Shown here: piece after piece, positions 1 through 64,000 of the stretch
How positions within the stretch are numbered: the first letter of the stretch is position 1
How the letters are laid out: each line of letters starts with the position of its first letter
Assembly: GCA_947503305.1 (NCBI GenBank)
Contig: CANNDF010000006.1
Location: forward strand, 186,001-250,000
DNA length: 64,000 nucleotides
Direction of reading: 5' to 3'
Source: an uncultured Dokdonia sp.
GTDB lineage: Bacteria; Bacteroidota; Bacteroidia; Flavobacteriales; Flavobacteriaceae
The notes under the pieces: generated by a model
Database searches by the model: none
The model's input: only the letters and a program-made list of their open reading frames with translations
Told to the model about the DNA's origin: nothing
Translations under genes and position numbers: made by a program

Positions 1-1843
1 GATAGAGCGTAGACTTAAAGAAGAGCTCAATATTCCTGTAATGCATGATGATCAACATGGTACTGCTATTATCTCTGCAGCAGCATTGCTCAATGCATTA
101 GAACTAGCAGATAAAAAAATAGAAGATGTTCGTATCGTGGTAAGTGGAGCAGGCGCAGCAGCAGTGTCGTGTACACGACTATACAAAGCCTTTGGAGCAC
201 GTGGAGAAAATATTGTCATGCTAGATAGTAAAGGTGTAATTAGGAAAGACAGAGAAAATCTTTCAAAGGAAAAAGGAGAGTTTGCTTCTGCTAGAAAAAT
301 AGACACTCTAGAAGAGGCTATGGTAGATGCCGATGTGTTTGTAGGCCTTTCTATTGCAAATATTGTTTCACCAGCGATGGTAGAAAGCATGGCCAAAGAT
401 CCAATTGTTTTTGCAATGGCAAACCCTGATCCAGAAATCGCCTATGATCTTGCGTGCAGTGTACGTAAAGATATTATTATGGCAACGGGTCGCTCTGATC
501 ATCCTAATCAAGTAAATAATGTACTAGGATTTCCATTTATTTTCAGAGGAGCTTTGGATGTACGCGCAACAGGAATTAATGAAGCAATGAAAATGGCAGC
601 GGTAAAAGCGCTTGCACAATTGACAAAAGAGCCTGTACCAGAACAAGTAAATATAGCCTATGGAGAAACTCGTTTTACATTTGGTAAAGATTATATTATT
701 CCTAAACCATTTGACCCTAGGTTAATTACTACTGTTCCTCCCGCTGTAGCAAAAGCGGCTATGGATAGTGGGATAGCACAAGAGCCAATCCAGGATTGGG
801 ATAAATATAATGATGAGTTACTTGAACGTCTGGGAGATGATAATAAAATTGTACGATTACTATTAGATCGAGCACGCACTGATCCAAAACGTATTGTATT
901 TGCAGAGTCAGATCAGCTTGATGTATTAAAGGCAGCTCAGATAGTGTATGAAGAAGGGATTGCAATTCCTGTATTATTAGGGAATAGAGATGTAATTTTA
1001 GAACTTAAAGAAGAGATTGATTTTGATGCAGATGTAGAAATAATAGATCCAAAATCTAAAGAAGAAATAGATCATGTAAATAAATATGCAGATATCTATT
1101 GGAAATCACGTAAGCGCAAGGGAATTACCCAGTTTGAAGCAAGAAAGTTATTACGTCAGCGTGATTATTTTGCAGCAATGATGGTTAGTGAAGGAGATGC
1201 CGATGGGATGTTGTCAGGGCATAGCAGGAGCTATCCTTCTGTTGTAAAACCATTGTTGGAAGTAATAGGACCTGCAAAAGGAGTACAGAAAGTCGCTGCT
1301 ACCAATATAATGATTACTTCAAGAGGGCCATTATTTCTTTCGGATACATCTATAAATATAGAACCTACAGCCAAGGAACTTGCAAAAATTGCACAAATGA
1401 CGGCCACTACTGTTAAAATGTTTGGATTAGAACCTGTCATCGCAATGACATCGTATTCTAACTTTGGTTCTTCTACAAATGATAAAGCAACTCGAGTGAG
1501 AGAGGCCGTAGCATATTTGCATCGTTATTATCCAGAACTTATTGTAGATGGAGAGTTACAAGCAGACTTTGCTTTGAATCCAGAAATGCTTAAAAGTAAG
1601 TTTCCATTCTCCAAATTAGCAGGTAAAAAAGTAAACACTTTAGTTTTTTCAAATATAGATAGTGCAAATATTACCTATAAGATGGTCAAAGAACTTGAGA
1701 AAGCCGATAATATTGGACCTATTATGCTAGGAATGCGTAAACCTGTGCATGTATTACAGTTAGGGGCTAGTGTAGACGAGATGGTACATATGGCTGCTAT
1801 TGCGGTTATAGACGCCCAGAAGAAAGAAAAACATGGAATGTAA
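1..1843 (+). CDS. maeB: NADP-dependent malic enzyme with phosphotransacetylase-like domain (5' truncated)
   Basis: Converts malate to pyruvate and CO2 with NADP reduction in the cytoplasm. The gene enters from before the window: the frame is open from base 2 and reads NIPVMHDDQHGTA, a conserved internal malic-enzyme motif, so the ATG at base 41 is internal. A Rossmann segment follows (SGAGAAAVSCTRLY, bases about 140-190) and then ANPDPEI near base 420. From about base 840 the protein continues into a phosphotransacetylase-like domain, which in MaeB-type enzymes is regulatory. The stop is followed by a T-run and then by a palindrome copy. It is followed by ruvA and sprA on the same strand. Confidence 0.96.
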   Translation, partial: IERRLKEELNIPVMHDDQHGTAIISAAALLNALELADKKIEDVRIVVSGAGAAAVSCTRLYKAFGARGENIVMLDSKGVIRKDRENLSKEKGEFASARKIDTLEEAMVDADVFVGLSIANIVSPAMVESMAKDPIVFAMANPDPEIAYDLACSVRKDIIMATGRSDHPNQVNNVLGFPFIFRGALDVRATGINEAMKMAAVKALAQLTKEPVPEQVNIAYGETRFTFGKDYIIPKPFDPRLITTVPPAVAKAAMDSGIAQEPIQDWDKYNDELLERLGDDNKIVRLLLDRARTDPKRIVFAESDQLDVLKAAQIVYEEGIAIPVLLGNRDVILELKEEIDFDADVEIIDPKSKEEIDHVNKYADIYWKSRKRKGITQFEARKLLRQRDYFAAMMVSEGDADGMLSGHSRSYPSVVKPLLEVIGPAKGVQKVAATNIMITSRGPLFLSDTSINIEPTAKELAKIAQMTATTVKMFGLEPVIAMTSYSNFGSSTNDKATRVREAVAYLHRYYPELIVDGELQADFALNPEMLKSKFPFSKLAGKKVNTLVFSNIDSANITYKMVKELEKADNIGPIMLGMRKPVHVLQLGASVDEMVHMAAIAVIDAQKKEKHGM

Positions 1844-1858
1844 TCGGGATTTTTTTTA

Positions 1859-1882
1859 AGTACGCTTTCGCGAAAGCATACT
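1859..1882. repeat. Dispersed palindrome, copy 1
   Basis: Core GCTTTCGCGAAAGC at 1864-1877 with AGTAC/ATACT flanks, giving a 24-base inverted repeat with a single mismatch. It lies between maeB and ruvA. No T-run follows it on either strand, so it does not look like an intrinsic terminator. Confidence 0.9.
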
Positions 1883-1960
1883 CATAGTAATCTCTATAAA
1901 TCTTAACTCCTATATGTAGAATATTTTCTTACATTTACGGGCTTAACATTAGATTAACAA

Positions 1961-2542
1961 ATGATTACTCATTTAAGGGGGAGACTAGTTGAAAAAAATC
2001 CAACCTATGTTGTTTTAGACTGCAATGGTGTTGGGTATTTTATCAATATATCCCTTCATACTTTTTCTTCACTTCCCAATGAAGAAAACTTACAATTGTA
2101 TACACATCTTCAAGTGAAGGAAGACAGTCATACATTATTTGGATTTATGGATGCTATGGAACGTGAGATATTCAGGTTATTAATCTCAGTGTCGGGGATA
2201 GGATCAAGCACAGCGAGGATGATGTTGTCTTCTTTGCATCCAGATCAAATAAAACAAGCCATTGCATCAAATGATGTAGTCACTATTCAGGGAATCAAAG
2301 GAATAGGAGCAAAAACAGCACAACGTGTTATTCTAGATTTAAAAGACAAGATTTTAAAGGTTTTCGATTTGGATGTTAATACAGCATTACAAAGCAATAC
2401 TAGTAAAGAAGAAGCGTTATCAGCATTAGAAACTTTAGGTTTTACACGTAAACAAGCCGATAAGGTTTGTGGACAAATACTTAAAGAGCAACCTGATGCC
2501 AGTGTAGAGACGATTATAAAAGAAGCATTAAAAAAACTATAG
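1961..2542 (+). CDS. ruvA: Holliday junction branch migration protein RuvA
   Basis: RuvA tetramers bind Holliday junctions and load the RuvB motor for branch migration. The 193-residue protein has the OB-fold N-terminus (MITHLRGRL, GVGY, LFGF) at residues 1-65. Two helix-hairpin-helix motifs follow (ISVSGIGSSTA and IQGIKGIGAKTAQRVI, about residues 75-125), then the small C-terminal RuvB-contacting domain with EALSALETLGF. The ATG follows a TAcaTTTA box about 25 bases upstream, a near match to the Bacteroidota -7 element. Its stop lies 7 bases before the sprA start, so the two are probably co-transcribed. RuvB is not in this window. Confidence 0.98.
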   Translation: MITHLRGRLVEKNPTYVVLDCNGVGYFINISLHTFSSLPNEENLQLYTHLQVKEDSHTLFGFMDAMEREIFRLLISVSGIGSSTARMMLSSLHPDQIKQAIASNDVVTIQGIKGIGAKTAQRVILDLKDKILKVFDLDVNTALQSNTSKEEALSALETLGFTRKQADKVCGQILKEQPDASVETIIKEALKKL

Positions 2543-2549
2543 GACCATT

Positions 2550-5500
2550 TTGGAGTCAAAATATTACTTGAAATTACGCACACTTTTATTATGTTTAACG
2601 AGTTTTCTCTTTTTTGGGATGCCTGTAGTTATGGCTCAAGAAGAAGAAAATCAAACAGAACAAGATTCTACAAGTATAGGATTTGCTTTAGGAGCCTTGT
2701 CATTACCAAACCCCGAGAGCATTGTATCAAAGTATACGTATGATCCAGAATTAGATCGTTATATCTATACAGAGCAACTAGGTACATTCAATATCAATTA
2801 CCCACTTATATTAACACCAGAAGAGTTTGAGCGTCGAGTACGTGATGAACGTATGAAGCAATATTTTAAAGAAAAGATTGCAGCACTAGATGGGCGTACT
2901 GAAGAAGGGAAAGAGGGTCAAAAAAGTCTATTGCCAGTTTTTTATGTCAAATCTGATTTATTCCAAACTATTTTTGGAGGAGATAAAATAGAATTTATCC
3001 CTCAGGGATCTGTAGAGATGGACTTAGGAGTTCTGTTTACAAAACAAGATAATCCTGCTTTTTCTCCTCGTAATCGTAGTAATTTAACCTTTGATTTTGA
3101 TCAACGTATTAGTTTAAGTTTATTAGGTAAAGTAGGAGAACGTTTACAGATTACCGCAAATTATGATACGGAGTCTACATTTGATTTTCAAAATCAAATC
3201 AAATTAGAATATACACCTACAGAAGATGATATCATCCAAAAAATTGAAGTAGGTAATGTAGCAATGCCTCTTAATAGCTCTTTAATTCAAGGATCTCAGA
3301 GTCTTTTTGGGGTTAAAACAGAATTACAATTTGGAAAAACGAGTGTAACTGCAGTATTTGCAGAAAATAGATCACAACCACGTACTGTAACTTCAGAAGG
3401 AGGTGCAACCGTTCAAGATTTTGAAGTTGCTGCTTTAGATTATGATGAGAATAGACACTTTTTCCTAGCACATTACTTTAGAGATAATTATGACGAATCG
3501 TTGGCTAATTATCCTTTTATTAATAATAATGTTCAAGTTACACGTATAGAAGTGTGGATTACGAACAGACAAAATCAAACTCAAAATGCGCGTAATATTG
3601 TAGCTATACAGGATATAGGAGAGGCAGACCCTACAAATATTGGATTGGATTTTCCACCATCAGGATTTATTAATGGAGCTCCTACAGCATTTCCAGACAA
3701 TAGCAATAATGATTTTAACCCCCGAGGGATTACAGATGGAAGTGTACAATCTGTCCTAACTCCAGCAATACGTGATGTAGCGACAGTACAGCAAGGTTTT
3801 GGAGGGGTGCAGGTAAGTGATGGTGTAGACTTTGTATTATTAGAAAATGCACGTAAACTAGAACCTAATCAATATACATTATATCCTCAGTTAGGGTATG
3901 TTTCTTTAAATCAACGATTGAATAATGATGAAGTACTAGGGGTTGCTTTTCAATATACTGTAGGTGGACAAGTATTTCAAGTAGGAGAATTTGCAAATGA
4001 TGGGGTAGAAGCAACCAACGGAGAACGTCCAGATGCCGATGGAGATGGTATTCCAGATATAGCAGATGCAGATAGTCCTGTTGTAAGACCAGATCAAGAT
4101 AATGATGGTATAGCAGATGATGCTGATGCCGATGTTAATGGAGATGGTATTTTAAATGATCAAGATGCTGATGGTAATGGAATAGATGACCAGATTATCC
4201 CTGCAGGTCAAGCAGGAAGCCCACAAAACCTTGTGGTAAAAATGCTTAAAAGTAATCTTACTAATGTAGAAGAGCCTGTATGGGATTTGATGATGAAAAA
4301 CATCTATCCTTTAGGAGCATTTTCACTAGAACAAGAAGGTTTTAGAATGAATATTGTATATGCAGATCCTTCGCCTCTTAACTTTATTACTCCAGTTGCA
4401 GGAGCAACATTGCCGACATTGTTTGATCCTAATAATGCAGCAGGAAGAGGGGATTTAGAGTCAAATACATTATTACAAATATTTAATCTAGATAGATTAA
4501 CATCTTTTGGAGATCCGCAGGTTGGTGGTGATGGGTTTTTTGATTTTGTTCCTGGTACGACTGTACACGTTCAGAATGGAAGTATTGTTTTTACAACGGT
4601 TGAGCCATTTGGAGAGCATTTATTTAATTTACTGAGAACAAATAATGGGTCAGAAAATTATGAAGATATAAATACGTTTAATCCACATCAGTCTTTCTAT
4701 GTATATGAAACACTATATAGTTCTACAAAAACTGTAGCCCGTGATAATGCAGAAAAGAATAAATTCTTATTAAAAGGAAGATATAAATCTACACAAGAAC
4801 AAGGTATACCCTTAGGTGCATTTAATGTACCTCAAGGATCTGTTACGGTAACTGCGGGAGGTCGGACCTTAGTAGAAGGATTGGATTATACTGTTAACTA
4901 TCAACTGGGGCGTGTTATTATCCTTGATAAATCTCTAGAAGCATCTGGAATTCCTATTTCAGCATCGGTAGAAAATAATGCAGTTTTTGGACAACAAAAT
5001 AAACGATTTACAGGGATTAATGTAGAGCATCAATTCAATGAAGATTTTATTATAGGAGGTACTTATTTGAATCTTAATGAACGACCCCTTACTCAAAAAG
5101 CAAGCTATAGTTTTGAACCTATAAATAATTCGATATTTGGAATTAATGCTAGTTACTCTACAGAAGTACCTTTCCTAACTCGTTTGGTAAATAAACTTCC
5201 TAATATTGATACAGATGCTCCTTCTAACTTCTCTATTCGAGGAGAGGCAGCCTATCTGTTACCAGGGCAACCTAAGGGAACCGATTTTAATGGAGAAGCA
5301 ACATCTTATATAGAAGACTTTGAAGCCGCACAAACTTCGATAGATGTGAGTAGTCCTTTGCAGTGGTTTTTATCATCTGTTCCAGATGGCTTTGGAGGCG
5401 AATTACCTAATGATGATATATCAAGTGGATTTAGACGAGCAAGTTTAGCCTGGTATTCTATAGATCCTGTATTTTATAATTCCCAACGTCCTTCGGGAAT

Positions 5501-8500
5501 TTCTGATTCTGACCTTTCGTTACCTGAAACACGTCGTGTATTTAGAGATGAGATTTTCCCAGAACAAGATATTGTTGCTGGACAGACTCAAGCATTATTT
5601 ACTTTAGATTTAGCTTATTTTCCTGGCGAGAGGGGACCTTATAACTTTAGTACAGATGCTCAAGATGGGACATTGACAAATCCAGATCAAAATTTTGGAG
5701 GTATTATGCGACAGCTTACATCTACAGATTTTGAACAAGCAAATGTAGAGTTTGTAGAATTCTGGTTACTAGATCCGTTTTTTGCAAATGGAGATACTAC
5801 AAATCCGGGAGGTAAATTAACATTTAACTTAGGAAGTATCTCTGAAGATATTCTTAAAGATGGCCGTAAGCAATATGAAAATGGTCTTCCAGCAGATGGA
5901 AGTACTACAGGAACAACAGCTACTAACTGGGGTAAAGTACCAACAAATCAATCGTTAATCTATGCCTTTGATACAGAAGGACAAGAACGTACCAATCAAG
6001 ATATTGGATATGATGGATTGAATGATGCTGAAGAAGCTGCTTTGTATCCAGGTTTTGCAGGCCTTCCAGATCCTGCAGGAGATAATTATAGTTTCTTTTT
6101 AAATACTCCAGGAGGAGTTGTAGATAGATATAGAAATTTTAATAATCAGCAAGGAAATTCTCCTGTAGATGTTGGTCAAACGGATAGAGGCTCTACTACA
6201 TTTCCAGATATAGAAGATATTAATCGTGATAATACGATGAATACTATAGATGCTTATTTTGAGTATGAACTTGATATCAATCCTCAGACACTTAGTATAG
6301 AGAATAATGAGTTTGTAACCGATGTTAGAGAACTCACTGTAACAACACAAGATGGATCTTCGCTTCCTACACGATGGGTTCAATTTCGGGTTCCTATAAA
6401 TCAATTTACAAATGTAGTAGGAGGGATTTCAGACTTTAGAGCTATCCGATTTATGCGTATGTATATGAGTGATTGGCAGAATGATATAGTGTTACGTTTT
6501 GGAACATTAGACTTGGTGCGAGGTGATTTTAGAAGGTATCTGTTAACATTAGATCCTAATGAGACTACTGAAATGAACGATGCAGATGATACACTATTTG
6601 AAGTAGCAGCAGTAAATATAGAGGCAAATGAAACACGTACTCCTGTTCCATATAACTTGCCTCCGGGTGTTGTGAGAGAGCGTCTCAATAATAACAATAA
6701 TAACATACGTCAGAATGAACAATCTTTATCGATTCGTGTAGACGGTCTTGAAGAACAAGATGCTCGCGGGGTTTATAAATACTATAACCTAGATATGCGT
6801 CAGTATAAAAACCTACGTATGTTTATGCATGCAGAAGCACTTGTAGAAGATGGGACAAGTGCCCTAGACGATGAGAATGTTATTGGATTCATACGTATGG
6901 GTACAGATTTAAATACTAATTTCTATCAAATAGAACTTGGACTTGAACCCACCCCTTTTAATGTTTCTCAAGGAGATCGTAATGCCATCTGGCCTGCTGC
7001 AAATGAGCTTAATCTCGATCTAGAAGTATTACAAATAGCTAAGGCTAGTATTATAGATTTACGAGCTAACCCACCAGCTGAGTTATCAAATTTTGATTTT
7101 GTAAATGATATCTTGTTTTTTGATGCTAATGGAGAATTTATTAATCCAGATGATTTCACTTGTCACGAGCAAGGAGAACTAAGGATAGGTATTAAAGGAT
7201 TGCCAAGTTTTGGAGATATTAGAACCCTTATGCTAGGGGTAAAAAATGGAAATCCTGAAGCAAATGTAGATGTTGGTTGTACACCAGGGGAAATAGGTGC
7301 TGAAGTCTGGTTTAATGAATTACGACTTTCAGATTTAAGTAATGATGGTGGTTGGGCAGCAATTGTAAATGTAGATGCAAATATTGCCGACTTTGCTACA
7401 GTATCTGCTACAGGTAGACAAAGCACAGTTGGATTTGGAAGTATAGAACAAGGACCTACCGAGCGTAGTTTAGAAGATGTTGTACAGTATGATGTGGTTA
7501 CTAATGTCAATGTGGGGCAATTATTACCTAAAAAATGGGGAATACAATTACCGTTTAATTATGCAATCGGGGAAGAAAGTATTACACCAAAATTTGATCC
7601 ACAGTTTTTAGACCTAGAATTAGATCAACGACTCGATAACGCTTCTACGGCGCAAGAAAGAGAAGACATAGAAGGGCAAGCTATTGATTATACAAGACGT
7701 AAGAGTATTAATTTTATAGGTGTACGTAAAGAAAGAACTACAGATAAAAAACCACAACCTTACGATGTAGAAAACCTTACGTTTACGTATTCATACAATC
7801 AAATAGATCATAAAGATTTTGAGATAGAACAATCAAGAGATCAAAATGTTCGATTAGGAGGAACCTATAGTTTTGATTTTCAAAATAAACCAGTGGAGCC
7901 TTTTAAAAAGAATGACTCATTATTTATGGGGAAATATTGGAAGTTTCTAAAAGACTTTAATTTCAATTACCTTCCTTCTAATGTGTCGGTGAGTTCTAAC
8001 ATAGTACGTCAGCGTAACGAACAAAAATTCAGGGATCTTTTAGCAAATGACGGAGATATAAGAATTCCTAGACTATTCCAGCGTAATTATCTTTTTGATT
8101 GGCAGTATAGTGTGAATTTCCCAATTACAAACAGTTTGCGATTTAATTATGATGTAAGTCATAATCGCATAATTCGTAATTATCTTGATGAAAATGGAGC
8201 CCCTAGTTTCTTAGATGAAAATGGTGATGAAATAGATGGTTTTGGAATTTATGATGGCTTTTTTGATGTAGGAGAAGCAAATACCCATTTTGGTACATTA
8301 CAGTTAAACTACGACCTTCCATTTGATAAATTTCCATTTTTAAATTGGATATCTAGCACATATTCATATACTGCAAATTATAGGTGGCAAAGAGGATCTC
8401 AACAATTTCAGACATTAGAAGGAATCCCTGATTTAGGAAACTCGGTAGAAAATGCAAATACCCATGCTATCAACGGAACCCTAGAAATGGATAAACTCTA

Positions 8501-10022
8501 TAAATACATAGGGCTTACTAAAAAGAAGAAAACAAGAGGGAATTTGCGAGATCGTGGTAAAGGAGTCCCAGATCCTAACGATGATGGAAAAGAAGGCTTA
8601 ACTAGAGGAGGTGCTCAAGAGAATCAAAGTACATCTTCGTTAAGTGGAGGTGATAAGGCATTGAATACTGGAATAGGATTATTAACAGCTCTTAAGCGAG
8701 TTCAGGTCACCTATCAAGAGGATAATGGTATTTATTTACCAGGATACCTTCCATCTGTAGGATTTTCAGGAAGTTTGCGCCCTACTGCAGGTTTTGTTTT
8801 TGGAAGTCAGGCAGAAGTCAGAGAGCTAGCAGCCCGTAATGGATGGTTAACACTCTTCCAGGATTTTAATCAGCAGTATAGAGAAATTGAAAGTAGAAAC
8901 TTGGGAATTCAAGCCCGTGTAGGATTGTTAAGAGATTTAGATATAGATCTTAACTTCAATCGTATCTTTCAAGAAAACTACTCAGAAAATTTCCGTGTAA
9001 ACCCAGAAACCTTACAGTATCAGTCATTAACAGGGAATAACTTTGGAAACTTTAGTATCTCAACAATCCTTTTAGGAACTGCATTTAATAAAAGTACATC
9101 AGAAATTTCAGAAACCTTTAATACATTTAGTTCCAATAGAATTCAAGTTGCAGACAGACTGGCAACTCAATTTTATGGTACAACAGAATTTGAGAGAGAT
9201 GAAAATGGATTTCCTGTAGGATTTGGAAGAACAAATCAATCTGTATTACTACCAGCTTTTCTAGCTGCGTATACCGGAAGAGATGTATCTAAGACAAAGA
9301 CAGGACCTTTTAGAGATATTCCATTACCTAACTGGAACCTGAAATACACAGGACTCATGCGTATTAAATGGTTTAAAGATAATTTTAAGCGATTCTCAGT
9401 ACAACATGGGTACACTGCTGGTTATACAATTAATCAGTTTAATACAAACCTTGCTTTTAATAGAAATACAGACTTTAATCCTGAGACTGCGCAAACAGAT
9501 CAAGCAGGAAACTTTTTAAATGAAACTCTCTACAGTAATGTAACTTTAACAGAGCAGTTTACACCATTAGTTCGTTTTGATTTTGAAATGAAGAATTCTA
9601 TTAAAATTCTTGCAGAGGTAAAACGTGACAGAGCTTTAGGGTTAAGTTTTGATAATAATATTGTTACAGAGATTAAAGGAGATGAGTATATTTTAGGCTT
9701 GGGATATCGAGTTAAAGATCTAACTTTTGTAACTAATTTTGGAGGTAGAAGACGCGTTTTAAAAAGTGATCTTAATTTTAAAGCAGATCTTTCTTTACGT
9801 CGTAATGAAACAATTATTAGATATCTGGATATAGATAATAGTCAGACAACAGCAGGGCAAGATATTTATGGACTTCAATTTACAATGGACTACGCATTGA
9901 GTAAGAATTTGACAGCACTTTTCTTTTATGACCATACATTTTCTACCTTTGCAATATCCACAGCATTCCCACAAACGACCATACGTTCAGGGTTTACGCT
10001 ACGATATAATTTTGGAAACTAG
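2550..10022 (+). CDS. sprA: Type IX secretion and gliding motility translocon protein SprA
   Basis: SprA is the giant outer-membrane barrel that forms the type IX secretion channel in Bacteroidota; without it, adhesins and secreted enzymes are not exported and gliding stops. The 2490-residue length fits the family (about 2400). A hydrophobic signal segment ends near VVMAQ at residues 25-30, and long beta-rich repeats end in an aromatic barrel terminus (LRYNFGN). The start used is TTG at 2550; no ATG lies between it and the signal peptide core. Residues 495-547 carry an Asp-rich thrombospondin-type-3-like calcium-binding stretch. The gene is separated from ruvA by 7 bases. Confidence 0.97.
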   Translation: MESKYYLKLRTLLLCLTSFLFFGMPVVMAQEEENQTEQDSTSIGFALGALSLPNPESIVSKYTYDPELDRYIYTEQLGTFNINYPLILTPEEFERRVRDERMKQYFKEKIAALDGRTEEGKEGQKSLLPVFYVKSDLFQTIFGGDKIEFIPQGSVEMDLGVLFTKQDNPAFSPRNRSNLTFDFDQRISLSLLGKVGERLQITANYDTESTFDFQNQIKLEYTPTEDDIIQKIEVGNVAMPLNSSLIQGSQSLFGVKTELQFGKTSVTAVFAENRSQPRTVTSEGGATVQDFEVAALDYDENRHFFLAHYFRDNYDESLANYPFINNNVQVTRIEVWITNRQNQTQNARNIVAIQDIGEADPTNIGLDFPPSGFINGAPTAFPDNSNNDFNPRGITDGSVQSVLTPAIRDVATVQQGFGGVQVSDGVDFVLLENARKLEPNQYTLYPQLGYVSLNQRLNNDEVLGVAFQYTVGGQVFQVGEFANDGVEATNGERPDADGDGIPDIADADSPVVRPDQDNDGIADDADADVNGDGILNDQDADGNGIDDQIIPAGQAGSPQNLVVKMLKSNLTNVEEPVWDLMMKNIYPLGAFSLEQEGFRMNIVYADPSPLNFITPVAGATLPTLFDPNNAAGRGDLESNTLLQIFNLDRLTSFGDPQVGGDGFFDFVPGTTVHVQNGSIVFTTVEPFGEHLFNLLRTNNGSENYEDINTFNPHQSFYVYETLYSSTKTVARDNAEKNKFLLKGRYKSTQEQGIPLGAFNVPQGSVTVTAGGRTLVEGLDYTVNYQLGRVIILDKSLEASGIPISASVENNAVFGQQNKRFTGINVEHQFNEDFIIGGTYLNLNERPLTQKASYSFEPINNSIFGINASYSTEVPFLTRLVNKLPNIDTDAPSNFSIRGEAAYLLPGQPKGTDFNGEATSYIEDFEAAQTSIDVSSPLQWFLSSVPDGFGGELPNDDISSGFRRASLAWYSIDPVFYNSQRPSGISDSDLSLPETRRVFRDEIFPEQDIVAGQTQALFTLDLAYFPGERGPYNFSTDAQDGTLTNPDQNFGGIMRQLTSTDFEQANVEFVEFWLLDPFFANGDTTNPGGKLTFNLGSISEDILKDGRKQYENGLPADGSTTGTTATNWGKVPTNQSLIYAFDTEGQERTNQDIGYDGLNDAEEAALYPGFAGLPDPAGDNYSFFLNTPGGVVDRYRNFNNQQGNSPVDVGQTDRGSTTFPDIEDINRDNTMNTIDAYFEYELDINPQTLSIENNEFVTDVRELTVTTQDGSSLPTRWVQFRVPINQFTNVVGGISDFRAIRFMRMYMSDWQNDIVLRFGTLDLVRGDFRRYLLTLDPNETTEMNDADDTLFEVAAVNIEANETRTPVPYNLPPGVVRERLNNNNNNIRQNEQSLSIRVDGLEEQDARGVYKYYNLDMRQYKNLRMFMHAEALVEDGTSALDDENVIGFIRMGTDLNTNFYQIELGLEPTPFNVSQGDRNAIWPAANELNLDLEVLQIAKASIIDLRANPPAELSNFDFVNDILFFDANGEFINPDDFTCHEQGELRIGIKGLPSFGDIRTLMLGVKNGNPEANVDVGCTPGEIGAEVWFNELRLSDLSNDGGWAAIVNVDANIADFATVSATGRQSTVGFGSIEQGPTERSLEDVVQYDVVTNVNVGQLLPKKWGIQLPFNYAIGEESITPKFDPQFLDLELDQRLDNASTAQEREDIEGQAIDYTRRKSINFIGVRKERTTDKKPQPYDVENLTFTYSYNQIDHKDFEIEQSRDQNVRLGGTYSFDFQNKPVEPFKKNDSLFMGKYWKFLKDFNFNYLPSNVSVSSNIVRQRNEQKFRDLLANDGDIRIPRLFQRNYLFDWQYSVNFPITNSLRFNYDVSHNRIIRNYLDENGAPSFLDENGDEIDGFGIYDGFFDVGEANTHFGTLQLNYDLPFDKFPFLNWISSTYSYTANYRWQRGSQQFQTLEGIPDLGNSVENANTHAINGTLEMDKLYKYIGLTKKKKTRGNLRDRGKGVPDPNDDGKEGLTRGGAQENQSTSSLSGGDKALNTGIGLLTALKRVQVTYQEDNGIYLPGYLPSVGFSGSLRPTAGFVFGSQAEVRELAARNGWLTLFQDFNQQYREIESRNLGIQARVGLLRDLDIDLNFNRIFQENYSENFRVNPETLQYQSLTGNNFGNFSISTILLGTAFNKSTSEISETFNTFSSNRIQVADRLATQFYGTTEFERDENGFPVGFGRTNQSVLLPAFLAAYTGRDVSKTKTGPFRDIPLPNWNLKYTGLMRIKWFKDNFKRFSVQHGYTAGYTINQFNTNLAFNRNTDFNPETAQTDQAGNFLNETLYSNVTLTEQFTPLVRFDFEMKNSIKILAEVKRDRALGLSFDNNIVTEIKGDEYILGLGYRVKDLTFVTNFGGRRRVLKSDLNFKADLSLRRNETIIRYLDIDNSQTTAGQDIYGLQFTMDYALSKNLTALFFYDHTFSTFAISTAFPQTTIRSGFTLRYNFGN

Positions 10023-10032
10023 AGATATAAAA

Positions 10033-10056
10033 AGTACGCTTTCGCGAAAGCACAAA
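10033..10056. repeat. Dispersed palindrome, copy 2
   Basis: Exact core GCTTTCGCGAAAGC at 10038-10051, with AGTAC on the left and an imperfect right flank (ACAAA). It lies in the 58-base gap between sprA and gcvH. Confidence 0.9.
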
Positions 10057-10080
10057 CATAACATTTAAACTACCAAACTA

Positions 10081-10461
10081 ATGAGTATACCAGCTGAATT
10101 AAAATATACAAAAGACCATGAATGGATTCGTATTGAAGGTGATGTTGCTACCGTAGGGATCACACATTTTGCTCAAAGCGAACTAGGCGATATTGTATAT
10201 GTAGAAGTAGAGACAGTAGACGAAACCTTAGATAAGGACGAAGTATTTGGAACTGTAGAAGCTGTAAAAACAGTTTCTGACCTTTTTCTGCCACTTACAG
10301 GAGAAATCATAGAATTTAATGAAGCCTTAGAAGATGAGCCAGAAACAGTAAATTCTGATGCATATGGAGCTGGCTGGATGATAAAAATTAAAATCGCAAA
10401 TCCAGATGAAGTAGAAGAATTGCTAGATGCAGATGGATATGCGGCACTTATTGGGGCATAA
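10081..10461 (+). CDS. gcvH: Glycine cleavage system H protein
   Basis: This lipoyl carrier shuttles the aminomethyl group between the P, T and L proteins of the glycine cleavage system. The 126-residue protein starts [16 protein letters not shown]. It has the lipoylation motif [12 protein letters not shown] with Lys63 as the expected attachment site, and the typical [13 protein letters not shown] strand near residue 97. The other gcv genes are not in the window. Its 3' end overlaps the next gene, and a terminator-like hairpin lies about 95 bases past its stop inside that gene. Confidence 0.98.
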
Positions 10462-10846
10462 AGCCATTATAGGAATTGCTATTCTATATACAATAGCTCT
10501 TACTTTAGGGTCATTAGTACGACCCGTAAGCATAAATAACGCACCTACAAATATAGATAAGCTCCTACATGCAGGAGCTTATTTTGGTTTAACTCTTTTA
10601 TGGATCTTTTGGATCTATGGAGTGAAGATAAAACAACTCCAAAATCTTAGATATAAGTCGGCTTTTTATGTTGCTCTTTGCGCTATTGGATATGGCATTG
10701 TTATTGAGTACTTACAAGGAGCACTTACAAGTTATCGTACTCCAGATGGATGGGATATTGTGGCTAATGCTGCAGGAGCAATACTAGCATTAATAGTTTG
10801 CATAGTATATATTAACAAATCAGAAATGCTAAAATCGAAATTTTAG
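10427..10846 (+). CDS. VanZ family membrane protein
   Basis: A small integral membrane protein of 139 residues with about four hydrophobic helices, matching the VanZ-like family by layout and by the motifs [15 protein letters not shown] and [20 protein letters not shown]. Its biochemical role is not known; VanZ itself gives low-level teicoplanin resistance, but chromosomal relatives are not resistance genes by default. The start is uncertain: ATGs at 10427, 10433 and 10439 are in frame and all overlap gcvH. The overlap suggests translational coupling with gcvH. Confidence 0.88.
10557..10586 (+). terminator. Terminator-like hairpin inside the VanZ gene
   Basis: A 10-bp perfect stem (ATAAGCTCCT and AGGAGCTTAT, loop ACATGC) is followed by TTTTGG. 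It sits about 95 bases after the gcvH stop, inside the coding region of the next gene. It could attenuate read-through from gcvH or be a chance codon-level hairpin; the T-run is short. Confidence 0.35.
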
Positions 10847-10899
10847 TTTTATTTTAGGATATTATTTCGTTATTTTAGCTTTCTTAATACTTAGAATTT

Positions 10900-11625
10900 A
10901 TGGAACCCAAGAAAAATCCAAAAGCAGATCTCAGTAAGCGTAGTCTACTGTTTTTACAGTTAGGGCTTGTTGCTGTACTTCTCATTACGTACATTACTAT
11001 AGAATGGAAGACCTATGATAAAACAGATATCGATATTGGATTACTAAATGCCGATGATGATGATGAAGAAATTCCAATCGTAGAGTTAAACACACCACCA
11101 CCACCACCGCCACCGCCACCGCCACCAGCGCCAGAAATTATAGAAGTTGTAGAAGATGAAGAAGAAATAGAAGAAACTATTATAGAATCTACAGAGACTA
11201 CTCAAGACGAAGAAATTGTTGAAGTAGAAGAAGTAGAAGTTGCTGAAGAAGAGGAAGAAATTGCAGATGTTCCGTTTGCTGTTATTGAAAATGTTCCAAT
11301 CTTCCCAGGATGTGAAAATCAGAAAAACAACGATGCACGTAAGAAGTGTATGAGTGAGAAAGTAAGTAAACTTGTAAATAGAAAGTTTAATACAGAACTA
11401 GGTGCTGATTTAGGACTTAGTGGTGTAAATAGAATATTTGTAAGTTTTAAAATTGATAAAAAAGGAAATATTACAAATATCCGTTCGAGAGCACCGCACC
11501 CAAGATTAGAAACAGAAGCTGAGCGTGTGATTAAATTGCTTCCTAAAATGACTCCAGGAAAGCAACGAGGACAACCAGTAGGGGTTTTATACTCTCTACC
11601 TATTACCTTTAAAGTAGAAGATTAA
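10900..11625 (+). CDS. TonB family energy transducer (paralogue 1)
   Basis: TonB proteins pass proton-motive energy from ExbBD to outer-membrane receptors. The layout is a cytoplasmic N-terminus, one membrane helix at about residues 17-35, an acidic stretch, eleven consecutive prolines (66-76), a long Glu-rich spacer, and a C-terminal TonB domain from about residue 125. That domain begins NVPIFPGCE and holds a second cysteine (KKCMSEKV), so a disulfide is plausible. The next two genes share this domain signature. ExbB and ExbD are not nearby. The ATG is 53 bases after the VanZ stop. Confidence 0.95.
   Translation: MEPKKNPKADLSKRSLLFLQLGLVAVLLITYITIEWKTYDKTDIDIGLLNADDDDEEIPIVELNTPPPPPPPPPPPAPEIIEVVEDEEEIEETIIESTETTQDEEIVEVEEVEVAEEEEEIADVPFAVIENVPIFPGCENQKNNDARKKCMSEKVSKLVNRKFNTELGADLGLSGVNRIFVSFKIDKKGNITNIRSRAPHPRLETEAERVIKLLPKMTPGKQRGQPVGVLYSLPITFKVED
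11095..11127 (+). repeat. CCA/CCG triplet tract encoding eleven prolines
   Basis: Eleven consecutive CCA or CCG codons code for the proline run of the TonB spacer. Such simple triplet tracts can change length by slippage in whole codons, which would alter spacer length without a frameshift. Confidence 0.85.
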
Positions 11626-11651
11626 TTTTATACTCTTTTCCTATAAATAAA

Positions 11652-11687
11652 AATCCCGATTGCATAAGCTCTCGGGATTTTCTTTTT
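11652..11687 (+). terminator. Intrinsic terminator after tonB paralogue 1
   Basis: Stem AATCCCGA/TCGGGATT (11652-11659 and 11672-11679) followed by TTTCTTTTT, 27 bases past the stop codon. Confidence 0.88.
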
Positions 11688-11741
11688 GGTATGCTTGTTG
11701 ATTTGTTTTAGAAATTGTTTAACATTTTAAAACCATTTCTT

Positions 11742-12530
11742 ATGAAAAATTCACAAGAGAGTAAGCCCGTTCGCCAAAACGAGACTTACACAAAATCACG
11801 CAAGCATGAAGCAAATTTACGAAGAAATCCAACACTGCATTTTCAGATAGGACTTGTCTTGTCTTTGTTGGTCGCTATCCTCTTTATAGAGATGCGTATG
11901 CCAGCTACTGCTCAAAGAGAATCATCCTTAGACCTTGGGACGGAAGATGTATTATGGAATCAAAATTTTGATATTGAAAGGCCTATTGAAAAAATAGAAA
12001 AACCAGTAGTGAAAGAAAGATCACAATCACAACCTTCTAATCAGTTTGAAGAAGTGCCTGACGAAACTGAGCTTATTGAAGAATTTTTACCACCATCAGA
12101 GCCAAATCCAGAAGCTCCTATTGATCCAGTAGAAGCTCCTGGATATGTAGATGTGGATGATGAGCCCGTAAATGTAGATTGGATTAAAATAGAACAAGTC
12201 CCATTGTTTCCAGGATGTGAAGGACTTACTACCAATGATGAACGTAAGGCTTGTATGAGTAGTAAAATTAATAAACTGGTAAGCCGTAAATTTAACACAG
12301 AAATTGGGGAAGAACTAGGACTTACTGGATTGAATCGCATTTTTGTGCAATTTACGATAGATAGTAACGGTGATGTTACCAATGTCAAATCACGTGGGCC
12401 TCATGATCAACTTGAAGCAGAAGCAGAGCGTGTTGTAAATCTTATACCTAAGATGACTCCTGGAAAACAGCGCAATGTTCCTGTGGGGGTTATATATAAC
12501 TTGCCTATTACTTTTAGAATTCAAGACTAA
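11742..12530 (+). CDS. TonB family energy transducer (paralogue 2)
   Basis: A second TonB-like protein, 262 residues. One membrane helix (about residues 35-52) follows a basic cytoplasmic N-terminus. The spacer is short and Glu/Pro-rich without a polyproline run, and the C-terminal domain begins QVPLFPGCEG. From there it is very close to paralogue 1 (shared RKFNTE, LGLTG/LGLSG, NRIFV, MTPGKQR), pointing to tandem duplication. I chose ATG 11742; the open frame extends to a TTG at 11715, but that is a poorer start. It has its own upstream and downstream terminators, so it is probably transcribed alone. Confidence 0.93.
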   Translation: MKNSQESKPVRQNETYTKSRKHEANLRRNPTLHFQIGLVLSLLVAILFIEMRMPATAQRESSLDLGTEDVLWNQNFDIERPIEKIEKPVVKERSQSQPSNQFEEVPDETELIEEFLPPSEPNPEAPIDPVEAPGYVDVDDEPVNVDWIKIEQVPLFPGCEGLTTNDERKACMSSKINKLVSRKFNTEIGEELGLTGLNRIFVQFTIDSNGDVTNVKSRGPHDQLEAEAERVVNLIPKMTPGKQRNVPVGVIYNLPITFRIQD

Positions 12531-12552
12531 AGAAATATAATACCAAATCAGA

Positions 12553-12585
12553 AATCCCGTTACATGAAAGTAACGGGATTTTTTG
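12553..12585 (+). terminator. Intrinsic terminator after tonB paralogue 2
   Basis: An 11-bp perfect stem AATCCCGTTAC/GTAACGGGATT with loop ATGAAA, followed by TTTT, 22 bases past the stop. Confidence 0.9.
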
Positions 12586-12648
12586 GTTTGATCTTTTTTA
12601 AATTTCAAAATCCCTATCTTTCGACAATTAATGCATAATACCTACCAT

Positions 12649-14775
12649 ATGCACAAATATTTACCCCTTCTTATTAGTATGTTAATGGCACTTTCCATGC
12701 ATGCACAGGTTACCCTTAGTGATTTTGAAAAATATCCTGTTTTTCCAGAATGTGAGACCGCTACTGTTGCACAATTGCCCAATTGTTTTAATGAAACCCT
12801 TATCACGTTTGTAATAGATACTTTTGAAATGCCAGAGAGAGTATCTCAAGAACAATACCAAGGACAAATGGTTATGTTATTTGAAGTAACAGCAGAAGGA
12901 AATTTTAAATTATTATACACAGATGCTGTATATAATGAGTTGAAAGAAGAAGCGCAGGAAGTATTTGATAAACTTCCAAAAATTCAACCTGCAACCTATA
13001 ATGGAGAAGCTACCTATATACAGTTTTCTATGCCTGTTAAAATTCCGCTTTCGCGAAATAAAATAGAAGACTTTATAGCAGAAGGGAAAACACAAATTGA
13101 TGAAAGGAATACAAAAGATGATATAAAAGAGAATCCTTTAAAACAAGAATTTGATAAAATTCAGAATCAAGAATTTGATCGAAAAAACAAATACGAGAGT
13201 CAACTCAATATCCCTTTTTCTCACCAAGTGTATAGTCGTTTTGATGAACAACTTAATATGGTAGGAACTAATAATCATACGGGAAGTAAACCATTTTTGT
13301 ATAGCACAGTAAACCCATATTATAATTTTGAAGAAAAAGCAGATGCTTTGTCAAAAAATAAAAAAGGATGGTGGGGACGTAAGTGGCATGATGAACATAT
13401 GGTTCGGCTACAAGGAGAAGATTATTGGATTACAATAGACCCAGCTGCTGACTTGCAATTAGGTACAGAAACAGATGATAGAAAGGAAGAATCGTTTACA
13501 TATAATAATACCCGCGCTGTTTTTGTGCAGGGAGGGTTAGGGAAGAAACTCAATTTTTTTGCGGCCGTTTATGAGAGTCAGGGAAGATTTGCACAATACT
13601 TCAATGATTTTGCTGTATCGTTACGACCAGATGGTGGAAATCCTGCAATTATACCTAGTAGAGCTATCGCAAAAGAAGGTAGGAATGGGGATTTTGATTA
13701 TCCCGTTGCCGAAGGCTATATATCTTATGCACCTAGCAAGTATTTTAATATACAATTAGGGCATGGAAAACAATTCATAGGAGATGGATATCGATCACTA
13801 TTATTAAGTGATAATGCTACCTATTATCCCTATTTGAAATTAAATACAACTTTCTGGAAAATCAAATACACAAATACATGGACATCTTTAAGAGATGTGC
13901 GTCCTGAGGTTACTCAAGATGGATCATTTCTCACCAAGTTTATGGCAAACCATTATCTAAGTTGGAATGTGACAAAAAAATTAAACTTAGGTTTTTTTGA
14001 ATCGGTGATATGGGAAAATGATAATGGAAGAGGGTTTGATTTTAATTTTTTAAACCCAGTTATTTTCTTTAGAGCAATAGAGTTTTCTACGGGATCTAGA
14101 GGTGGAAATGCATTGATTGGATTGACTGGGAAATATAAAATAAACGATCGCATAAATGTATATGGACAATTAGTTATTGATGAATTTTCAGCATCGGCTA
14201 TAACTGGTGGCGATCAAAATTTTAGAAATAAGCAAGGGTTTCAATTAGGGGCTAAATATTACAATGCTTTTGGGGTAAAAAACTTAACATTGCAAGCAGA
14301 ACTTAACCAAGTGAGGCCTTATGTATATTCTAATAATGAGATACAACTTAACTACGGGCATGCAAATCAATCATTAGCGCATCAATGGGGAGCAAACTTT
14401 AGAGAGTTTATAGCAATTGCCAGATATGAATATGAACGTTGGTATGGGAGTGCAAAAGTTATTGCTGGAACCCAAGGAGCAGAAATAGGAGATATTAATG
14501 AGGTTTATTTTGGAGGAAGCATTTATGGGAATGATGAAAATAGACCTAGCGATAATGGTATTGAATTATTTCAGGGAAATAAAGTAACGCGATTATTTGC
14601 AGATGTTGAAGTGGGATACCTTATTAATCCGGCAACAAATCTAAAAGTATATGTAAATCCTATCTATAGGGATTTTAGTGCAGAGACTCAAACAGCAGAT
14701 ACTTTTGATACAAATACCTTATGGCTCAATATAGGGTTTAGAACTGATTTATTTAATTGGTATTATGATTACTAA
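12649..14775 (+). CDS. remB: RemB-like gliding motility outer-membrane protein with N-terminal TonB-C-like domain
   Basis: Resembles RemB of gliding flavobacteria, an outer-membrane protein needed for normal gliding; the symbol is assigned by recognition and is tentative. A signal peptide (MHKYLPLLISMLMALSMHAQ) is followed at about residues 25-145 by a domain starting YPVFPECE with a second cysteine (PNCF), the same pattern as in the two TonB genes upstream. From about residue 190 the protein is a Wzi/capsule-assembly-like barrel (GHGKQFIGDGYRSLLLSDN) ending in aromatic FNWYYDY. ATG 12649 is chosen because it begins the signal peptide; ATG 12631 is also in frame. A TAtcTTTC box lies at 12614-12621. 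A partial palindrome copy codes for PLSRNK. Confidence 0.82.
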   Translation: MHKYLPLLISMLMALSMHAQVTLSDFEKYPVFPECETATVAQLPNCFNETLITFVIDTFEMPERVSQEQYQGQMVMLFEVTAEGNFKLLYTDAVYNELKEEAQEVFDKLPKIQPATYNGEATYIQFSMPVKIPLSRNKIEDFIAEGKTQIDERNTKDDIKENPLKQEFDKIQNQEFDRKNKYESQLNIPFSHQVYSRFDEQLNMVGTNNHTGSKPFLYSTVNPYYNFEEKADALSKNKKGWWGRKWHDEHMVRLQGEDYWITIDPAADLQLGTETDDRKEESFTYNNTRAVFVQGGLGKKLNFFAAVYESQGRFAQYFNDFAVSLRPDGGNPAIIPSRAIAKEGRNGDFDYPVAEGYISYAPSKYFNIQLGHGKQFIGDGYRSLLLSDNATYYPYLKLNTTFWKIKYTNTWTSLRDVRPEVTQDGSFLTKFMANHYLSWNVTKKLNLGFFESVIWENDNGRGFDFNFLNPVIFFRAIEFSTGSRGGNALIGLTGKYKINDRINVYGQLVIDEFSASAITGGDQNFRNKQGFQLGAKYYNAFGVKNLTLQAELNQVRPYVYSNNEIQLNYGHANQSLAHQWGANFREFIAIARYEYERWYGSAKVIAGTQGAEIGDINEVYFGGSIYGNDENRPSDNGIELFQGNKVTRLFADVEVGYLINPATNLKVYVNPIYRDFSAETQTADTFDTNTLWLNIGFRTDLFNWYYDY
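13047..13058. repeat. Dispersed palindrome, partial coding copy 3
   Basis: GCTTTCGCGAAA matches the first 12 of 14 core bases, inside the RemB-like gene, read in the frame giving L-S-R. It may be a decayed or emerging copy. Confidence 0.55.
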
Positions 14776-14846
14776 TACACACAATATTTAATTTCTTTTT
14801 TACGTTCTTTTTAGGCATACAACTACTTCATTAAATCTTTCAAAAA

Positions 14847-15260
14847 ATGTTGTCTAGAATCACCTTTATGGGGATGGTAGTTCTGTTGTTGCTGTCTTCA
14901 TGCCAAGAATCGGGATGTCATAAATCTCAAAGAAATCAAATCCTAGGAAAAAACCAGTATAATAGCAAAGAATATCAAGCAGAACTATATAGGCTTATAA
15001 AAGAAAGCCCAGATGTAGATTACTATTATGAAATGCGAGAAGAAATCTTTGGTCAAAATTACCTTGTCGTCAGTGCATATGGTGATGCATTTTGTGGGAA
15101 GCTATGTATTATTATTTCCGAAGAAGATGCACGTAGTATTAAGTTACAAGACTCTGCTGGTTATCAAGGGGCACAGCTTATAGGCCTTCGTTATAAAGAA
15201 CACAAGACAGACTATGGATCGGCTTTGGTATATGATTCTTTAGAATATATTGTAGATTAA
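14847..15260 (+). CDS. Small lipoprotein of unknown function
   Basis: 137 residues. The N-terminus is a lipoprotein signal (hydrophobic run ending LLLLSSC, with Cys19 as the lipidated residue), so the protein is probably membrane-anchored in the periplasm or outer membrane. The mature part is polar, with extra cysteines at CHKS and FCGKLC. I do not recognise the family. It stands 71 bases after the RemB-like gene and ends 6 bases before the convergent thioredoxin gene. Confidence 0.8.
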   Translation: MLSRITFMGMVVLLLLSSCQESGCHKSQRNQILGKNQYNSKEYQAELYRLIKESPDVDYYYEMREEIFGQNYLVVSAYGDAFCGKLCIIISEEDARSIKLQDSAGYQGAQLIGLRYKEHKTDYGSALVYDSLEYIVD

Positions 15261-15266
15261 TTACCT

Positions 15267-15692
15267 CTACGGTACAACTCTCCTGCCAAAATTGATTAAA
15301 ATATAAGGTTTTTTAAAACCTGTAGTTTTTGCTTTTTTTCTTCCCTTGTCATCTGTAATTATAAGTGTGGGATATGATGAAACTCCATATCTTCGAGCAA
15401 GCTCTATTCCCTTTTTTGATTCGGCATTAATAGAGATATTTATAAAATTTTTATTATAATAATCTCCTACTTTAACATCTTTAAAACTTGTACGTTTTAG
15501 TTTTTTACAAGGAGCACACCAAGTAGTATAAAAGTCGATAAAAACATATTTATCTTCTTCTTGAGCCTTTATTAATGCCTCTTCCAAACTTCCTTTGAAG
15601 AATATAATTCCTTTTTTCTTAAGACTAGTGTTCCCGTAACTTGATATTATAAAAGCTAGGCATATAAGAAGTATTATTTTAATGTTCTTCAT
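15267..15692 (-). CDS. Secreted thioredoxin-fold protein
   Basis: 141 residues with an N-terminal signal or anchor segment (residues 1-20) and a thioredoxin domain. The active site is TTWCAPCKKL (Cys59 and Cys62), and the cis-proline region is SSYPTLII. Probably a periplasmic thiol-disulfide oxidoreductase that reduces or oxidises exported proteins. It lies 16 bases downstream of the metallo-hydrolase gene on the same strand and is likely in one operon with it. A dedicated DsbD-like partner is not in the window. Confidence 0.92.
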   Translation of the reverse strand: MKNIKIILLICLAFIISSYGNTSLKKKGIIFFKGSLEEALIKAQEEDKYVFIDFYTTWCAPCKKLKRTSFKDVKVGDYYNKNFINISINAESKKGIELARRYGVSSYPTLIITDDKGRKKAKTTGFKKPYILINFGRRVVP

Positions 15693-15708
15693 AGCTGTAG
15701 ATTATGCT

Positions 15709-16596
15709 TTAATCCTCTTTATTGCCTTCTATAGTTGTAATGCTTTTATAGGCAGTACGTCTCATTTTTTCTCCAGAGATAAAATCATTAGCAGTTGCCT
15801 CATCAGAAAAATAATCACTAGTAAGAGATTCCATTAACGCGACTTCATCTTCTGTTTTACCATCTTTAATTGCCTGTGATACATTTTTGTATATTCCTTT
15901 AAGCATATTGAGATAGTTTTGATAATCAGTTTTTGTGGCTTTTGCTCCGTGACCTGGAATAATAATTGTTTGGTCATTAATAAGCATCAACCCTTTTTTT
16001 GCAGCTTCTATATCACCAGCAAGGCTCCCTCCTCTATTTATATCTATATATGGAAATCTACCGTTAAAAAAAGTATCTCCAGTATGTAAAACATTACTTT
16101 GAGCAAAATATACAAGGGCATCACCATCAGTATGAGCATCATGAACATGGGTAATAAAAATATCATTACCATTCATATAAAAAGTTGCATCATTACTAAA
16201 CGTAATAACAGGCAAACCACTACCATCATTGTTTTTTGCACTAGCTAGTCGTTTTCTTACATTATCATGAGCTACAATCATGGCGCCAGCAGCTTCAAAG
16301 TTTGCATTGCCTCCAGAATGATCTCCGTGAAAGTGGGTATTTACCAAAAATTTCACAGGCTTATCAGAAATCGTTTTGATAGCGTTAATGATTTTCTCAC
16401 TTAATGGAGCAAATTGATCATCTATCATAAACACACCATTTTCTCCTACAGATATTCCAATATTACCCCCAGCGCCTTGAAGCATAAATATGTTTTCTTG
16501 CAATGGTTCTATTTTGATTTTTATATTATCAAAACGACCTTGTGCATATATGGCAGTAGAAAAGGTTAGGATTAATAAGAATAAATGATTCTTCAT
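15709..16596 (-). CDS. Secreted metallo-beta-lactamase-fold hydrolase
   Basis: 295 residues with signal peptide MKNHLFLLILTFSTAIYAQ. The zinc-binding motif is NTHFHGDHSGGN (His88, His90, Asp92, His93), with further metal ligands in HVHDAHTDGD, TGDTFFNG and IPGHG. The fold is shared by class B beta-lactamases, glyoxalase II and many esterases, so substrate and any antibiotic activity are unknown. First gene of a two-gene operon with the secreted thioredoxin. A -7 box on this strand lies about 65 bases upstream, divergent from ctaB. Confidence 0.93.
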   Translation of the reverse strand: MKNHLFLLILTFSTAIYAQGRFDNIKIKIEPLQENIFMLQGAGGNIGISVGENGVFMIDDQFAPLSEKIINAIKTISDKPVKFLVNTHFHGDHSGGNANFEAAGAMIVAHDNVRKRLASAKNNDGSGLPVITFSNDATFYMNGNDIFITHVHDAHTDGDALVYFAQSNVLHTGDTFFNGRFPYIDINRGGSLAGDIEAAKKGLMLINDQTIIIPGHGAKATKTDYQNYLNMLKGIYKNVSQAIKDGKTEDEVALMESLTSDYFSDEATANDFISGEKMRRTAYKSITTIEGNKED

Positions 16597-16660
16597 TAGA
16601 ATAAATTATTTGGTTAAAACCATTAAGACGTGGGTACAATAAAAGCCTTTCATTATTGTG

Positions 16661-16668
16661 CAAAAATA
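16661..16668 (-). promoter_or_regulatory. -7 box for the metallo-hydrolase and thioredoxin operon
   Basis: Reads TATTTTTG on the minus strand, an exact match to the Bacteroidota TAnnTTTG element, 65 bases before the start codon. No clear -33 box is seen. Confidence 0.55.
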
Positions 16669-16717
16669 TGATCTAATATATGATTCCCATTTTGTTGTGT
16701 AAAACACAATCAGGGAG

Positions 16718-16725
16718 TATCTTTG
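16718..16725 (+). promoter_or_regulatory. -7 box for the ctaB oxidase cluster
   Basis: TATCTTTG matches TAnnTTTG exactly, with TTG at 16695-16697 about 20 bases upstream as a -33 candidate. It lies about 35 bases before the TTG start of ctaB. Confidence 0.7.
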
Positions 16726-16759
16726 CACAACTTTAAAAATAGCAAATTTTCTGTTCATT

Positions 16760-17653
16760 TTGAGCAAAGTCGCATCACATACTATTGCCGTATCTCCATG
16801 GCAAGATTTTAAGGAAATCACCAAAATGCGATTATCCATAAGTGTCGTTTTTTCTAGTGTCGTAGGATATTTCTTAGGCGTGCATACTATAGATTGGGGT
16901 ATTGTTGTAATGCTAGCCATAGGAGGATATTTTATGGTAGGCGCATCCAATGCCTATAACCAAGTACTAGAACGCGATCTGGATGCTTTAATGGATCGTA
17001 CTAAAAATAGGCCTGTAGCTTCTGGGCGTATGTCTGTAACAACAGCTCTTGTTATTGCAGTTGTATTTACAATCCTAGGTCTGATTACATTATATTATAT
17101 CAATCCGCAAACAGCAATGTTTGGAGGGATATCAATATTTATGTATGTACTATTATATACACCTCTCAAAACAAAAACACCGTTATCTGTTTTTGTGGGT
17201 GCATTCCCAGGAGCCATTCCGTTTATGTTGGGATGGGTCGCAGCAACAAATGATTTTGGTATAGAACCAGGGACATTATTTATGATTCAGTTTTTCTGGC
17301 AGTTTCCTCATTTTTGGGCAATAGGTTGGTTTTTATATGATGATTATAAAAAAGGAGGGTTTTTTATGCTACCTACTGGAAAAAAAGATAAAGGGACGGC
17401 GGTTCAGATTATTCTCTATACGGTTTGGACAATCCTTATATCACTAGTTCCCGCATTTGGAGTGACAGGAGGATTGTACTTGTCTCCTATAGCGGCTATT
17501 GTCGTAGGTGGATTGGGATTATTTATGTTATACTGGGCAATTAAATTATATAGAAAAAGGGATGCTCAGACAGCAAAAAAATTAATGCTTTCTAGTGTAA
17601 CGTATATTACATTATTACAAATTGTATTTGTAATAGATAAATTTTTAAGATAA
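16760..17653 (+). CDS. ctaB: Heme O synthase (protoheme IX farnesyltransferase)
   Basis: Transfers a farnesyl group to heme b to make heme O for terminal oxidases; an integral membrane UbiA-family prenyltransferase. 297 residues with about nine membrane helices. The Asp-rich prenyl-diphosphate motif NAYNQVLERDLDALMDRTKN is near residues 65-85. The start is TTG at 16760, giving MSKVASHTIAVSPWQDF; the first in-frame ATG (16826) would remove the conserved N-terminal segment before KMRLSISVVFSSV. It leads the oxidase cluster, with the next gene one base after its stop. Confidence 0.96.
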   Translation: MSKVASHTIAVSPWQDFKEITKMRLSISVVFSSVVGYFLGVHTIDWGIVVMLAIGGYFMVGASNAYNQVLERDLDALMDRTKNRPVASGRMSVTTALVIAVVFTILGLITLYYINPQTAMFGGISIFMYVLLYTPLKTKTPLSVFVGAFPGAIPFMLGWVAATNDFGIEPGTLFMIQFFWQFPHFWAIGWFLYDDYKKGGFFMLPTGKKDKGTAVQIILYTVWTILISLVPAFGVTGGLYLSPIAAIVVGGLGLFMLYWAIKLYRKRDAQTAKKLMLSSVTYITLLQIVFVIDKFLR

Positions 17654-17654
17654 A

Positions 17655-18236
17655 ATGGATTATACAGAAGGGACAGAGCGCTACAAACAAGATCGTGCAA
17701 AAAAACAAATGCTATGGTTTGGCATTATCAGTTTGTGTATGACTTTTGCTGGGCTTACTAGTGCATACATAGTTAGTATGGAGCGTAGAGACTGGCTAGA
17801 AGATTATAATTTTCCAACAGCTCTTATTGTATCTACTGTTCTTATTATAATAAGTAGTCTTACAATTCATATGGCAAAAAATGCTATTGTAAATGAGAAA
17901 CGACAATTAGGAACTACTTTTTTATTACTAACCTTAGGATTAGGAATCGCATTTGTAGTCTCTCAATTTTATGGTTTTAAAAGTCTTACAGATCAAGGGT
18001 ATTATTTTACTGGAGCCTCCAGTAATATCACTACTACCTTTTTATTTTTGATTATTGCAGTTCATATTGCACATGTAATAGCAGGCTTTATTTCATTGAT
18101 ATTAATTATAATTAAACATATAACAGGAAAATATACTAAAGAGAACTATCTGGGAGTAACACTAGGAGTTACTTTTTGGCATTTTTTAGATCTGTTATGG
18201 GTATTTTTATTTGTATTGTTATTTGTAACTAAATAA
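17655..18236 (+). CDS. Heme-copper oxidase subunit III family protein (short form)
   Basis: 193 residues with five membrane helices, the layout of a short subunit III. Family hallmarks are the N-terminal LTSAYIV segment, HIAHVIAGF in the fourth helix, and TFWHFLDLLWVFLF near the end. Subunit III stabilises oxidase and proton uptake but holds no redox centre. One base separates it from ctaB. The following gene is a second, longer subunit III, so one probably forms part of the oxidase and the other may be an assembly factor or alternative subunit. Confidence 0.92.
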   Translation: MDYTEGTERYKQDRAKKQMLWFGIISLCMTFAGLTSAYIVSMERRDWLEDYNFPTALIVSTVLIIISSLTIHMAKNAIVNEKRQLGTTFLLLTLGLGIAFVVSQFYGFKSLTDQGYYFTGASSNITTTFLFLIIAVHIAHVIAGFISLILIIIKHITGKYTKENYLGVTLGVTFWHFLDLLWVFLFVLLFVTK

Positions 18237-18271
18237 TCTATTTTACGATTATTTATTGATTGTAAGAGTTT

Positions 18272-18291
18272 GCTTTCGCGAAAGCGAATAA
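18272..18291. repeat. Dispersed palindrome, copy 4
   Basis: Exact core GCTTTCGCGAAAGC at 18272-18285 with TTT/GAA flanks, in the 142-base gap between the two subunit III genes and upstream of the second gene's promoter. Confidence 0.9.
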
Positions 18292-18342
18292 TAGAACATT
18301 ATAAATCCTTATTTAATCTTTGAAATACGCTTATAAAATACC

Positions 18343-18350
18343 TATTTTTG
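18343..18350 (+). promoter_or_regulatory. -7 box upstream of the long subunit III gene
   Basis: TATTTTTG is an exact TAnnTTTG match 28 bases before the ATG; TTTG at 18318-18321 is a -33 candidate. This gives the second half of the cluster its own promoter. Confidence 0.7.
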
Positions 18351-18378
18351 CAACCAATTATTTAACCAATACGTTACT

Positions 18379-19359
18379 ATGGACGCTACTGTAACCAATA
18401 CAGCAGAAGAAGGGAAGACATGGGATGGTGGAAACCAGCCTCTTAAAGCTAGTTATGGAAAGATGATGATGTGGTTTTTCATCGTTTCTGATGCTTTGTC
18501 ATTTTCTGGATTTCTTGCGGCATATGGATTTTCTAGATTTAAATTTATTGATTCATGGCCTATTGCCGATGAGGTGTTTACCCACTTTCCATTTTTACAT
18601 GGTGTAAATGCACCTATGTATTATGTGGCGTTTATGACCTTTGTTCTTATTATGTCTTCTGTAACTATGGTACTTGCTGTAGATGCAGGACATCATATGA
18701 AACAAAAGAAAGTGATATGGTATATGTTCTTTACAATTATAGGAGGAGCTATATTTGTAGGTTCACAGGCATGGGAATGGAATACTTTTATTAAAGGAGA
18801 TTATGGTGCGGTAGAAACTAAAGGGGGTAAAATTTTACAGTTTGTAGATACAGAAGGACATCGAGTAGCACTAGCAGATATTGCTACAGCTATTCCGTCT
18901 GTACGTGAAAATCATGAACGTAAAAACGGTATATGGTTTACAAAAGAAGGTACACGTCCTACATTTACAGTTGAAGAAATTAAAGCAGGATTTGCGCAAA
19001 GCCAAGATGTTCTTATACGCACACAAATTCTTACAGAAGAAGGGGAAAAGACAGTGCTAAGTAGAGAGGAGTCATTATTACGTGTAAATAGAGATGCCGT
19101 AGGTGTTGTAGAAGGTGCAAATCTCAAGCATAATGAATATGGAACGCCACTCTTTGCAGATTTCTTTTTCTTCATAACTGGATTCCACGGATTTCACGTA
19201 TTCTCTGGAGTAATTATCAATATTATTATATTTTTTAACGTAATTCTAGGTACTTATGAACGCCGTGGGCACTATGAAATGGTTGAAAAAGTTGGTCTTT
19301 ACTGGCACTTTGTAGATTTAGTATGGGTATTCGTATTTACCTTTTTCTATCTCGTATAA
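18379..19359 (+). CDS. Cytochrome c oxidase subunit III (long form)
   Basis: 326 residues. Helices at about residues 30-50, 78-100 and 112-131 are followed by a roughly 110-residue hydrophilic insert (141-250), then GFHGFHVFSGVI and YWHFVDLVWVFVFTFFY, the subunit III signature. The insert lies between membrane helices and is absent from the neighbouring short paralogue. Subunits I and II are not in the window. It is followed after 30 bases by subunit IV. Confidence 0.94.
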   Translation: MDATVTNTAEEGKTWDGGNQPLKASYGKMMMWFFIVSDALSFSGFLAAYGFSRFKFIDSWPIADEVFTHFPFLHGVNAPMYYVAFMTFVLIMSSVTMVLAVDAGHHMKQKKVIWYMFFTIIGGAIFVGSQAWEWNTFIKGDYGAVETKGGKILQFVDTEGHRVALADIATAIPSVRENHERKNGIWFTKEGTRPTFTVEEIKAGFAQSQDVLIRTQILTEEGEKTVLSREESLLRVNRDAVGVVEGANLKHNEYGTPLFADFFFFITGFHGFHVFSGVIINIIIFFNVILGTYERRGHYEMVEKVGLYWHFVDLVWVFVFTFFYLV

Positions 19360-19389
19360 TTCAAAATTCTTTAAAAAGCAATTTACGCT

Positions 19390-19773
19390 ATGGCACACGA
19401 ACATAAATTAGAAATATTTAGAGGGCTTTTAAAGTTTAAATCAAACGTCACTAAAATTTGGGGTGTATTAATTGTACTCTCTATTGTTACAGCAATAGAA
19501 GTTGCATTAGGTATTATTAAGCCAGAATCGCTTACAGAAAATACCTTCATAAGAATGAAACTCCTTAACTGGATTTTCATCATACTTACAATATTTAAAG
19601 CATATTATATCACTTGGGACTTTATGCACATGCGTGATGAGGTTAAAGGATTACGAAGAGCTGTAGTCTGGACAGGGATATTTTTGATTTTATATCTAGT
19701 CTTTATCCTTTTAACTGAAGGAGACTATATATTTAATGTATATGACACAGGATTCCAAAGTTGGGATTTTTAA
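19390..19773 (+). CDS. Cytochrome c oxidase subunit IV family protein
   Basis: 127 residues with a short basic N-terminus and three membrane helices (about 20-40, 55-75 and 90-110), typical of the bacterial subunit IV family. It includes TAIEVALGI and the central FKAYYITWDFMHM. It lies 30 bases after subunit III and is followed by a strong terminator, so it closes this transcription unit. Confidence 0.92.
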   Translation: MAHEHKLEIFRGLLKFKSNVTKIWGVLIVLSIVTAIEVALGIIKPESLTENTFIRMKLLNWIFIILTIFKAYYITWDFMHMRDEVKGLRRAVVWTGIFLILYLVFILLTEGDYIFNVYDTGFQSWDF

Positions 19774-19782
19774 TATTATATA

Positions 19783-19808
19783 AGCGGTTTTAATAACCGC
19801 TTTTTTTT
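19783..19808 (+). terminator. Intrinsic terminator after oxidase subunit IV
   Basis: Stem AGCGGTT/AACCGCT with loop TTAAT, then a run of eight T, starting 10 bases past the stop. Confidence 0.92.
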
Positions 19809-19865
19809 GCATTTATTTTTTCTTCTTATATCTATAAGAGATAAAAATAGTCTAAACTCTATTGT

Positions 19866-19901
19866 AAAAAGCATCTTCTTAAGATGTGAAGACAGCTTTT
19901 T
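19866..19901 (+). other. Structured leader before the Sco-like gene
   Basis: Outer arms AAAAAGC/GCTTTTT (19866-19872 and 19895-19901) enclose an inner hairpin CATCTT/AAGATG. It ends 15 bases before the start codon at 19917. It could be a regulatory leader or a second terminator; no known riboswitch is recognised. Confidence 0.35.
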
Positions 19902-19916
19902 GATTTATATACTATT

Positions 19917-20603
19917 ATGAAAAAGAAAATAGTGTTAATAGCACTCTTTGTGCTACCCGTTGTTGCATATCTGTTTTTTTCTTCAGGAATATACAACTTT
20001 GCAAAACTCCCTATAATTACTGAGAAAATTGATCCACTGGAGTCAATTACTTATAGAGAAATTAAAATTCCTAATCTCTCTAGTAACAAACCACTTACCC
20101 TTAAAGATCATGTAACACTTGTAGGATATCTAGGAGACCAGTTAAAAGGGAATGTAGGGTATACTGCAAACTTAAATTTGATGATCTACAAATACTTTGT
20201 AAAGTATGAAGACTTCCAAATAGTACTTTTTGTTAATAAAGGAAGTGATCAGGCTATTGATACTATGAAGGCAGAGTTAGGTAGAATTTTTGATGTATCT
20301 AAAATCCGTTTTATAGAAACGACTATAGAAGGTGCACAGACCCATTTTAATAGTTTAGGAACTACATTAAGCATGGTATCAGATGGAAGTCATCCTGATG
20401 TATTTATTATAGATAAAGACTTAGCATTACGCGCTGGTCATGAAGAAAAAAAACCTAACCCTTATGGTTATGACTATACACAAGCTGTAGAAATGGGATA
20501 TATGAAGGATGATATAAAGATACTACTTGCAGAGTATAGACTAGCATTAAAGAAAAACAATAATGCCAGTGATAAAATTGAACAACGAAGAGAAAAAAAA
20601 TAA
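19917..20603 (+). CDS. Membrane-anchored Sco-like protein lacking the metal-binding cysteines
   Basis: 228 residues with one N-terminal membrane anchor (residues 4-27). The rest resembles a thioredoxin/Sco fold: VTLVGYLGDQL where Sco has its active-site loop, a helix NLNLMIYKYF, DFQIVLFVNKG, and late strand HPDVFIIDKDLALRAG. No CxxxC pair is present. It overlaps the next gene (a true Sco) by one base, so the two are translationally coupled. I infer an oxidase assembly role from the neighbours; no specific function is known to me. Confidence 0.82.
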   Translation: MKKKIVLIALFVLPVVAYLFFSSGIYNFAKLPIITEKIDPLESITYREIKIPNLSSNKPLTLKDHVTLVGYLGDQLKGNVGYTANLNLMIYKYFVKYEDFQIVLFVNKGSDQAIDTMKAELGRIFDVSKIRFIETTIEGAQTHFNSLGTTLSMVSDGSHPDVFIIDKDLALRAGHEEKKPNPYGYDYTQAVEMGYMKDDIKILLAEYRLALKKNNNASDKIEQRREKK

Positions 20604-21340
20604 TGCGTAAGAATACATATATAGGGATTGCTTTTATAGTACTCGTTTTTGGAGTCATATTTATTCCAAAGATTTTTAAAAGAGTATCAAATGATGATGT
20701 GACAAGAGGTGGTCGTATGCATGCGGTAGGAGAATCTCAGGAAGAAAATACGGGGGATCTAGTATATATTACTCTTAACGGAGTAGATAGAAAAGTCCCG
20801 CCATTTGAATTTGTTAATCAAAATAAGGATACAATTTCAAATATAAATTACCGTGGGAAAGTATATCTCGTAGAATTTTTCTTTACAAGATGTACAGATA
20901 TTTGTATTCCGATGAATCACAATCTTCAAGCTATCTCAAAACAGTTTGAGAATGATCCTAATTTTGGAATTGCCTCCTTTTCAATAGATCCAGAACATGA
21001 TACCTCAGAAGTATTAAAAGCATATGCAGAAGACTATGGGATTACAAACCCAAACTGGAATTTTATGACAGGAGATCGTGATACCATCTATCGTTTGTCT
21101 AATGAAGGGTTTTATCTTAATGTAAGTTATGAGGCAGGTTTGGAAAACGGATTTTACCATTCAGGACTCTTTGCGTTAATTGATCAAAATGGATTTATTC
21201 GCTCTAGATTAGACCCCAATGGGAATCCAAAACCTTATTACAGAGGGTCAGTTCCTCTAGACGCACAAGTATTAGAAGGAGAAGAAGCTCCAGAAATAGA
21301 TATTCTAATAGAAGACATCAAAAAATTATTAAAGAAGTAA
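20603..21340 (+). CDS. Sco1/SenC family copper chaperone
   Basis: Delivers copper to the CuA site of cytochrome oxidase or keeps its cysteines reduced. 245 residues: one N-terminal membrane anchor (5-22), then a thioredoxin fold with FFFTRCTDICIPM (Cys97 and Cys101), the SIDPEHDT strand, and the copper-ligand histidine in FYHSGLF (His186). All three expected copper ligands are present. Coupled by one-base overlaps to the upstream cysteine-less Sco-like gene and the downstream DUF420 gene. Confidence 0.96.
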   Translation: MRKNTYIGIAFIVLVFGVIFIPKIFKRVSNDDVTRGGRMHAVGESQEENTGDLVYITLNGVDRKVPPFEFVNQNKDTISNINYRGKVYLVEFFFTRCTDICIPMNHNLQAISKQFENDPNFGIASFSIDPEHDTSEVLKAYAEDYGITNPNWNFMTGDRDTIYRLSNEGFYLNVSYEAGLENGFYHSGLFALIDQNGFIRSRLDPNGNPKPYYRGSVPLDAQVLEGEEAPEIDILIEDIKKLLKK

Positions 21341-21885
21341 TGAGCAAACTCTCAGAAAAAGAAAAGAAATATCAAAAATGGATTATTGTATTATCCATTG
21401 TTATTCCTATCGCAGTAGCAGGATTGTTTGGTATTAACCTTCCTAGGATGGGTGTAGATGTAGAACCCCTCACTTTTTTACCACCTATATATGCTACAAT
21501 TAATGGGTTGACGGCAGTAGTATTGATTATAGCAGTTATAGCTATAAAAAATGGAAACCGAAAACTCCATGAGCGTCTAATGAAATTTGCAATTCTATTA
21601 TCAGTACTTTTTTTACTTATGTATATTGCCTATCATATGACGTCTGAGTCTACTGCTTATGGAGGTCAAGGAAGTATACGCTATCTATATTTCTTTATTC
21701 TTATAACACATATCGTATTATCAATAGTAATTATTCCATTAGTTCTTTTTACATATGTAAGAGCACTAGCAGAACGATTTAATAAGCATAAGAAACTTGC
21801 AAAAATTACCTTCCCTATATGGTTGTATGTTGCAATTACAGGAGTGATTGTGTACCTTATGATATCACCGTATTATATACATTAA
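21340..21885 (+). CDS. DUF420 membrane protein
   Basis: 181 residues with about five membrane helices. It fits the DUF420 family (CtaM/YozB-like), whose Bacillus and Staphylococcus members are needed for cytochrome aa3 maturation. Signature stretches are INLPRM, AIKNGNRKLHERLMK and AYHMTSES, with membrane histidines that could bind heme or metal. It overlaps the sco stop by one base and the next gene's start by one base. Confidence 0.9.
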   Translation: MSKLSEKEKKYQKWIIVLSIVIPIAVAGLFGINLPRMGVDVEPLTFLPPIYATINGLTAVVLIIAVIAIKNGNRKLHERLMKFAILLSVLFLLMYIAYHMTSESTAYGGQGSIRYLYFFILITHIVLSIVIIPLVLFTYVRALAERFNKHKKLAKITFPIWLYVAITGVIVYLMISPYYIH

Positions 21886-22139
21886 TGAAAAGGCAGTGGA
21901 TTATATTGGTTTTTATTTTTGTTACCGCTTTTGCGAAAGCTGACCCGGTCCCAATACCTACTATGGCTACACAATGCGCAATGTGTAGAGCCGTACTAGA
22001 ATCTGAAGCAGATAATAGTACAGCAAAAGGAGTAAATAATGGAATTAAATACCTTATGGTGATTCCATATATTCTTGTCGGAGGTGTTTTTTACTTTATT
22101 TATAAGGGTCGAAAAAAAGAGAAAAAAGAGATTCTTTAA
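21885..22139 (+). CDS. Small CxxC membrane protein of the oxidase assembly operon
   Basis: 84 residues, starting at the ATG that overlaps the DUF420 stop (a longer open frame upstream is not the real start). A signal peptide MKRQWIILVFIFVTAFAKA is followed by MATQCAMCRAVLES with a CxxC pair, one membrane helix (YLMVIPYILVGGVFYFIY) and a basic tail. The signal-peptidase region A-F-A-K-A is encoded by a palindrome copy. I infer a redox or metal-handling accessory role from the CxxC and operon position; no family function is known to me. Confidence 0.85.
   Translation: MKRQWIILVFIFVTAFAKADPVPIPTMATQCAMCRAVLESEADNSTAKGVNNGIKYLMVIPYILVGGVFYFIYKGRKKEKKEIL
21927..21940. repeat. Dispersed palindrome, coding copy 5 (one mismatch)
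   Basis: GCTTTTGCGAAAGC differs by one base from the core. It is read as A-F-A-K-A at the predicted signal-peptidase site of the small CxxC protein. Confidence 0.75.
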
Positions 22140-22293
22140 CAAAACCCTAACAAATTAATCTGTAACACCTGCAAAAATATGGTGTCTTAATAGATGAGAC
22201 TTCATATAACTAACCATTATTCATAGGTCTTAACATCAATTTCACACAATTTTAGCTTTTCATGATTAATATTGTGTAGTAAAGGCATTCACT

Positions 22294-22995
22294 ATGATTA
22301 ACATACAAGATCTTCACAAATCCTATCAAATGGGTAGCAATTCCTTACATGTATTAAAAGGGATTGATTTTTCTGTAAAAGAAGGAGAGCTGGTTTCTAT
22401 AATGGGATCATCTGGATCTGGAAAATCTACATTACTTAATATACTTGGTATGTTAGATGAGGCCGACCAAGGATCGTATACATTAGATAATGTAACTATA
22501 AAAGACCTTAATGAAAAAGTAGCTGCTCAGTATCGTAATAAATTCCTTGGGTTTATTTTTCAATCTTTTAACTTGATTACCTATAAAAATGCATTAGATA
22601 ATGTATCCATGCCTTTATATTATCAAGGGATTAAGCGAAAAGATCGTACAGAAAAAGCGATGCATTATTTAGAAAAAGTAGGTCTGGCAGATTGGGCAAC
22701 ACATTTACCAAGTGAACTCTCTGGAGGTCAGAAACAACGTGTGGCTATTGCTAGAGCCCTAGCAAGCGATCCTAAAGTATTGCTAGCAGATGAACCTACA
22801 GGAGCACTAGATACACAGACTTCATATGAGGTAATGGAACTTATACAGGGGATTAATGATGAAGGAAAAACAATCCTTGTCGTTACTCATGAACCTGATA
22901 TTGCAGAGATGACCAAAAGGATTGTAAACCTTAAAGATGGTCGTATTATCGATGATAGACCTGTTAACCAAATACTAGCTAAAGCTCATGTTTGA
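22294..22995 (+). CDS. ABC transporter ATP-binding protein (MacB/LolD type)
   Basis: Cytoplasmic ATPase that powers the two permeases downstream. 233 residues with Walker A GSSGSGKST (about 39-47), Q-loop FQSF, signature LSGGQKQR, Walker B VLLADEP and switch VTHEP. It belongs to the MacB/LolD/FtsE subfamily by the start MINIQDLHKSYQMG and the short single-domain length. It overlaps the first permease gene by 8 bases. The 154-base upstream gap holds a TAatATTG near-match only. Confidence 0.96.
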   Translation: MINIQDLHKSYQMGSNSLHVLKGIDFSVKEGELVSIMGSSGSGKSTLLNILGMLDEADQGSYTLDNVTIKDLNEKVAAQYRNKFLGFIFQSFNLITYKNALDNVSMPLYYQGIKRKDRTEKAMHYLEKVGLADWATHLPSELSGGQKQRVAIARALASDPKVLLADEPTGALDTQTSYEVMELIQGINDEGKTILVVTHEPDIAEMTKRIVNLKDGRIIDDRPVNQILAKAHV

Positions 22996-24232
22996 TATAG
23001 AACGCTGGCAAGAGATTTTTGAAACTATTGGAAAAAACAAACTCCGTACGTTTCTTACGGGACTTTCTGTAGCCTCAGGAATTTTTATTCTTGTGATCCT
23101 CTTAGGATTCAGTACAGGAATTCAAAAAGGTGTAAAATCTCAGTTTGCTCAGGACGCAGAAAGTAGAGTCAGTGTATGGACAAGCGTCACTACAAAAGAA
23201 TATAAAGGGTTAAATCCTGGACGCCGTATCCAAATGCATAATTCAGATTTTGAAAATATAAATACAAAGTATGAAGAAGCAATAGAGCATAAAACGGGCC
23301 TATACAATATTTGGGGAGGGCAAGTAAATTATGGAAATGAGTTTGGAAACTATCGTATAGAAGGCGCAAATCCAGGGCAACAATTTATAGAAAATGCATC
23401 CATGCTATCTGGCCGTTTTCTCTCCGAAAGAGATGTAGATGAATCTATTAAAGTAGCTGTTATAGGAAGAAAAGTAAAAACAGAACTCTTTAAAAAAGAA
23501 GAGGCTGTAGGAGAAACTATAAAGATTACTGGGATTAACTTTAAAGTAGTAGGCGTATATTCAGATCCAGGAGGAGAGCGCGAGGAGCAACGTATATTTA
23601 TTCCTTTGTCTACAGCTCAACGGGTATTTAATGCAGGTGATAAGCTACGATCTATCGCGTACACAATTAAAATGAGTGATAATTTTGAGGAAGCTGTATC
23701 ACTTTCTGCAGCTGTAAGTGATGGTATAGAACAAGAGATCAAAACAAGATATAGTATTGCTCCCGATGACCGTAGCGCTGTACGGGTACGTTATAACCTA
23801 GAAGAAGCTTCAAAAATTTATGGGCTTATCGATACCATTCGAATGGTGTTTTGGTTTGTAGGTATAGGAACTATTGTCGCTGGTGTCGTTGGAGTGAGTA
23901 ATATTATGCTCATTATTGTAAAAGAACGGACTAAGGAAATAGGAGTTCGTAAAGCTTTGGGTGCTTTACCAAGTTCTATTATCGGGATGATTTTACAAGA
24001 ATCAATATTTATTACGTCTATAGCAGGTTTTTTAGGCCTCTTTTTTGGTGTAGGGCTTTTAGAAATTATAAGCCCCTTGGTAGATAGTGACTTTATAAAA
24101 TTTCCTCAAGTAGATTTTACTACAGCAATGAGTACCGTGTTTATCCTCATATTTGCTGGAGCATTGGCAGGTTATATTCCTGCAAGACGCGCTGCAAATA
24201 TTAAACCTATAGAAGCATTAAGAGATGAATAA
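22988..24232 (+). CDS. MacB-type ABC transporter permease 1
   Basis: 414 residues: an N-terminal helix (about 20-40), a large periplasmic MacB_PCD domain (about 45-280), and three C-terminal helices of the FtsX family (VVGVSNIMLIIVKERTKEIG, 340-365, 385-405). Such permeases act by mechanotransmission, driving periplasmic substrates to a TolC channel. Its C-terminal ARRAANIKPIEALRDE is the family hallmark. The next gene is a close homologue. Confidence 0.95.
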   Translation: MFDIERWQEIFETIGKNKLRTFLTGLSVASGIFILVILLGFSTGIQKGVKSQFAQDAESRVSVWTSVTTKEYKGLNPGRRIQMHNSDFENINTKYEEAIEHKTGLYNIWGGQVNYGNEFGNYRIEGANPGQQFIENASMLSGRFLSERDVDESIKVAVIGRKVKTELFKKEEAVGETIKITGINFKVVGVYSDPGGEREEQRIFIPLSTAQRVFNAGDKLRSIAYTIKMSDNFEEAVSLSAAVSDGIEQEIKTRYSIAPDDRSAVRVRYNLEEASKIYGLIDTIRMVFWFVGIGTIVAGVVGVSNIMLIIVKERTKEIGVRKALGALPSSIIGMILQESIFITSIAGFLGLFFGVGLLEIISPLVDSDFIKFPQVDFTTAMSTVFILIFAGALAGYIPARRAANIKPIEALRDE

Positions 24233-24247
24233 ATGATTGTGAATGTA

Positions 24248-24267
24248 TACGCTTTCGCAAAAGCGTA
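24248..24267. repeat. Dispersed palindrome, copy 6 (one mismatch)
   Basis: TACGCTTTCGCAAAAGCGTA: a 20-base palindrome with one mismatch in the core (24251-24264). It lies in the 81-base gap between the two permease genes. Confidence 0.82.
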
Positions 24268-24313
24268 CTCACGAGCTATAATAGATAGATAATCAATCAA
24301 GAAACAAAAAGTT

Positions 24314-25573
24314 ATGTTTAGCAGAGATCGCTGGAATGAAATATTAGAAGCATTAAATGCAAACCGCTTCAGAACCCTATTGACTGCTTTTGGAGTGTTC
24401 TGGGGTATTCTGATTCTAGTATTGTTATTAGCATTGACCAACGGACTCAAGAATGGTGTATCTGCAGATTTTGGAAACTTTGCTACAAACTCAATGTTTA
24501 TGTGGTCTCAGGGAACATCCAAACCCTATAAAGGATTGCCTAAAGGACGTTTTTTTAATTTTAAAATAGGAGATGTAGAAGTACTGAAACAGCAAGTCCC
24601 CGAATTAAAATATGTCTCTCCCCGTAATCAATTAGGGGGGTTTAGAGGATCTAATAATGTAACACGTAATGAAAAAACGGGGGCCTATAATGTCTATGGA
24701 GACTACCCAGAATTTATAAAACAGCAGCCTCTAGATATTACTGCAGGGCGCTTTATTAGTTACTCAGATATAGAAGACAAAAGAAAAGTATGTATCATAG
24801 GAGTTGATGTTGTAAAAGGATTATATGATATAGGGGAAGAAACTATAGGGTCATATATAAAAATAAATGGGATTAATTTCTTAGTTATCGGGACATTTAA
24901 AAATCCTAAAACTAATGGTGATCAGGAAGAAGAAGCAAATACTATTTTTGTGCCTTTCACAACTTTCTCACAAGCATTCAATAGAGCAGATAATGTAGGT
25001 TGGATGGCAATTACCGCTCATGACCATACACAAATCACAGAAGTAAAACAACGTGTGTTTGATATAATGAAAGAACAACGTACGGTACATCCAGATGATG
25101 ATAGAGCTATAGGTCATTTTGATCTTGCAGAAGAGTTTGCAAGAATTACAGGTCTTTTTTCTATTCTGACGTTTGTAGGATATTTTGTAGGCGCTCTTGT
25201 ATTAATGTCTGGAGTAATAGGAATAAGTAATATCATGCTTATTGTTGTAAAAGAACGTACAAAAGAAATAGGGGTTAGACGTGCTTTAGGAGCGACACCT
25301 TGGAATGTAAAATCTCAGGTATTGCAAGAATCATTAGTGCTCACTATTATTTCTGGAATGGCTGGAATATCTGTCGCTGCAGGTTTTATCTGGGTGATGA
25401 ATTATGCACTTTCGCAAGCAGGTCCTGTAGAAAATTTTGCAAACCCATCTGTAAATATCAATGTAATATTTATTGCACTCGCTATATTAATTATCTCTGG
25501 TTTATTAGCAGGTTTTATACCAGCAACTAGAGCAACTCAAATGAAACCGGTAGATGCCTTACGCATCGAATAA
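24314..25573 (+). CDS. MacB-type ABC transporter permease 2
   Basis: 419 residues, the same layout as permease 1: helix 18-40, periplasmic MacB_PCD domain, then three FtsX-type helices containing VIGISNIMLIVVKERTKEIG and ending ATRATQMKPVDALRIE. The two permeases probably form a heterodimer with the single ATPase; homodimers are the alternative. It follows the palindrome-containing gap and precedes an adaptor gene by 27 bases. Confidence 0.95.
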   Translation: MFSRDRWNEILEALNANRFRTLLTAFGVFWGILILVLLLALTNGLKNGVSADFGNFATNSMFMWSQGTSKPYKGLPKGRFFNFKIGDVEVLKQQVPELKYVSPRNQLGGFRGSNNVTRNEKTGAYNVYGDYPEFIKQQPLDITAGRFISYSDIEDKRKVCIIGVDVVKGLYDIGEETIGSYIKINGINFLVIGTFKNPKTNGDQEEEANTIFVPFTTFSQAFNRADNVGWMAITAHDHTQITEVKQRVFDIMKEQRTVHPDDDRAIGHFDLAEEFARITGLFSILTFVGYFVGALVLMSGVIGISNIMLIVVKERTKEIGVRRALGATPWNVKSQVLQESLVLTIISGMAGISVAAGFIWVMNYALSQAGPVENFANPSVNINVIFIALAILIISGLLAGFIPATRATQMKPVDALRIE

Positions 25574-25600
25574 TATTAAATCAATCAACTATCAAAAAGT

Positions 25601-26764
25601 ATGAAACGAACTGGAACCATTATCACACTCCTTGTTATAGTAATTACATTTTCTATAGGAATATGGTATATCTATGTAAAGGATAAAGCAGATCCTGTTG
25701 TATATGCTACAGAACAAGCAAGTACACAAACCATTGTAAAAAAGACGGTAGCAACAGGAAGTATTGTACCTAAAGAAGAAGTCTTAATTAAGCCTAATAT
25801 CTCTGGGATTATAGATGAGATATATATAGAAGCTGGAGATCAAGTAGAAGAAGGGCAATTGATTGCAAAAATCAAAGTTGTTCCTAATGCATCTTCATTG
25901 ACAAGCTCTAAGAATAATATTTCTGGTGCAAGAACAGCCGTAGAAACTGCAAAACTAGCTTTTGAAAATCAGAAGAGTATCTATAATCGTCAGAAAGCTC
26001 TTTTTGACAAAGGAGTTGTCTCTGCAAATGATTTTGATGCGGTGCAGAATACGTATAATCAAGCACAACAACGTGTAAAGCAAGAGCAAGTAAACCTTAC
26101 GAGTGCATTGCAGAATTATGATATTATTAAAACAGGAACCACTTCAGGATTAGGAGCTGCAGCTACTACCCTTGTAAGATCTACAATTACAGGAATGGTT
26201 CTGGAAGTACCTGTTAAGACTGGAAATCAAGTTATTGAGGCAAATAACTTTAATGATGGAACTACAATCGCAACACTAGCAGATGTGGATAAGATGATTT
26301 TTGAAGGGAAAGTTGATGAGAGTGAAGTAGGAAAAATATCTGAAAACCTTCCATTAGAAATTACAGTAGGTGCCATTGAGAATTCAACCTTTGAAGCCGT
26401 ACTGGATTATATTGCTCCAAAAGGGAAAGAAGAAAACGGAGCAATTCAATTTGAAATTAAAGGAACTCTTGCAAAAATAGATTCTACTACATTTATTCGT
26501 GCAGGTCTTAGTGCAAATGCAAGTATAATACTGGCAAAAGCAGACTCTGTACTTGCAGTAAAAGAGGCACTTGTTCAATATGACCCTAAAACCAAAGCTC
26601 CTTTTGTAGAGATAGAAACTGGTGATCAACAATTTGAACGTAGAGATCTTGAATTAGGAACAAGCGACGGTATTTTTGTAGAAATCAAAGATGGGGTCTC
26701 TAAAGATGATAAAATAAAAGTCTGGAATCAGATCAAAGCTCCTCAAGGATTTGGTCGAGGATAG
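25601..26764 (+). CDS. Periplasmic adaptor (HlyD/MacA family) 1
   Basis: 387 residues: an N-terminal membrane anchor (residues 7-26), a lipoyl half-motif VLIKPNISGIIDEIYIEAGD, a coiled-coil hairpin (about 100-170), a second lipoyl half (VRSTITGMVLEVPVKTGN) and a beta-barrel with the membrane-proximal domain. Adaptors of this type bridge MacB permeases to TolC. It follows permease 2, so it is the likeliest MacA partner. The palindrome-bearing 133-base gap then separates it from tolC. Confidence 0.93.
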   Translation: MKRTGTIITLLVIVITFSIGIWYIYVKDKADPVVYATEQASTQTIVKKTVATGSIVPKEEVLIKPNISGIIDEIYIEAGDQVEEGQLIAKIKVVPNASSLTSSKNNISGARTAVETAKLAFENQKSIYNRQKALFDKGVVSANDFDAVQNTYNQAQQRVKQEQVNLTSALQNYDIIKTGTTSGLGAAATTLVRSTITGMVLEVPVKTGNQVIEANNFNDGTTIATLADVDKMIFEGKVDESEVGKISENLPLEITVGAIENSTFEAVLDYIAPKGKEENGAIQFEIKGTLAKIDSTTFIRAGLSANASIILAKADSVLAVKEALVQYDPKTKAPFVEIETGDQQFERRDLELGTSDGIFVEIKDGVSKDDKIKVWNQIKAPQGFGRG

Positions 26765-26806
26765 TCTCTTTTTTTATTAATGTAAATGCCTTCTAGGCAT
26801 TGCATT

Positions 26807-26830
26807 GGTACGCTTTCGCGAAAGCAAACT
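26807..26830. repeat. Dispersed palindrome, copy 7
   Basis: Exact core GCTTTCGCGAAAGC at 26812-26825 with GTAC on the left and AAACT on the right, in the gap between adaptor 1 and tolC. Confidence 0.9.
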
Positions 26831-26897
26831 AAAATTAATTAACATTTTTTGTAACATAAACTCGTTTCAATAGTCATATTGGACATCAATCGATATT

Positions 26898-28343
26898 ATG
26901 AGAAAAGGAATCATTTTATGCTTAACACTTTTGATTACTGTAGCAACACTTGCTCAGGAGAAACAATGGACCCTACAAGAGTGTGTGCAGTATGCATTGG
27001 ATAATAACATTAGTATTAAGCAAACACAACTTGATGAAGAAAATGCCATTATAGAAAAAAAGGATGCCATAGGTAATTACCTTCCTTCTTTAAACGGTAA
27101 TGCTTCAAATACATGGAATAGTGGTCTTACTCAAAATATTACAACAGGGGTATTAGAAACGCAAACAACTCGTAACTCGTCGTATAGTATTACTGCAGGA
27201 ATTAGCATATTTAATGGCTTCCGTAATAAACGAGCATTAGATAGAGCAGAGTTGTCTAGAATTGCTGCAGATTATAATATTGCCAAAATAAAAGACGATA
27301 TCTCACTCTCTGTAGCACTTTCATATTTATCTGTATTATTAAATAAAGAAAATCTTAAAACAGTAGTTGCTCAAAATGCAGTTACAAAAGAACAGATTGC
27401 TAGAACACAGGAACTTGTGGATGGGGGTGTTTTACCTCGTGGAGATTTATTAGAAATACAAGCGACAGATGCAAGTGAATTACAACGTATTGTTGCAGCA
27501 GAGAATTTAGTCACAATATCTCTTATAGACTTAGCACAGCTACTAGCGTTTGATGATTATGAAGGTTTTGATGTTCTAGATGCAGAATATAACATCCTTG
27601 GAGAAGAGGTGTTAAATACTACTCCAGAAGTACTTGTGGCAAAAGCCAAAGAAACACGTTACGATCTTAAAATAGCTGAACAAAATCTTGAGATTGCAAA
27701 GAAAGATTTAGAACTAAGTAAGAGTTCGTTATATCCTTCAATAAGTGGTTTCTTTAACTATAATACAAGGGAATCAGGTTTTGGATCCTTTGATCAGATA
27801 TTAGATCCAGATAATCCATCTTCAGATATACCAATAGGTTTTGTAGAGGGGACGAATGCTACAGTACTTACTACGCAACCTAACTTTATAACACAGGAAG
27901 GAAATCCAGCACCATTTTTTGATCAGTTATCACTTAATGATGGAATTTCATATGGATTGCAATTACAAGTACCGATCTTTAATGGATTTTCTACACGTAA
28001 TAATGTAAAACGTAGTGAAGTAAATGTGATGCGTTCTGAGTTTCAAGCAGAACAAACACGTCAGACATTTGAATCTGCCGTATATCAGGCTTATACAGAT
28101 GCAAAGGCAGCAAAGCAAAGTTATGAAGCAGCCGTTGTTGCTTTAAACTCACAAGAACTGGCCTATGAATATGCAAAAGACAGATATGATGTAGGGCTTA
28201 CCAATGCATTTGATTTTAGTCAATCTAAATTGCGTTATGACAATGCTCAAGTTGAATTAACACGATCAAAATACGATTATATTTTCCGTATCAAGGTACT
28301 AGAACTCTATTTTGGAATTCCAGCTACCGAACTTAAATTCTAA
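26898..28343 (+). CDS. TolC family outer-membrane efflux protein
   Basis: 481 residues. Signal peptide MRKGIILCLTLLITVATLAQ, then two structural repeats of the outer-membrane efflux family: the first begins WTLQECVQYALDNN and the second uses LKIAEQNLEIAKKDLELSKS. It forms the trimeric outer-membrane channel of tripartite export pumps. Adaptor genes lie on both sides: adaptor 2 starts 4 bases after this stop, adaptor 1 is 133 bases upstream. Confidence 0.95.
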   Translation: MRKGIILCLTLLITVATLAQEKQWTLQECVQYALDNNISIKQTQLDEENAIIEKKDAIGNYLPSLNGNASNTWNSGLTQNITTGVLETQTTRNSSYSITAGISIFNGFRNKRALDRAELSRIAADYNIAKIKDDISLSVALSYLSVLLNKENLKTVVAQNAVTKEQIARTQELVDGGVLPRGDLLEIQATDASELQRIVAAENLVTISLIDLAQLLAFDDYEGFDVLDAEYNILGEEVLNTTPEVLVAKAKETRYDLKIAEQNLEIAKKDLELSKSSLYPSISGFFNYNTRESGFGSFDQILDPDNPSSDIPIGFVEGTNATVLTTQPNFITQEGNPAPFFDQLSLNDGISYGLQLQVPIFNGFSTRNNVKRSEVNVMRSEFQAEQTRQTFESAVYQAYTDAKAAKQSYEAAVVALNSQELAYEYAKDRYDVGLTNAFDFSQSKLRYDNAQVELTRSKYDYIFRIKVLELYFGIPATELKF

Positions 28344-28346
28344 CCA

Positions 28347-29636
28347 ATGAATAAAAAGACATTAATAATCCTTCTAGTTGTTGCTGTTATTGCAATAGTG
28401 GGCCTAGTTGCTGCAAAGAAATCTGGTGTTTTAGGCAAATCTGGGAATTTTAAACAAGTTGAAGTAGAAAAGATAGAACGTGGAACTATTGTAGAAACCG
28501 TAGCTGCTACTGGAAAAATTCAACCAGAGGTAGAAGTAAAACTTTCTTCAGAAGTTTCGGGTGAGATTATTGAGCTACCTATTAAAGAAGGGCAAGATGT
28601 TAAAAAAGGAGATCTTCTTGTACGTATCAATCCAGATTTAGTTCAAAGTGCATTAAACCAAGCGCAAGCTGGATTGCAAAATTCCAGAGCTGGATTAGCA
28701 CAATCAGAAGCAAGTCTTAAGGTTGCCAAATTGAACTTTGACCGTAACAAACCTTTATATGATAAAGGAGTAATTTCAAAAGCAGACTATGATAGAGCAC
28801 TTTCAGATTATGAAGTTGCTCAAGCAAATCGTCAAAGTGCTTTTTATAATGTACAAAGTGTTGCAGCATCTGTAAAACAAGCTCAAGATAATTTAGGGAG
28901 AACTTCCATATTTGCCCCTAGAGATGGTACCATTTCAAAATTAAGTGTTGAACTAGGAGAACGAGTTGTAGGAACAGCACAACAAGCTGGAACCGAAATA
29001 GTGCGTGTGGCAAACCTTACAAATATGGAAGTTGAGGTAGATGTAAATGAAAATGATATTGTAAAAATTGGAGTAGGAGATTCTACGCTAGTGGAAGTAG
29101 ATGCATATCTTAAAAAAGAGTTCAAAGGAATCGTTACTGAGATTGCAAACTCTGCAGAAGCTACCCTTACAGCAGATCAGGTTACAAACTTTAAAGTAAA
29201 GGTTCGTATTCTAGAAGACTCGTATAGAGATCTATTAGAAGGGAAAAGTGCTACGTATTCTCCTTTTCGTCCAGGAATGACAGCTACAGTAGATGTAATA
29301 ACAAAACGAAGAGAAGATATAGTAAAAGCCCCTATTAGTTCAATAGTTGTAAAGAATGATACTAGTGCGACTAGAAAAGGAAAACCTAAAAAAGATGCAA
29401 AAGGGGATGAGAAAAAATTTGAATGTGTTTTTGTAAAAAATGGAGACGAAGCAAAGTTAAGAGTAGTCACTACAGGAATTCAAGATGATAGTAGTATTGA
29501 AATATTATCAGGCCTAGAAGAAGGAGATGAGATTATTACGGGACCTTATAGTCTTGTAACTAAAGTCCTTAAAACGGGAGATAAGGTAGAGATTCAAAAG
29601 GAGGATGATGGAGATGACGAGGAAACAGATGAATAA
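28347..29636 (+). CDS. Periplasmic adaptor (HlyD/MacA family) 2
   Basis: 429 residues: an N-terminal anchor (residues 5-25), lipoyl halves around VEVKLSSEVSGEIIELPIKEGQ and GRTSIFAPRDGTISKLSV, a coiled-coil hairpin (about 95-180), beta-barrel, and a membrane-proximal domain ending in an acidic tail (EDDGDDEETDE). Between about 330 and 355 lies a Lys-rich loop (KGKPKKDAKGDEKK). A second adaptor in the same cluster, directly after tolC; which permease it serves is not clear. Confidence 0.93.
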   Translation: MNKKTLIILLVVAVIAIVGLVAAKKSGVLGKSGNFKQVEVEKIERGTIVETVAATGKIQPEVEVKLSSEVSGEIIELPIKEGQDVKKGDLLVRINPDLVQSALNQAQAGLQNSRAGLAQSEASLKVAKLNFDRNKPLYDKGVISKADYDRALSDYEVAQANRQSAFYNVQSVAASVKQAQDNLGRTSIFAPRDGTISKLSVELGERVVGTAQQAGTEIVRVANLTNMEVEVDVNENDIVKIGVGDSTLVEVDAYLKKEFKGIVTEIANSAEATLTADQVTNFKVKVRILEDSYRDLLEGKSATYSPFRPGMTATVDVITKRREDIVKAPISSIVVKNDTSATRKGKPKKDAKGDEKKFECVFVKNGDEAKLRVVTTGIQDDSSIEILSGLEEGDEIITGPYSLVTKVLKTGDKVEIQKEDDGDDEETDE

Positions 29637-29638
29637 GT

Positions 29639-30322
29639 ATGTCTAACATATTATGTATTGAGACAGCCACCACAAATTGTTCGGTGGCTTTGTCTATTAA
29701 TGGAGAGGTAGTTGCTATACAAGAAGATAATGCTACAAAGTATTCTCATGCAGAACGATTACATCTATATATTGAAAAGGTTATAGAAGAATCTAATATT
29801 GATAAAACAGCACTTACCGCAATAGCCATAAGTAAAGGCCCAGGCAGTTATACAGGTTTGCGTATAGGAGTGTCAGCAGCTAAGGGACTTTGTTATGCAT
29901 TAGATATCCCGTTGATCTCTATTCCTACACTTACATCATTATCTTATAGCGTCTCAGGTATAGAGGGGGATGATTATATAGTTCCTATGTTAGATGCTAG
30001 GCGAATGGAAGTATATAGTGCTGTATTTAATGCTAGTTATAAACAGATAAGAGCTACAGAAGCTCAGATTTTAGAAAGTGACTCTTTTTTAGAATATTTG
30101 GAAAAAGGGAATGTATATTTTGTAGGGAATGGAGCGTTTAAGTTCTCAGAAATATGTGAACACCCTAATGCATTCTATATAAAAGATATATTACCATCTG
30201 CTTTACAAATGGGCATACTCGCTGAAAGAAAAAATAAAATAGGCGACTTTGAAGATGTCGCCTATTTTGAACCGTACTATTTAAAAGATTTTATTGCAGG
30301 AAAACCTAAGCTTCTTTCTTAA
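29639..30322 (+). CDS. tsaB: tRNA threonylcarbamoyladenosine biosynthesis protein TsaB
   Basis: TsaB forms a complex with TsaD and TsaE to make the t6A modification at position 37 of ANN-decoding tRNAs. 227 residues with an ASKHA fold: start ILCIETATTNCSVAL, KYSHAERLHLYI and the hallmark ISKGPGSYTGLRIGVSAAKG (about 65-85). The other Tsa genes are not in the window. The last 17 bases overlap the convergent mscS gene, and the region around 30237-30268 doubles as a minus-strand terminator hairpin. Confidence 0.96.
   Translation: MSNILCIETATTNCSVALSINGEVVAIQEDNATKYSHAERLHLYIEKVIEESNIDKTALTAIAISKGPGSYTGLRIGVSAAKGLCYALDIPLISIPTLTSLSYSVSGIEGDDYIVPMLDARRMEVYSAVFNASYKQIRATEAQILESDSFLEYLEKGNVYFVGNGAFKFSEICEHPNAFYIKDILPSALQMGILAERKNKIGDFEDVAYFEPYYLKDFIAGKPKLLS
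30228..30268 (-). terminator. Minus-strand terminator embedded in tsaB
   Basis: A 12-bp perfect stem (AAAATAGGCGAC/GTCGCCTATTTT at 30237-30248 and 30257-30268) lies inside tsaB. Read on the minus strand, 38 bases past the mscS stop, it is followed by a T-rich run (TTATTTTTTCTTTC). This is the expected position and form of an mscS terminator. Confidence 0.75.
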
Positions 30323-31124
30323 TTTCTACTGCATGTGGATATGGTATTTCTATACCAGCTTTATCTAATTCTATTTTGCAATTTTCAATAGTTTGGAAAT
30401 ATACATCCCAGTAATCTGCTGGTGTAGCCCAAGGACGTACTTCATAATTTACAGAACTATCTGCAAGTTCTCCCATATTTACCGATGGAGCGGGATCTTT
30501 AAGTACTTTTTCTTGAGATTCCATTGCTCTCATAAGTGCATCTTTTGTAGCCTTAATATCTGCATCATACGATACTCCTATCGTAAGATCTACACGTAAT
30601 AAACCAAGTTCTGTATAGTTTTTTATATTCCCATTTGACAAAGCCCCATTAGGTAAAATAACAAGTTTGTTTCCAGGAGTAGTAATTTTTGTTGTGAATA
30701 TTTGTATTTCTGAGACAACCCCTATTTCTCCTTGAGCTTCTATAAGATCACCTACTTTAAAAGGTTTGAAGAGCATAATCAATACCCCTCCTGCAAAATT
30801 TGATAGTGACCCTTGTAATGCAAGACCTACAGCAAGACCGGCGGCTGCTAATATGGCTGCAAATGACGCAGTATCAATACCTAACTGTCCTAATATAGCG
30901 ATAATTAATAAGACGAGTAAAAGGGTGCGAACAAGATTAGAAAGAAACTTTTCTAGGGTTTCGTCCATGTTATTATTCTTTTGAAGCATCTTTTTAAATA
31001 GCTTCATTATTTTATTGATCACCCATTTACCAATGATCCATATAACAATAGCCATAATAATCTTTAGGCCATATTCTGTGCCCTTTTCTAGAGCAAGGTC
31101 AATCCATTTTTGATAATCTTCCAT
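30306..31124 (-). CDS. MscS family small-conductance mechanosensitive channel
   Basis: Opens under membrane tension to release solutes during osmotic downshock. 272 residues: three N-terminal helices (about 18-40, 62-85 and 90-118), with the pore-lining third helix in the ILAAAGLAVGLALQGSLSNF signature, then the beta domain (FKPFKVGDLIEAQGEIGVV) and the alpha-beta C-terminal vestibule (VRPWATPADYWDVYFQ). Length and domain order are those of E. coli MscS. It converges on tsaB and overlaps it by 17 bases. Confidence 0.96.
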   Translation of the reverse strand: MEDYQKWIDLALEKGTEYGLKIIMAIVIWIIGKWVINKIMKLFKKMLQKNNNMDETLEKFLSNLVRTLLLVLLIIAILGQLGIDTASFAAILAAAGLAVGLALQGSLSNFAGGVLIMLFKPFKVGDLIEAQGEIGVVSEIQIFTTKITTPGNKLVILPNGALSNGNIKNYTELGLLRVDLTIGVSYDADIKATKDALMRAMESQEKVLKDPAPSVNMGELADSSVNYEVRPWATPADYWDVYFQTIENCKIELDKAGIEIPYPHAVEIKKEA

Positions 31125-31155
31125 GTGTATAATGTATAGTTGTTTTTTAGGAAAT

Positions 31156-31163
31156 CAAAATTA
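31156..31163 (-). promoter_or_regulatory. -7 box for mscS
   Basis: Reads TAATTTTG on the minus strand, an exact TAnnTTTG match 32 bases before the mscS start. The rest of the 149-base gap shows nothing else. Confidence 0.6.
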
Positions 31164-31273
31164 CTAAAAAATACATCAGGGATATTGCCGATTTTTTATT
31201 TAGAGATTTAACGATAGTAAATACCTTATGTCGATACTATTGTATCTTATATCTATGCGAAGTGATTTATGTA

Positions 31274-33388
31274 TTATTTGTCTATTAATGTAAGTGCTTC
31301 CTCTACTGTTCTTACAGGGAGTTTACATGCATTATTTACACAAACATAAATAAGTGTTTCTCCTTCTAGATATCGTCCTTCAAAAATTTCCTGATTGGTC
31401 TGAGAAAGACTTGCAGCTATAAGCTTATTTGGCAGATAACGTGTGTTTAATTGAGTAAGAACTTCCTTAGCTTCAGGGCCTACAATGACAAGTTCATAAT
31501 ATGGATTTGTATAATTAAGAAGTAGGTCTAACCAATTACTGCAACTTGAAGGATATTTATCTATTTCTAATTGAATATTATTAAGCATAGCTGCAGCTGT
31601 CTTTGTATACTCCCGATTTAGATAATAATGCGACAATGTAAAGATGTTTTTTGCCATCATAGAATTAGATGCAGGAATCACATTGTCTAAATATTCTGTA
31701 CTACGGCTTACAAGACTAGTATCTTCATTTGATGTAAAGAAAAACATGCTATTGTTCTTATCTTGAAAATGCGTAAACGTGTAGTCAGTTAAGCTTTTTG
31801 CTCTTTCTAACCATACGATATCTGTGGTTACCTCAAAAAGAGCAATAAACGCATCTATAGTACTTGCATAATCTTCTAGATATGCATTGATACTACTTTT
31901 ACCATTCTTATAATTTCTATTGAGTCCACCATCTTTTCGAAGCATTTTTGAAACAATAAGATTTGCGTTTTTAAGAGCAATGTCTAAGAAATTTTGGTCA
32001 TTAAAAACTCGATATGCGTCTATATATCCTTTGGTCATAAGGCTATTCCAGCCTGTTAGTATTTTGTCATCTAGGCGTGGCCGTTCTTTATTGCTTTCGC
32101 GAAAGCGTAATAAACCTTCTTTCCACTTATCTTTCTTAGATTTTAAATCTTTGAGGGATATCTCATTTTCTTTTACAAATGTTGTGTCTGCATCTTGTCT
32201 GATGAGGACATAGTTTTCTTTTTCCCATTTTCCGTAATTATTGATATTGTAATATTCTGAAAAAAGATCAAAATCCGAACCTATTATATTTTCTAACTCT
32301 TCTTTTGTCCATACATAATAGGCACCTTCTTCTAACTCGCCTTCTGGAGTAAGACTATCTGCGTCTAATGCACTATAAAATCCTCCTTCATCTGTAGTCA
32401 TTTCCCTAGATATAAATGCTAGCGTTTGATATACAGTCTCTTTATATAATTCATTTTTTGTTGCGAGATAAGCATCACTATATAAACTTACAAGTTGTGC
32501 ATTGTCATAAAGCATTTTTTCAAAATGCGGAATATGCCATTTGGTATCTGTACTATACCTTGCAAAACCACCTCCTGTATGATCGTTTACACCACCATAA
32601 GCAATCTGTTCTAGTGTTGTATTTACATATTCCAAAAGCTCTTGGTCTTCTTTTTGCATAGCATAGCGTAGTAAGAAGTGATAATTGTTAGGCATCATAA
32701 ACTTGGGAGCTCTATTAGGCCCTCCTTGACGTGTATCCCATGATCGTGACCATGTTGCGAGTGCACTGTTTATAGTTTCTTCTTCAAACCTCGGGGAGTT
32801 AGGATTTGGTTTGACAAGATCCATTGATTTTATACCTGACGTTAGTTTTTCAGCATATTCAACAAGTTTATTAGGGTCTTCCTTATAGATAGTTGCTACT
32901 TGCTCTAATGCATCTGTCCAATCCTCTTTTGGAAAATAAGTACCTCCCCATATTGGTCTCCCATCTGGGAGTGCAATAGCATTGAGTGGCCAGCCTCCTC
33001 GCCCTGTCATAAGTTGTACGGCACTCATATACACATTATCTACGTCAGGACGTTCTTCCCTATCTACTTTTATATTGATAAAATTTGCATTCATAAAATC
33101 TGCAACAATAGAGTCTTCAAAGCTTTCTTTTTCCATAACATGACACCAGTGGCATGAAGAATACCCTATACTTACCAGAATCAGTTTGTTTTCTTTTTTT
33201 GCTTGGGCTAATGTTTCATTACTCCATGGTTTCCAATTTACAGGATTATGTGCATGTTGAAGAAGATAAGGACTTGTCTCATGAATGAGATCGTTTGTAT
33301 AATCATGCATAGCGGTATCGTTCTGACCTTTGCAACTCCATATTAAAAGCGCAATACTTAATACTAAAAATGGGTACCATAGTTTCAT
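31274..33388 (-). CDS. DUF255 thioredoxin-like lipoprotein (YyaL/SSP411 family)
   Basis: 704 residues. A lipoprotein signal ends LLIWSC (Cys19). The first domain (about 30-190) is the DUF255 thioredoxin-like fold with [14 protein letters not shown] and [10 protein letters not shown]. The remainder is an alpha/alpha barrel like N-acylglucosamine 2-epimerases ([34 protein letters not shown]). The biochemical function of the family is not established. Most relatives are cytoplasmic, so a lipidated version is notable. A palindrome copy (32093-32106) codes for F-R-E-S inside it. Confidence 0.92.
32093..32106. repeat. Dispersed palindrome, coding copy 8
   Basis: Exact core GCTTTCGCGAAAGC, read in the minus-strand gene as F-R-E-S within [16 protein letters not shown], just before the family's conserved RP.LDDK motif. 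The reading frame is undisturbed. Confidence 0.92.
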
Positions 33389-33410
33389 AATGGTAAAAAT
33401 ACAAACAAAA

Positions 33411-33441
33411 AAAGTCCTACTCTAGGGTAGGACTTTTTTTA
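33411..33441 (-). terminator. Intrinsic terminator after the dodecin gene
   Basis: Stem GTCCTAC/GTAGGAC (loop TCTAGG) flanked by A-runs and T-runs on both sides, so it can act in either direction. It lies 18 bases past the dodecin stop and only 23 bases before the DUF255 start codon. Confidence 0.9.
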
Positions 33442-33458
33442 TAATAATGTTATGGTCT

Positions 33459-33659
33459 TTATTTTACTTCAAAAGTAAGCCTAAGATTTACACGATACTC
33501 AGTGACTTCATCTCCATTTACTACTGCACTTTGTTCTGCCACATATACAGATCGTATGTTTTTTACAGATTTTGAGGCTTGCTTAACTGCATTTTGAGTA
33601 GCATCTTCCCAACTTTTTGTAGAGCTTGATAATACCTCTATTACTTTCATTACTGCCAT
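33459..33659 (-). CDS. Dodecin family flavin-binding protein
   Basis: 66 residues. Dodecins form hollow dodecamers that store or buffer flavins in the cytoplasm. The sequence fits the family in length and pattern: MAVMKVIEVLSSSTKSWEDA, the helix QNAVKQASKSVKNI, then strands RSVYVAEQSAVVNGDEV and EYRVNLRLTFEV. Transcribed alone, bounded by a terminator downstream and a 105-base gap upstream. Confidence 0.95.
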   Translation of the reverse strand: MAVMKVIEVLSSSTKSWEDATQNAVKQASKSVKNIRSVYVAEQSAVVNGDEVTEYRVNLRLTFEVK

Positions 33660-33764
33660 GATTCTATTTTTTTAAAGGTTAAAATTAATTTGAATCTCTA
33701 AGTTACAAAGAATCAGAAAGAAACTTAAAATATAAGCTTAATATGCGTAATGCTGCATTTTATC

Positions 33765-34667
33765 CTATCCATTGATCGCTTCAACGGCATTTATACGACC
33801 AGGTAGCATTTGTTTAAGCATATTTTCTATTCCATTTTTTAGAGTAAATGTAGATGATGGACATCCGCTACATGCTCCTTGTAATATCACAGAGACATTT
33901 TTTGTTTTTTGATCATAGTTCTTGAATACAATATTACCTCCATCACTTGCGACAGCTGGTTTTACATATTCTTCTATAATATTTACAATCTCTTTTGAGG
34001 TGTCATCCAAGTTTTCAAACGTAGCATCTATTTTATTTTCAACCTGCTGTGGGGTTTGAAGCTGGTCTGCATTTATGATTTCTTTACCGTCTTGTATAAA
34101 ATCTCTTATAAACTCTCGAGTTTCTGTAACAACCTCATCCCAATCTGCCATTTCATACTTTTGAACACTGATATAATTTTCATCTATAAATACTTCTTTT
34201 ACAAATGGAAAATGAAATAATGCTTTTGCTAACGGAGCATAAGCTGTATCATCTATAGTCTTGAACTCAAATGGAGCGGTTACTAATTTTTTGTTTGCGA
34301 CAAACTTTAATGTAGATGGATTAGGCGTACTTTCTGCATATACTGTTACGGGTATTTTTTTTGCAGCGACATCTTCTATAATAACAACTCCATTATCATT
34401 AAGAAAATCTTCTATTTGATTGGAAACCTCATTTTGAATATCTATCCATTCTACAATATTATACTTCTCTATTGCTATAAAATTCTGAGCAATATATACT
34501 GTTTTTACAAAGGGTAAATAAAAGAGTTGTTGAGCTATAGGTGAGTTTGATGCTTCATCAATGTTCTTAAACTCGTAACTATTATGATTAACTAAGAATT
34601 GATTTGCCTGGAATTTTTTTATCGCATCGTTAGATGTACTTTCTATAGTTATGGTATATGTAGCCAT
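33765..34667 (-). CDS. NifU/Nfu family Fe-S protein with two N-terminal Nfu_N domains
   Basis: 300 residues. Nfu proteins carry Fe-S clusters to target enzymes. The C-terminal NifU domain (about 220-300) has the cluster ligands GACSGCPSS (Cys266 and Cys269). Ahead of it are two copies of the Nfu N-terminal domain: residues 1-100 (diverged, with YLPFVKTVYIAQNFIAIEKY) and 105-205 (canonical, with ESTPNPSTLKFVANK and HFPFVKEVFIDENYISVQKY). The doubling is internal, not a frameshift. A -7 box on this strand lies 18 bases upstream. Confidence 0.94.
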   Translation of the reverse strand: MATYTITIESTSNDAIKKFQANQFLVNHNSYEFKNIDEASNSPIAQQLFYLPFVKTVYIAQNFIAIEKYNIVEWIDIQNEVSNQIEDFLNDNGVVIIEDVAAKKIPVTVYAESTPNPSTLKFVANKKLVTAPFEFKTIDDTAYAPLAKALFHFPFVKEVFIDENYISVQKYEMADWDEVVTETREFIRDFIQDGKEIINADQLQTPQQVENKIDATFENLDDTSKEIVNIIEEYVKPAVASDGGNIVFKNYDQKTKNVSVILQGACSGCPSSTFTLKNGIENMLKQMLPGRINAVEAING

Positions 34668-34684
34668 TGCAATTATTTTTTATG

Positions 34685-34692
34685 CAAAGGTA
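34685..34692 (-). promoter_or_regulatory. -7 box for the nfu gene
   Basis: Reads TACCTTTG on the minus strand, an exact TAnnTTTG match 18 bases before the start codon. This implies a very short leader. Confidence 0.6.
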
Positions 34693-34839
34693 CTAAAGAA
34701 TGTGAGCGGATTATAAGTTGGATTGCCAAAAAAGGTATAATGTATTCAATAAAACATAAAAATTATCGTTATGGATTTCACAAGTGTATACTATAAGTAG
34801 TAAATACTTATATTTACCACCTTTGAAAACTACATATGT

Positions 34840-35118
34840 ATGAAGAAAATCCTACTTTTCTTGTCTTTATTGGTATATAATATACATGCTTTCGCTAAAG
34901 CATATATACGATCTTATACGAATATGATAAAAAGTTACTTTTCTACATATAATAGAGTATCCTCCGATATTATTATACCTGTTAAATTGGAGGGCTTTAA
35001 TACAAAAATTTATATATTTGAACATTATGCTATAGGGGTTGTATATCCTGCATTTGCGGGGAGGCTTCAATTTTTAAATTCTCAGTCTAAACAAAAACCT
35101 ATAGCGTTACTAAAATAA
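34840..35118 (+). CDS. Orphan small secreted protein upstream of PorP/SprF
   Basis: 92 residues with a convincing signal peptide (MKKILLFLSLLVYNIHAFAKA) and a mature part of about 71 residues of no family I recognise. It has VSSDIIIPVKLEGFNTKIYIFE and the end QSKQKPIALLK; no cysteine or membrane helix. The signal-peptidase region is coded by a palindrome copy. The next gene starts 6 bases after its stop, so it is probably the first gene of a two-gene unit. It could be a real small partner protein or the remnant of a longer gene. Confidence 0.6.
   Translation: MKKILLFLSLLVYNIHAFAKAYIRSYTNMIKSYFSTYNRVSSDIIIPVKLEGFNTKIYIFEHYAIGVVYPAFAGRLQFLNSQSKQKPIALLK
34888..34901. repeat. Dispersed palindrome, coding copy 9 (one mismatch)
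   Basis: GCTTTCGCTAAAGC differs from the core by one base and has symmetric AT/AT flanks. It is read A-F-A-K-A at the signal-peptide end of the small secreted protein. Confidence 0.75.
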
Positions 35119-35124
35119 CTCCCC

Positions 35125-36126
35125 ATGAATGTAAGAAAATACTATGTTGTATTGGCTCTCTTTTTTGCGCAGTATGCATTTGCTCAAGAAGGGATTCCTG
35201 TATATTTAGATTATTTGCAGGATAATTTATATTTGCTTCACCCATCTATGGCGGGTGCATCAAAGACTGCTAAGCTTAGAGGTACCGCTAGAAGTCAGTG
35301 GGCTGGGGTGGAAGATTCTCCTGCATTACAGACCGCTAGTCTTAATGGTAGAGTAGGAGAACGTGTAGGAGTAGGAGGAATTCTTTTTAATGATAGTAAT
35401 GGGTTCTTTTCTCAACAGGGTGTCTATGCTACATTTGCATATCATTTATTATTGTCTCGTAATTATGTAGAGCTTAATCAATTATCTTTTGGGATAAGTT
35501 TAGGAGTTCTGCAAGGGAAGCTTGATGAAACAAACTTTGACTTAACAGATTTTGATCCAGTTATTGCAGGTATAGAACAATCGGATTCATATGTAAATGT
35601 TGATTTTGGTGTTTCTTATAATTTCTTAGATTTCTCTGCACATTTTACAGTAAAGAATGCGTTGCCTATGGATAGAGATATTTTTTCTGAAAATTTTGAG
35701 CCAAATAACCAGCGTCGATACTTATTTTCTCTAGCCTATGTAATTACTCCCAATTTTAGTGATTGGAGTTTTCAACCCTCTATATTATTCCAAGCGACAG
35801 AACGCACTAGTGAAGCTACTTTTGATCTTAATGCTAAAGCGTTTTATAAATTAGATTGGGGTAAATTATGGGGAGGTTTATCCTATAGAAGAAGTTTAGA
35901 TGGAGCCGAGTTTACTCCTAATGGAGAGAGCGTAGATAGTCAGCAATTACAATATATTACACCTTTCGTAGGTGGGGCTTATGATCGTTTTATATTTGGA
36001 TACACATATTCATATCAAAGTAACTCTGTTGTACTTACAAATGGTGGTTTTCACCAAGTGACGTTAGGATATAATCTAGGAGATAATAAAGATCCTTATG
36101 ACTGTAATTGTCCAGCTGTAAACTAA
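35125..36126 (+). CDS. PorP/SprF family type IX secretion outer-membrane protein
   Basis: 333 residues with signal peptide MNVRKYYVVLALFFAQYAFAQ and a beta-barrel. Family signatures are YLLHPSMAGASKTAKLRGTARSQW near the N-terminus, VGVGGILFNDSNGFFS, and a C-terminal strand with GFHQVTLGYNLG. SprF-type members are needed to surface-anchor particular adhesins and usually sit beside their adhesin gene; here the only near neighbour is the 92-residue secreted protein. A long inverted-repeat terminator follows. Confidence 0.94.
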   Translation: MNVRKYYVVLALFFAQYAFAQEGIPVYLDYLQDNLYLLHPSMAGASKTAKLRGTARSQWAGVEDSPALQTASLNGRVGERVGVGGILFNDSNGFFSQQGVYATFAYHLLLSRNYVELNQLSFGISLGVLQGKLDETNFDLTDFDPVIAGIEQSDSYVNVDFGVSYNFLDFSAHFTVKNALPMDRDIFSENFEPNNQRRYLFSLAYVITPNFSDWSFQPSILFQATERTSEATFDLNAKAFYKLDWGKLWGGLSYRRSLDGAEFTPNGESVDSQQLQYITPFVGGAYDRFIFGYTYSYQSNSVVLTNGGFHQVTLGYNLGDNKDPYDCNCPAVN

Positions 36127-36134
36127 ATTAATAA

Positions 36135-36189
36135 CAATACAAACAAAAAAGCTCGATTGAATTTCAATCGAGCTTTTTTGTTTGTATTG
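36135..36189. terminator. Bidirectional terminator, 55-base perfect inverted repeat
   Basis: 27-base arms are perfectly complementary around a single central T. The inner arm is GCTCGATTGAA/TTCAATCGAGC, and the outer parts are A-rich and T-rich runs that serve as T-tracts in both directions. It sits between convergent porP/sprF and ompA genes. Confidence 0.93.
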
Positions 36190-36195
36190 AAGGGA

Positions 36196-37059
36196 TTAGT
36201 TAGTTGCCATCAGAGCAAGAAATTTATCTAGATTTGGTAATATAATGATACGCGTTCTTCTATTGATAGCCATATTTTCTTTACTATCATTAGGTACCAA
36301 AGGCGCATAACTACTTCTGCCAGCAGCAATTAATTTTGATGGATTTACATTATAAGTATTCTGTAATTCTCGAATTATAGACGTTGCACGTTCTACACTA
36401 AGTTCCCAATTATCTTTTACATATGCTCCTTTTTTAACGGTACGACCATCTGTATGCCCTTCTACCATTACTTCGATAGCAGGTTCTGAATTTACTACGT
36501 TTGCAATACGTTTTAGAAGATCAGTCGCTTCTTTATTTACTTTATAACTGCCAGATTTGAATAATAATTTGTCTGAAATAGAGATCATTACTACGGTCTC
36601 TTTTATATCTATGGCTATATCATCAGTTGAGATGTCTTCTGTAATATCACGATCTAAATTGCGCTTTAGATTATATGAGATAGCTATATTCATAGAATCT
36701 TCAAGAGTGCGGGCTTGTTTTAATTGATTTTGATCTACTTTTTCTAATGTTGAAATTAATTGTTGTTTTGTGTCATTTGAGATAACAGATCCATTTTTAG
36801 ATATTGTCAATTTAGCATTACTCTCAACATTTAATTGATCGTTTATATCTTTTAGGGAATTAATTTTATTGTTATAATCAACCACACGATTTTGAATCGT
36901 ATTGTACTTAGATTCAATTTCTTCTTTTTCTACTTGAGTTTTTGTAAGTGTTACTCGGGTATTGTCATATTGAGATTGTAATTCAACGTATTTCTTTTTT
37001 GAAACGCAAGAGCTTAGTGTTACTACTATACCTATTGCAATAATGAGATGTTTTTTCAT
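36196..37059 (-). CDS. OmpA family peptidoglycan-binding lipoprotein
   Basis: 287 residues. Lipoprotein signal ending VVTLSSC (Cys18), a coiled-coil region (about 22-85), then an OmpA-like domain (about 165-280). The peptidoglycan-contact motif is VEGHTDGRTV, with ELSVERATSIIREL, AAGRSSYAPL and NRRTRIIILP. It tethers the outer membrane to peptidoglycan. Its stop is 6 bases from the shared bidirectional terminator. Confidence 0.95.
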   Translation of the reverse strand: MKKHLIIAIGIVVTLSSCVSKKKYVELQSQYDNTRVTLTKTQVEKEEIESKYNTIQNRVVDYNNKINSLKDINDQLNVESNAKLTISKNGSVISNDTKQQLISTLEKVDQNQLKQARTLEDSMNIAISYNLKRNLDRDITEDISTDDIAIDIKETVVMISISDKLLFKSGSYKVNKEATDLLKRIANVVNSEPAIEVMVEGHTDGRTVKKGAYVKDNWELSVERATSIIRELQNTYNVNPSKLIAAGRSSYAPLVPNDSKENMAINRRTRIIILPNLDKFLALMATN

Positions 37060-37156
37060 TTTTTAAATTCTTAATTTTTAATAGCTATTTGATTTTATAG
37101 CATTTTGTTATTTCTTTATATACGCTTTAGGTAGATATATGGTTGTTTTTAAATTT

Positions 37157-37188
37157 AAAAAAGCACACCTTTTTTAGATGTGCTTTTG
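37157..37188 (-). terminator. Terminator after the VWA gene
   Basis: Stem AAAAGCACA/TGTGCTTTT with an 11-base loop and A/T-runs on both sides. It lies about 22 bases past the VWA stop on the minus strand and upstream of the OmpA gene. Confidence 0.8.
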
Positions 37189-37209
37189 GTATTCTTTAAA
37201 GATGAAGTT

Positions 37210-38367
37210 TTATTCCCAAGTGTAATTTTTTTTCTGTGCCTGGGTTTTAATGGCTTCTATCATAGCATTACGCAATTCATTATCTTTTGCAGTAGTTTTT
37301 GTAGCAACGTATTCTAGACGCTTTTTATTTAGTTGAGCAATTTCATTTTGTATTTCTTCTCTTTCTTTTCGTTTTCCTTCAATGTAATTTTGTATTTCTT
37401 CTTTTGATTTCCCTTTAAGCTCGTCAGGGAGATCAGTGTCTTTTAACTTTTCATAACTAAAATCTTCTTGCTCTTCTGCATCTACAAGATCCCAGCTGCT
37501 ATTTTTATAGAAATGGGAGCTTTTACTTACGGTTCTTTTTACAGCATTTGCTTCTCCATAGGCACTTGCATTATCGTCTTGTTCTAATTGTAGTGCTATT
37601 TTACTTCGCCCTAGAGCGCCATAGCTTACATATGTTTTATTAAGAGCTTTATTTTTTTCTAATATGGCTTGGTCGTATGGAGAAGGTATATGGACCGTAC
37701 GCTTGTCATGATTAATAGCAATGTAATCCCCTTTTGCGAGATCGGCACCATCTTTCCATTGTGTCTGTACACCAGTATTATAATCTCCACAAAAAATAGT
37801 ATTGATTGTGACATCTTTTTCACAAGCATTAGATGCAGCATCTTGATATCGCACAGGCCCTTGAGTAAAAGGTTCGTTACCTGCGATAAAGATAAAGTTA
37901 AGGTCATTTTTTTGCTCCCCCCAATCTAGTTGATCTAGTGAAACTTGAATAACTTTTCCGCAATATTCATTTCCTCCATTAGTAGTTAATCCAAATAAAT
38001 GTTTTGAGATTTCGTCTAGGTCATTACTAAATGAGTTTACTTGTCGTATATATCCTTCCTTTGCATTAAGACTGTCATTTCCATATTCGTATAAGGCAAT
38101 TTGTAATAAAGGCTTATTTTCATTTCCACATTTTGCATACGATAACTCATTAACAAGCTCCCATAGTTGAGCTTTTGCTTGATCAATAAGACCGTCCATG
38201 CTATTTGATGTGTCTAGTAAAAGTGCCACTTTAATTACATTGGTGTCAGGCTCTATATGCGTAGTTGTTTTGTTATAATCTTCTATAGTAATAGTTGAAT
38301 AATTACTTCCATAACTTTGAGAAATTATGAGAGTTAATCCTAAAAACAAGAAATATACAGTTTTCAT
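37210..38367 (-). CDS. Secreted VWA domain protein
   Basis: 385 residues with signal peptide MKTVYFLFLGLTLIISQSYG. A von Willebrand factor A domain (about 44-230) has a MIDAS metal motif DTSNSMDG, plus TTNGGNE and FIAGNEPF. The C-terminal third is a charged helical region with KGKSKEEIQNYIEGKRKERE. VWA domains bind protein partners through a metal ion; the partner is unknown. No exact -7 box was found in the 210-base divergent gap to the kinase gene. Confidence 0.9.
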   Translation of the reverse strand: MKTVYFLFLGLTLIISQSYGSNYSTITIEDYNKTTTHIEPDTNVIKVALLLDTSNSMDGLIDQAKAQLWELVNELSYAKCGNENKPLLQIALYEYGNDSLNAKEGYIRQVNSFSNDLDEISKHLFGLTTNGGNEYCGKVIQVSLDQLDWGEQKNDLNFIFIAGNEPFTQGPVRYQDAASNACEKDVTINTIFCGDYNTGVQTQWKDGADLAKGDYIAINHDKRTVHIPSPYDQAILEKNKALNKTYVSYGALGRSKIALQLEQDDNASAYGEANAVKRTVSKSSHFYKNSSWDLVDAEEQEDFSYEKLKDTDLPDELKGKSKEEIQNYIEGKRKEREEIQNEIAQLNKKRLEYVATKTTAKDNELRNAMIEAIKTQAQKKNYTWE

Positions 38368-38562
38368 TTTATGTGTTTTTTTGATGAATATGCGATAAAA
38401 GTATAATCAACAAAATCTATTAAAAAGTGATACTGTGGGAACTCCTTATTTGAATGAGGGAACATATACTATTAATGAGGCAATAGGACGGATATACTCT
38501 TAAAATAGTCTTTTGGCAAAGGTTTAATAAGATTAGCATTTTTTGATCTTGCTTTTTTCTAG

Positions 38563-38570
38563 TAAGTTTG
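38563..38570 (+). promoter_or_regulatory. -7 box directly before the sensor kinase gene
   Basis: TAAGTTTG is an exact TAnnTTTG match with TTTG at 38542-38545 (17-base spacer) as -33 box. It ends only 7 bases before the ATG, so the transcript would begin at or next to the start codon. Confidence 0.65.
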
Positions 38571-38577
38571 GTCTCAA

Positions 38578-40785
38578 ATGAAAAAACAAACGTTTCTATA
38601 TAGTGTATATGTGCTTCTTTTCACATTGTTTTTTGGAAACCATATATATGCACAAGAGAACTCTGTCCTTTCAAAGAAAAGTCGGGCTGTTTATACAATT
38701 AGGGGAAGTGTATTAGATATGCAATCACTAAAACCTGTGGCACGTGTAAATGTGGAAGTAACAGGAGGCGATTATACGACTACAACTCAGGATGGAGAAT
38801 TTAGAATACGGGCACGTATAGGAGATGAATTAGTTATTCGAAGTACAGATTTTCAAACAGTATACTATACCATAAAAGATGAGCAGCGTATACGCATAGA
38901 AGTTCAGCCAGTATCTGATAATATATTAGACCTTGATGATGATCTGGAAGAAGAAGAAATTACCCTTGGTTTTGAAGATTATATGCAACTTGCTGAAGAG
39001 ATTTATAAGACAGATGCATCTAAGGGAGTAGATAATGTAGCCCTAGCGCTGGCAATAGACGGTATAACCAATGCGCAAAGAGCAGATGCATTTTTGTTAC
39101 TTGGAGACATATACACGCAATGGAAACAATATGATCTTGCAGTAGCAAATTATGTTTCAAGCCTTAAAAATCAGAACAGGCTTTCTACAGAAATTATCTT
39201 AGCGAAAGGGTATTATAATAATAAGAATTATCAAGAGAGTATCGATTTATATATAGAGATTCTCAATAAAAAAATAGCTTTTGATCAAAATCTAATAGTA
39301 CTAGAGGGATTAGGTGACACCTATTTAGCAACAGGGAGTTACGAAAATGCAATTCAACAGTATTCTGCAGCCGAAGAAATTGCAAAGACCTCAGATATTA
39401 TTTCTATAGCGGCAAGATTAAATGCAAAAATTGCAGATGCATATGATAGAAGTGGAGTTGATCAACAAGCAATTACGTATTATGATCAAGTGTTAGAATT
39501 ATCTACTCAGGAAAATTCAGAAAGTGCCTCAAGATCTAAAGTAAAAGTTGCTGACTACTATAATAAAACTAAGTCCTATGACGATGAGATCACGTTAAGA
39601 AAAGAAGCATTAGAAGGGTTAAGAAATGTAAATACAGATTCTATTTCTAATGATGATATTCTTACTTCTCAAAAGCAAAATTATAAAATTGCAAATGCAT
39701 ATGCAGCCCAAGAAAAATATGATGATGCAATTCCATTTTTTGAAAAAAGTATTGCAGAGGCTATAGATAAAGAAGATATAATTGTAGAGAAAGACGCCAG
39801 GCGTCGCCTTTCAGAGTTATATAGAGATCAAGGGAATTTTGAAAAAGCTGTAGAGAGCTATGAACGTTATAAAGCCCTCGTTGATGAAGGATATGCTCGT
39901 AAAGAACAAGAAATTGCGCAAGCCTCTCGATTCAGTAAAGATATTACTGAAAAACAAAATAGAATTCTCAGCTTAGAAAAAGATAGAGAACTTAATGAAG
40001 GAAGGTATAAGCTTGCATTTCAAGAACAAGAGTTGGCAAATGCTAGAGATAACAAACAAAAACTGATTATTGGTTCTTTAGCAGTCGTTACCCTTTTATT
40101 ATTGATAACTGCTTTTGCAATGTTTCGAAGTTCAAAACAACAGAAATATGCCAATAATCTCCTCGCACTTAAGGGGCTAAGATCACAGATGAACCCTCAT
40201 TTTATATTTAATGCATTGAACTCAGTAAATAGTTTTATTGCGACAAGTGATGAGCGTACAGCTAATAAATATCTTTCTGATTTTTCGAGTTTAATGCGAG
40301 CAGTATTAGAAAATAGTGAGGAAGATTTTATACCCCTTTCTAGTGAGATAGAATTGATTAAAAAATACACAATGCTTGAGCATTTTAGATTTAAGGATAA
40401 GTTTGATTATACACTTACTATAGATGATAATCTTAATGTTGATACATTTCAAATCCCTCCTATGTTATTACAACCTTATGTAGAAAATGCGGTGTGGCAT
40501 GGGATGCGATATAAAGAAGAAAAAGGATTATTACATATTTACTTTGGACAGCAAGATGAAAATACAGCAATCATTTCTGTAACTGATGATGGAATAGGTA
40601 GGAAGCGTAGTAAGGCTATGAAAACGGAGAATCAAAAGAAACAGAAATCAAAAGGGATGGGTAATATAAAGAAGCGTATTGCGATCCTTAATGAGATGTA
40701 TGGTGACAGGATTGATGTTGCTATAACTGATGTATTTGAAAATGGAGAAGGCACCAAAGTGACATTAATTATTAAAAAAGATTAA
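38578..40785 (+). CDS. LytS-type sensor histidine kinase with carboxypeptidase-regulatory and TPR domains
   Basis: 735 residues: signal peptide (1-25), a CarboxypepD_reg-like beta domain (about 40-105, IRGSVLDMQSLKPVARVNVEV), a series of TPR repeats (about 165-455), a coiled coil, one membrane helix (about 498-516), then the LytS kinase core with phospho-acceptor motif QMNPHFIFNALNSVNSF (His541) and ATPase N-box QPYVENAVWHG plus VTDDGIGRKRS. The sensory part is periplasmic. The response regulator follows one base after the stop. The ligand is unknown. Confidence 0.95.
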   Translation: MKKQTFLYSVYVLLFTLFFGNHIYAQENSVLSKKSRAVYTIRGSVLDMQSLKPVARVNVEVTGGDYTTTTQDGEFRIRARIGDELVIRSTDFQTVYYTIKDEQRIRIEVQPVSDNILDLDDDLEEEEITLGFEDYMQLAEEIYKTDASKGVDNVALALAIDGITNAQRADAFLLLGDIYTQWKQYDLAVANYVSSLKNQNRLSTEIILAKGYYNNKNYQESIDLYIEILNKKIAFDQNLIVLEGLGDTYLATGSYENAIQQYSAAEEIAKTSDIISIAARLNAKIADAYDRSGVDQQAITYYDQVLELSTQENSESASRSKVKVADYYNKTKSYDDEITLRKEALEGLRNVNTDSISNDDILTSQKQNYKIANAYAAQEKYDDAIPFFEKSIAEAIDKEDIIVEKDARRRLSELYRDQGNFEKAVESYERYKALVDEGYARKEQEIAQASRFSKDITEKQNRILSLEKDRELNEGRYKLAFQEQELANARDNKQKLIIGSLAVVTLLLLITAFAMFRSSKQQKYANNLLALKGLRSQMNPHFIFNALNSVNSFIATSDERTANKYLSDFSSLMRAVLENSEEDFIPLSSEIELIKKYTMLEHFRFKDKFDYTLTIDDNLNVDTFQIPPMLLQPYVENAVWHGMRYKEEKGLLHIYFGQQDENTAIISVTDDGIGRKRSKAMKTENQKKQKSKGMGNIKKRIAILNEMYGDRIDVAITDVFENGEGTKVTLIIKKD

Positions 40786-40786
40786 A

Positions 40787-41524
40787 ATGCTACAGCTTAA
40801 AACAATTATAGTAGAAGATGAACAGACAAGTCGGGATATCCTACGGGCATACCTTGAGAAATACTGCCCTAAAGTAAAAGTTGTAGGAGAAGCGTCTAAT
40901 ATTGAAGAAGCACTTGCATTGATACGTAATAAAACACTTGACCTTGTTTTTTTAGATGTAGAAATGCCTCATGGTAACGCTTTTGATCTTTTAGAGCAAG
41001 TAGGAGATCGTAGTTTTGAAACGGTCTTTGTAACTGCCTATAATCAATATGCAATAGAAGCTCTTAATATGCATGCTTCTTATTATTTGTTAAAACCGGT
41101 ATCTATAGATGAACTTATCAAAGCAGTAGATTATGTGGTAGCAATTAAGGAGAAAGAAATGGCATTAGAAAATAAACTGCTTGTTTCACAAACTACTGGG
41201 AAGGATGGAAAAATAACAATTCCTGTACAAGATGGATTTGAGGTCTTAGAAGTATCATCTATTTTATATTGTCAAGCAGATGATAATTACACGCAAATCT
41301 ACTTGATGAACGGAAAGAAAAAATTAGTGAGTAAAACACTTAAATATTTTGATGAAGCCCTCGTTGATTTTGGCTTTGCTAGAGTCCATAAATCATATGT
41401 TGTTAATGTAAATGAGATTACGGGATATAGAAAAGGAAAAGGGGGATCTGTTGTTTTAAGTAGTGGTAAAGAAGTAATGGTATCTGCATCTCAAAAAGCA
41501 AATTTATTATCTCATTTTAAGTAA
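40787..41524 (+). CDS. LytTR family response regulator
   Basis: 245 residues. A receiver domain (1-120) has acidic pocket VEDE and phospho-acceptor Asp57 in LVFLDVEMP. A LytTR DNA-binding domain (about 140-245) has ILYCQADDNYTQIYL and FARVHKSYVVNVNEI. Partner of the adjacent kinase; LytTR proteins bind direct repeats upstream of their targets, which cannot be identified here. It converges with murI, with its stop adjoining the murI stop. Confidence 0.97.
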   Translation: MLQLKTIIVEDEQTSRDILRAYLEKYCPKVKVVGEASNIEEALALIRNKTLDLVFLDVEMPHGNAFDLLEQVGDRSFETVFVTAYNQYAIEALNMHASYYLLKPVSIDELIKAVDYVVAIKEKEMALENKLLVSQTTGKDGKITIPVQDGFEVLEVSSILYCQADDNYTQIYLMNGKKKLVSKTLKYFDEALVDFGFARVHKSYVVNVNEITGYRKGKGGSVVLSSGKEVMVSASQKANLLSHFK

Positions 41525-42346
41525 TCAAAAATCTTTATATTGTGTTTTTAATACTATGTTTTTAGGTAAAAGTTCGCTTTCGCGAAAGCGAACCATAATT
41601 CTATCTAAAGTCTCAATACGAGCATTAGAATATAAACGATGCATTGTATGATCTTGAATTGTGTTTTTTGAAAGCAACCCGTGTTGTGTTAATACTGTTT
41701 TTGTCTGCTTTGCAACAGCTTCTCCAGAATCTATAATGGTAACGCCATATGGAAGGATTTCTTTAATAATAGGGGCTAAGAATGGATAATGGCTACATCC
41801 CAATACAAGGTAATCTATATTTGCTTTGATCATAGGAGCAAGATAAGTGATGAGCAACTCTTTTATTTCCGAACTATCCATCTTTCCCTGTTCAATCAAT
41901 GGTACAAGCCCAGTACCAATTACCTCTATAACGTCAATTTCCTGAGTATAACGTTCGGAAGTAACAGAAAATAAAGAGCTGTTTAAAGTGCCTTTTGTAG
42001 CAAGAATACCAATGGCTTTATTTTGAGATTGAAGAGCAGCTGGTTTAATAGCAGGTTCTATACCTATAAAAGGTACTTCGTAGTTTGCTCTCAAATATTC
42101 AATAGCATTTGTTGTGGCAGTATTACATGCTACAACGATGATTTTTGCTCCTAGATCCAAAAGAACTTCTGTGTTTTTAATACACAATTGGATAATTTCT
42201 TCCTTAGGCTTTGCTCCATAGGGAGCATATTTGCTATCTGCTAGATAAATAGAAGATTCTTGAGGTAATAGTTGTATAATCTCTCTCCATATAGAAGTAC
42301 CTCCTACACCACTATCAAATACGCCTATAGGATTATTGTATTGCAT
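41525..42346 (-). CDS. murI: Glutamate racemase
   Basis: Makes D-glutamate for peptidoglycan in the cytoplasm. 273 residues with the two catalytic cysteines in VVACNTATTNA (Cys74) and VLGCSHYPFL (Cys184), plus FDSGVGGTSI and the dinucleotide-like DSKYAPYGAKP segment. The C-terminal tail includes F-R-E-S-E, encoded by a 22-base perfect palindrome copy. Last gene of the envelope block, separated from ompH by a terminator. Confidence 0.97.
   Translation of the reverse strand: MQYNNPIGVFDSGVGGTSIWREIIQLLPQESSIYLADSKYAPYGAKPKEEIIQLCIKNTEVLLDLGAKIIVVACNTATTNAIEYLRANYEVPFIGIEPAIKPAALQSQNKAIGILATKGTLNSSLFSVTSERYTQEIDVIEVIGTGLVPLIEQGKMDSSEIKELLITYLAPMIKANIDYLVLGCSHYPFLAPIIKEILPYGVTIIDSGEAVAKQTKTVLTQHGLLSKNTIQDHTMHRLYSNARIETLDRIMVRFRESELLPKNIVLKTQYKDF
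41572..41593. repeat. Dispersed palindrome, coding copy 10
   Basis: A perfect 22-base palindrome: core GCTTTCGCGAAAGC (41576-41589) with GTTC/GAAC flanks. It lies inside the 3' end of murI and is read F-R-E-S-E. Confidence 0.93.
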
Positions 42347-42357
42347 AGGTCTAAAAT

Positions 42358-42391
42358 AAAAAACTGCCTTTCAAATGAAGGCAGTTTTTAG
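42358..42391 (-). terminator. Terminator between ompH and murI
   Basis: Stem AAACTGCCTT/AAGGCAGTTT with a short loop; on the minus strand it is followed by TTTATTTTAG. It lies about 40 bases past the ompH stop. Confidence 0.85.
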
Positions 42392-42427
42392 TAAATCTTT
42401 ATATAAAATAAAATTTATAGTATTTTT

Positions 42428-42943
42428 TTAGATACCTAAATCTGCTTTTACATCATTCATAAGATCATAACCATCGGCCATAATTACTCCAGCGGCTCCT
42501 GGTGTAGAGTCTAATACAAACTGATATCCTTTTGCTCTTGCTACTTTTTGAATCGCAACACGAGCTTGTTCAAGTATTGGTTTTAACAAATCTTGTTCTT
42601 TAGTACGAAGATCAGTATATGCATTTTGCTCATACTCATTAATTTTCTGAATAGTTTCTTGTACTTCTTTTTGACGAGCAATATTAGTTTCGTCAGTTTG
42701 TGTTTCTACTTCACGACCATATCTTTCTGAAGTCTTCTGAAGCTCAGTTCTCATTTCTGTTAATTGCGCTTGATACGATTTTTGAAGCTTTTCTAATTCT
42801 GCATTTGCTCCTTTGTAACTTGGCATAGCTTCTACTAATGCTTGTGTATTAATATGCGCAATTTTTGAATCTTGTGCTTGTACGGCACTTGTCATTCCTA
42901 TGACTAGTGCTATAGCTACTAATACCGTTTTCATGTGTTTCAT
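42428..42943 (-). CDS. OmpH/Skp family periplasmic chaperone 1
   Basis: 171 residues from ATG 42943 (MKHMKTVLVAIALVIG; the open frame also reaches a weak TTG at 42952, and ATG 42934 is possible). A signal peptide ends VQAQ; the body is a long charged coiled coil (about 50-130) between the two short beta segments of the Skp fold (IAHINTQALVEAMP and YQFVLDSTPGAAGV). Skp trimers hold outer-membrane proteins in the periplasm for BamA. 42 bases downstream of the second OmpH gene. Confidence 0.94.
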   Translation of the reverse strand: MKHMKTVLVAIALVIGMTSAVQAQDSKIAHINTQALVEAMPSYKGANAELEKLQKSYQAQLTEMRTELQKTSERYGREVETQTDETNIARQKEVQETIQKINEYEQNAYTDLRTKEQDLLKPILEQARVAIQKVARAKGYQFVLDSTPGAAGVIMADGYDLMNDVKADLGI

Positions 42944-42985
42944 TGTAATCAAATTAAAGTTAAGTGTTATAAAAATATAGGGTTA

Positions 42986-43972
42986 TTAAATACCTCCGTC
43001 CCCATCTGTTCCTGGAGGTTTATTTGCTCTGTTTTTTCTGGCTTCTAAAATAGAATCTCTTCTCGCTTTTCTAGCTCTAATTATAGAGTCTTTTCTACGT
43101 GCGCGCTCTTCTATTAATGCTTTTTGTCTAGCTTTAGGATCTATTTCTTCTCCATCTGCACTTTTAGAAGTTTCTCCTCTTTTACTAGCACGGGCATCTG
43201 CTATTGAATCTTTTCTACGTTGACGTTCTTCTAACAATCGTTGTCTTCTTTCTTCAAACTCTCTTTGACGCTCTTCTTTTTGAGCTTGACGTTGTTTTGC
43301 TCTTTCGTCTAAAGCAGCTTGACGCTCTGCTTTTTTATCTTCTATTGCACGTTGACGTTCTTGCGTTGCTTTATCTTGCTCAACTGTTTTAGCTTCATCT
43401 CTATCAAAAGAGTCTTCTTCTTTTTTGCTATTAATTTGTTTCCGTCTAGAGGCTCTTGTGATACTTCTTAATACTTGATCGCTTATATCATGTCTTTCGG
43501 CAGCATATAACATTACAACATCTGATGATTTGTCAAATACAAAATCATACTTTTTGTTTGCAGAAATTTCTTGAACGGCATTAAAAACTTGATCTTGTAC
43601 AGGTTCTATAAGTTGACGTCTTTGAATCGCAAGATCCCCTCCAGGTCCAAAACGTTTTTGTTGATATTCTAATATTTGATCTTCCTCAAACTTTATTTCT
43701 TCTTCTCGTTCTTCTATTAACTCTTTTGTGAGTAAGACACGTTCGTTCTGAAGTTGTTTTTTCATCTCTTCAACGTCACCTAACTTATTTTCTATCTCAC
43801 TCTTCCATTTATTTACTTTTCCATCTAATTGCCCAGATGCTTCTTTGAATTCAGGAACATTTTCTAGGATATAGTCCATATCAATATATCCTATACGTGT
43901 GTTACGTTGTGATTGAGCAACAAAGCTCATTAATACGAGCGATGTAAAAAGAAAAAAAACTTTTGTTTTCAT
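42986..43972 (-). CDS. OmpH/Skp family chaperone 2 with long basic RRKDSI-repeat tail
   Basis: 328 residues, about twice the normal length. Signal peptide to about residue 21 (VAQSQ), then the OmpH fold (IGYIDMDYILENVPEF, coiled coil to about 130, YDFVFDKSSDVVMLYAAERHD). From about 175 it adds a highly charged Arg/Glu tail with repeats RRKDSIADAR, RRKDSIIRAR and RRDSILEARK, and a Gly-rich end. Codon use looks like its neighbours. It lies 37 bases after bamA and has its own -7 box. The tail may bind nucleic acid, lipopolysaccharide or peptidoglycan; that is speculative. Confidence 0.93.
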   Translation of the reverse strand: MKTKVFFLFTSLVLMSFVAQSQRNTRIGYIDMDYILENVPEFKEASGQLDGKVNKWKSEIENKLGDVEEMKKQLQNERVLLTKELIEEREEEIKFEEDQILEYQQKRFGPGGDLAIQRRQLIEPVQDQVFNAVQEISANKKYDFVFDKSSDVVMLYAAERHDISDQVLRSITRASRRKQINSKKEEDSFDRDEAKTVEQDKATQERQRAIEDKKAERQAALDERAKQRQAQKEERQREFEERRQRLLEERQRRKDSIADARASKRGETSKSADGEEIDPKARQKALIEERARRKDSIIRARKARRDSILEARKNRANKPPGTDGDGGI

Positions 43973-44004
43973 ATTGGTTATAATAGCGTTAGAAATAATC
44001 GTGC

Positions 44005-44012
44005 CAAAATTA
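44005..44012 (-). promoter_or_regulatory. -7 box for the ompH pair, overlapping the bamA stop
   Basis: Reads TAATTTTG on the minus strand, an exact TAnnTTTG match 33 bases before the second ompH start. It overlaps the last codons of bamA, so the chaperone genes can be made independently. Confidence 0.6.
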
Positions 44013-46622
44013 AAACTGCTGTCCTATGATAAAGTGCGTTTCCCATCCGTTAGGCGTTGAAAGCCCTGGGATCGGATCGAATCCATATCCAAAATCAAGC
44101 CCTAATAATCCAAAGGCAGGCATAAATATACGAATTCCTGCACCAGCAGATCTATTCAATTGAAACGGATTATAATCTCTAAAATTGTCATAAGAAGCCC
44201 CTCCTTCTGCAAATGCTAATGCATAAATGGTTGCTTGAGGGCTAAAAGTGACTGGATATCGCAATTCTAGACTGAATTTATTATATATAGTAGCACCATC
44301 ATTACTGTTTGCGGTAGTAGCCGCTCCACGATCTAATGGGGTAACAGATTGGTTAGGATATCCTCTTAAACGGATAATCTCACGTCCATCTAATGCAAAT
44401 CCTCCTAGACCATCACCTCCTAAAAAGAATCTTTCAAATGGTGGGATTCCTCTTTCATTATTATAAGCCCCTAACCATCCAAACTCTACATTGGATTGCA
44501 ATACTAATTTACCAGGAAGGCTTGTATACCATTTACCATTAAACTTTACTTTATAAAATTCTAAAAATTTAAAACGTTCTTGATCAATACGACCTATTTC
44601 TGTTGCATCTTGATTTTCAACAGCTACATCTCTTTGTGCTGCAAGTTCACCATAATCTACGCCATTAAATAAAGAATAAGGAGGGGTTACCTTGGCAGTA
44701 ACACTCCATTCTGACCCACCTGTTGGGAATATGGGGTTATTATAGGTGTTGTTTCTACTCAACCCTATAGTATAACCGATGTTTTGTGAAGAACCGTCAC
44801 CAAAAGTAAATAACCCAGTATTAAAGTTTTTAAGATTGAAATTTTGATAACTAATCGCATGAGACAATGTAAAATCGCCATCTGGCCATGTTAAACGTTT
44901 TGCAAGGCCTAGCGATCCTCCGGTAATAATATTACGACTAGAACGATCTACACGGTCTCTATTACTAGTCGCTTGGTTATTAAACTGAAATTGAATAGTA
45001 TGAGATAAAGACACAGAAAACTGTACTGGTTTCTTACCTCCAAACCAAGGATCCGTAAGTGAGACACTATATGTTTGAAAAAACTGACTAGCCTGTGCTC
45101 TAAGAGAAAAACGTTGACCATCACCCATTGGGAGTGGTTTATATGCCTCTTTTTTAAATATATTTTGAATGGAGAAATTATTAAAAGAAAGCCCTAAGGT
45201 TCCTACAAAACCACCTCCTCCAAAACCACCTTGGAGTTCAATCTGACTAGCCCCTTGCTCAACTACATTATATTCTAAATCTACAGTACCCCCTATTTGA
45301 TCAAAGTTTTTAAACTCTGGTGTAAGCTGTTGTGGATCAAAAAACCCTAATTGTCCTAACTTACGTATCGTTGTAACAACAGCGTCTTTACTGTATCGTT
45401 GTCCTGGTCTTGTAAGAAGTTCTCGATAAATTACTTTGTCTTTAGTTTTGTCGTTTCCTTTAACTTCTATTCTATTGAAATAGGCAAGTTTTCCCTCAGA
45501 AATACGTACTTCAAAATTAATAGTATCATTATTTACTCCTGTTTCTACAGGGTTGATATTTGAAAATAAATACCCACTATTCTGATATAAATTGGCAAGA
45601 TCGTCTGCGTCTGGGTCTCCATCTTTTTGAATACGCTCCTTAAGTAAAACCCCATTATAAACATCTCCTTTTTTTAAACCTAGTTTTGATTGTAGTTGTG
45701 CATCTGTATATACGGTATTCCCTATAAAATTGATATCTCCTATATAGTACTTCTTTCCTTCTTCTAGGTTAAGAACTAGCGATATACCGTCTTGCCCATT
45801 TTTGATAACTGTATCAGAAACGATACGGGCATCTCTATATCCGTTTTCTTTATACTTATTTACAATAGCTACTTTATCAGCTTCGTAATCTTCTTTAATA
45901 TATTTTGAGCGCTTATAAAAACGTATTGGGTTTTTCTTCTTCGTATTTTTCATAGCACTACGAAGCTTTTTTCTTTTTAATTGCTCATTGCCATTGAAAA
46001 TAATATCATCTACTTTTACTCGAGACCCTTTGTCTACATTAACGAGCATGTCGATCTTATTTTTAGACACAGAATCTTCTCTTGGAATAGTATTAATAAA
46101 TACTTTAGTATTGTAAAATCCTTTTTTCTTATAGGTGTTCTCTATAAAATTTTTGGTAGTAGTAATTAGATTTTCAGTAACCTTAGCTCCCTTATTAAGA
46201 CCATTATCTTTGATAAACGTAGTACCTTTTTTTGCTTTTATACCTTTAAACTTAACTTCATTAAGTTCTGGAACTTCTTTAATATCTAATTGAAGGTCTA
46301 CTTTATCTCCATTTACTGCGGTTACAAAAAGATTGATATCTGAAAACAGTTCAAGACCCCAAAGTTTTTTTATGACATTACTTATTTTTTCTCCAGGCAA
46401 GTAGATACGTTCTCCTACACGTAAACCTGTAAAGGTAATAACCGTATTCTCATTATATGTCGAGGTCCCAGTAACAGAAATATTTCCTATTTCATACTTA
46501 ATGGATGGGTCTAAAGGAATATCTCGTTGAGCTTGAGAAACTACAGTTGTTAAGAGTAGTAATACAAAAGTAATTTTTTTTAATATCAAGCTGCGTTTTG
46601 TTAGGTTATTGAATTTGTTCAC
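44010..46622 (-). CDS. bamA: Outer membrane protein assembly factor BamA
   Basis: Core of the BAM machine that inserts beta-barrels in the outer membrane. About 870 residues: signal peptide ending VVSQAQ, five POTRA domains (about 45-440, e.g. YEIGNISVTG and VEVKGNDKT-like FNRIEVKGN), then a 16-strand barrel with RGYPNQ in the lid loop and a C-terminal FIIGQQF. No ATG precedes the signal peptide outside uppS; GTG 46622 (overlapping uppS by 17 bases) or TTG 46589 is the likely start. Part of the uppS-bamA-ompH block. Confidence 0.95.
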   Translation of the reverse strand: MNKFNNLTKRSLILKKITFVLLLLTTVVSQAQRDIPLDPSIKYEIGNISVTGTSTYNENTVITFTGLRVGERIYLPGEKISNVIKKLWGLELFSDINLFVTAVNGDKVDLQLDIKEVPELNEVKFKGIKAKKGTTFIKDNGLNKGAKVTENLITTTKNFIENTYKKKGFYNTKVFINTIPREDSVSKNKIDMLVNVDKGSRVKVDDIIFNGNEQLKRKKLRSAMKNTKKKNPIRFYKRSKYIKEDYEADKVAIVNKYKENGYRDARIVSDTVIKNGQDGISLVLNLEEGKKYYIGDINFIGNTVYTDAQLQSKLGLKKGDVYNGVLLKERIQKDGDPDADDLANLYQNSGYLFSNINPVETGVNNDTINFEVRISEGKLAYFNRIEVKGNDKTKDKVIYRELLTRPGQRYSKDAVVTTIRKLGQLGFFDPQQLTPEFKNFDQIGGTVDLEYNVVEQGASQIELQGGFGGGGFVGTLGLSFNNFSIQNIFKKEAYKPLPMGDGQRFSLRAQASQFFQTYSVSLTDPWFGGKKPVQFSVSLSHTIQFQFNNQATSNRDRVDRSSRNIITGGSLGLAKRLTWPDGDFTLSHAISYQNFNLKNFNTGLFTFGDGSSQNIGYTIGLSRNNTYNNPIFPTGGSEWSVTAKVTPPYSLFNGVDYGELAAQRDVAVENQDATEIGRIDQERFKFLEFYKVKFNGKWYTSLPGKLVLQSNVEFGWLGAYNNERGIPPFERFFLGGDGLGGFALDGREIIRLRGYPNQSVTPLDRGAATTANSNDGATIYNKFSLELRYPVTFSPQATIYALAFAEGGASYDNFRDYNPFQLNRSAGAGIRIFMPAFGLLGLDFGYGFDPIPGLSTPNGWETHFIIGQQF

Positions 46623-47346
46623 TTGTCTTTCCAAATCTTCGTTCTCTTTTCTGATAATTGTAAATAGCATCATGTAAGTTTTCTCTCTTAAAATCTGGCC
46701 ATAATACATCCGTAAAATAAAATTCTGCGTATGCTATTTGCCATAATAAAAAGTTACTCACACGTTGCTCTCCACTTGTCCTTATTAGTAAATCTACATC
46801 CGGCATGTCATGGGTGTAAAGATGATTATTAATATAAGACTCGTCAATCTCGGCGGGCGAAATTATGTTATTTTTAACTTTAATGCTTATTTCTTTGAAA
46901 CTTTTAAGAATTTCTTCACGTGCTCCATAACTGAGCGCGAGTGTAACTCTTAATCTTTTGTTATCTTTTGTCTTCTCAATTACTTCATTTAATTCTCTTT
47001 GGGCCTTTTTAGGTAATGTAGAAAGATTACCTATTGCGTGCAAAGCAACTTTGTTTTCCTGAAGTGTTTTTATTTCTTTTTTGAGAGAAGATACTAGTAG
47101 ATTCATGAGTGTATCTACTTCATTTTTTGGGCGGTTCCAATTTTCTGTAGAAAAGGCATATAATGTGAGATATTTTATCCCTATTTCTGCACATCCTTCT
47201 ATAGCTTCCCTTACACCTTCGGTACCACGTTTATGACCAGCAGCTCTCAATAGGCCCTGTTTTTTTGCCCATCGACCATTACCATCCATTATGACAGCAA
47301 TATGTTGCGGTAATTTATCGCGGTTAATTTGATCTAAAACGCTCAT
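46606..47346 (-). CDS. uppS: Isoprenyl transferase (undecaprenyl diphosphate synthase)
   Basis: Condenses isopentenyl diphosphate onto farnesyl diphosphate to make the lipid carrier for peptidoglycan. 246 residues from ATG 47346, 7 bases after the preceding stop (the open frame reaches 47391 but would overlap that gene). Motifs: HIAVIMDGNGRWAKKQG with Asp21, YLTLYAFSTENWNRP, LALSYGAREEI, DLLIRTSGEQRVSNFLLWQIAYAE. The 3' end overlaps the bamA start. Confidence 0.97.
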   Translation of the reverse strand: MSVLDQINRDKLPQHIAVIMDGNGRWAKKQGLLRAAGHKRGTEGVREAIEGCAEIGIKYLTLYAFSTENWNRPKNEVDTLMNLLVSSLKKEIKTLQENKVALHAIGNLSTLPKKAQRELNEVIEKTKDNKRLRVTLALSYGAREEILKSFKEISIKVKNNIISPAEIDESYINNHLYTHDMPDVDLLIRTSGEQRVSNFLLWQIAYAEFYFTDVLWPDFKRENLHDAIYNYQKRERRFGKTSEQIQ

Positions 47347-47353
47347 CTCATTA

Positions 47354-48037
47354 TTAGAAGGCACAAAAACATGGTTTTCGTCCAAAGGCATAAGTTAGGG
47401 TAAACCCAGTAAACATATACCAATCATCATTGTTTAAATTTCCAAAACTTAGCGTTCCGCTAGGGTCATTTTCAGGGGCACTACCATCTAGATTATCTGT
47501 AAGCGCATATCGAGCGCCTATTTCAAAAGCTAGTACTAGTTTTGTCCCTATAACAACTTTGTATCCTAGAACCATTGGAATTGCAAAATTTCCAGAGGTT
47601 CCCGTTTTTTCAAGGTTATTACCGTTTAGAATAAATTCATCGTGATTAAAATATGTGAAACCAGTATACAAATACGGCGTAGACGGGTTTCTATCATTAT
47701 GCATATCAAAATCCCAGAATGTATATTCCAGACCTAACGAAACTTCTTTTACACTATTTTCAAAGGAATAATTTCTAATTTGTCTTCTGGATTCATCACT
47801 ATCTGCATCATTGCCTTCCAGCTGTGCAAAAATTGCTGTGAACCTAAAAGAATGTCTTTTGCTTCGATTCCATTTAAAAATACCACCTACAGCAGGCGCA
47901 TTTGGAGCTATGTAACTAGTTGATCCTACGTCTCCTATGAAATTTGCTCCTCCTGCGTAAATCCCTACTTCATAGGTTTGCGCATGAGTGCAAAAACTCC
48001 AAAAAATGGCGATTATAATAACCGTCAAATACCTCAT
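47354..48037 (-). CDS. DUF6089 outer-membrane beta-barrel-like protein
   Basis: 227 residues with signal peptide MRYLTVIIIAIFWSFCTHAQ and beta-strand pattern (YEVGIYAGGANFIGDVG, VSLGLEYTFWDFD, YLYTGFTYF, MFTGFTLTYAFGRK). It fits DUF6089, a small barrel family found beside uppS-bamA in Flavobacteriia; no function is known to me. Position suggests an envelope assembly role. A -7 box on this strand lies 18 bases upstream, the likely promoter of the DUF6089-uppS-bamA unit. Confidence 0.9.
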   Translation of the reverse strand: MRYLTVIIIAIFWSFCTHAQTYEVGIYAGGANFIGDVGSTSYIAPNAPAVGGIFKWNRSKRHSFRFTAIFAQLEGNDADSDESRRQIRNYSFENSVKEVSLGLEYTFWDFDMHNDRNPSTPYLYTGFTYFNHDEFILNGNNLEKTGTSGNFAIPMVLGYKVVIGTKLVLAFEIGARYALTDNLDGSAPENDPSGTLSFGNLNNDDWYMFTGFTLTYAFGRKPCFCAF

Positions 48038-48054
48038 ATAGCTGTAAAAGTTTG

Positions 48055-48062
48055 CAAATATA
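48055..48062 (-). promoter_or_regulatory. -7 box for the DUF6089-uppS-bamA unit
   Basis: Reads TATATTTG on the minus strand, an exact TAnnTTTG match 18 bases before the start codon. Confidence 0.6.
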
Positions 48063-48113
48063 ACAATAATGTACGGGTCATAGCCATTCCTATAGAATAA
48101 TGATTTTTTTTAT

Positions 48114-48137
48114 AGTTCGCTTTCGCGAAAGCATACT
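48114..48137. repeat. Dispersed palindrome, copy 11
   Basis: Exact core GCTTTCGCGAAAGC at 48119-48132 within AGTTC/ATACT flanks, in the 159-base gap between DUF6089 and nadK and upstream of the DUF6089 promoter. Confidence 0.9.
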
Positions 48138-48196
48138 ATATACCATCACCTTCACCATACACAAAGAGTTAACAATCTTTCTGTCAAAATATTGTT

Positions 48197-49081
48197 TTAA
48201 TTGCGTTTATCTTCTCCCCAAAGTAACTTCTCTCTTAATGTTTTTAGGAAGCTTTCGCCTTCTAAATTTATAAGACTAATTGTAAAAGGGGCTTTTTTGA
48301 GAGTGATTATTGTTTCGTTATTTAAGGTTGCAATTCTAGAATCTAATGAGATAAGATGCTGTTGTTCACGACCAGAAACTTTTAAGGTAATAACCATGTC
48401 ATCGGGTATTACTAATGGTCTGGCATTTAAATTATGTGGAGCTATAGGCGTGAGAATAAGGCTTGATGTACCAGGGGTGATAACAGGGCCACCACAACTA
48501 AGGGAGTATCCTGTGGATCCTGTAGGAGTGGCTACGATAAGTCCATCTGCCCAATAATGAGTGAGAGATTCTCCGTTTAGCTCAGTAGCTATAGATATCA
48601 TAGAGGTTGTATTTTTACGGCTTACAACAACTTCATTAAGTGCAAAATTGATATCTCCAAATATCGTACTTGTATTATCTATTGTAATTTCTAAAAGACT
48701 TCGTTTAGAGAGTGTGTATTGACCTGAAAGTATTTTTTCTATAGATGTTTGTATTTCCTTTTTCTTAATAGTAGCTAGAAAACCTAATCGCCCTGTATTA
48801 ATTCCTACAATGGGGATATTAAGATCTCTTATATATGTTACAGTTTTAAGAATTGTACCATCTCCTCCGATACTAAAAAAAAGATCATAGCTAGTATCAA
48901 GTTCTTTAAATGTACTAAAATGTCTATAATTTTTATCTATAGAATCGTGTTCATGAATAAGATCTAGAAAATTCTTTTCGATAATGACTTCGGCTTTCTT
49001 TTTATCTAAAATATCTAGAAGCTCTTGAACATATAATGCAGCTTCTTTATGATAAAATTGACCGTATATTCCTATTTTCAT
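48197..49081 (-). CDS. nadK: NAD kinase
   Basis: Phosphorylates NAD to NADP in the cytoplasm. 294 residues with the GGDGT motif (72-76, in FFSIGGDGTILKTV), GRLGFLATI, the NE/D-type segment FALNEVVVSR, and GSTGYSLSCGGP with TPIAPHNLNARPLVIP. Its start codon lies 5 bases after the stop of the CBS-domain gene, so they form one unit. Confidence 0.97.
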   Translation of the reverse strand: MKIGIYGQFYHKEAALYVQELLDILDKKKAEVIIEKNFLDLIHEHDSIDKNYRHFSTFKELDTSYDLFFSIGGDGTILKTVTYIRDLNIPIVGINTGRLGFLATIKKKEIQTSIEKILSGQYTLSKRSLLEITIDNTSTIFGDINFALNEVVVSRKNTTSMISIATELNGESLTHYWADGLIVATPTGSTGYSLSCGGPVITPGTSSLILTPIAPHNLNARPLVIPDDMVITLKVSGREQQHLISLDSRIATLNNETIITLKKAPFTISLINLEGESFLKTLREKLLWGEDKRN

Positions 49082-49086
49082 TAGGA

Positions 49087-49743
49087 TTAAATATTAAGAT
49101 ATTTTTCTAAGTATTTGGATCGTTCCCTCAAATCTTTAATAAAGGTATCTTCTTGATGACTCGAAGCAATATGGTAGCTATACCTTCTGAAAGCTGCTAA
49201 GATGTCATTAAAGTTTGCACGACCAATTTTTATTGAAATTTCTGCAACATCATTTTCGATTTTAGAAATGAACATTCCCCATATTTTGCCATCATTAGAC
49301 TCAACAATTTGACTTATTTCACTAAAAGAATAATCTAAAATCCCTTTCTCTATAATGACAATACTACCCGGTTCGCTTATAAAAGGGGTATTGTTAAAAA
49401 AGTTCATTACATCTTCTAGCTCATAGTATCCTATATACGTGTTGTTTTCATCTAAGACAGGTATAATATTTGTGCTGTTTTGGGCAAAAGTTTCTAAAAT
49501 ATCTAACCAGTTGGTCTCATAACGCACAAAGAAGTGCTCATAAGCATGTGTGTATTCTGAGATAAGACATGTTGCATCATAGCAATGAGTGTCATTTTCG
49601 GCAAGACATCCTACGTATACTCCATCACGAGAAATAGGTACATGTGAGTACGTTGTCTGGCTAAATATAGCTTGAACTTCCCCAATAGCTTCAGTTTCTG
49701 AGATAGGTTTTATGTCATTTATTATAAAATCTGTTATGATCAT
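49087..49743 (-). CDS. CBS-domain protein with C-terminal ACT-like region
   Basis: 218 residues. Two CBS motifs (about 1-60 and 75-120: SHVPISRDGVYVGCLAEND and NIIPVLDENNTYIGYYELEDV) suggest binding of an adenine nucleotide. The C-terminal half (about 125-200, SIVIIEKGILDYSFSEISQI) resembles an ACT-type small-molecule domain, as in AcuB-like proteins. It leads the nadK unit, which suggests sensing of nucleotide or energy state; the target is unknown. Divergent from pdxJ. Confidence 0.9.
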   Translation of the reverse strand: MIITDFIINDIKPISETEAIGEVQAIFSQTTYSHVPISRDGVYVGCLAENDTHCYDATCLISEYTHAYEHFFVRYETNWLDILETFAQNSTNIIPVLDENNTYIGYYELEDVMNFFNNTPFISEPGSIVIIEKGILDYSFSEISQIVESNDGKIWGMFISKIENDVAEISIKIGRANFNDILAAFRRYSYHIASSHQEDTFIKDLRERSKYLEKYLNI

Positions 49744-49788
49744 ACTGCAAAATAATGAAAAATTAGTCGCCTAGCGGTAGTGTATTTG

Positions 49789-49796
49789 TATTTTTG
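49789..49796 (+). promoter_or_regulatory. -7 box for pdxJ
   Basis: TATTTTTG, an exact TAnnTTTG match, 27 bases before the chosen ATG at 49824. Confidence 0.65.
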
Positions 49797-49823
49797 TGTC
49801 CAAATTCCATACCATATCTTATA

Positions 49824-50537
49824 ATGACAAAATTAAGTGTAAACGTAAATAAAATTGCTACTCTTCGTAATGCTCGCGGTGGTAATGTACCTGATCTCAT
49901 TAAAGTATCTCAAGACATAGAACGTTTTGGAGCGCAAGGAATCACAATACATCCTAGACCAGATCAACGGCATATACGATATCAAGATGCTAGAGATTTA
50001 AAAGAAGTTGTCTCTACAGAGTTTAATATTGAAGGGAATCCTATTCAAAAATTTATTGACCTTGTGCTTGAGGTACAACCTACTCAGGTGACACTTGTGC
50101 CAGATGCCGTAGATGCAATTACTAGTAATGCGGGTTGGGATACTATTACACATGCCTCATTTTTGCAAGAAGTTATTTCTGAGTTTAAAAACAATGGGAT
50201 TCGAACATCTATTTTTGTAGATCCTGATACAAAAATGATAGAAGGGGCAAAAATAACAGGAACAGATCGTATAGAACTTTATACAGAAAGTTATGCGCAA
50301 GGGTATAGTCAGAATAAGGAAGAAGCCATAAAGCCTTATATAGAGAGTGCCTTTATGGCAAATGAGTTAGACCTGGGAATTAATGCTGGTCATGACCTTT
50401 CTCTAGAAAATATAGCGTATTTTAAAAATAGCATCCCAGAGTTGTTAGAGGTTTCTATAGGACATGCATTAGTAGCTGAGGCTTTGTATATGGGATTTGA
50501 AAGTGTAATTAATCAATATTTAGAAAAATTAAAGTAA
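49824..50537 (+). CDS. pdxJ: Pyridoxine 5'-phosphate synthase
   Basis: Last step of the DXP-dependent vitamin B6 pathway: joins 3-amino-2-oxopropyl phosphate with deoxyxylulose phosphate. 237 residues from ATG 49824 (MTKLSVNVNKIATLRNARGG); the open frame extends to a TTG at 49794, which lies inside the promoter box. Motifs: GITIHPRPDQRHI, QVTLVPD, RTSIFVDPD, ELYTESYA, and NAGHDLSLEN near the end. The next gene overlaps its stop by one base. Confidence 0.97.
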   Translation: MTKLSVNVNKIATLRNARGGNVPDLIKVSQDIERFGAQGITIHPRPDQRHIRYQDARDLKEVVSTEFNIEGNPIQKFIDLVLEVQPTQVTLVPDAVDAITSNAGWDTITHASFLQEVISEFKNNGIRTSIFVDPDTKMIEGAKITGTDRIELYTESYAQGYSQNKEEAIKPYIESAFMANELDLGINAGHDLSLENIAYFKNSIPELLEVSIGHALVAEALYMGFESVINQYLEKLK

Positions 50538-51304
50538 TGCAGTTGCATTCTAATATAATAGGAGAAGGTTTTCCTTTAATCATTCTTCATGGGTTTTTAG
50601 GAATGGGTGATAATTGGAAAACTCTGGCAAGACAATTTGCTATAAAAGGATACCAAGTTCATCTTGTTGATCAACGTAATCACGGTCGAAGTTTTCATAG
50701 TGATGATTTTAACTATGCCCTTATGGCAGAAGACTTAAGGGATTACTGTGAGTCGATGCATATTTTAGAGTGTGCAATTATAGGGCATTCTATGGGTGGA
50801 AAAACGGCAATGTTGTTTGCCACAACATACCCTGAATATGTCCATAAACTTATTGTTGCAGATATTGCTCCAAAATACTATCCTCAACATCATCAAACGA
50901 TTTTAGAAGGTATGAAAGCATTGTCAGAAAATGATATTGCCTTAAGGGCAAGGAAAAGTGCTGACACATTTCTTTCTACGTATGTTTCAGATTTTGGGAC
51001 TCGACAGTTTTTATTGAAAAATCTTTTTTGGATAGAAAAAGGGAAGCTAGGGCTTCGAGTACATCTTCAGGGTTTAATAGATAATATAGAACATATAGGA
51101 GAGGCACTTCCCAGTATGTCTTATTTTGAAAAACCTACATTATTTTTAAAAGGATCTAAATCTGATTATATTTTGGAAGAAGATCATAAATTGATTGAAT
51201 CTGCTTTCGCGAAAGCAAAAATCACTACAATTTCTAATGCTGGACATTGGTTACATGCCGAAAATCCTGCAGATTTTTACACGGAAGTGATAAATTTTTT
51301 ATAA
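50537..51304 (+). CDS. Alpha/beta-fold hydrolase (YbfF-like esterase)
   Basis: 255 residues of an alpha/beta hydrolase: oxyanion loop LHGFLGMGDNW, nucleophile elbow IGHSMGGKTAM (the catalytic serine, about residue 83), acid near KGSKSDYI, and catalytic histidine in NAGHWLHAENP. Closest in pattern to YbfF-type esterases acting on small acyl esters. It starts within the pdxJ stop codon (TAATG). A palindrome copy (51203-51216) codes for A-F-A-K-A in a variable helix before the histidine loop. Confidence 0.94.
   Translation: MQLHSNIIGEGFPLIILHGFLGMGDNWKTLARQFAIKGYQVHLVDQRNHGRSFHSDDFNYALMAEDLRDYCESMHILECAIIGHSMGGKTAMLFATTYPEYVHKLIVADIAPKYYPQHHQTILEGMKALSENDIALRARKSADTFLSTYVSDFGTRQFLLKNLFWIEKGKLGLRVHLQGLIDNIEHIGEALPSMSYFEKPTLFLKGSKSDYILEEDHKLIESAFAKAKITTISNAGHWLHAENPADFYTEVINFL
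51203..51216. repeat. Dispersed palindrome, coding copy 12
   Basis: Exact core GCTTTCGCGAAAGC, read A-F-A-K-A within ESAFAKAKITTI of the esterase. No frame disturbance. Confidence 0.92.
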
Positions 51305-51376
51305 CATTGTCACAAATAATTTATTATGTATGCATAATAAATTGTGTTAATTAATTGTAAACTCTTGAAAATATCA

Positions 51377-51384
51377 TATTTTTG
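51377..51384 (+). promoter_or_regulatory. -7 box for the FadL-like gene
   Basis: TATTTTTG, an exact TAnnTTTG match, with TTG at 51355-51357 (19-base spacer). It overlaps the TTG that opens the longest reading frame, so translation must start further on. Confidence 0.72.
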
Positions 51385-51432
51385 AGCGAATTTTTTTACA
51401 GAATGAATAATTCCCTTAACCTAAAATTAATT

Positions 51433-52713
51433 ATGAAAAAAGTATTAAGTGTATTTGTGCTTATGCTCGTTTGTGCTGTTACATACGCAGGTGGATACCG
51501 TGTGAGTTTACAAGGACAAAGAGCTTTAGCTATGGGGCATACTGGTGTTGCTGTTGTTAACAATGCAGAACTTGCCTTCTTTAATCCTGCGGGATTAGTC
51601 CATTTAGAAAATAAGATAAACCTTGCCGCTGGTGGGTTTGGTATTTTTTCTGATGTGGTATATCAAAATGAACAATTTGGACAATCTGCAGAGACAGATA
51701 GCCCAGTAGGAACTCCTGTATATCTCTATGGTAGTTATAAGCTCAATGAAAGCTTTGCTTTAGGACTAGCCGTATATACACCTTATGGTAGTAGAGTAGA
51801 ATATCCAATAGATTGGGCTGGATCACATCTAGTGAATGAGATTGAACTACAAGCGATTTATATACAACCATTATTCTCTTGGGAAGTTGTAAAAGATAGA
51901 TTTAGTATAGGAGGAGGACCTATTGCTGCAATAGGATCTGTAAACTTTAACCGTAACTTGACAAGATCTTTGGCTGACTTAGACGGGAATCGGTCTAATG
52001 TTACTATTGATGCCAGTGGTATCGTAGAGTTTGGATGGTCTGTAGGTGCTATGTTAAACCTGGATAATGAAGACAAATGGAAGTTAGGTTTTAATTACCG
52101 TTCATTAATAGATGTAGAAGTAGAGGCTGGAGATGGAGACGCTGTATTTTCAAACCTTCCTAATTCACCGTTATCTCCTATTTCTAATGGAACCTTTGAT
52201 TTTCAAGCTTCATTGCCATTACCAGCAGAGTGGACAGTAGGTATTTCATATAGACCTAATGACAAATGGCTTTTTGCTTTTGATTATAACTATGCAGAGT
52301 GGAGTGCTTATGATGCTCTTGATCTTAATTTCTTAAATTCAGATGGATCTGTAGCTTTAGAATCACTTAATCCACGTAACTATAAAGATGCAAGTATCTT
52401 TAGATTTGGAGCACAATATTCTCCTATAAAGAAACTAGATCTTAGAGCAGGATATTACTTTGATGAATCTCCAGTACAAGATGGATTCTTTGCTCCAGAA
52501 ACTCCACGTAATGATTCTCACGGATTTACAGGTGGATTTACAATCAATGCTACAGAAAAACTAGCAATAGATGCATCATTCCTTTATTTATATTTTGAAG
52601 AAGTAGACGCTTCTTATGATCCATATATAGAGAGTGGTGTACAAGCTCCTTTTTCAGGAACGTATAAGTCTAATGCTGTTTCAATAGGCTTAGGAGTAAG
52701 TTATAAACTTTAA
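51433..52713 (+). CDS. OmpP1/FadL/TodX family outer-membrane transporter
   Basis: Takes up long-chain fatty acids or other hydrophobic compounds across the outer membrane. 426 residues from ATG 51433, which opens the signal peptide MKKVLSVFVLMLVCAVTYAGG (ATG 51403 is also in frame; a TTG at 51382 lies in the promoter). Family marks: GYRVSLQGQRALAMGHTGVA, LAFFNPAGLVHLE, and the C-terminal strand SNAVSIGLGVSYKL. Followed after 11 bases by a secreted SGNH hydrolase. Confidence 0.95.
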   Translation: MKKVLSVFVLMLVCAVTYAGGYRVSLQGQRALAMGHTGVAVVNNAELAFFNPAGLVHLENKINLAAGGFGIFSDVVYQNEQFGQSAETDSPVGTPVYLYGSYKLNESFALGLAVYTPYGSRVEYPIDWAGSHLVNEIELQAIYIQPLFSWEVVKDRFSIGGGPIAAIGSVNFNRNLTRSLADLDGNRSNVTIDASGIVEFGWSVGAMLNLDNEDKWKLGFNYRSLIDVEVEAGDGDAVFSNLPNSPLSPISNGTFDFQASLPLPAEWTVGISYRPNDKWLFAFDYNYAEWSAYDALDLNFLNSDGSVALESLNPRNYKDASIFRFGAQYSPIKKLDLRAGYYFDESPVQDGFFAPETPRNDSHGFTGGFTINATEKLAIDASFLYLYFEEVDASYDPYIESGVQAPFSGTYKSNAVSIGLGVSYKL

Positions 52714-52724
52714 TAAAAAAAGAA

Positions 52725-54305
52725 ATGAAAAAATATTTAAAATACATAGCAGTTCTTGCTTTAGGGTTTGTGGCTTGTGAGCCAGAATTTGATAATCCTA
52801 TTGATGAAGATAATTTTTACACAAGTGGATCCGCTGATTTTTCAAACTATGTAGCTATAGGAAATTCTCTTACTGCAGGTTTTGCAGATGGAACACTATA
52901 TATTACAGGGCAAGAAAATTCATACCCTAATATTATGGCGCAACAATTTGCGCTAGCAGGTGGAGGTGCGTTTACACAACCGTTAATGAATGATAATGTA
53001 GGGGGATTACTTTTAGGAGGAGAACGTATCCCAGGATTTGACCCTCGTTTTGTATTGGCTGTAGATGAGAATGGTAATTCTGGACCTGCATTGATAGGTT
53101 TAGAGCCTACTACTGAAGTTTCTAATATCCTTACAGGACCTTTTAATAATGTAGGTGTACCTGGAGCTCGTAGTTTTGATTTACTTTTTGAAGGATATGG
53201 AAATGTATCAAATGTGCCTTTAGGATTAGCAAATCCTTTTTATGCTCGTTTTGCATCATCACCTAATTCAGCGGTAATAGGAGAAGCAATATCACAAAAC
53301 CCATCATTCTTCACCCTATGGATTGGAAATAATGATATTCTTGGTTTTGCAACTTCAGGAGGAACAGGTGTAGATCAAACAGGTAATCTTGATCCTTCTA
53401 CCTATGGAGGAAGTGATATCACAGACCCAGCAGTTTTTGCTGGAGCGTATAGTCAAATGGTAGAATTATTAGTAGGTACAGGAGCTCAAGGAGCCTTGAT
53501 AAATATTCCAGACGTAACATCTATTCCATTTTTTACAACAGTGCCATTTGCAGCATTGAGTCCTGAAAATCCAGCATTTGGACCTCAAATACCAACACTT
53601 AATGCAACCTATGCGCAGCTTAATGCAGCTTTTGCTTTCTTAGGAGTGCCAGAAAGATCAATTTCTTTTGCTACAGATGCAGCTAGTGCCGTTGTTGTAA
53701 GAGATGAGTCTTTAACAGATATCTCTGCACAACTTACCCAAGTACTTGTAGGGGGAGGACTAGATGTTCCTACGGCAACGATATTTGGTTTACAATATGG
53801 TCAAGCAAGACAAGCTACAGAAAGTGATTTACTAGTACTTACTAGTTCAGGAATCATAGGACAACTCAACACAGATCGTTTTGCAGAGTTAGTAGGCTTA
53901 GGAGTTCCAGAAGCTACTGCTGGAGAGTTATCTGTAAATGGAATTACGTTTCCATTAGAAGATCAATGGGTATTAACTCCTAATGAGCAAGCAGCTGTTT
54001 CTGCAGCTCAGACTTCATATAATGCAACAATACAAGGCTTAGCTGAAGCTAATGGACTTGCTTTTGTAGATGCGCGTGCTGCATTGCAACAAGTAGCAAG
54101 TGGAGGAGTTCCTTTTAACGGAGGTGTATTGACATCAGAATTTGTTTTTGGAGGCGGGTTCTCATTAGATGGTGTTCACCCAACGCCTAGAGGATATGCT
54201 TTTACTGCAAATACAATATTGAATGCAATTAATTCGCAGTATGGATCAAATATTCCTAATGTAAACATTGGAGATTTTGGAACAGTAACAATTAGTAACG
54301 ACTAG
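52725..54305 (+). CDS. SGNH/GDSL hydrolase family lipoprotein
   Basis: 526 residues. A lipoprotein signal ends LGFVAC (Cys18). Catalytic block I is VAIGNSLTAGFADG (Ser48), with GVPGARSFD, block III WIGNNDILG, and the C-terminal Asp-His pair in LDGVHPTPRGYAFTAN. SGNH enzymes cleave esters of lipids or sugars. It shares an operon with the FadL-like transporter, so it may release acyl chains for uptake. The family in Bacteroidota usually carries a long insert, as here. Confidence 0.93.
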   Translation: MKKYLKYIAVLALGFVACEPEFDNPIDEDNFYTSGSADFSNYVAIGNSLTAGFADGTLYITGQENSYPNIMAQQFALAGGGAFTQPLMNDNVGGLLLGGERIPGFDPRFVLAVDENGNSGPALIGLEPTTEVSNILTGPFNNVGVPGARSFDLLFEGYGNVSNVPLGLANPFYARFASSPNSAVIGEAISQNPSFFTLWIGNNDILGFATSGGTGVDQTGNLDPSTYGGSDITDPAVFAGAYSQMVELLVGTGAQGALINIPDVTSIPFFTTVPFAALSPENPAFGPQIPTLNATYAQLNAAFAFLGVPERSISFATDAASAVVVRDESLTDISAQLTQVLVGGGLDVPTATIFGLQYGQARQATESDLLVLTSSGIIGQLNTDRFAELVGLGVPEATAGELSVNGITFPLEDQWVLTPNEQAAVSAAQTSYNATIQGLAEANGLAFVDARAALQQVASGGVPFNGGVLTSEFVFGGGFSLDGVHPTPRGYAFTANTILNAINSQYGSNIPNVNIGDFGTVTISND

Positions 54306-54331
54306 AGATACTATAATTAACGTAATATATT

Positions 54332-54365
54332 AAAAGTGCACTTTCTAGAAAGTGCACTTTTTTTG
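54332..54365 (+). terminator. Terminator after the SGNH lipoprotein gene
   Basis: A 30-base perfect palindrome AAAAGTGCAC.../...GTGCACTTTT (54332-54361) followed by further T, starting 27 bases past the stop. Confidence 0.92.
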
Positions 54366-54403
54366 TATCTTATTTTGTTCAAAACGTTTTAAAATTCGTG
54401 CTT

Positions 54404-54754
54404 ATGAAACCTATATTAAAAATCGTATTAACGTCAATAGCAGTAATTATTATCGCATATATACTTCCTGGCGTATATGTAAATGGATATATAACGGCAG
54501 TCACTGTTGCGATTATTCTCGCATTACTGCGATTTATTGTACGGCCTATACTCATTATTCTCACATTTCCAATCACAATAATGACCTTTGGATTATTCCT
54601 GTTAATTATTAACGCATGTATTATTCTTATGGCAGATTTTGTTATTGAGGGCTTTACTGTAAGCAGTATATGGATTGCAATACTGTTCAGTATTCTACTA
54701 AGTATATTTCAAAGTATTTTATTTACAATTCTTAAAGAAGACAAAAAGTCCTAA
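54404..54754 (+). CDS. Small membrane protein of the phage holin family 4 (PF04020)
   Basis: 116 residues with about four membrane helices. MKPILKIVLTSIAVIIIAYI, then LPGVYVNGYITAV, and a long second helix pair LRFIVRPILIILTFPITIMTFG. It matches the PF04020 membrane family, whose 'holin' name is historical; no phage genes lie nearby and a lysis role is not implied. ATG 54404 is used; the open frame starts at GTG 54398. Confidence 0.9.
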   Translation: MKPILKIVLTSIAVIIIAYILPGVYVNGYITAVTVAIILALLRFIVRPILIILTFPITIMTFGLFLLIINACIILMADFVIEGFTVSSIWIAILFSILLSIFQSILFTILKEDKKS

Positions 54755-54795
54755 AAGGCATAGGTTCAAACATTGTTAGGCTGTAAAAAAATGCG

Positions 54796-54803
54796 TACTT
54801 TTG
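54796..54803 (+). promoter_or_regulatory. -7 box for tig
   Basis: TACTTTTG, an exact TAnnTTTG match, with TTG at 54773-54775 (20-base spacer), 21 bases before the start codon. Confidence 0.75.
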
Positions 54804-54824
54804 CGCCCTTAAATTAGGATAAGC

Positions 54825-56147
54825 ATGAATATTACAAAGGAGCAAATAGATGAGCTTAATGCGATTGTAAAGGTTGATATCGCAAAAGACGATTATCAGG
54901 ATAAAGTACAATCGATATTAAAAGATTACCGTAAAACTGCAAATATTCCAGGATTTAGAAAGGGACATGTGCCTATGGGACTTGTACAAAAACAATACGG
55001 AATGGCTGTACGTGTAGATGAGGTAAATAAACTTCTTCAAGATGCTTTAAGTAAGTTCCTTACTGAAGAAAAGCTAGATGTACTAGGAAATCCACTTCCT
55101 AAGAATCAAGAAGACTTTGATTGGAGTGCAGAAGATTATAGCTTTGAGTTTGAATTGGGAATGGCTCCTAAATTTGAAATCAACTTAAAGCCTAAAAAAG
55201 CAATTGTGAGTTATGAGATTGTTGCAGATGATAGGATGATTGATAATCAACTAAAAACAATCCAGAAACAATATGGGAAATTACTTTCTCAAACAGAGGT
55301 TGCAAAAGATCATGAAGTGACAGGTTCTTTTGTAAATGAAGAGGCAGGTATAGAAAACACAACTACTTTTGAAATCAGCCAGATAAAAGGAAAAAAGAAT
55401 ACAGAAGCTTTTGTAGGATCTAAAGTAGGAGATACGGTTACAGTAAAAACAAAAAACCTTTTCCAAGAATCTCAAGATTTTCAAAACGCTCTTAAATTAA
55501 GTGCCGAAGAAGCTACCGAAAAGAATGTAGAAGTCTCTTTTACAATTACAGAAATTAATAAAAGAGAGCCTGCAGACTTAGATCAGGAATTGTTTGATAA
55601 GCTTTTTGGTAAAGATGCTGTAACTACAGTAACTGAGCTTAAAGATAAAATGAAGGAAGATGCGGCCAGACAGTTTTCACAGCAAAGTGATCAACAGTTA
55701 TTAAATGATGTTACAGAACGACTTATCGAAGAGACTAAGTTTGACTTGCCATCAGAGTTTTTGCAACGATGGATTCAGTCTACTGGTGAAAACCCGATGA
55801 CTCTTGAAGAAGCTACTGAAGAATATAATCGTTCTGAAAAAGGACTGAGATATCAACTTATTGAAGGAAAAATTATTCAAGATAATAACCTTCAAGTAAC
55901 CTTTGATGAACTTAAAGAATATGCAAAGGAAATGATCAAAGCACAAATGATGCAATATGGTCAGATGAATCCTGAAGAGAAAGAGCTGGATGATATTGCA
56001 GCTCGTATTTTAGGAAATCAAGATGAAGTAAAAAGACTTTCTGAACAATTAATGCATCAAAAAATGCTAACATTCTTTAAGGAAAATGTAAACCTTAAGA
56101 CTAAGAAGGTAACTTTTGATGAATTTGTAAAGGAAGTATACAATTAG
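54825..56147 (+). CDS. tig: Trigger factor
   Basis: Ribosome-associated chaperone for nascent chains. 440 residues. The N-terminal ribosome-binding domain has the tail signature NIPGFRKGHVPMGLVQKQYG (about 40-60, related to GFRxGKxP). The middle region (about 150-240) is the position of the PPIase domain; it is diverged, so isomerase activity is doubtful. A long helical C-terminal domain follows (about 250-440). Lies before clpP-clpX, as in many bacteria, with a terminator between. Confidence 0.95.
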   Translation: MNITKEQIDELNAIVKVDIAKDDYQDKVQSILKDYRKTANIPGFRKGHVPMGLVQKQYGMAVRVDEVNKLLQDALSKFLTEEKLDVLGNPLPKNQEDFDWSAEDYSFEFELGMAPKFEINLKPKKAIVSYEIVADDRMIDNQLKTIQKQYGKLLSQTEVAKDHEVTGSFVNEEAGIENTTTFEISQIKGKKNTEAFVGSKVGDTVTVKTKNLFQESQDFQNALKLSAEEATEKNVEVSFTITEINKREPADLDQELFDKLFGKDAVTTVTELKDKMKEDAARQFSQQSDQQLLNDVTERLIEETKFDLPSEFLQRWIQSTGENPMTLEEATEEYNRSEKGLRYQLIEGKIIQDNNLQVTFDELKEYAKEMIKAQMMQYGQMNPEEKELDDIAARILGNQDEVKRLSEQLMHQKMLTFFKENVNLKTKKVTFDEFVKEVYN

Positions 56148-56178
56148 AATACTTGTCTATAAAATAAGTATCTTTAAG

Positions 56179-56210
56179 GCGTTTTACTTGAAAAGGTAAA
56201 ACGCTTTTTT
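56179..56210 (+). terminator. Terminator after tig
   Basis: Stem GCGTTTTAC/GTAAAACGC (loop TTGAAAAG) followed by six T, 32 bases past the stop. Confidence 0.9.
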
Positions 56211-56237
56211 ATAACATAAATAATTGCGTTAATTTAT

Positions 56238-56912
56238 ATGGACTACGGAAAAGAGTTTAAAAATTTTGCTATAAAGGATCAAGGAATTAGTTCTACCTAC
56301 TATGAGAAAATAGTTAGTAGTATGACTCCTATGGGTCTTACACCTAATATTATAGAAGAACGTCAAATGAATATTGCCATATTTGATGTTTTTTCACGTT
56401 TAATGATGGATCGTATTATTTTTTTAGGTACGGGAATAAATGATCAAGTTGCCAATATTGTACAGGCTCAATTACTATTTTTGGAAAGTACAGATGCGAG
56501 TAAAGATATTCAGATTTATATAAATTCTCCAGGGGGGAGTGTATATGCAGGTTTAGGTATTTACGATACAATGCAGTTTATAAAACCAGATGTTGCAACC
56601 ATCTGTACAGGAATGGCAGCTTCAATGGGAGCAGTACTTTTATGTGCAGGAGAGAAAGGAAAACGTAGTGGATTACCACACTCTAGAGTTATGATACACC
56701 AACCTATGGGAGGAGCTCAGGGTCAGGCAAGTGATATAGAAATTACTGCTAGAGAAATATTAATCTTAAAAGAAGAGCTTTATAAAATTATAGCAAAGCA
56801 TTCTGGTCAAGATTATGATAAAGTATATGCAGATAGTGATCGTGACTACTGGATGAAGGCAGATAAAGCACTTGAATACGGTATGATAGATGAAATTTTA
56901 AAAAGAGATTGA
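56238..56912 (+). CDS. clpP: ATP-dependent Clp protease proteolytic subunit
   Basis: Forms the 14-subunit proteolytic chamber fed by ClpX. 224 residues. Catalytic Ser129 lies in GMAASMGAVL and His154 in VMIHQPMGGAQGQASD; the Asp is expected in the DRDYWM region. An N-terminal extension of about 30 residues compared with E. coli is probably a propeptide. INSPGGSVYAG is the typical substrate strand. The clpP-clpX gap contains the most perfect palindrome copy. Confidence 0.97.
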   Translation: MDYGKEFKNFAIKDQGISSTYYEKIVSSMTPMGLTPNIIEERQMNIAIFDVFSRLMMDRIIFLGTGINDQVANIVQAQLLFLESTDASKDIQIYINSPGGSVYAGLGIYDTMQFIKPDVATICTGMAASMGAVLLCAGEKGKRSGLPHSRVMIHQPMGGAQGQASDIEITAREILILKEELYKIIAKHSGQDYDKVYADSDRDYWMKADKALEYGMIDEILKRD

Positions 56913-56924
56913 TGTATGAGCGTA

Positions 56925-56948
56925 AGTACGCTTTCGCGAAAGCGTACT
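56925..56948. repeat. Dispersed palindrome, copy 13 (24-base perfect)
   Basis: Core GCTTTCGCGAAAGC (56930-56943) with AGTAC/GTACT flanks: a perfect 24-base palindrome with no loop and no T-run, in the 58-base clpP-clpX gap. Confidence 0.95.
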
Positions 56949-56970
56949 ACGTCTATTAATATGTAATACA

Positions 56971-58203
56971 ATGGCTAAAGAAGATTTAGAATGTTCATTT
57001 TGCGGAAGGAAAAAACCAGAAACCAACTTATTAGTTGCTGGGTTAGACGCGCATATATGTGATCGCTGTATTGAGCAAGCTCACGGTATTGTTATAGAAG
57101 AATCAAAAGATATAGATACTAATGATCTTGAGAGCGAACTTATGCTTAAAAAACCTCAAGAGATTAAGTCTTTTCTAGATGAGTATGTAATAGGCCAAGA
57201 GTATACAAAAAAAGTAATGGCAGTTGCTGTTTATAATCATTACAAACGTCTGTTACAACCTCAAAGTGATGATGATATTGAGATACAGAAGAGTAATATC
57301 GTTATGGTTGGTCAAACGGGAACTGGAAAAACATTGATTGCTAAGACAGTGGCAAAGATGCTTAATGTTCCTTTAGCTATAGTGGATGCTACAGTGCTTA
57401 CTGAAGCTGGATATGTAGGAGAAGATGTAGAGAGTATTTTAACACGTTTACTTCAAGCGGCAGACTATAATCTAGAAAAAGCACAACGTGGTATCGTTTT
57501 TATAGATGAAATAGATAAGATAGCACGTAAGAGTGATAATCCATCTATAACCAGAGATGTAAGTGGGGAAGGGGTACAGCAGGCATTATTAAAGTTACTA
57601 GAAGGAACGATTGTGAATGTACCTCCTAAAGGAGGGCGTAAACACCCGGATCAAAAATTTATAGAAGTAAACACAGAGCATATTCTTTTTATTGCTGGAG
57701 GTGCTTTTGATGGTATAGAACGTCATATAGCTAAGCGTCTTAATATGCAAGCAATGGGTTTTAGTGCTAGTAAAAATGATGATGTGATAGAAAAGGATAA
57801 TATGCTTAAATATATTATCCCAAAAGATCTAAAAGATTTTGGTCTTATTCCAGAAATTATTGGTCGTTTACCTGTACTTACCCATATGAATCCCTTAGAT
57901 GAAGGGACATTACGAGCAATACTTACGGAGCCTAAGAATGCTATTGTAAAACAGTATAAGAAACTATTTGCAATGGATAATATTCAATTTACTATTGAAG
58001 ATGATGCCTTAGATTTTCTTGTAGAAAAAGCGATAGAGTATAAGCTAGGAGCGCGTGGTTTACGATCATTATGTGAAGCAATATTAACAGATGCAATGTT
58101 TGAAATGCCTAGCTCTTCTGAAAAAGAACTAACAGTTAATAAAGAATATGCAGAAGGGAAGCTTAATAAATCTACACTTAAAAAGCTGAAAGCAGTCTCA
58201 TAA
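56971..58203 (+). CDS. clpX: ATP-dependent Clp protease ATP-binding subunit ClpX
   Basis: AAA+ unfoldase that delivers substrates to ClpP. 410 residues. A zinc-finger with Cys8, Cys11, Cys30 and Cys33 (CSFCGRKK and HICDRC) is followed by Walker A GQTGTGKT (114-121), Walker B VFIDEIDK, pore loop GYVGEDVES, and sensor 2 GARGLR. IGF-type ClpP contact loop is expected near 270. It shares the transcription direction and probably the mRNA of clpP. Confidence 0.98.
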
Positions 58204-58225
58204 AAATATAAATATTTATATAGTC

Positions 58226-58255
58226 AAAAAGCCACTACATGTAGTGGCTTTTTTA
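58226..58255 (+). terminator. Terminator after clpX
   Basis: Stem GCCACTAC/GTAGTGGC within A-runs and T-runs, 23 bases past the stop. Confidence 0.92.
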
Positions 58256-58353
58256 TGTAGGATACCCTACACATAAAAGACAGCTATCAATCCCCCAATT
58301 GATAACTGCTTTCTAATGCAACAAATAGAAATTTGTTAGTAATATGGTTTTAA

Positions 58354-59970
58354 TCATTCTCGTATAATAATAAATTCTACACGACGATTTATTTCATGTT
58401 GCTCTTCATTACACGATGTGCAATCAATTAAAGGTTGAGATTCTCCATATCCCTCCGATGTTAATCGACTTTTTGGAATTCCTTTACTTAATAAATAACG
58501 CATCGATGAAGCGGCTCTTTCTTTCGATAATTTTAAATTATATGCACTACTTCCACGAACATCTGTATGTGCATTAATTGCAATTTTAATATCCGGATTT
58601 GCTTCTAGTGTAGCGATCACTGTATTTAATGTAATCGTTGAAATCTCTTTTATGCGACTACTGTTATAATCAAATAGGATATTTTCTATTTTAATAAATG
58701 CTTTCTCTTTGGTTTCTACAATTTCAGCAGGTTTTGCATCTAAGGTAAGATTTGCCTCAAAAGTAGTAACGAGGTTTGTATTTGTATCAAATGATGTAGA
58801 ATTACGCTTAAACCCTTCTTTGTAAGATAATAATGTGTAATCTAAGAAGGCATCCACAGGAAAACTATATTGTCCCTTTTTATCTGAGACTGCGGTTCCT
58901 ACTTCTTCTCCATCTGCATCTAATAAGATGACAGTCGCTCCTTCTAGAAGAATTTGAGTTTGTGTATCTCGGATAGTACCCGATACTTTCTGATCTACTA
59001 TATATTCTTTGAGTTTGTAAATATCATAGCTTCCTTTTCCCCCTTCTCTGTCTGATGTAAAGTAACCTATTGTTTTTGTAGCAGGGATATATGCAATTTC
59101 ATCTTTAGGCGTATTGATTGTATTCCCTAGATTAAGAGTAGCTACATATCCTAGACTTGCCTTACGAGATCTATAAATATCAAATCCTCCTGAACTATTA
59201 TGACCCTTAGAAGAAAAGTAAAGATATTGTCCGTCTAAAGAGGTTTGGGGAAATTTTTCATCTAGCACTGTATTTACAGAACCCTCTATACGCTCTACTT
59301 CTTCATAGGTGTTATCTCCTACAATTGCTACTTTGAAAATATCAAATCCTCCGATAGCTTCTGGCATGTTTGAAGAAAAATATAAAGTCTTTCCATCTCT
59401 ACTTAAATGAGGATTTTCTATAGAATAGGAAGGGTTATTAAAAGGTAAAGAAGTGATATTAATCCATTCTCCTTCACGGTTTGGATTCATTATTGCTTTA
59501 TATAATTGGAAAGTTTGAGTATCTTCTTTTAAACTCTTTGTAAAATAGATGGTATTACCGTCTTCTGAAAATGCAATTGTGCCTAAGTTTTCACCTTTAT
59601 TTAAAATATGAGAAAATAATGAAGGTCGTCTTAAGTCCCATTCATACGTTATATCAGAGCAATAAATTTTTGTATAAGGTTCTTTTGTATTCGGATCAAT
59701 TTTAGAAAGTGCTCCTATTTTTCGTGCTGAAAAAGAAATAAATTTTTCTCTAAAAAAACCTATGCCATAATCAGAATATTTTGAATTGATACTCGTAGGG
59801 AATGTTTCAAATTTAAACCCATTATCTCCAGTATCTGGTTGGGTATTCATAGAAGCAGACGGGAAATCTTGATCTATAGAGGCGAGCTCTTGATTACTAT
59901 CATATGTATGTTGGGCATGTAGTTGAACTACAAATACAAAGATTAATAGTACGTTGCTTACTTTTTTCAT
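58354..59970 (-). CDS. OmpA family protein with PD40 propeller and CarboxypepD regulatory domain
   Basis: 538 residues. Signal peptide to about residue 19 (QLHAQ). A PD40/WD40-like beta-propeller (about 70-310) carries repeated DGKTLYFSS, DGQYLYFSS and FTSDREGG motifs. A carboxypeptidase regulatory-like domain follows (about 325-400, VSGTIRDTQTQILLEGATVILLD), then an OmpA domain (about 430-538, INAHTDVRGSSAYNLKLSKERA). This architecture is common in Bacteroidota, often beside porP/sprF genes. It probably binds peptidoglycan; a near-match -7 box (TACTTTCG) is at 60004-60011. Confidence 0.94.
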   Translation of the reverse strand: MKKVSNVLLIFVFVVQLHAQHTYDSNQELASIDQDFPSASMNTQPDTGDNGFKFETFPTSINSKYSDYGIGFFREKFISFSARKIGALSKIDPNTKEPYTKIYCSDITYEWDLRRPSLFSHILNKGENLGTIAFSEDGNTIYFTKSLKEDTQTFQLYKAIMNPNREGEWINITSLPFNNPSYSIENPHLSRDGKTLYFSSNMPEAIGGFDIFKVAIVGDNTYEEVERIEGSVNTVLDEKFPQTSLDGQYLYFSSKGHNSSGGFDIYRSRKASLGYVATLNLGNTINTPKDEIAYIPATKTIGYFTSDREGGKGSYDIYKLKEYIVDQKVSGTIRDTQTQILLEGATVILLDADGEEVGTAVSDKKGQYSFPVDAFLDYTLLSYKEGFKRNSTSFDTNTNLVTTFEANLTLDAKPAEIVETKEKAFIKIENILFDYNSSRIKEISTITLNTVIATLEANPDIKIAINAHTDVRGSSAYNLKLSKERAASSMRYLLSKGIPKSRLTSEGYGESQPLIDCTSCNEEQHEINRRVEFIIIRE

Positions 59971-60220
59971 TAAATATATTATGAAGTCCGGGGTGTATAG
60001 GTACGAAAGTAGATGTCGTTCATCTTATTTAAAAATTTTTTAATACTTTTTAGATAAGATGATATTTTTAATCGTTAAACAGCAAGAAGAAATGAATTAT
60101 ACCTTCCTAATTTAATAGGTATTTTGAGTAATAGACAATAATTACTTGCAAAAAATTCAATAAAACCTCCTTTTTTTCATGTATAATTTAAAATACAAAG
60201 GCTGTGATCGTAATTAAGGG
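59971..60220. other. 250-base gap between OmpA/PD40 gene and GH3 gene
   Basis: AT-rich with no open frame of note, no terminator-like hairpin and no recognisable RNA. It probably holds the OmpA/PD40 promoter. The largest gap in the window. Confidence 0.6.
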
Positions 60221-61735
60221 TCAGCGATTTAGAAGAAGTAATTCGTTTACAAAATCTCTTTTGTTTGATAATCTAGGCACTTTATGTTGTCCTCCTAACT
60301 TATTATTTGCTTTAAGCCAGTCATAAAATAAATCTTCGCGAGCTGTATGTATTTTAGGAGGGTTAAGCGTTGTATTATTAAAACGCTTTGCTTCATAATC
60401 ACTATTAACTTCCTGTAGTGCTTTATCGAGAATGGTATTGAAAGCACTCATATTTGCAGGAGGTTTCTTAAATTCAATGATCCATTCATGAGCCCCTTTT
60501 TCCTTCCCTTCCATAAAAACCGGAGCCGCTGTATAATCTTTGATTTCACTTTGAGTGGCTTTTGTAGCGTTACGGAGTGCTTCTTCTGCATTTTCAATAA
60601 TAAGTTCTTCTCCAAAAACATTAATATGATGTTTGGTTCTTCCACTTACTTTAATCCTATAAGGACTTATGGATGTAAAACGTACAGTATCTCCTATTTT
60701 ATATCTCCATAATCCAGCATTAGTAGTAATAACAACAGCATAATTTTTATGTAAAACGACTTCATCTAGTGGGATTATCTTTTGGTGAGAAGTCCCATAG
60801 GTATCCATAGGGATAAACTCATAAAAAATTCCGTAATCAAGCATGAGAAGAAGTTCATTACTATCATTGCTATTTTGTATTGCAAAAAAGCCTTCAGAAG
60901 CATTATAAATCTCATAGTATTTAAAGCTATCTCTAGGTAAAATGTTTTTATATTGATTAATATAAGGCTCAAAGCTTACGCCTCCATGAAAGTAAACTTC
61001 AAGGTTGGGCCAAACCTCAAATAAGTGATTTTTTCCTGTTGTTTCTAGTACATTATTGAGGAGTACTAGCATCCATGAGGGTACTCCTGCAAGACTTGTA
61101 ACATTTGCTTGAATTGTTTCATCTACGATTGCTTGCATTTTTATCTCCCAATCACTGAGTAGGGATACATCATTATTTGGAGTACTACTAAATTCTGCCC
61201 AAAAAGGCATATTATCTATTAAAATAGCCGAAAGGTCCCCATAGATAGTGCCATTATTTTCATAGAGTTCCTTACTTCCTCCTAATCGTAATCCTTTTCC
61301 TTTAAATAAATGAGAATCCGGATTATTATTTAAATAAACACACAATAAATCTTTACTTGCTGCATAATGACAATCTTCTAGAGATTCATGACTTACTGGG
61401 ATATACTTACTTCTTGCATTGGTAGTTCCGCTGCTTTGTGCAAACCATTTTATAGGGGTAGGCCATAAAATATTATTTTCTCCTTTACGACTACGTTCTA
61501 TATAAGCTTGATTATCTTCATAAGAGGTAATAGGGACAGCTTGGGTAAATTGATCATAATTTTTTATCTCCTTAAAACCATATTTTTTACCAACTTCTGT
61601 ATCTTTTGCTTTGTCTAATAATTGATATAATAATTCATTCTGAACTTCTTGCGGGTATTTCATAAAAAGTTCCATCTGGTGGATACGTTTTTTAAGAAAC
61701 CAAGAGGCAATAGAATGTACTAAAGGGATAGGCAT
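60221..61735 (-). CDS. GH3 family acyl-adenylating enzyme
   Basis: 504 residues matching the GH3 auxin-responsive family, an acyl-acid-amido synthetase fold. Motifs: WFAQSSGTTNARSKYIPVS (ATP-binding, about 85-105), YEIYNASEGFFAIQ (about 280) and YRIKVSGRTKHHINVFGEELI. In plants it conjugates hormones to amino acids; bacterial members exist in Bacteroidota but their substrate is unknown to me. Palindrome copy 14 ends its 5' leader. Confidence 0.93.
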   Translation of the reverse strand: MPIPLVHSIASWFLKKRIHQMELFMKYPQEVQNELLYQLLDKAKDTEVGKKYGFKEIKNYDQFTQAVPITSYEDNQAYIERSRKGENNILWPTPIKWFAQSSGTTNARSKYIPVSHESLEDCHYAASKDLLCVYLNNNPDSHLFKGKGLRLGGSKELYENNGTIYGDLSAILIDNMPFWAEFSSTPNNDVSLLSDWEIKMQAIVDETIQANVTSLAGVPSWMLVLLNNVLETTGKNHLFEVWPNLEVYFHGGVSFEPYINQYKNILPRDSFKYYEIYNASEGFFAIQNSNDSNELLLMLDYGIFYEFIPMDTYGTSHQKIIPLDEVVLHKNYAVVITTNAGLWRYKIGDTVRFTSISPYRIKVSGRTKHHINVFGEELIIENAEEALRNATKATQSEIKDYTAAPVFMEGKEKGAHEWIIEFKKPPANMSAFNTILDKALQEVNSDYEAKRFNNTTLNPPKIHTAREDLFYDWLKANNKLGGQHKVPRLSNKRDFVNELLLLNR

Positions 61736-61749
61736 AAAGTTGGTATATT

Positions 61750-61769
61750 TACGCTTTCGCGAAAGCTAA
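61750..61769. repeat. Dispersed palindrome, copy 14
   Basis: Exact core GCTTTCGCGAAAGC at 61753-61766 with TAC on the left and an imperfect TAA on the right, between the divergent GH3 and DUF2797 genes and within 15-20 bases of the GH3 start codon. Confidence 0.92.
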
Positions 61770-61814
61770 TTTAGCCTTTTTCTAATATTTTCAAAGTCAA
61801 AACCATATAAAACA

Positions 61815-62615
61815 ATGCAATATCAAGGTGTTCTCAAAAAAATGCAGACAGAACCGACGAGTCCTGTAAATTATTATTTAGAAATGGGAGATGATTTTGT
61901 ACAAGTAAATCAACTTATTGACAAAAAGATACATATAGAGTTTATAAAATACGAGTGTTTAGCTTGTGGCGAAAACAAAAAAATCTATCGCCAAGGATAT
62001 TGTTACGATGATTTTTATAAAGTACCTCAAGCAGCAGACTGGATTATGAAACCAGAGCTATCTCAAGCACATCTTGATATAGAAGATCGCGATCTTACTT
62101 ATGAAAAACAAATGCAATTACAACCTCATATTGTATATCTGGCAAACTCTAGTAATGTAAAAGTAGGAGTGACCAGAAAAGCACAAGTTCCTACCCGATG
62201 GATTGATCAAGGTGCGCATGAAGCTATAGAAATTGTAGAAGTACCTAATAGGTATCTAGCAGGAATCACAGAAGTAGCACTTAAAGAACATGTATCAGAT
62301 AAGACCAATTGGCGTAAAATGCTTAAAAATGAAATAGAAGATGTAAACCTTATTGAAAGTCGAGAAAAACTCAAATCTTTTATTCCAGAAGAAGCTCAAC
62401 AATATTTTATTTCTGATAATCAAGAAACACATATCCATTTTCCTGTAGCACGATATCCAGAAAAATTAAAAACACTTAATCTAGATAAAACACAAGCTTA
62501 CGAAGGGGTTCTAAAGGGGATTAAAGGGCAGTACTTCATTTTTGAAGATGATACTGTTTTTAATATACGCTCTTGGGAAGGCTATGTCGTACGATTAGAG
62601 ATTGTATTAAGTTGA
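61815..62615 (+). CDS. DUF2797 protein with GIY-YIG-like motif
   Basis: 266 residues. The N-terminal part has a possible zinc site (Cys48, Cys51, Cys63 in YECLACGENK and QGYCYDDF). The central stretch IVYLANSSNVKVGVT...RWIDQGA (about 102-132) resembles the opening of GIY-YIG nucleases (VYL...VKVG...R). DUF2797 has no assigned function that I know. It is divergent from the GH3 gene, and the two often appear together in Bacteroidota by my recollection (not checked). Confidence 0.88.
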   Translation: MQYQGVLKKMQTEPTSPVNYYLEMGDDFVQVNQLIDKKIHIEFIKYECLACGENKKIYRQGYCYDDFYKVPQAADWIMKPELSQAHLDIEDRDLTYEKQMQLQPHIVYLANSSNVKVGVTRKAQVPTRWIDQGAHEAIEIVEVPNRYLAGITEVALKEHVSDKTNWRKMLKNEIEDVNLIESREKLKSFIPEEAQQYFISDNQETHIHFPVARYPEKLKTLNLDKTQAYEGVLKGIKGQYFIFEDDTVFNIRSWEGYVVRLEIVLS

Positions 62616-62684
62616 TATAGTGCTTTGTTATAATATACTCTCAAAAAAGACTTTGATCTTTTATGTTTTGAGATTATGAATTGT

Positions 62685-63296
62685 TTAAAACAAGACTAGT
62701 TTTGCTGTTTGAATTACCGAAAGACTAATCAGAATAACACCTATCATTTTGTTCATAGAAGTTCCTGATTGAGGTTTTGTTTTCTGAATCCGGTTGACAA
62801 GTTTTCCATATGCATATAGAATAAGTACTTTTCCTAGAAATACACCTACAAAAAACAACATAAGCGATACAGAATAACCACCATCAAGATTAAAAGAACC
62901 TCGTAACAAAGAAAAGACCAGTACCCAGTATACTAAAACAGGAGGGTTAATTACACTAAGTGCAAAACCTGTAAGGTATTTTGAGCCATATTTTTTAGAT
63001 TCTTTTTTCTCTTTTTTTCTATTAATAATAAAGTAAAGACCCGCAATAGCCAAAATTCCAGCAACCAACCCTTGTACCCACAAATGCATGGTAAAGAATT
63101 CTTGAACCACCATTCCAGATGAAAACGCAATAAGTGCAAGCATTACTTCTCCTATTCCGGCACCATATCCTATCTTTAGAGACTGGCATATATCTTCTTG
63201 TACAGTGGTTTTGACAACCGCAATATTAGAAGCTCCTGGAGGCAATGCGCCTATGGCAGTTGCGATAATACCGATAATAAGAAATGTAAAAATCAT
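62685..63296 (-). CDS. LysE family exporter
   Basis: 203 residues with about six membrane helices, the layout of LysE/RhtB amino-acid exporters. The N-terminal signature is IGALPPGASNIAVVKTTVQEDICQSL, matching the G..PGP..L pattern, and helix 4 contains LSVINPPVLVYWVLVF. The substrate cannot be inferred. It runs convergently toward DUF2797 and divergently from der. Confidence 0.92.
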   Translation of the reverse strand: MIFTFLIIGIIATAIGALPPGASNIAVVKTTVQEDICQSLKIGYGAGIGEVMLALIAFSSGMVVQEFFTMHLWVQGLVAGILAIAGLYFIINRKKEKKESKKYGSKYLTGFALSVINPPVLVYWVLVFSLLRGSFNLDGGYSVSLMLFFVGVFLGKVLILYAYGKLVNRIQKTKPQSGTSMNKMIGVILISLSVIQTAKLVLF

Positions 63297-63402
63297 GAGC
63301 CTTTAGTAGTGATGATTTACAAAAGCTTACATGATAGAAATGTTAAAGATTATAATTTAACACAACAAGAGCAAGAAGTAGGAAACTGTCTTTTATTACT
63401 CG

Positions 63403-63410
63403 TATCTTTG
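63403..63410 (+). promoter_or_regulatory. -7 box for der
   Basis: TATCTTTG, an exact TAnnTTTG match, 18 bases before the der start codon. Confidence 0.7.
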
Positions 63411-63428
63411 CACCCTTAATTTATTTAG

Positions 63429-64000
63429 ATGAGCACTATTGTAGCTATTGTAGGTCGTCCTAATGTAGGAAAGTCTACTTTTTTTAATCGTTTGATACAA
63501 CGTCGTGAGGCCATTGTAGATGCTGTGAGTGGAGTAACGCGAGATCGTCATTATGGAAAAACAGATTGGAATGGTCGCGAGTTTTCAGTAATTGATACTG
63601 GAGGTTATGTAGTGGGTAGTGATGATGTTTTTGAGGCAGAAATAGATAAACAAGTAGAGCTAGCAATAGATGAAGCAGATGCGATTATCTTTATGGTAGA
63701 TGTTGAGCATGGTATTACTGGGATGGATGAAGATGTCGCTCAATTATTACGTAAAGTAAAAAAACCAGTATTCCTTGCGGTTAATAAAGTAGATAATAAT
63801 AAGCGCGAAGCAGATGCTGTAGAGTTTTATAACTTGGGGCTAGGTGATTTTTATACCATCGCTGCAACTAATGGGAGTGGGACAGGAGATCTATTAGATG
63901 CAGTAGTTGCTGCATTACCAGAAAAAGAAGAAGTAGAAGTAGAAGAATTACCACGGTTTGCCGTTGTAGGAAGACCTAATGCAGGTAAATCTAGCTTTAT
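63429..64000 (+). CDS. der: Ribosome biogenesis GTPase Der (3' truncated by the window)
   Basis: Der (EngA) is a double GTPase needed for 50S subunit assembly. The frame opens at ATG 63429 and stays open to the window end (190 codons). The first G domain has G1 [10 protein letters not shown]2-G3 AVSGVTRD and VIDTGGY, and G4 NKVD. The second G domain begins at the edge with GRPNAGKSS. The remaining part lies beyond the window. Confidence 0.97.

Follow-up and report, generated by a model that had tools for sequence, protein, structure and literature searches.

The window analyzed here, a 64,000-nucleotide stretch of DNA from an uncultured Dokdonia sp., carries ten exact copies of the 14-bp palindrome GCTTTCGCGAAAGC in and between its open reading frames (ORFs). 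The initial annotation had reported these copies together with three one-change copies and one partial copy, and all of them were recovered in place, the partial copy displaying two changes (Table 1). Allowing for up to two mismatches, the window contained 14 matches in comparison to a mean of 0.06 in shuffled sequences, and none of 100 shuffles reached 14.

Table 1. Copies of the palindrome in the window and their position relative to ORFs or state in other genomes
Feature	Position	Strand	Context
Exact palindrome	1864..1877	.	Starts 21 bases past end of ORF 41-1843; equivalent locus carries the exact word in 12 of the 17 Dokdonia genomes aligned (this one among them)
Exact palindrome	10038..10051	.	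Starts 16 bases past end of ORF 2550-10022; exact word in 12 of the 17 Dokdonia genomes aligned (this one among them)
Copy altered at both bases of one end	13047..13060	.	Within ORF 12631-14775; same change type as 31 copies in G001
Exact palindrome, intergenic	18272..18285	.	Starts 36 bases past end of ORF 17655-18236
Copy changed at center (position 6, C to T)	21927..21940	.	G001 counterpart exact
Copy changed at center (position 9, G to A)	24251..24264	.	G001 counterpart exact
Exact palindrome, intergenic	26812..26825	.	Starts 48 bases past end of ORF 25601-26764
Exact palindrome	32093..32106	.	Within ORF 31274-33388 (- strand)
Copy changed at center (position 9, G to T)	34888..34901	.	Flanked by divergent ORFs
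Exact palindrome	41576..41589	.	By 3' end of ORF 41525-42346 (- strand); 52 bases past end of ORF 40787-41524
Exact palindrome, intergenic	48119..48132	.	65 bases past end of - strand ORF 48197-49081
Exact palindrome	51203..51216	.	Within ORF 50537-51304, by its 3' end
Exact palindrome, intergenic	56930..56943	.	Starts 18 bases past end of ORF 56238-56912
Exact palindrome	61753..61766	.	Flanked by divergent ORFs

The flanks had been described as often extending the symmetry to 20 to 24 bp. This extension is real but graded, with C at -1 in 64%, A at -2 in 53%, and T at -3 in 79% of the cases (both ends of the sites of the window's own genome pooled). From 4 to 19 bases out, the left flank is C-poor and the right flank is G-poor, with a fairly sharp edge at 19. 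A long imperfect hairpin was rejected, since the complementarity of the flanks matched the expectation from composition.

Counts beyond the window disposed of two possibilities, namely, that the copies were confined to it and that their genome-wide number was close to the Markov expectation. The 4.26-Mb genome from which the window originates contains 570 exact copies (~134 per Mb) and no copy of the reversed word used as a control, and all 18 Dokdonia genomes contain 369 to 905 copies (~130 to 275 per Mb). An 850-kb sample of the window's own genome (C6:1-250000 plus C1:1-600000) contained 121 exact copies versus expectations of 0.0006 for a Markov model of order 3 and 0.42 for a model of order 5, which already includes the 6-mers of the word. 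Thirty randomly rearranged palindromes yielded no exact copy and two one-change copies in total. Chance, base composition, and assembly artifacts were rejected on the basis of the shuffled, Markov, reversed, and rearranged controls and of the genus-wide counts. The overall density is one copy per 3.6 to 7.5 kb; it reached 0.269 and 0.278 per kb in two distant chromosome regions of the sister species G001, and no ori/ter bias was seen in the chromosome regions read; an apparent strand pattern was set aside as a probable truncation effect. In the 850-kb sample, 71 of the 121 copies are located in ORFs and 50 in noncoding DNA, which accounts for ~10% of the sequence.

The copies of the window's own genome are much more evenly spaced than expected by chance. 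Only 3 of the 119 spacings in the 850-kb sample (121 copies) were shorter than 2 kb, versus a mean of 33.5 and a minimum of 21 in 2,000 simulations of the null model, and the coefficient of variation (CV) was 0.46 (two spacings of >20 kb omitted) versus a null minimum of 0.73. The spacing is less even in G001 (CV of 0.51 to 0.69, depending on the region), where 14 of 228 spacings were shorter than 1 kb versus 55 expected at random. Exact sites having another one within 1 kb amounted to 2 of 121 in the window's own genome and 28 of 232 in G001. Neither the even spacing nor the skew of the flanks had figured in the initial annotation.

Perfect and singly mismatched copies were present in ratios of 121:25 in the window's own genome and 232:15 in G001, i.e., of the 247 G001 copies carrying no more than one change, 232 are perfect. 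Copies with two changes are not uncommon (21 and 42, respectively). None of the 25 one-change copies of the window's own genome is modified at the central GC and a single one is modified in the TTT/AAA blocks. Changed copies follow the spacing of the exact ones. In the window's own genome, variants changed at the center never had an exact site within 1 kb (0 of 27, versus 27% of random places), and variants changed at one end rarely did in G001 (2 of 31, versus 52% of random places). Such distances are equally expected of exact sites that have decayed in place and therefore do not demonstrate that changed copies function; gap filling as a proof that they work was dropped. The one-change copies are not noise: those at 21927 and 24251 have exact counterparts in the sister species.

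Copies stay at the same loci across diverged species. Of the 13 G004 sites spanned by an alignment with G007, 12 were identical in the latter, and the words at the two differing loci differed through substitutions. At 77% identity, all 7 spanning G004 sites were exact in G001, versus 7 of 160 control 14-mers, and 7 of 11 sites were exact in the reverse comparison, versus 15 of 252 control 14-mers. The mfd site is unchanged in G002, G003, and G202, has a single altered base in G001, and is decayed in G000. As judged from these few loci, the copies turn over by point substitution rather than by transposition, and the word seems to be decaying in one species.

Among 299 genomes sampled in the family, hundreds of copies were found only in Dokdonia, in the adjoining g186, and in Nonlabens. 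Nonlabens is on a branch separate from Dokdonia and g186 in a tree of Mfd, a single-gene tree of 38 rows, of which 12 are word-rich, 5 of these (four named Nonlabens plus BBFL7) being labeled by genus without a whole-genome count. None of 200 bootstrap trees displayed a single change of word state. In six word-poor genomes, screened in samples of 20 to 120 kb picked partly around their few copies, no palindrome occurring 10 times or more on both strands stood out except pieces of GCTTTCGCGAAAGC. Three nonpalindromic words stood out in the word-poor genome G225.

A 63.5-kb gap in the window's own genome, chosen because it lacks the word and the sole gap examined, turned out to be an ICE-like island of the conjugative type, with a T4SS coupling protein and an integrase among the 10 proteins scanned. 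Together with the absence of any copy from two Nonlabens phages (35.7 kb), this small sample suggests that the word may be scarce in recently acquired DNA. In further searches, viral contigs mostly contain single copies among the matches listed, and a plasmid search with a 101-base piece surrounding the copy at 10038 gave no match. Neither the 14-mer nor the 12-mer occurred in the papers searched, and no description of the word was found in the titles and abstract beginnings covered. The 10-mer occurs in ten of the papers, among them PMC8034619, the accessible part of which deals with human absent words.

Together, the word looks like a maintained mark of self DNA, not an accident or a jumping element. 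The maintained word proposed initially is well supported by genome- and genus-wide presence, orthologous retention, turnover by point mutation, and even spacing, although its likening to HIP1 or to a methylation site is weakened by the 14-bp length, the skewed flanks, the density of ~130 to 275 per Mb, and the distances kept between copies. An uptake sequence would be the best of the options then listed. We tentatively favor, with somewhat less than even confidence, the view that GCTTTCGCGAAAGC is a maintained site for a sequence-specific double-stranded-DNA-binding protein, acting most likely as a self-recognition word for DNA uptake. A putative protein would read GCTTTCGCGAAAGC in double-stranded DNA and would call for a site every few kilobases along the chromosome. 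During natural transformation, this protein would mediate uptake of fragments carrying at least one site, and recombination with incoming fragments would restore and spread the site. The recognizer may have been acquired separately by the Dokdonia-g186 and Nonlabens lineages or transferred between them. More tentatively still, and with the chances rather against it, the reader of the self-DNA word could have been shared by horizontal transfer between Dokdonia and Nonlabens, after which each lineage would have filled its genomes with the identical 14-mer, placed at nearly regular intervals and at loci of its own. If so, these genera may have a common "language" for DNA exchange. Alternatively, the word may be ancestral to both lineages and lost in between.

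The presence of ComEC is in favor of uptake, but the protein was found in each of the 14 genomes tested, irrespective of their word content, and therefore does not discriminate the word-rich genomes. Also in favor, the flavobacterium Riemerella columbina is transformed preferentially with its own DNA, for which no word is proven according to the available text of PMC7965970. On the other side, divergence showed no trend with distance to the site in two pairs of close relatives; thus, no signature of recombination was seen. No uptake experiment in Dokdonia or Nonlabens was found in the titles and abstract beginnings searched. The number of two-change copies and the nonpalindromic nature of established uptake words also speak against this reading.

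The main rival, which we consider unlikely although deserving of serious attention, is that the site anchors a chromosome-organizing protein (nucleoid, topology, or SMC related) that binds as a dimer to the palindrome halves and is needed every few kilobases. The perfect dyad symmetry, the uniform density along the chromosome, the sparing of the central GC and TTT/AAA blocks in one-change copies, and the skewed flank with its fairly sharp edge 19 bases out are in agreement with such an anchor, and the even spacing fits a chromosome-structuring site equally well. However, 63.5 kb without a site are tolerated, and 369 to 905 copies greatly exceed the numbers of matS- or Noc-type sites. Sites of the parS, Noc, and matS types are palindromes of 13 to 16 bp bound by dimers; their copies number in the tens, and their placement depends on the region of the chromosome. 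The TTT-AAA distance is 6 in parS and Noc sites but 4 here. A single ParB_N protein was detected in each of eight word-rich genomes, as in five of seven others; an additional ParB/Noc paralogue was therefore rejected.

Much less probable is a Chi-like function, in which the palindrome would stop or tame a helicase-nuclease of the RecBCD/AddAB type, in both directions owing to its symmetry. The density is close to that of Chi, and each strand is rich in G/T and poor in C on the 5' side of the word, the type of strand preferred by RecA. Known Chi sites are nevertheless shorter (5 to 8 bases), asymmetric, and strand-biased, and to our knowledge even spacing is not one of their features. We give slightly less credence again to a HIP1-like word linked to a DNA methyltransferase, and we know of no enforced spacing for HIP1. 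The cyanobacterial HIP1, GCGATCGC, is an 8-bp word linked to methyltransferases and, as described in the accessible portion of PMC4390886, is palindromic, iterated, lineage-bound, and strongly biased at its variable positions, all as observed here. Against this likeness, a 14-bp word with skewed flanks would make an unusually long target for a methyltransferase, and ~134 copies per Mb compare with 500 to 2,500 per Mb for HIP1-type words (same source).

Mobilization as a REP-type repeat by a Y1 (RAYT) transposase is hardly credible. The word is a short palindrome present in hundreds of lineage-bound copies, and Y1_Tnp matches were detected in both Nonlabens genomes tested (six and two), with a copy of the word in both 3.3-kb loci surrounding the best matches, although this is about what the host density predicts. 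For Dokdonia, this explanation was rejected because no Y1_Tnp match was present in the four genomes tested (G000, G001, G004, and G008), nor was there any in G202, whereas four of seven word-poor genomes had one; in addition, 71 of 121 copies are in ORFs, copies change through substitution, and near neighbors are avoided rather than paired. A role at gene ends as a transcription terminator or RNA hairpin deserves equally little belief: despite the noncoding enrichment, the closeness to the upstream stop (60 bases or less) of 27 of the 34 sites flanked by codirectional genes, and the ability of the 22-mer to fold back, it was rejected as a general role because TTTT followed within 12 bases at 1 of 52 gene-end positions (10.7% at random) and most copies are inside ORFs, and pairing of the flanks did not exceed the prediction from composition.

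Few bacterial families have well-established iterated self-words, and the purpose and origin of these words are an old question. The signatures of GCTTTCGCGAAAGC in these marine bacteria are unusually clear (14 exact bases, high perfection in G001, enforced spacing, two separate lineages with the same word, and a species in which the word seems to be decaying), thereby rendering selection versus drive, uptake versus chromosome structure, and transfer of the recognizer directly testable. The word also offers a concrete oligonucleotide for fishing out the recognizing protein.

Among known systems, parS, Noc, and matS sites are palindromes of similar length, but GCTTTCGCGAAAGC is present in hundreds of copies at uniform density and differs from parS and Noc in inner spacing. 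Chi is similar in density and in being an exact word, but is short, asymmetric, and strand-biased. REP/RAYT elements are also short dispersed palindromes, but Dokdonia has no Y1_Tnp match, and its copies turn over by substitution, are mostly in ORFs, and do not form pairs. HIP1 is likewise a highly iterated palindrome with a disputed function and position-specific tolerance, but is 8 bp long, several-fold denser, and methyltransferase-linked (PMC4390886, in the part available). Unlike the uptake words USS of the Pasteurellaceae and DUS of the Neisseriaceae, GCTTTCGCGAAAGC, a candidate uptake word, comes from another phylum and is a 14-bp perfect palindrome, established uptake words being nonpalindromic according to the text available of PMC1939737. 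It is also sparser (one per 3.6 to 7.5 kb versus ~1 kb in Haemophilus influenzae; PMC7811141, available part) and has fewer singly changed copies per perfect copy. The uptake words of H. influenzae are evenly spaced, 65% of them are in ORFs, and 1,471 perfect copies compare with 764 singly mismatched copies (PMC1939737, same part). USS, DUS, and GCTTTCGCGAAAGC have in common hundreds to >1,000 lineage-bound copies that are evenly spaced, often located in ORFs yet enriched in noncoding DNA, and turned over by point mutation, with a deficit of singly changed copies.

Every copy of the 14-bp palindrome GCTTTCGCGAAAGC that the initial annotation had placed in the window was found at its position (10 exact, 3 with one change and 1 with two changes), and these 14 matches within two mismatches compare with 0.06 expected. 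The excess over chance that it had supposed also extends beyond the window. In the whole genome (hereafter the own genome; 4,264,867 bp in 57 contigs) the exact word occurs 570 times and the reversed word never, 850 kb of this genome contain 121 exact copies versus a Markov expectation of 0.0006 to 0.42, and all 18 genomes of the genus, including this one, contain 369 to 905 copies. With the half-site randomly rearranged 30 times, no exact palindrome was found. The word is real, strongly maintained, evenly spaced and genome-wide. Because the own genome contains fewer copies per Mb (134 versus about 272 in G001, another Dokdonia genome) and one-change copies account for more of its total than in G001, it looks as if maintenance were weaker there.

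Near neighbors are avoided. Only 3 of 119 spacings in the own genome were below 2 kb, versus 33.5 in a null preserving the coding/non-coding split (minimum over 2,000 runs, 21), and the coefficient of variation was 0.46, two spacings above 20 kb being omitted (null mean, 0.87; minimum, 0.73). G001 shows the same avoidance (14 of 228 spacings below 1 kb versus 55 expected; 56 below 2 kb versus 97 expected) but is less even, with a uniform density (0.269 per kb at 2.93 to 3.29 Mb and 0.278 at 1.30 to 1.70 Mb). Another exact copy lay within 1 kb for 2/121 exact copies in the own genome and 28/232 in G001. Changed copies keep similar distances from exact ones (0/27 centre-class copies within 1 kb in the own genome versus 27% of random positions; 2/31 end-class copies in G001 versus 52%) and therefore belong with them to one spaced set. 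Such copies may remain functional or be exact sites decayed in place; the data fit both.

According to a simple ORF caller, 71 of the 121 own copies lie in ORFs, encoding AFAKA (frame 0, 36 copies), FRES (frame 1, 21 copies) or LSRK (frame 2, 14 copies). The 50 intergenic copies compare with about 10% non-coding DNA. Between codirectional genes, 27 of 34 copies lie at most 60 bases past the stop. A reading as terminators was rejected, T-runs 3' of the sites being rare (1/52).

The word is seemingly read by a protein recognizing double-stranded DNA, because it combines a symmetric exact core, position-specific tolerance and a bounded flank. At positions -4 to -19 of the 121 own copies, the frequency of C is mostly 0.02 to 0.09 (0.15 at -8) versus 0.17 overall, and the right flank is the G-poor mirror image. 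This skew is present within and between ORFs, at 38 Nonlabens/BBFL7 sites and, slightly weaker (0.02 to 0.13), at 219 G001 sites. Flank pairing does not exceed the composition expectation. The nearest flank (TTAC in G001, [TG]TAC in the own genome, TT[TCA]C in Nonlabens) differs slightly, mainly at -2. The 25 one-change copies of the own genome, which also has 21 two-change copies, are altered at positions 6/9 (n = 16), 2/13 (n = 5), 1/14 (n = 3) and 5/10 (n = 1) and nowhere else. The common changes are not the same in G001 (232 copies exact, 15 with one change and 42 with two), where 31 of the 42 two-change copies have both bases of one end altered. So uneven a pattern would not be expected of even decay, yet GC-to-AT mutation bias contributes somewhat.

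Sites persist in diverged DNA. When the first 12.5 kb were aligned across 17 genomes (the own genome and 16 of the 17 other genus members), the sites at 1864 and 10038 each proved exact in 12/17, in intergenic DNA that is barely alignable, and the 7.5-kb ORF separating them contains the word in 0/17 rows. Between the Dokdonia genomes G001 and G004 (77.2% identity in aligned DNA), 7/7 G004 sites with a spanning alignment were exact in G001 (control 14-mers, 7/160), as were 7/11 in the reverse comparison (control, 15/252). G004 and G007 (93.6% identical) have 12 of 13 spanning sites in common; at two differing loci substitutions altered the word, with a one-base gap outside it at one locus. Comparison of the own genome with 12 relatives gave 1 to 4 spanning alignments apiece, with exact as well as lost sites. 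A site in mfd (L338 to L342), encoding AFAKA within a variable stretch, is intact in D. pacifica, one further Dokdonia genome (G003) and one genome of another genus (G202), one base off in G001, and, the own genome aside, missing from all other rows of 36. In the own genome it has decayed, leaving the peptide fossil FAK (SFAKT versus AFAKA in sister species). It is present in 0/7 Nonlabens rows, 5 of which contain the word at another place in the retrieved locus.

The word was present in 60 of 299 family genomes (230 genera), with 408 to 857 copies in five genomes from three genera and 0 to 19 in the remaining 294. In the phylum sample, 22/394 genomes had any copy (maximum, 6 outside the own genome). 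Dokdonia and Nonlabens dominate among the matches listed for named genomes, unrelated phyla having single copies. An Mfd tree (38 rows, one gene) places Dokdonia and a word-rich neighboring genus (g186) apart from Nonlabens, and 0/200 bootstrap trees had a single change, 5 of the 12 word-rich rows being so labelled from genus rather than copy count. Leeuwenhoekiella groups with Dokdonia; a genome adjoining it (G159) has 9 copies.

In word-poor genera, the scarce copies are often clustered, with a recurrent 933-base spacing, often as pairs. In one genome (G225, L325) a copy falls within the ORF of an efflux gene, with conjugation genes some kilobases away. Two copies in an Aquimarina contig (L070) occupy a gene for an efflux-type outer-membrane protein that lies upstream of one for a multicopper oxidase. 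These genes were named from their translations. Such copies are probably passengers of a transferred resistance island. By reading, one L070 copy encodes AFAKA in an apparent signal peptide. G225 stretches L324 to L327 contain further over-represented 10-mers, GACGTTAACG, CGGTCTGGAC and CGTTAACGAC.

The 63.5-kb gap in contig C1 (L164 to L167), chosen for lacking the word, is on sequence grounds an ICE-like island: among 10 proteins scanned were a T4SS coupling protein (PF02534) and a phage-type integrase (PF00589), and it also encodes a sulfate permease and a 1,410-residue DUF6443/M91-domain protein. Nonlabens phages P12024S and P12024L contain no copies, versus about 7 each expected at host density (664 copies in 3.3 Mb).

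Features located in the window or in contig C1 of the own genome (G000)
Location	Feature	Remark
Window 2550-10022	ORF, 2490 aa	Presumably gliding/secretion protein SprA
Window 11090-11130	CCACCACCGCCACC tract within ORF 10900-11625	Matches several sister-genome places; probably low-complexity coding rather than a second iterated word
Window 36135-36189	Long inverted repeat, A-tract before, T-tract after	Matches its own reverse; looks like a strong two-way terminator
G000:C1:173358 and 173595	Exact copies of the word	Sole exact pair <1 kb apart in 850 kb, directly upstream of mfd
G000:C1:326186-389711	Word-free gap, 63.5 kb	ICE-like
G000:C1:747504-823769	Word-free gap, 76 kb	

Minimum-density coverage, placement regardless of gene context and the lack of copies in the foreign DNA examined match the expectation for an uptake word, which would be kept up by uptake plus recombination. 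Against this tentative reading stand the palindromy, the failure to find a receptor, the absence of a recombination signal around the sites (local divergence versus distance to site, in two pairs of close relatives) and the presence of ComEC in every genome tested, word-rich or not. A role as a chromosome-structuring anchor, which we retain as the less likely alternative, accounts for the spacing as well as uptake does. The word is of a known kind, the iterated self-word, but in a new place and form; no earlier account was found in the literature searched, including for its letters. For the uptake reading, published reports provide several comparisons. Competence is possible in flavobacteria, with preference for own DNA (PMC7965970), word spacing in Neisseria matches conversion fragments (PMC2397512), and Haemophilus influenzae uptake words lie about 1 kb apart (PMC7811141). 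The H. influenzae words parallel the palindrome in that they too are evenly spaced, a similar share of them lies in ORFs, and copies with a single mismatch are scarce (PMC1939737).
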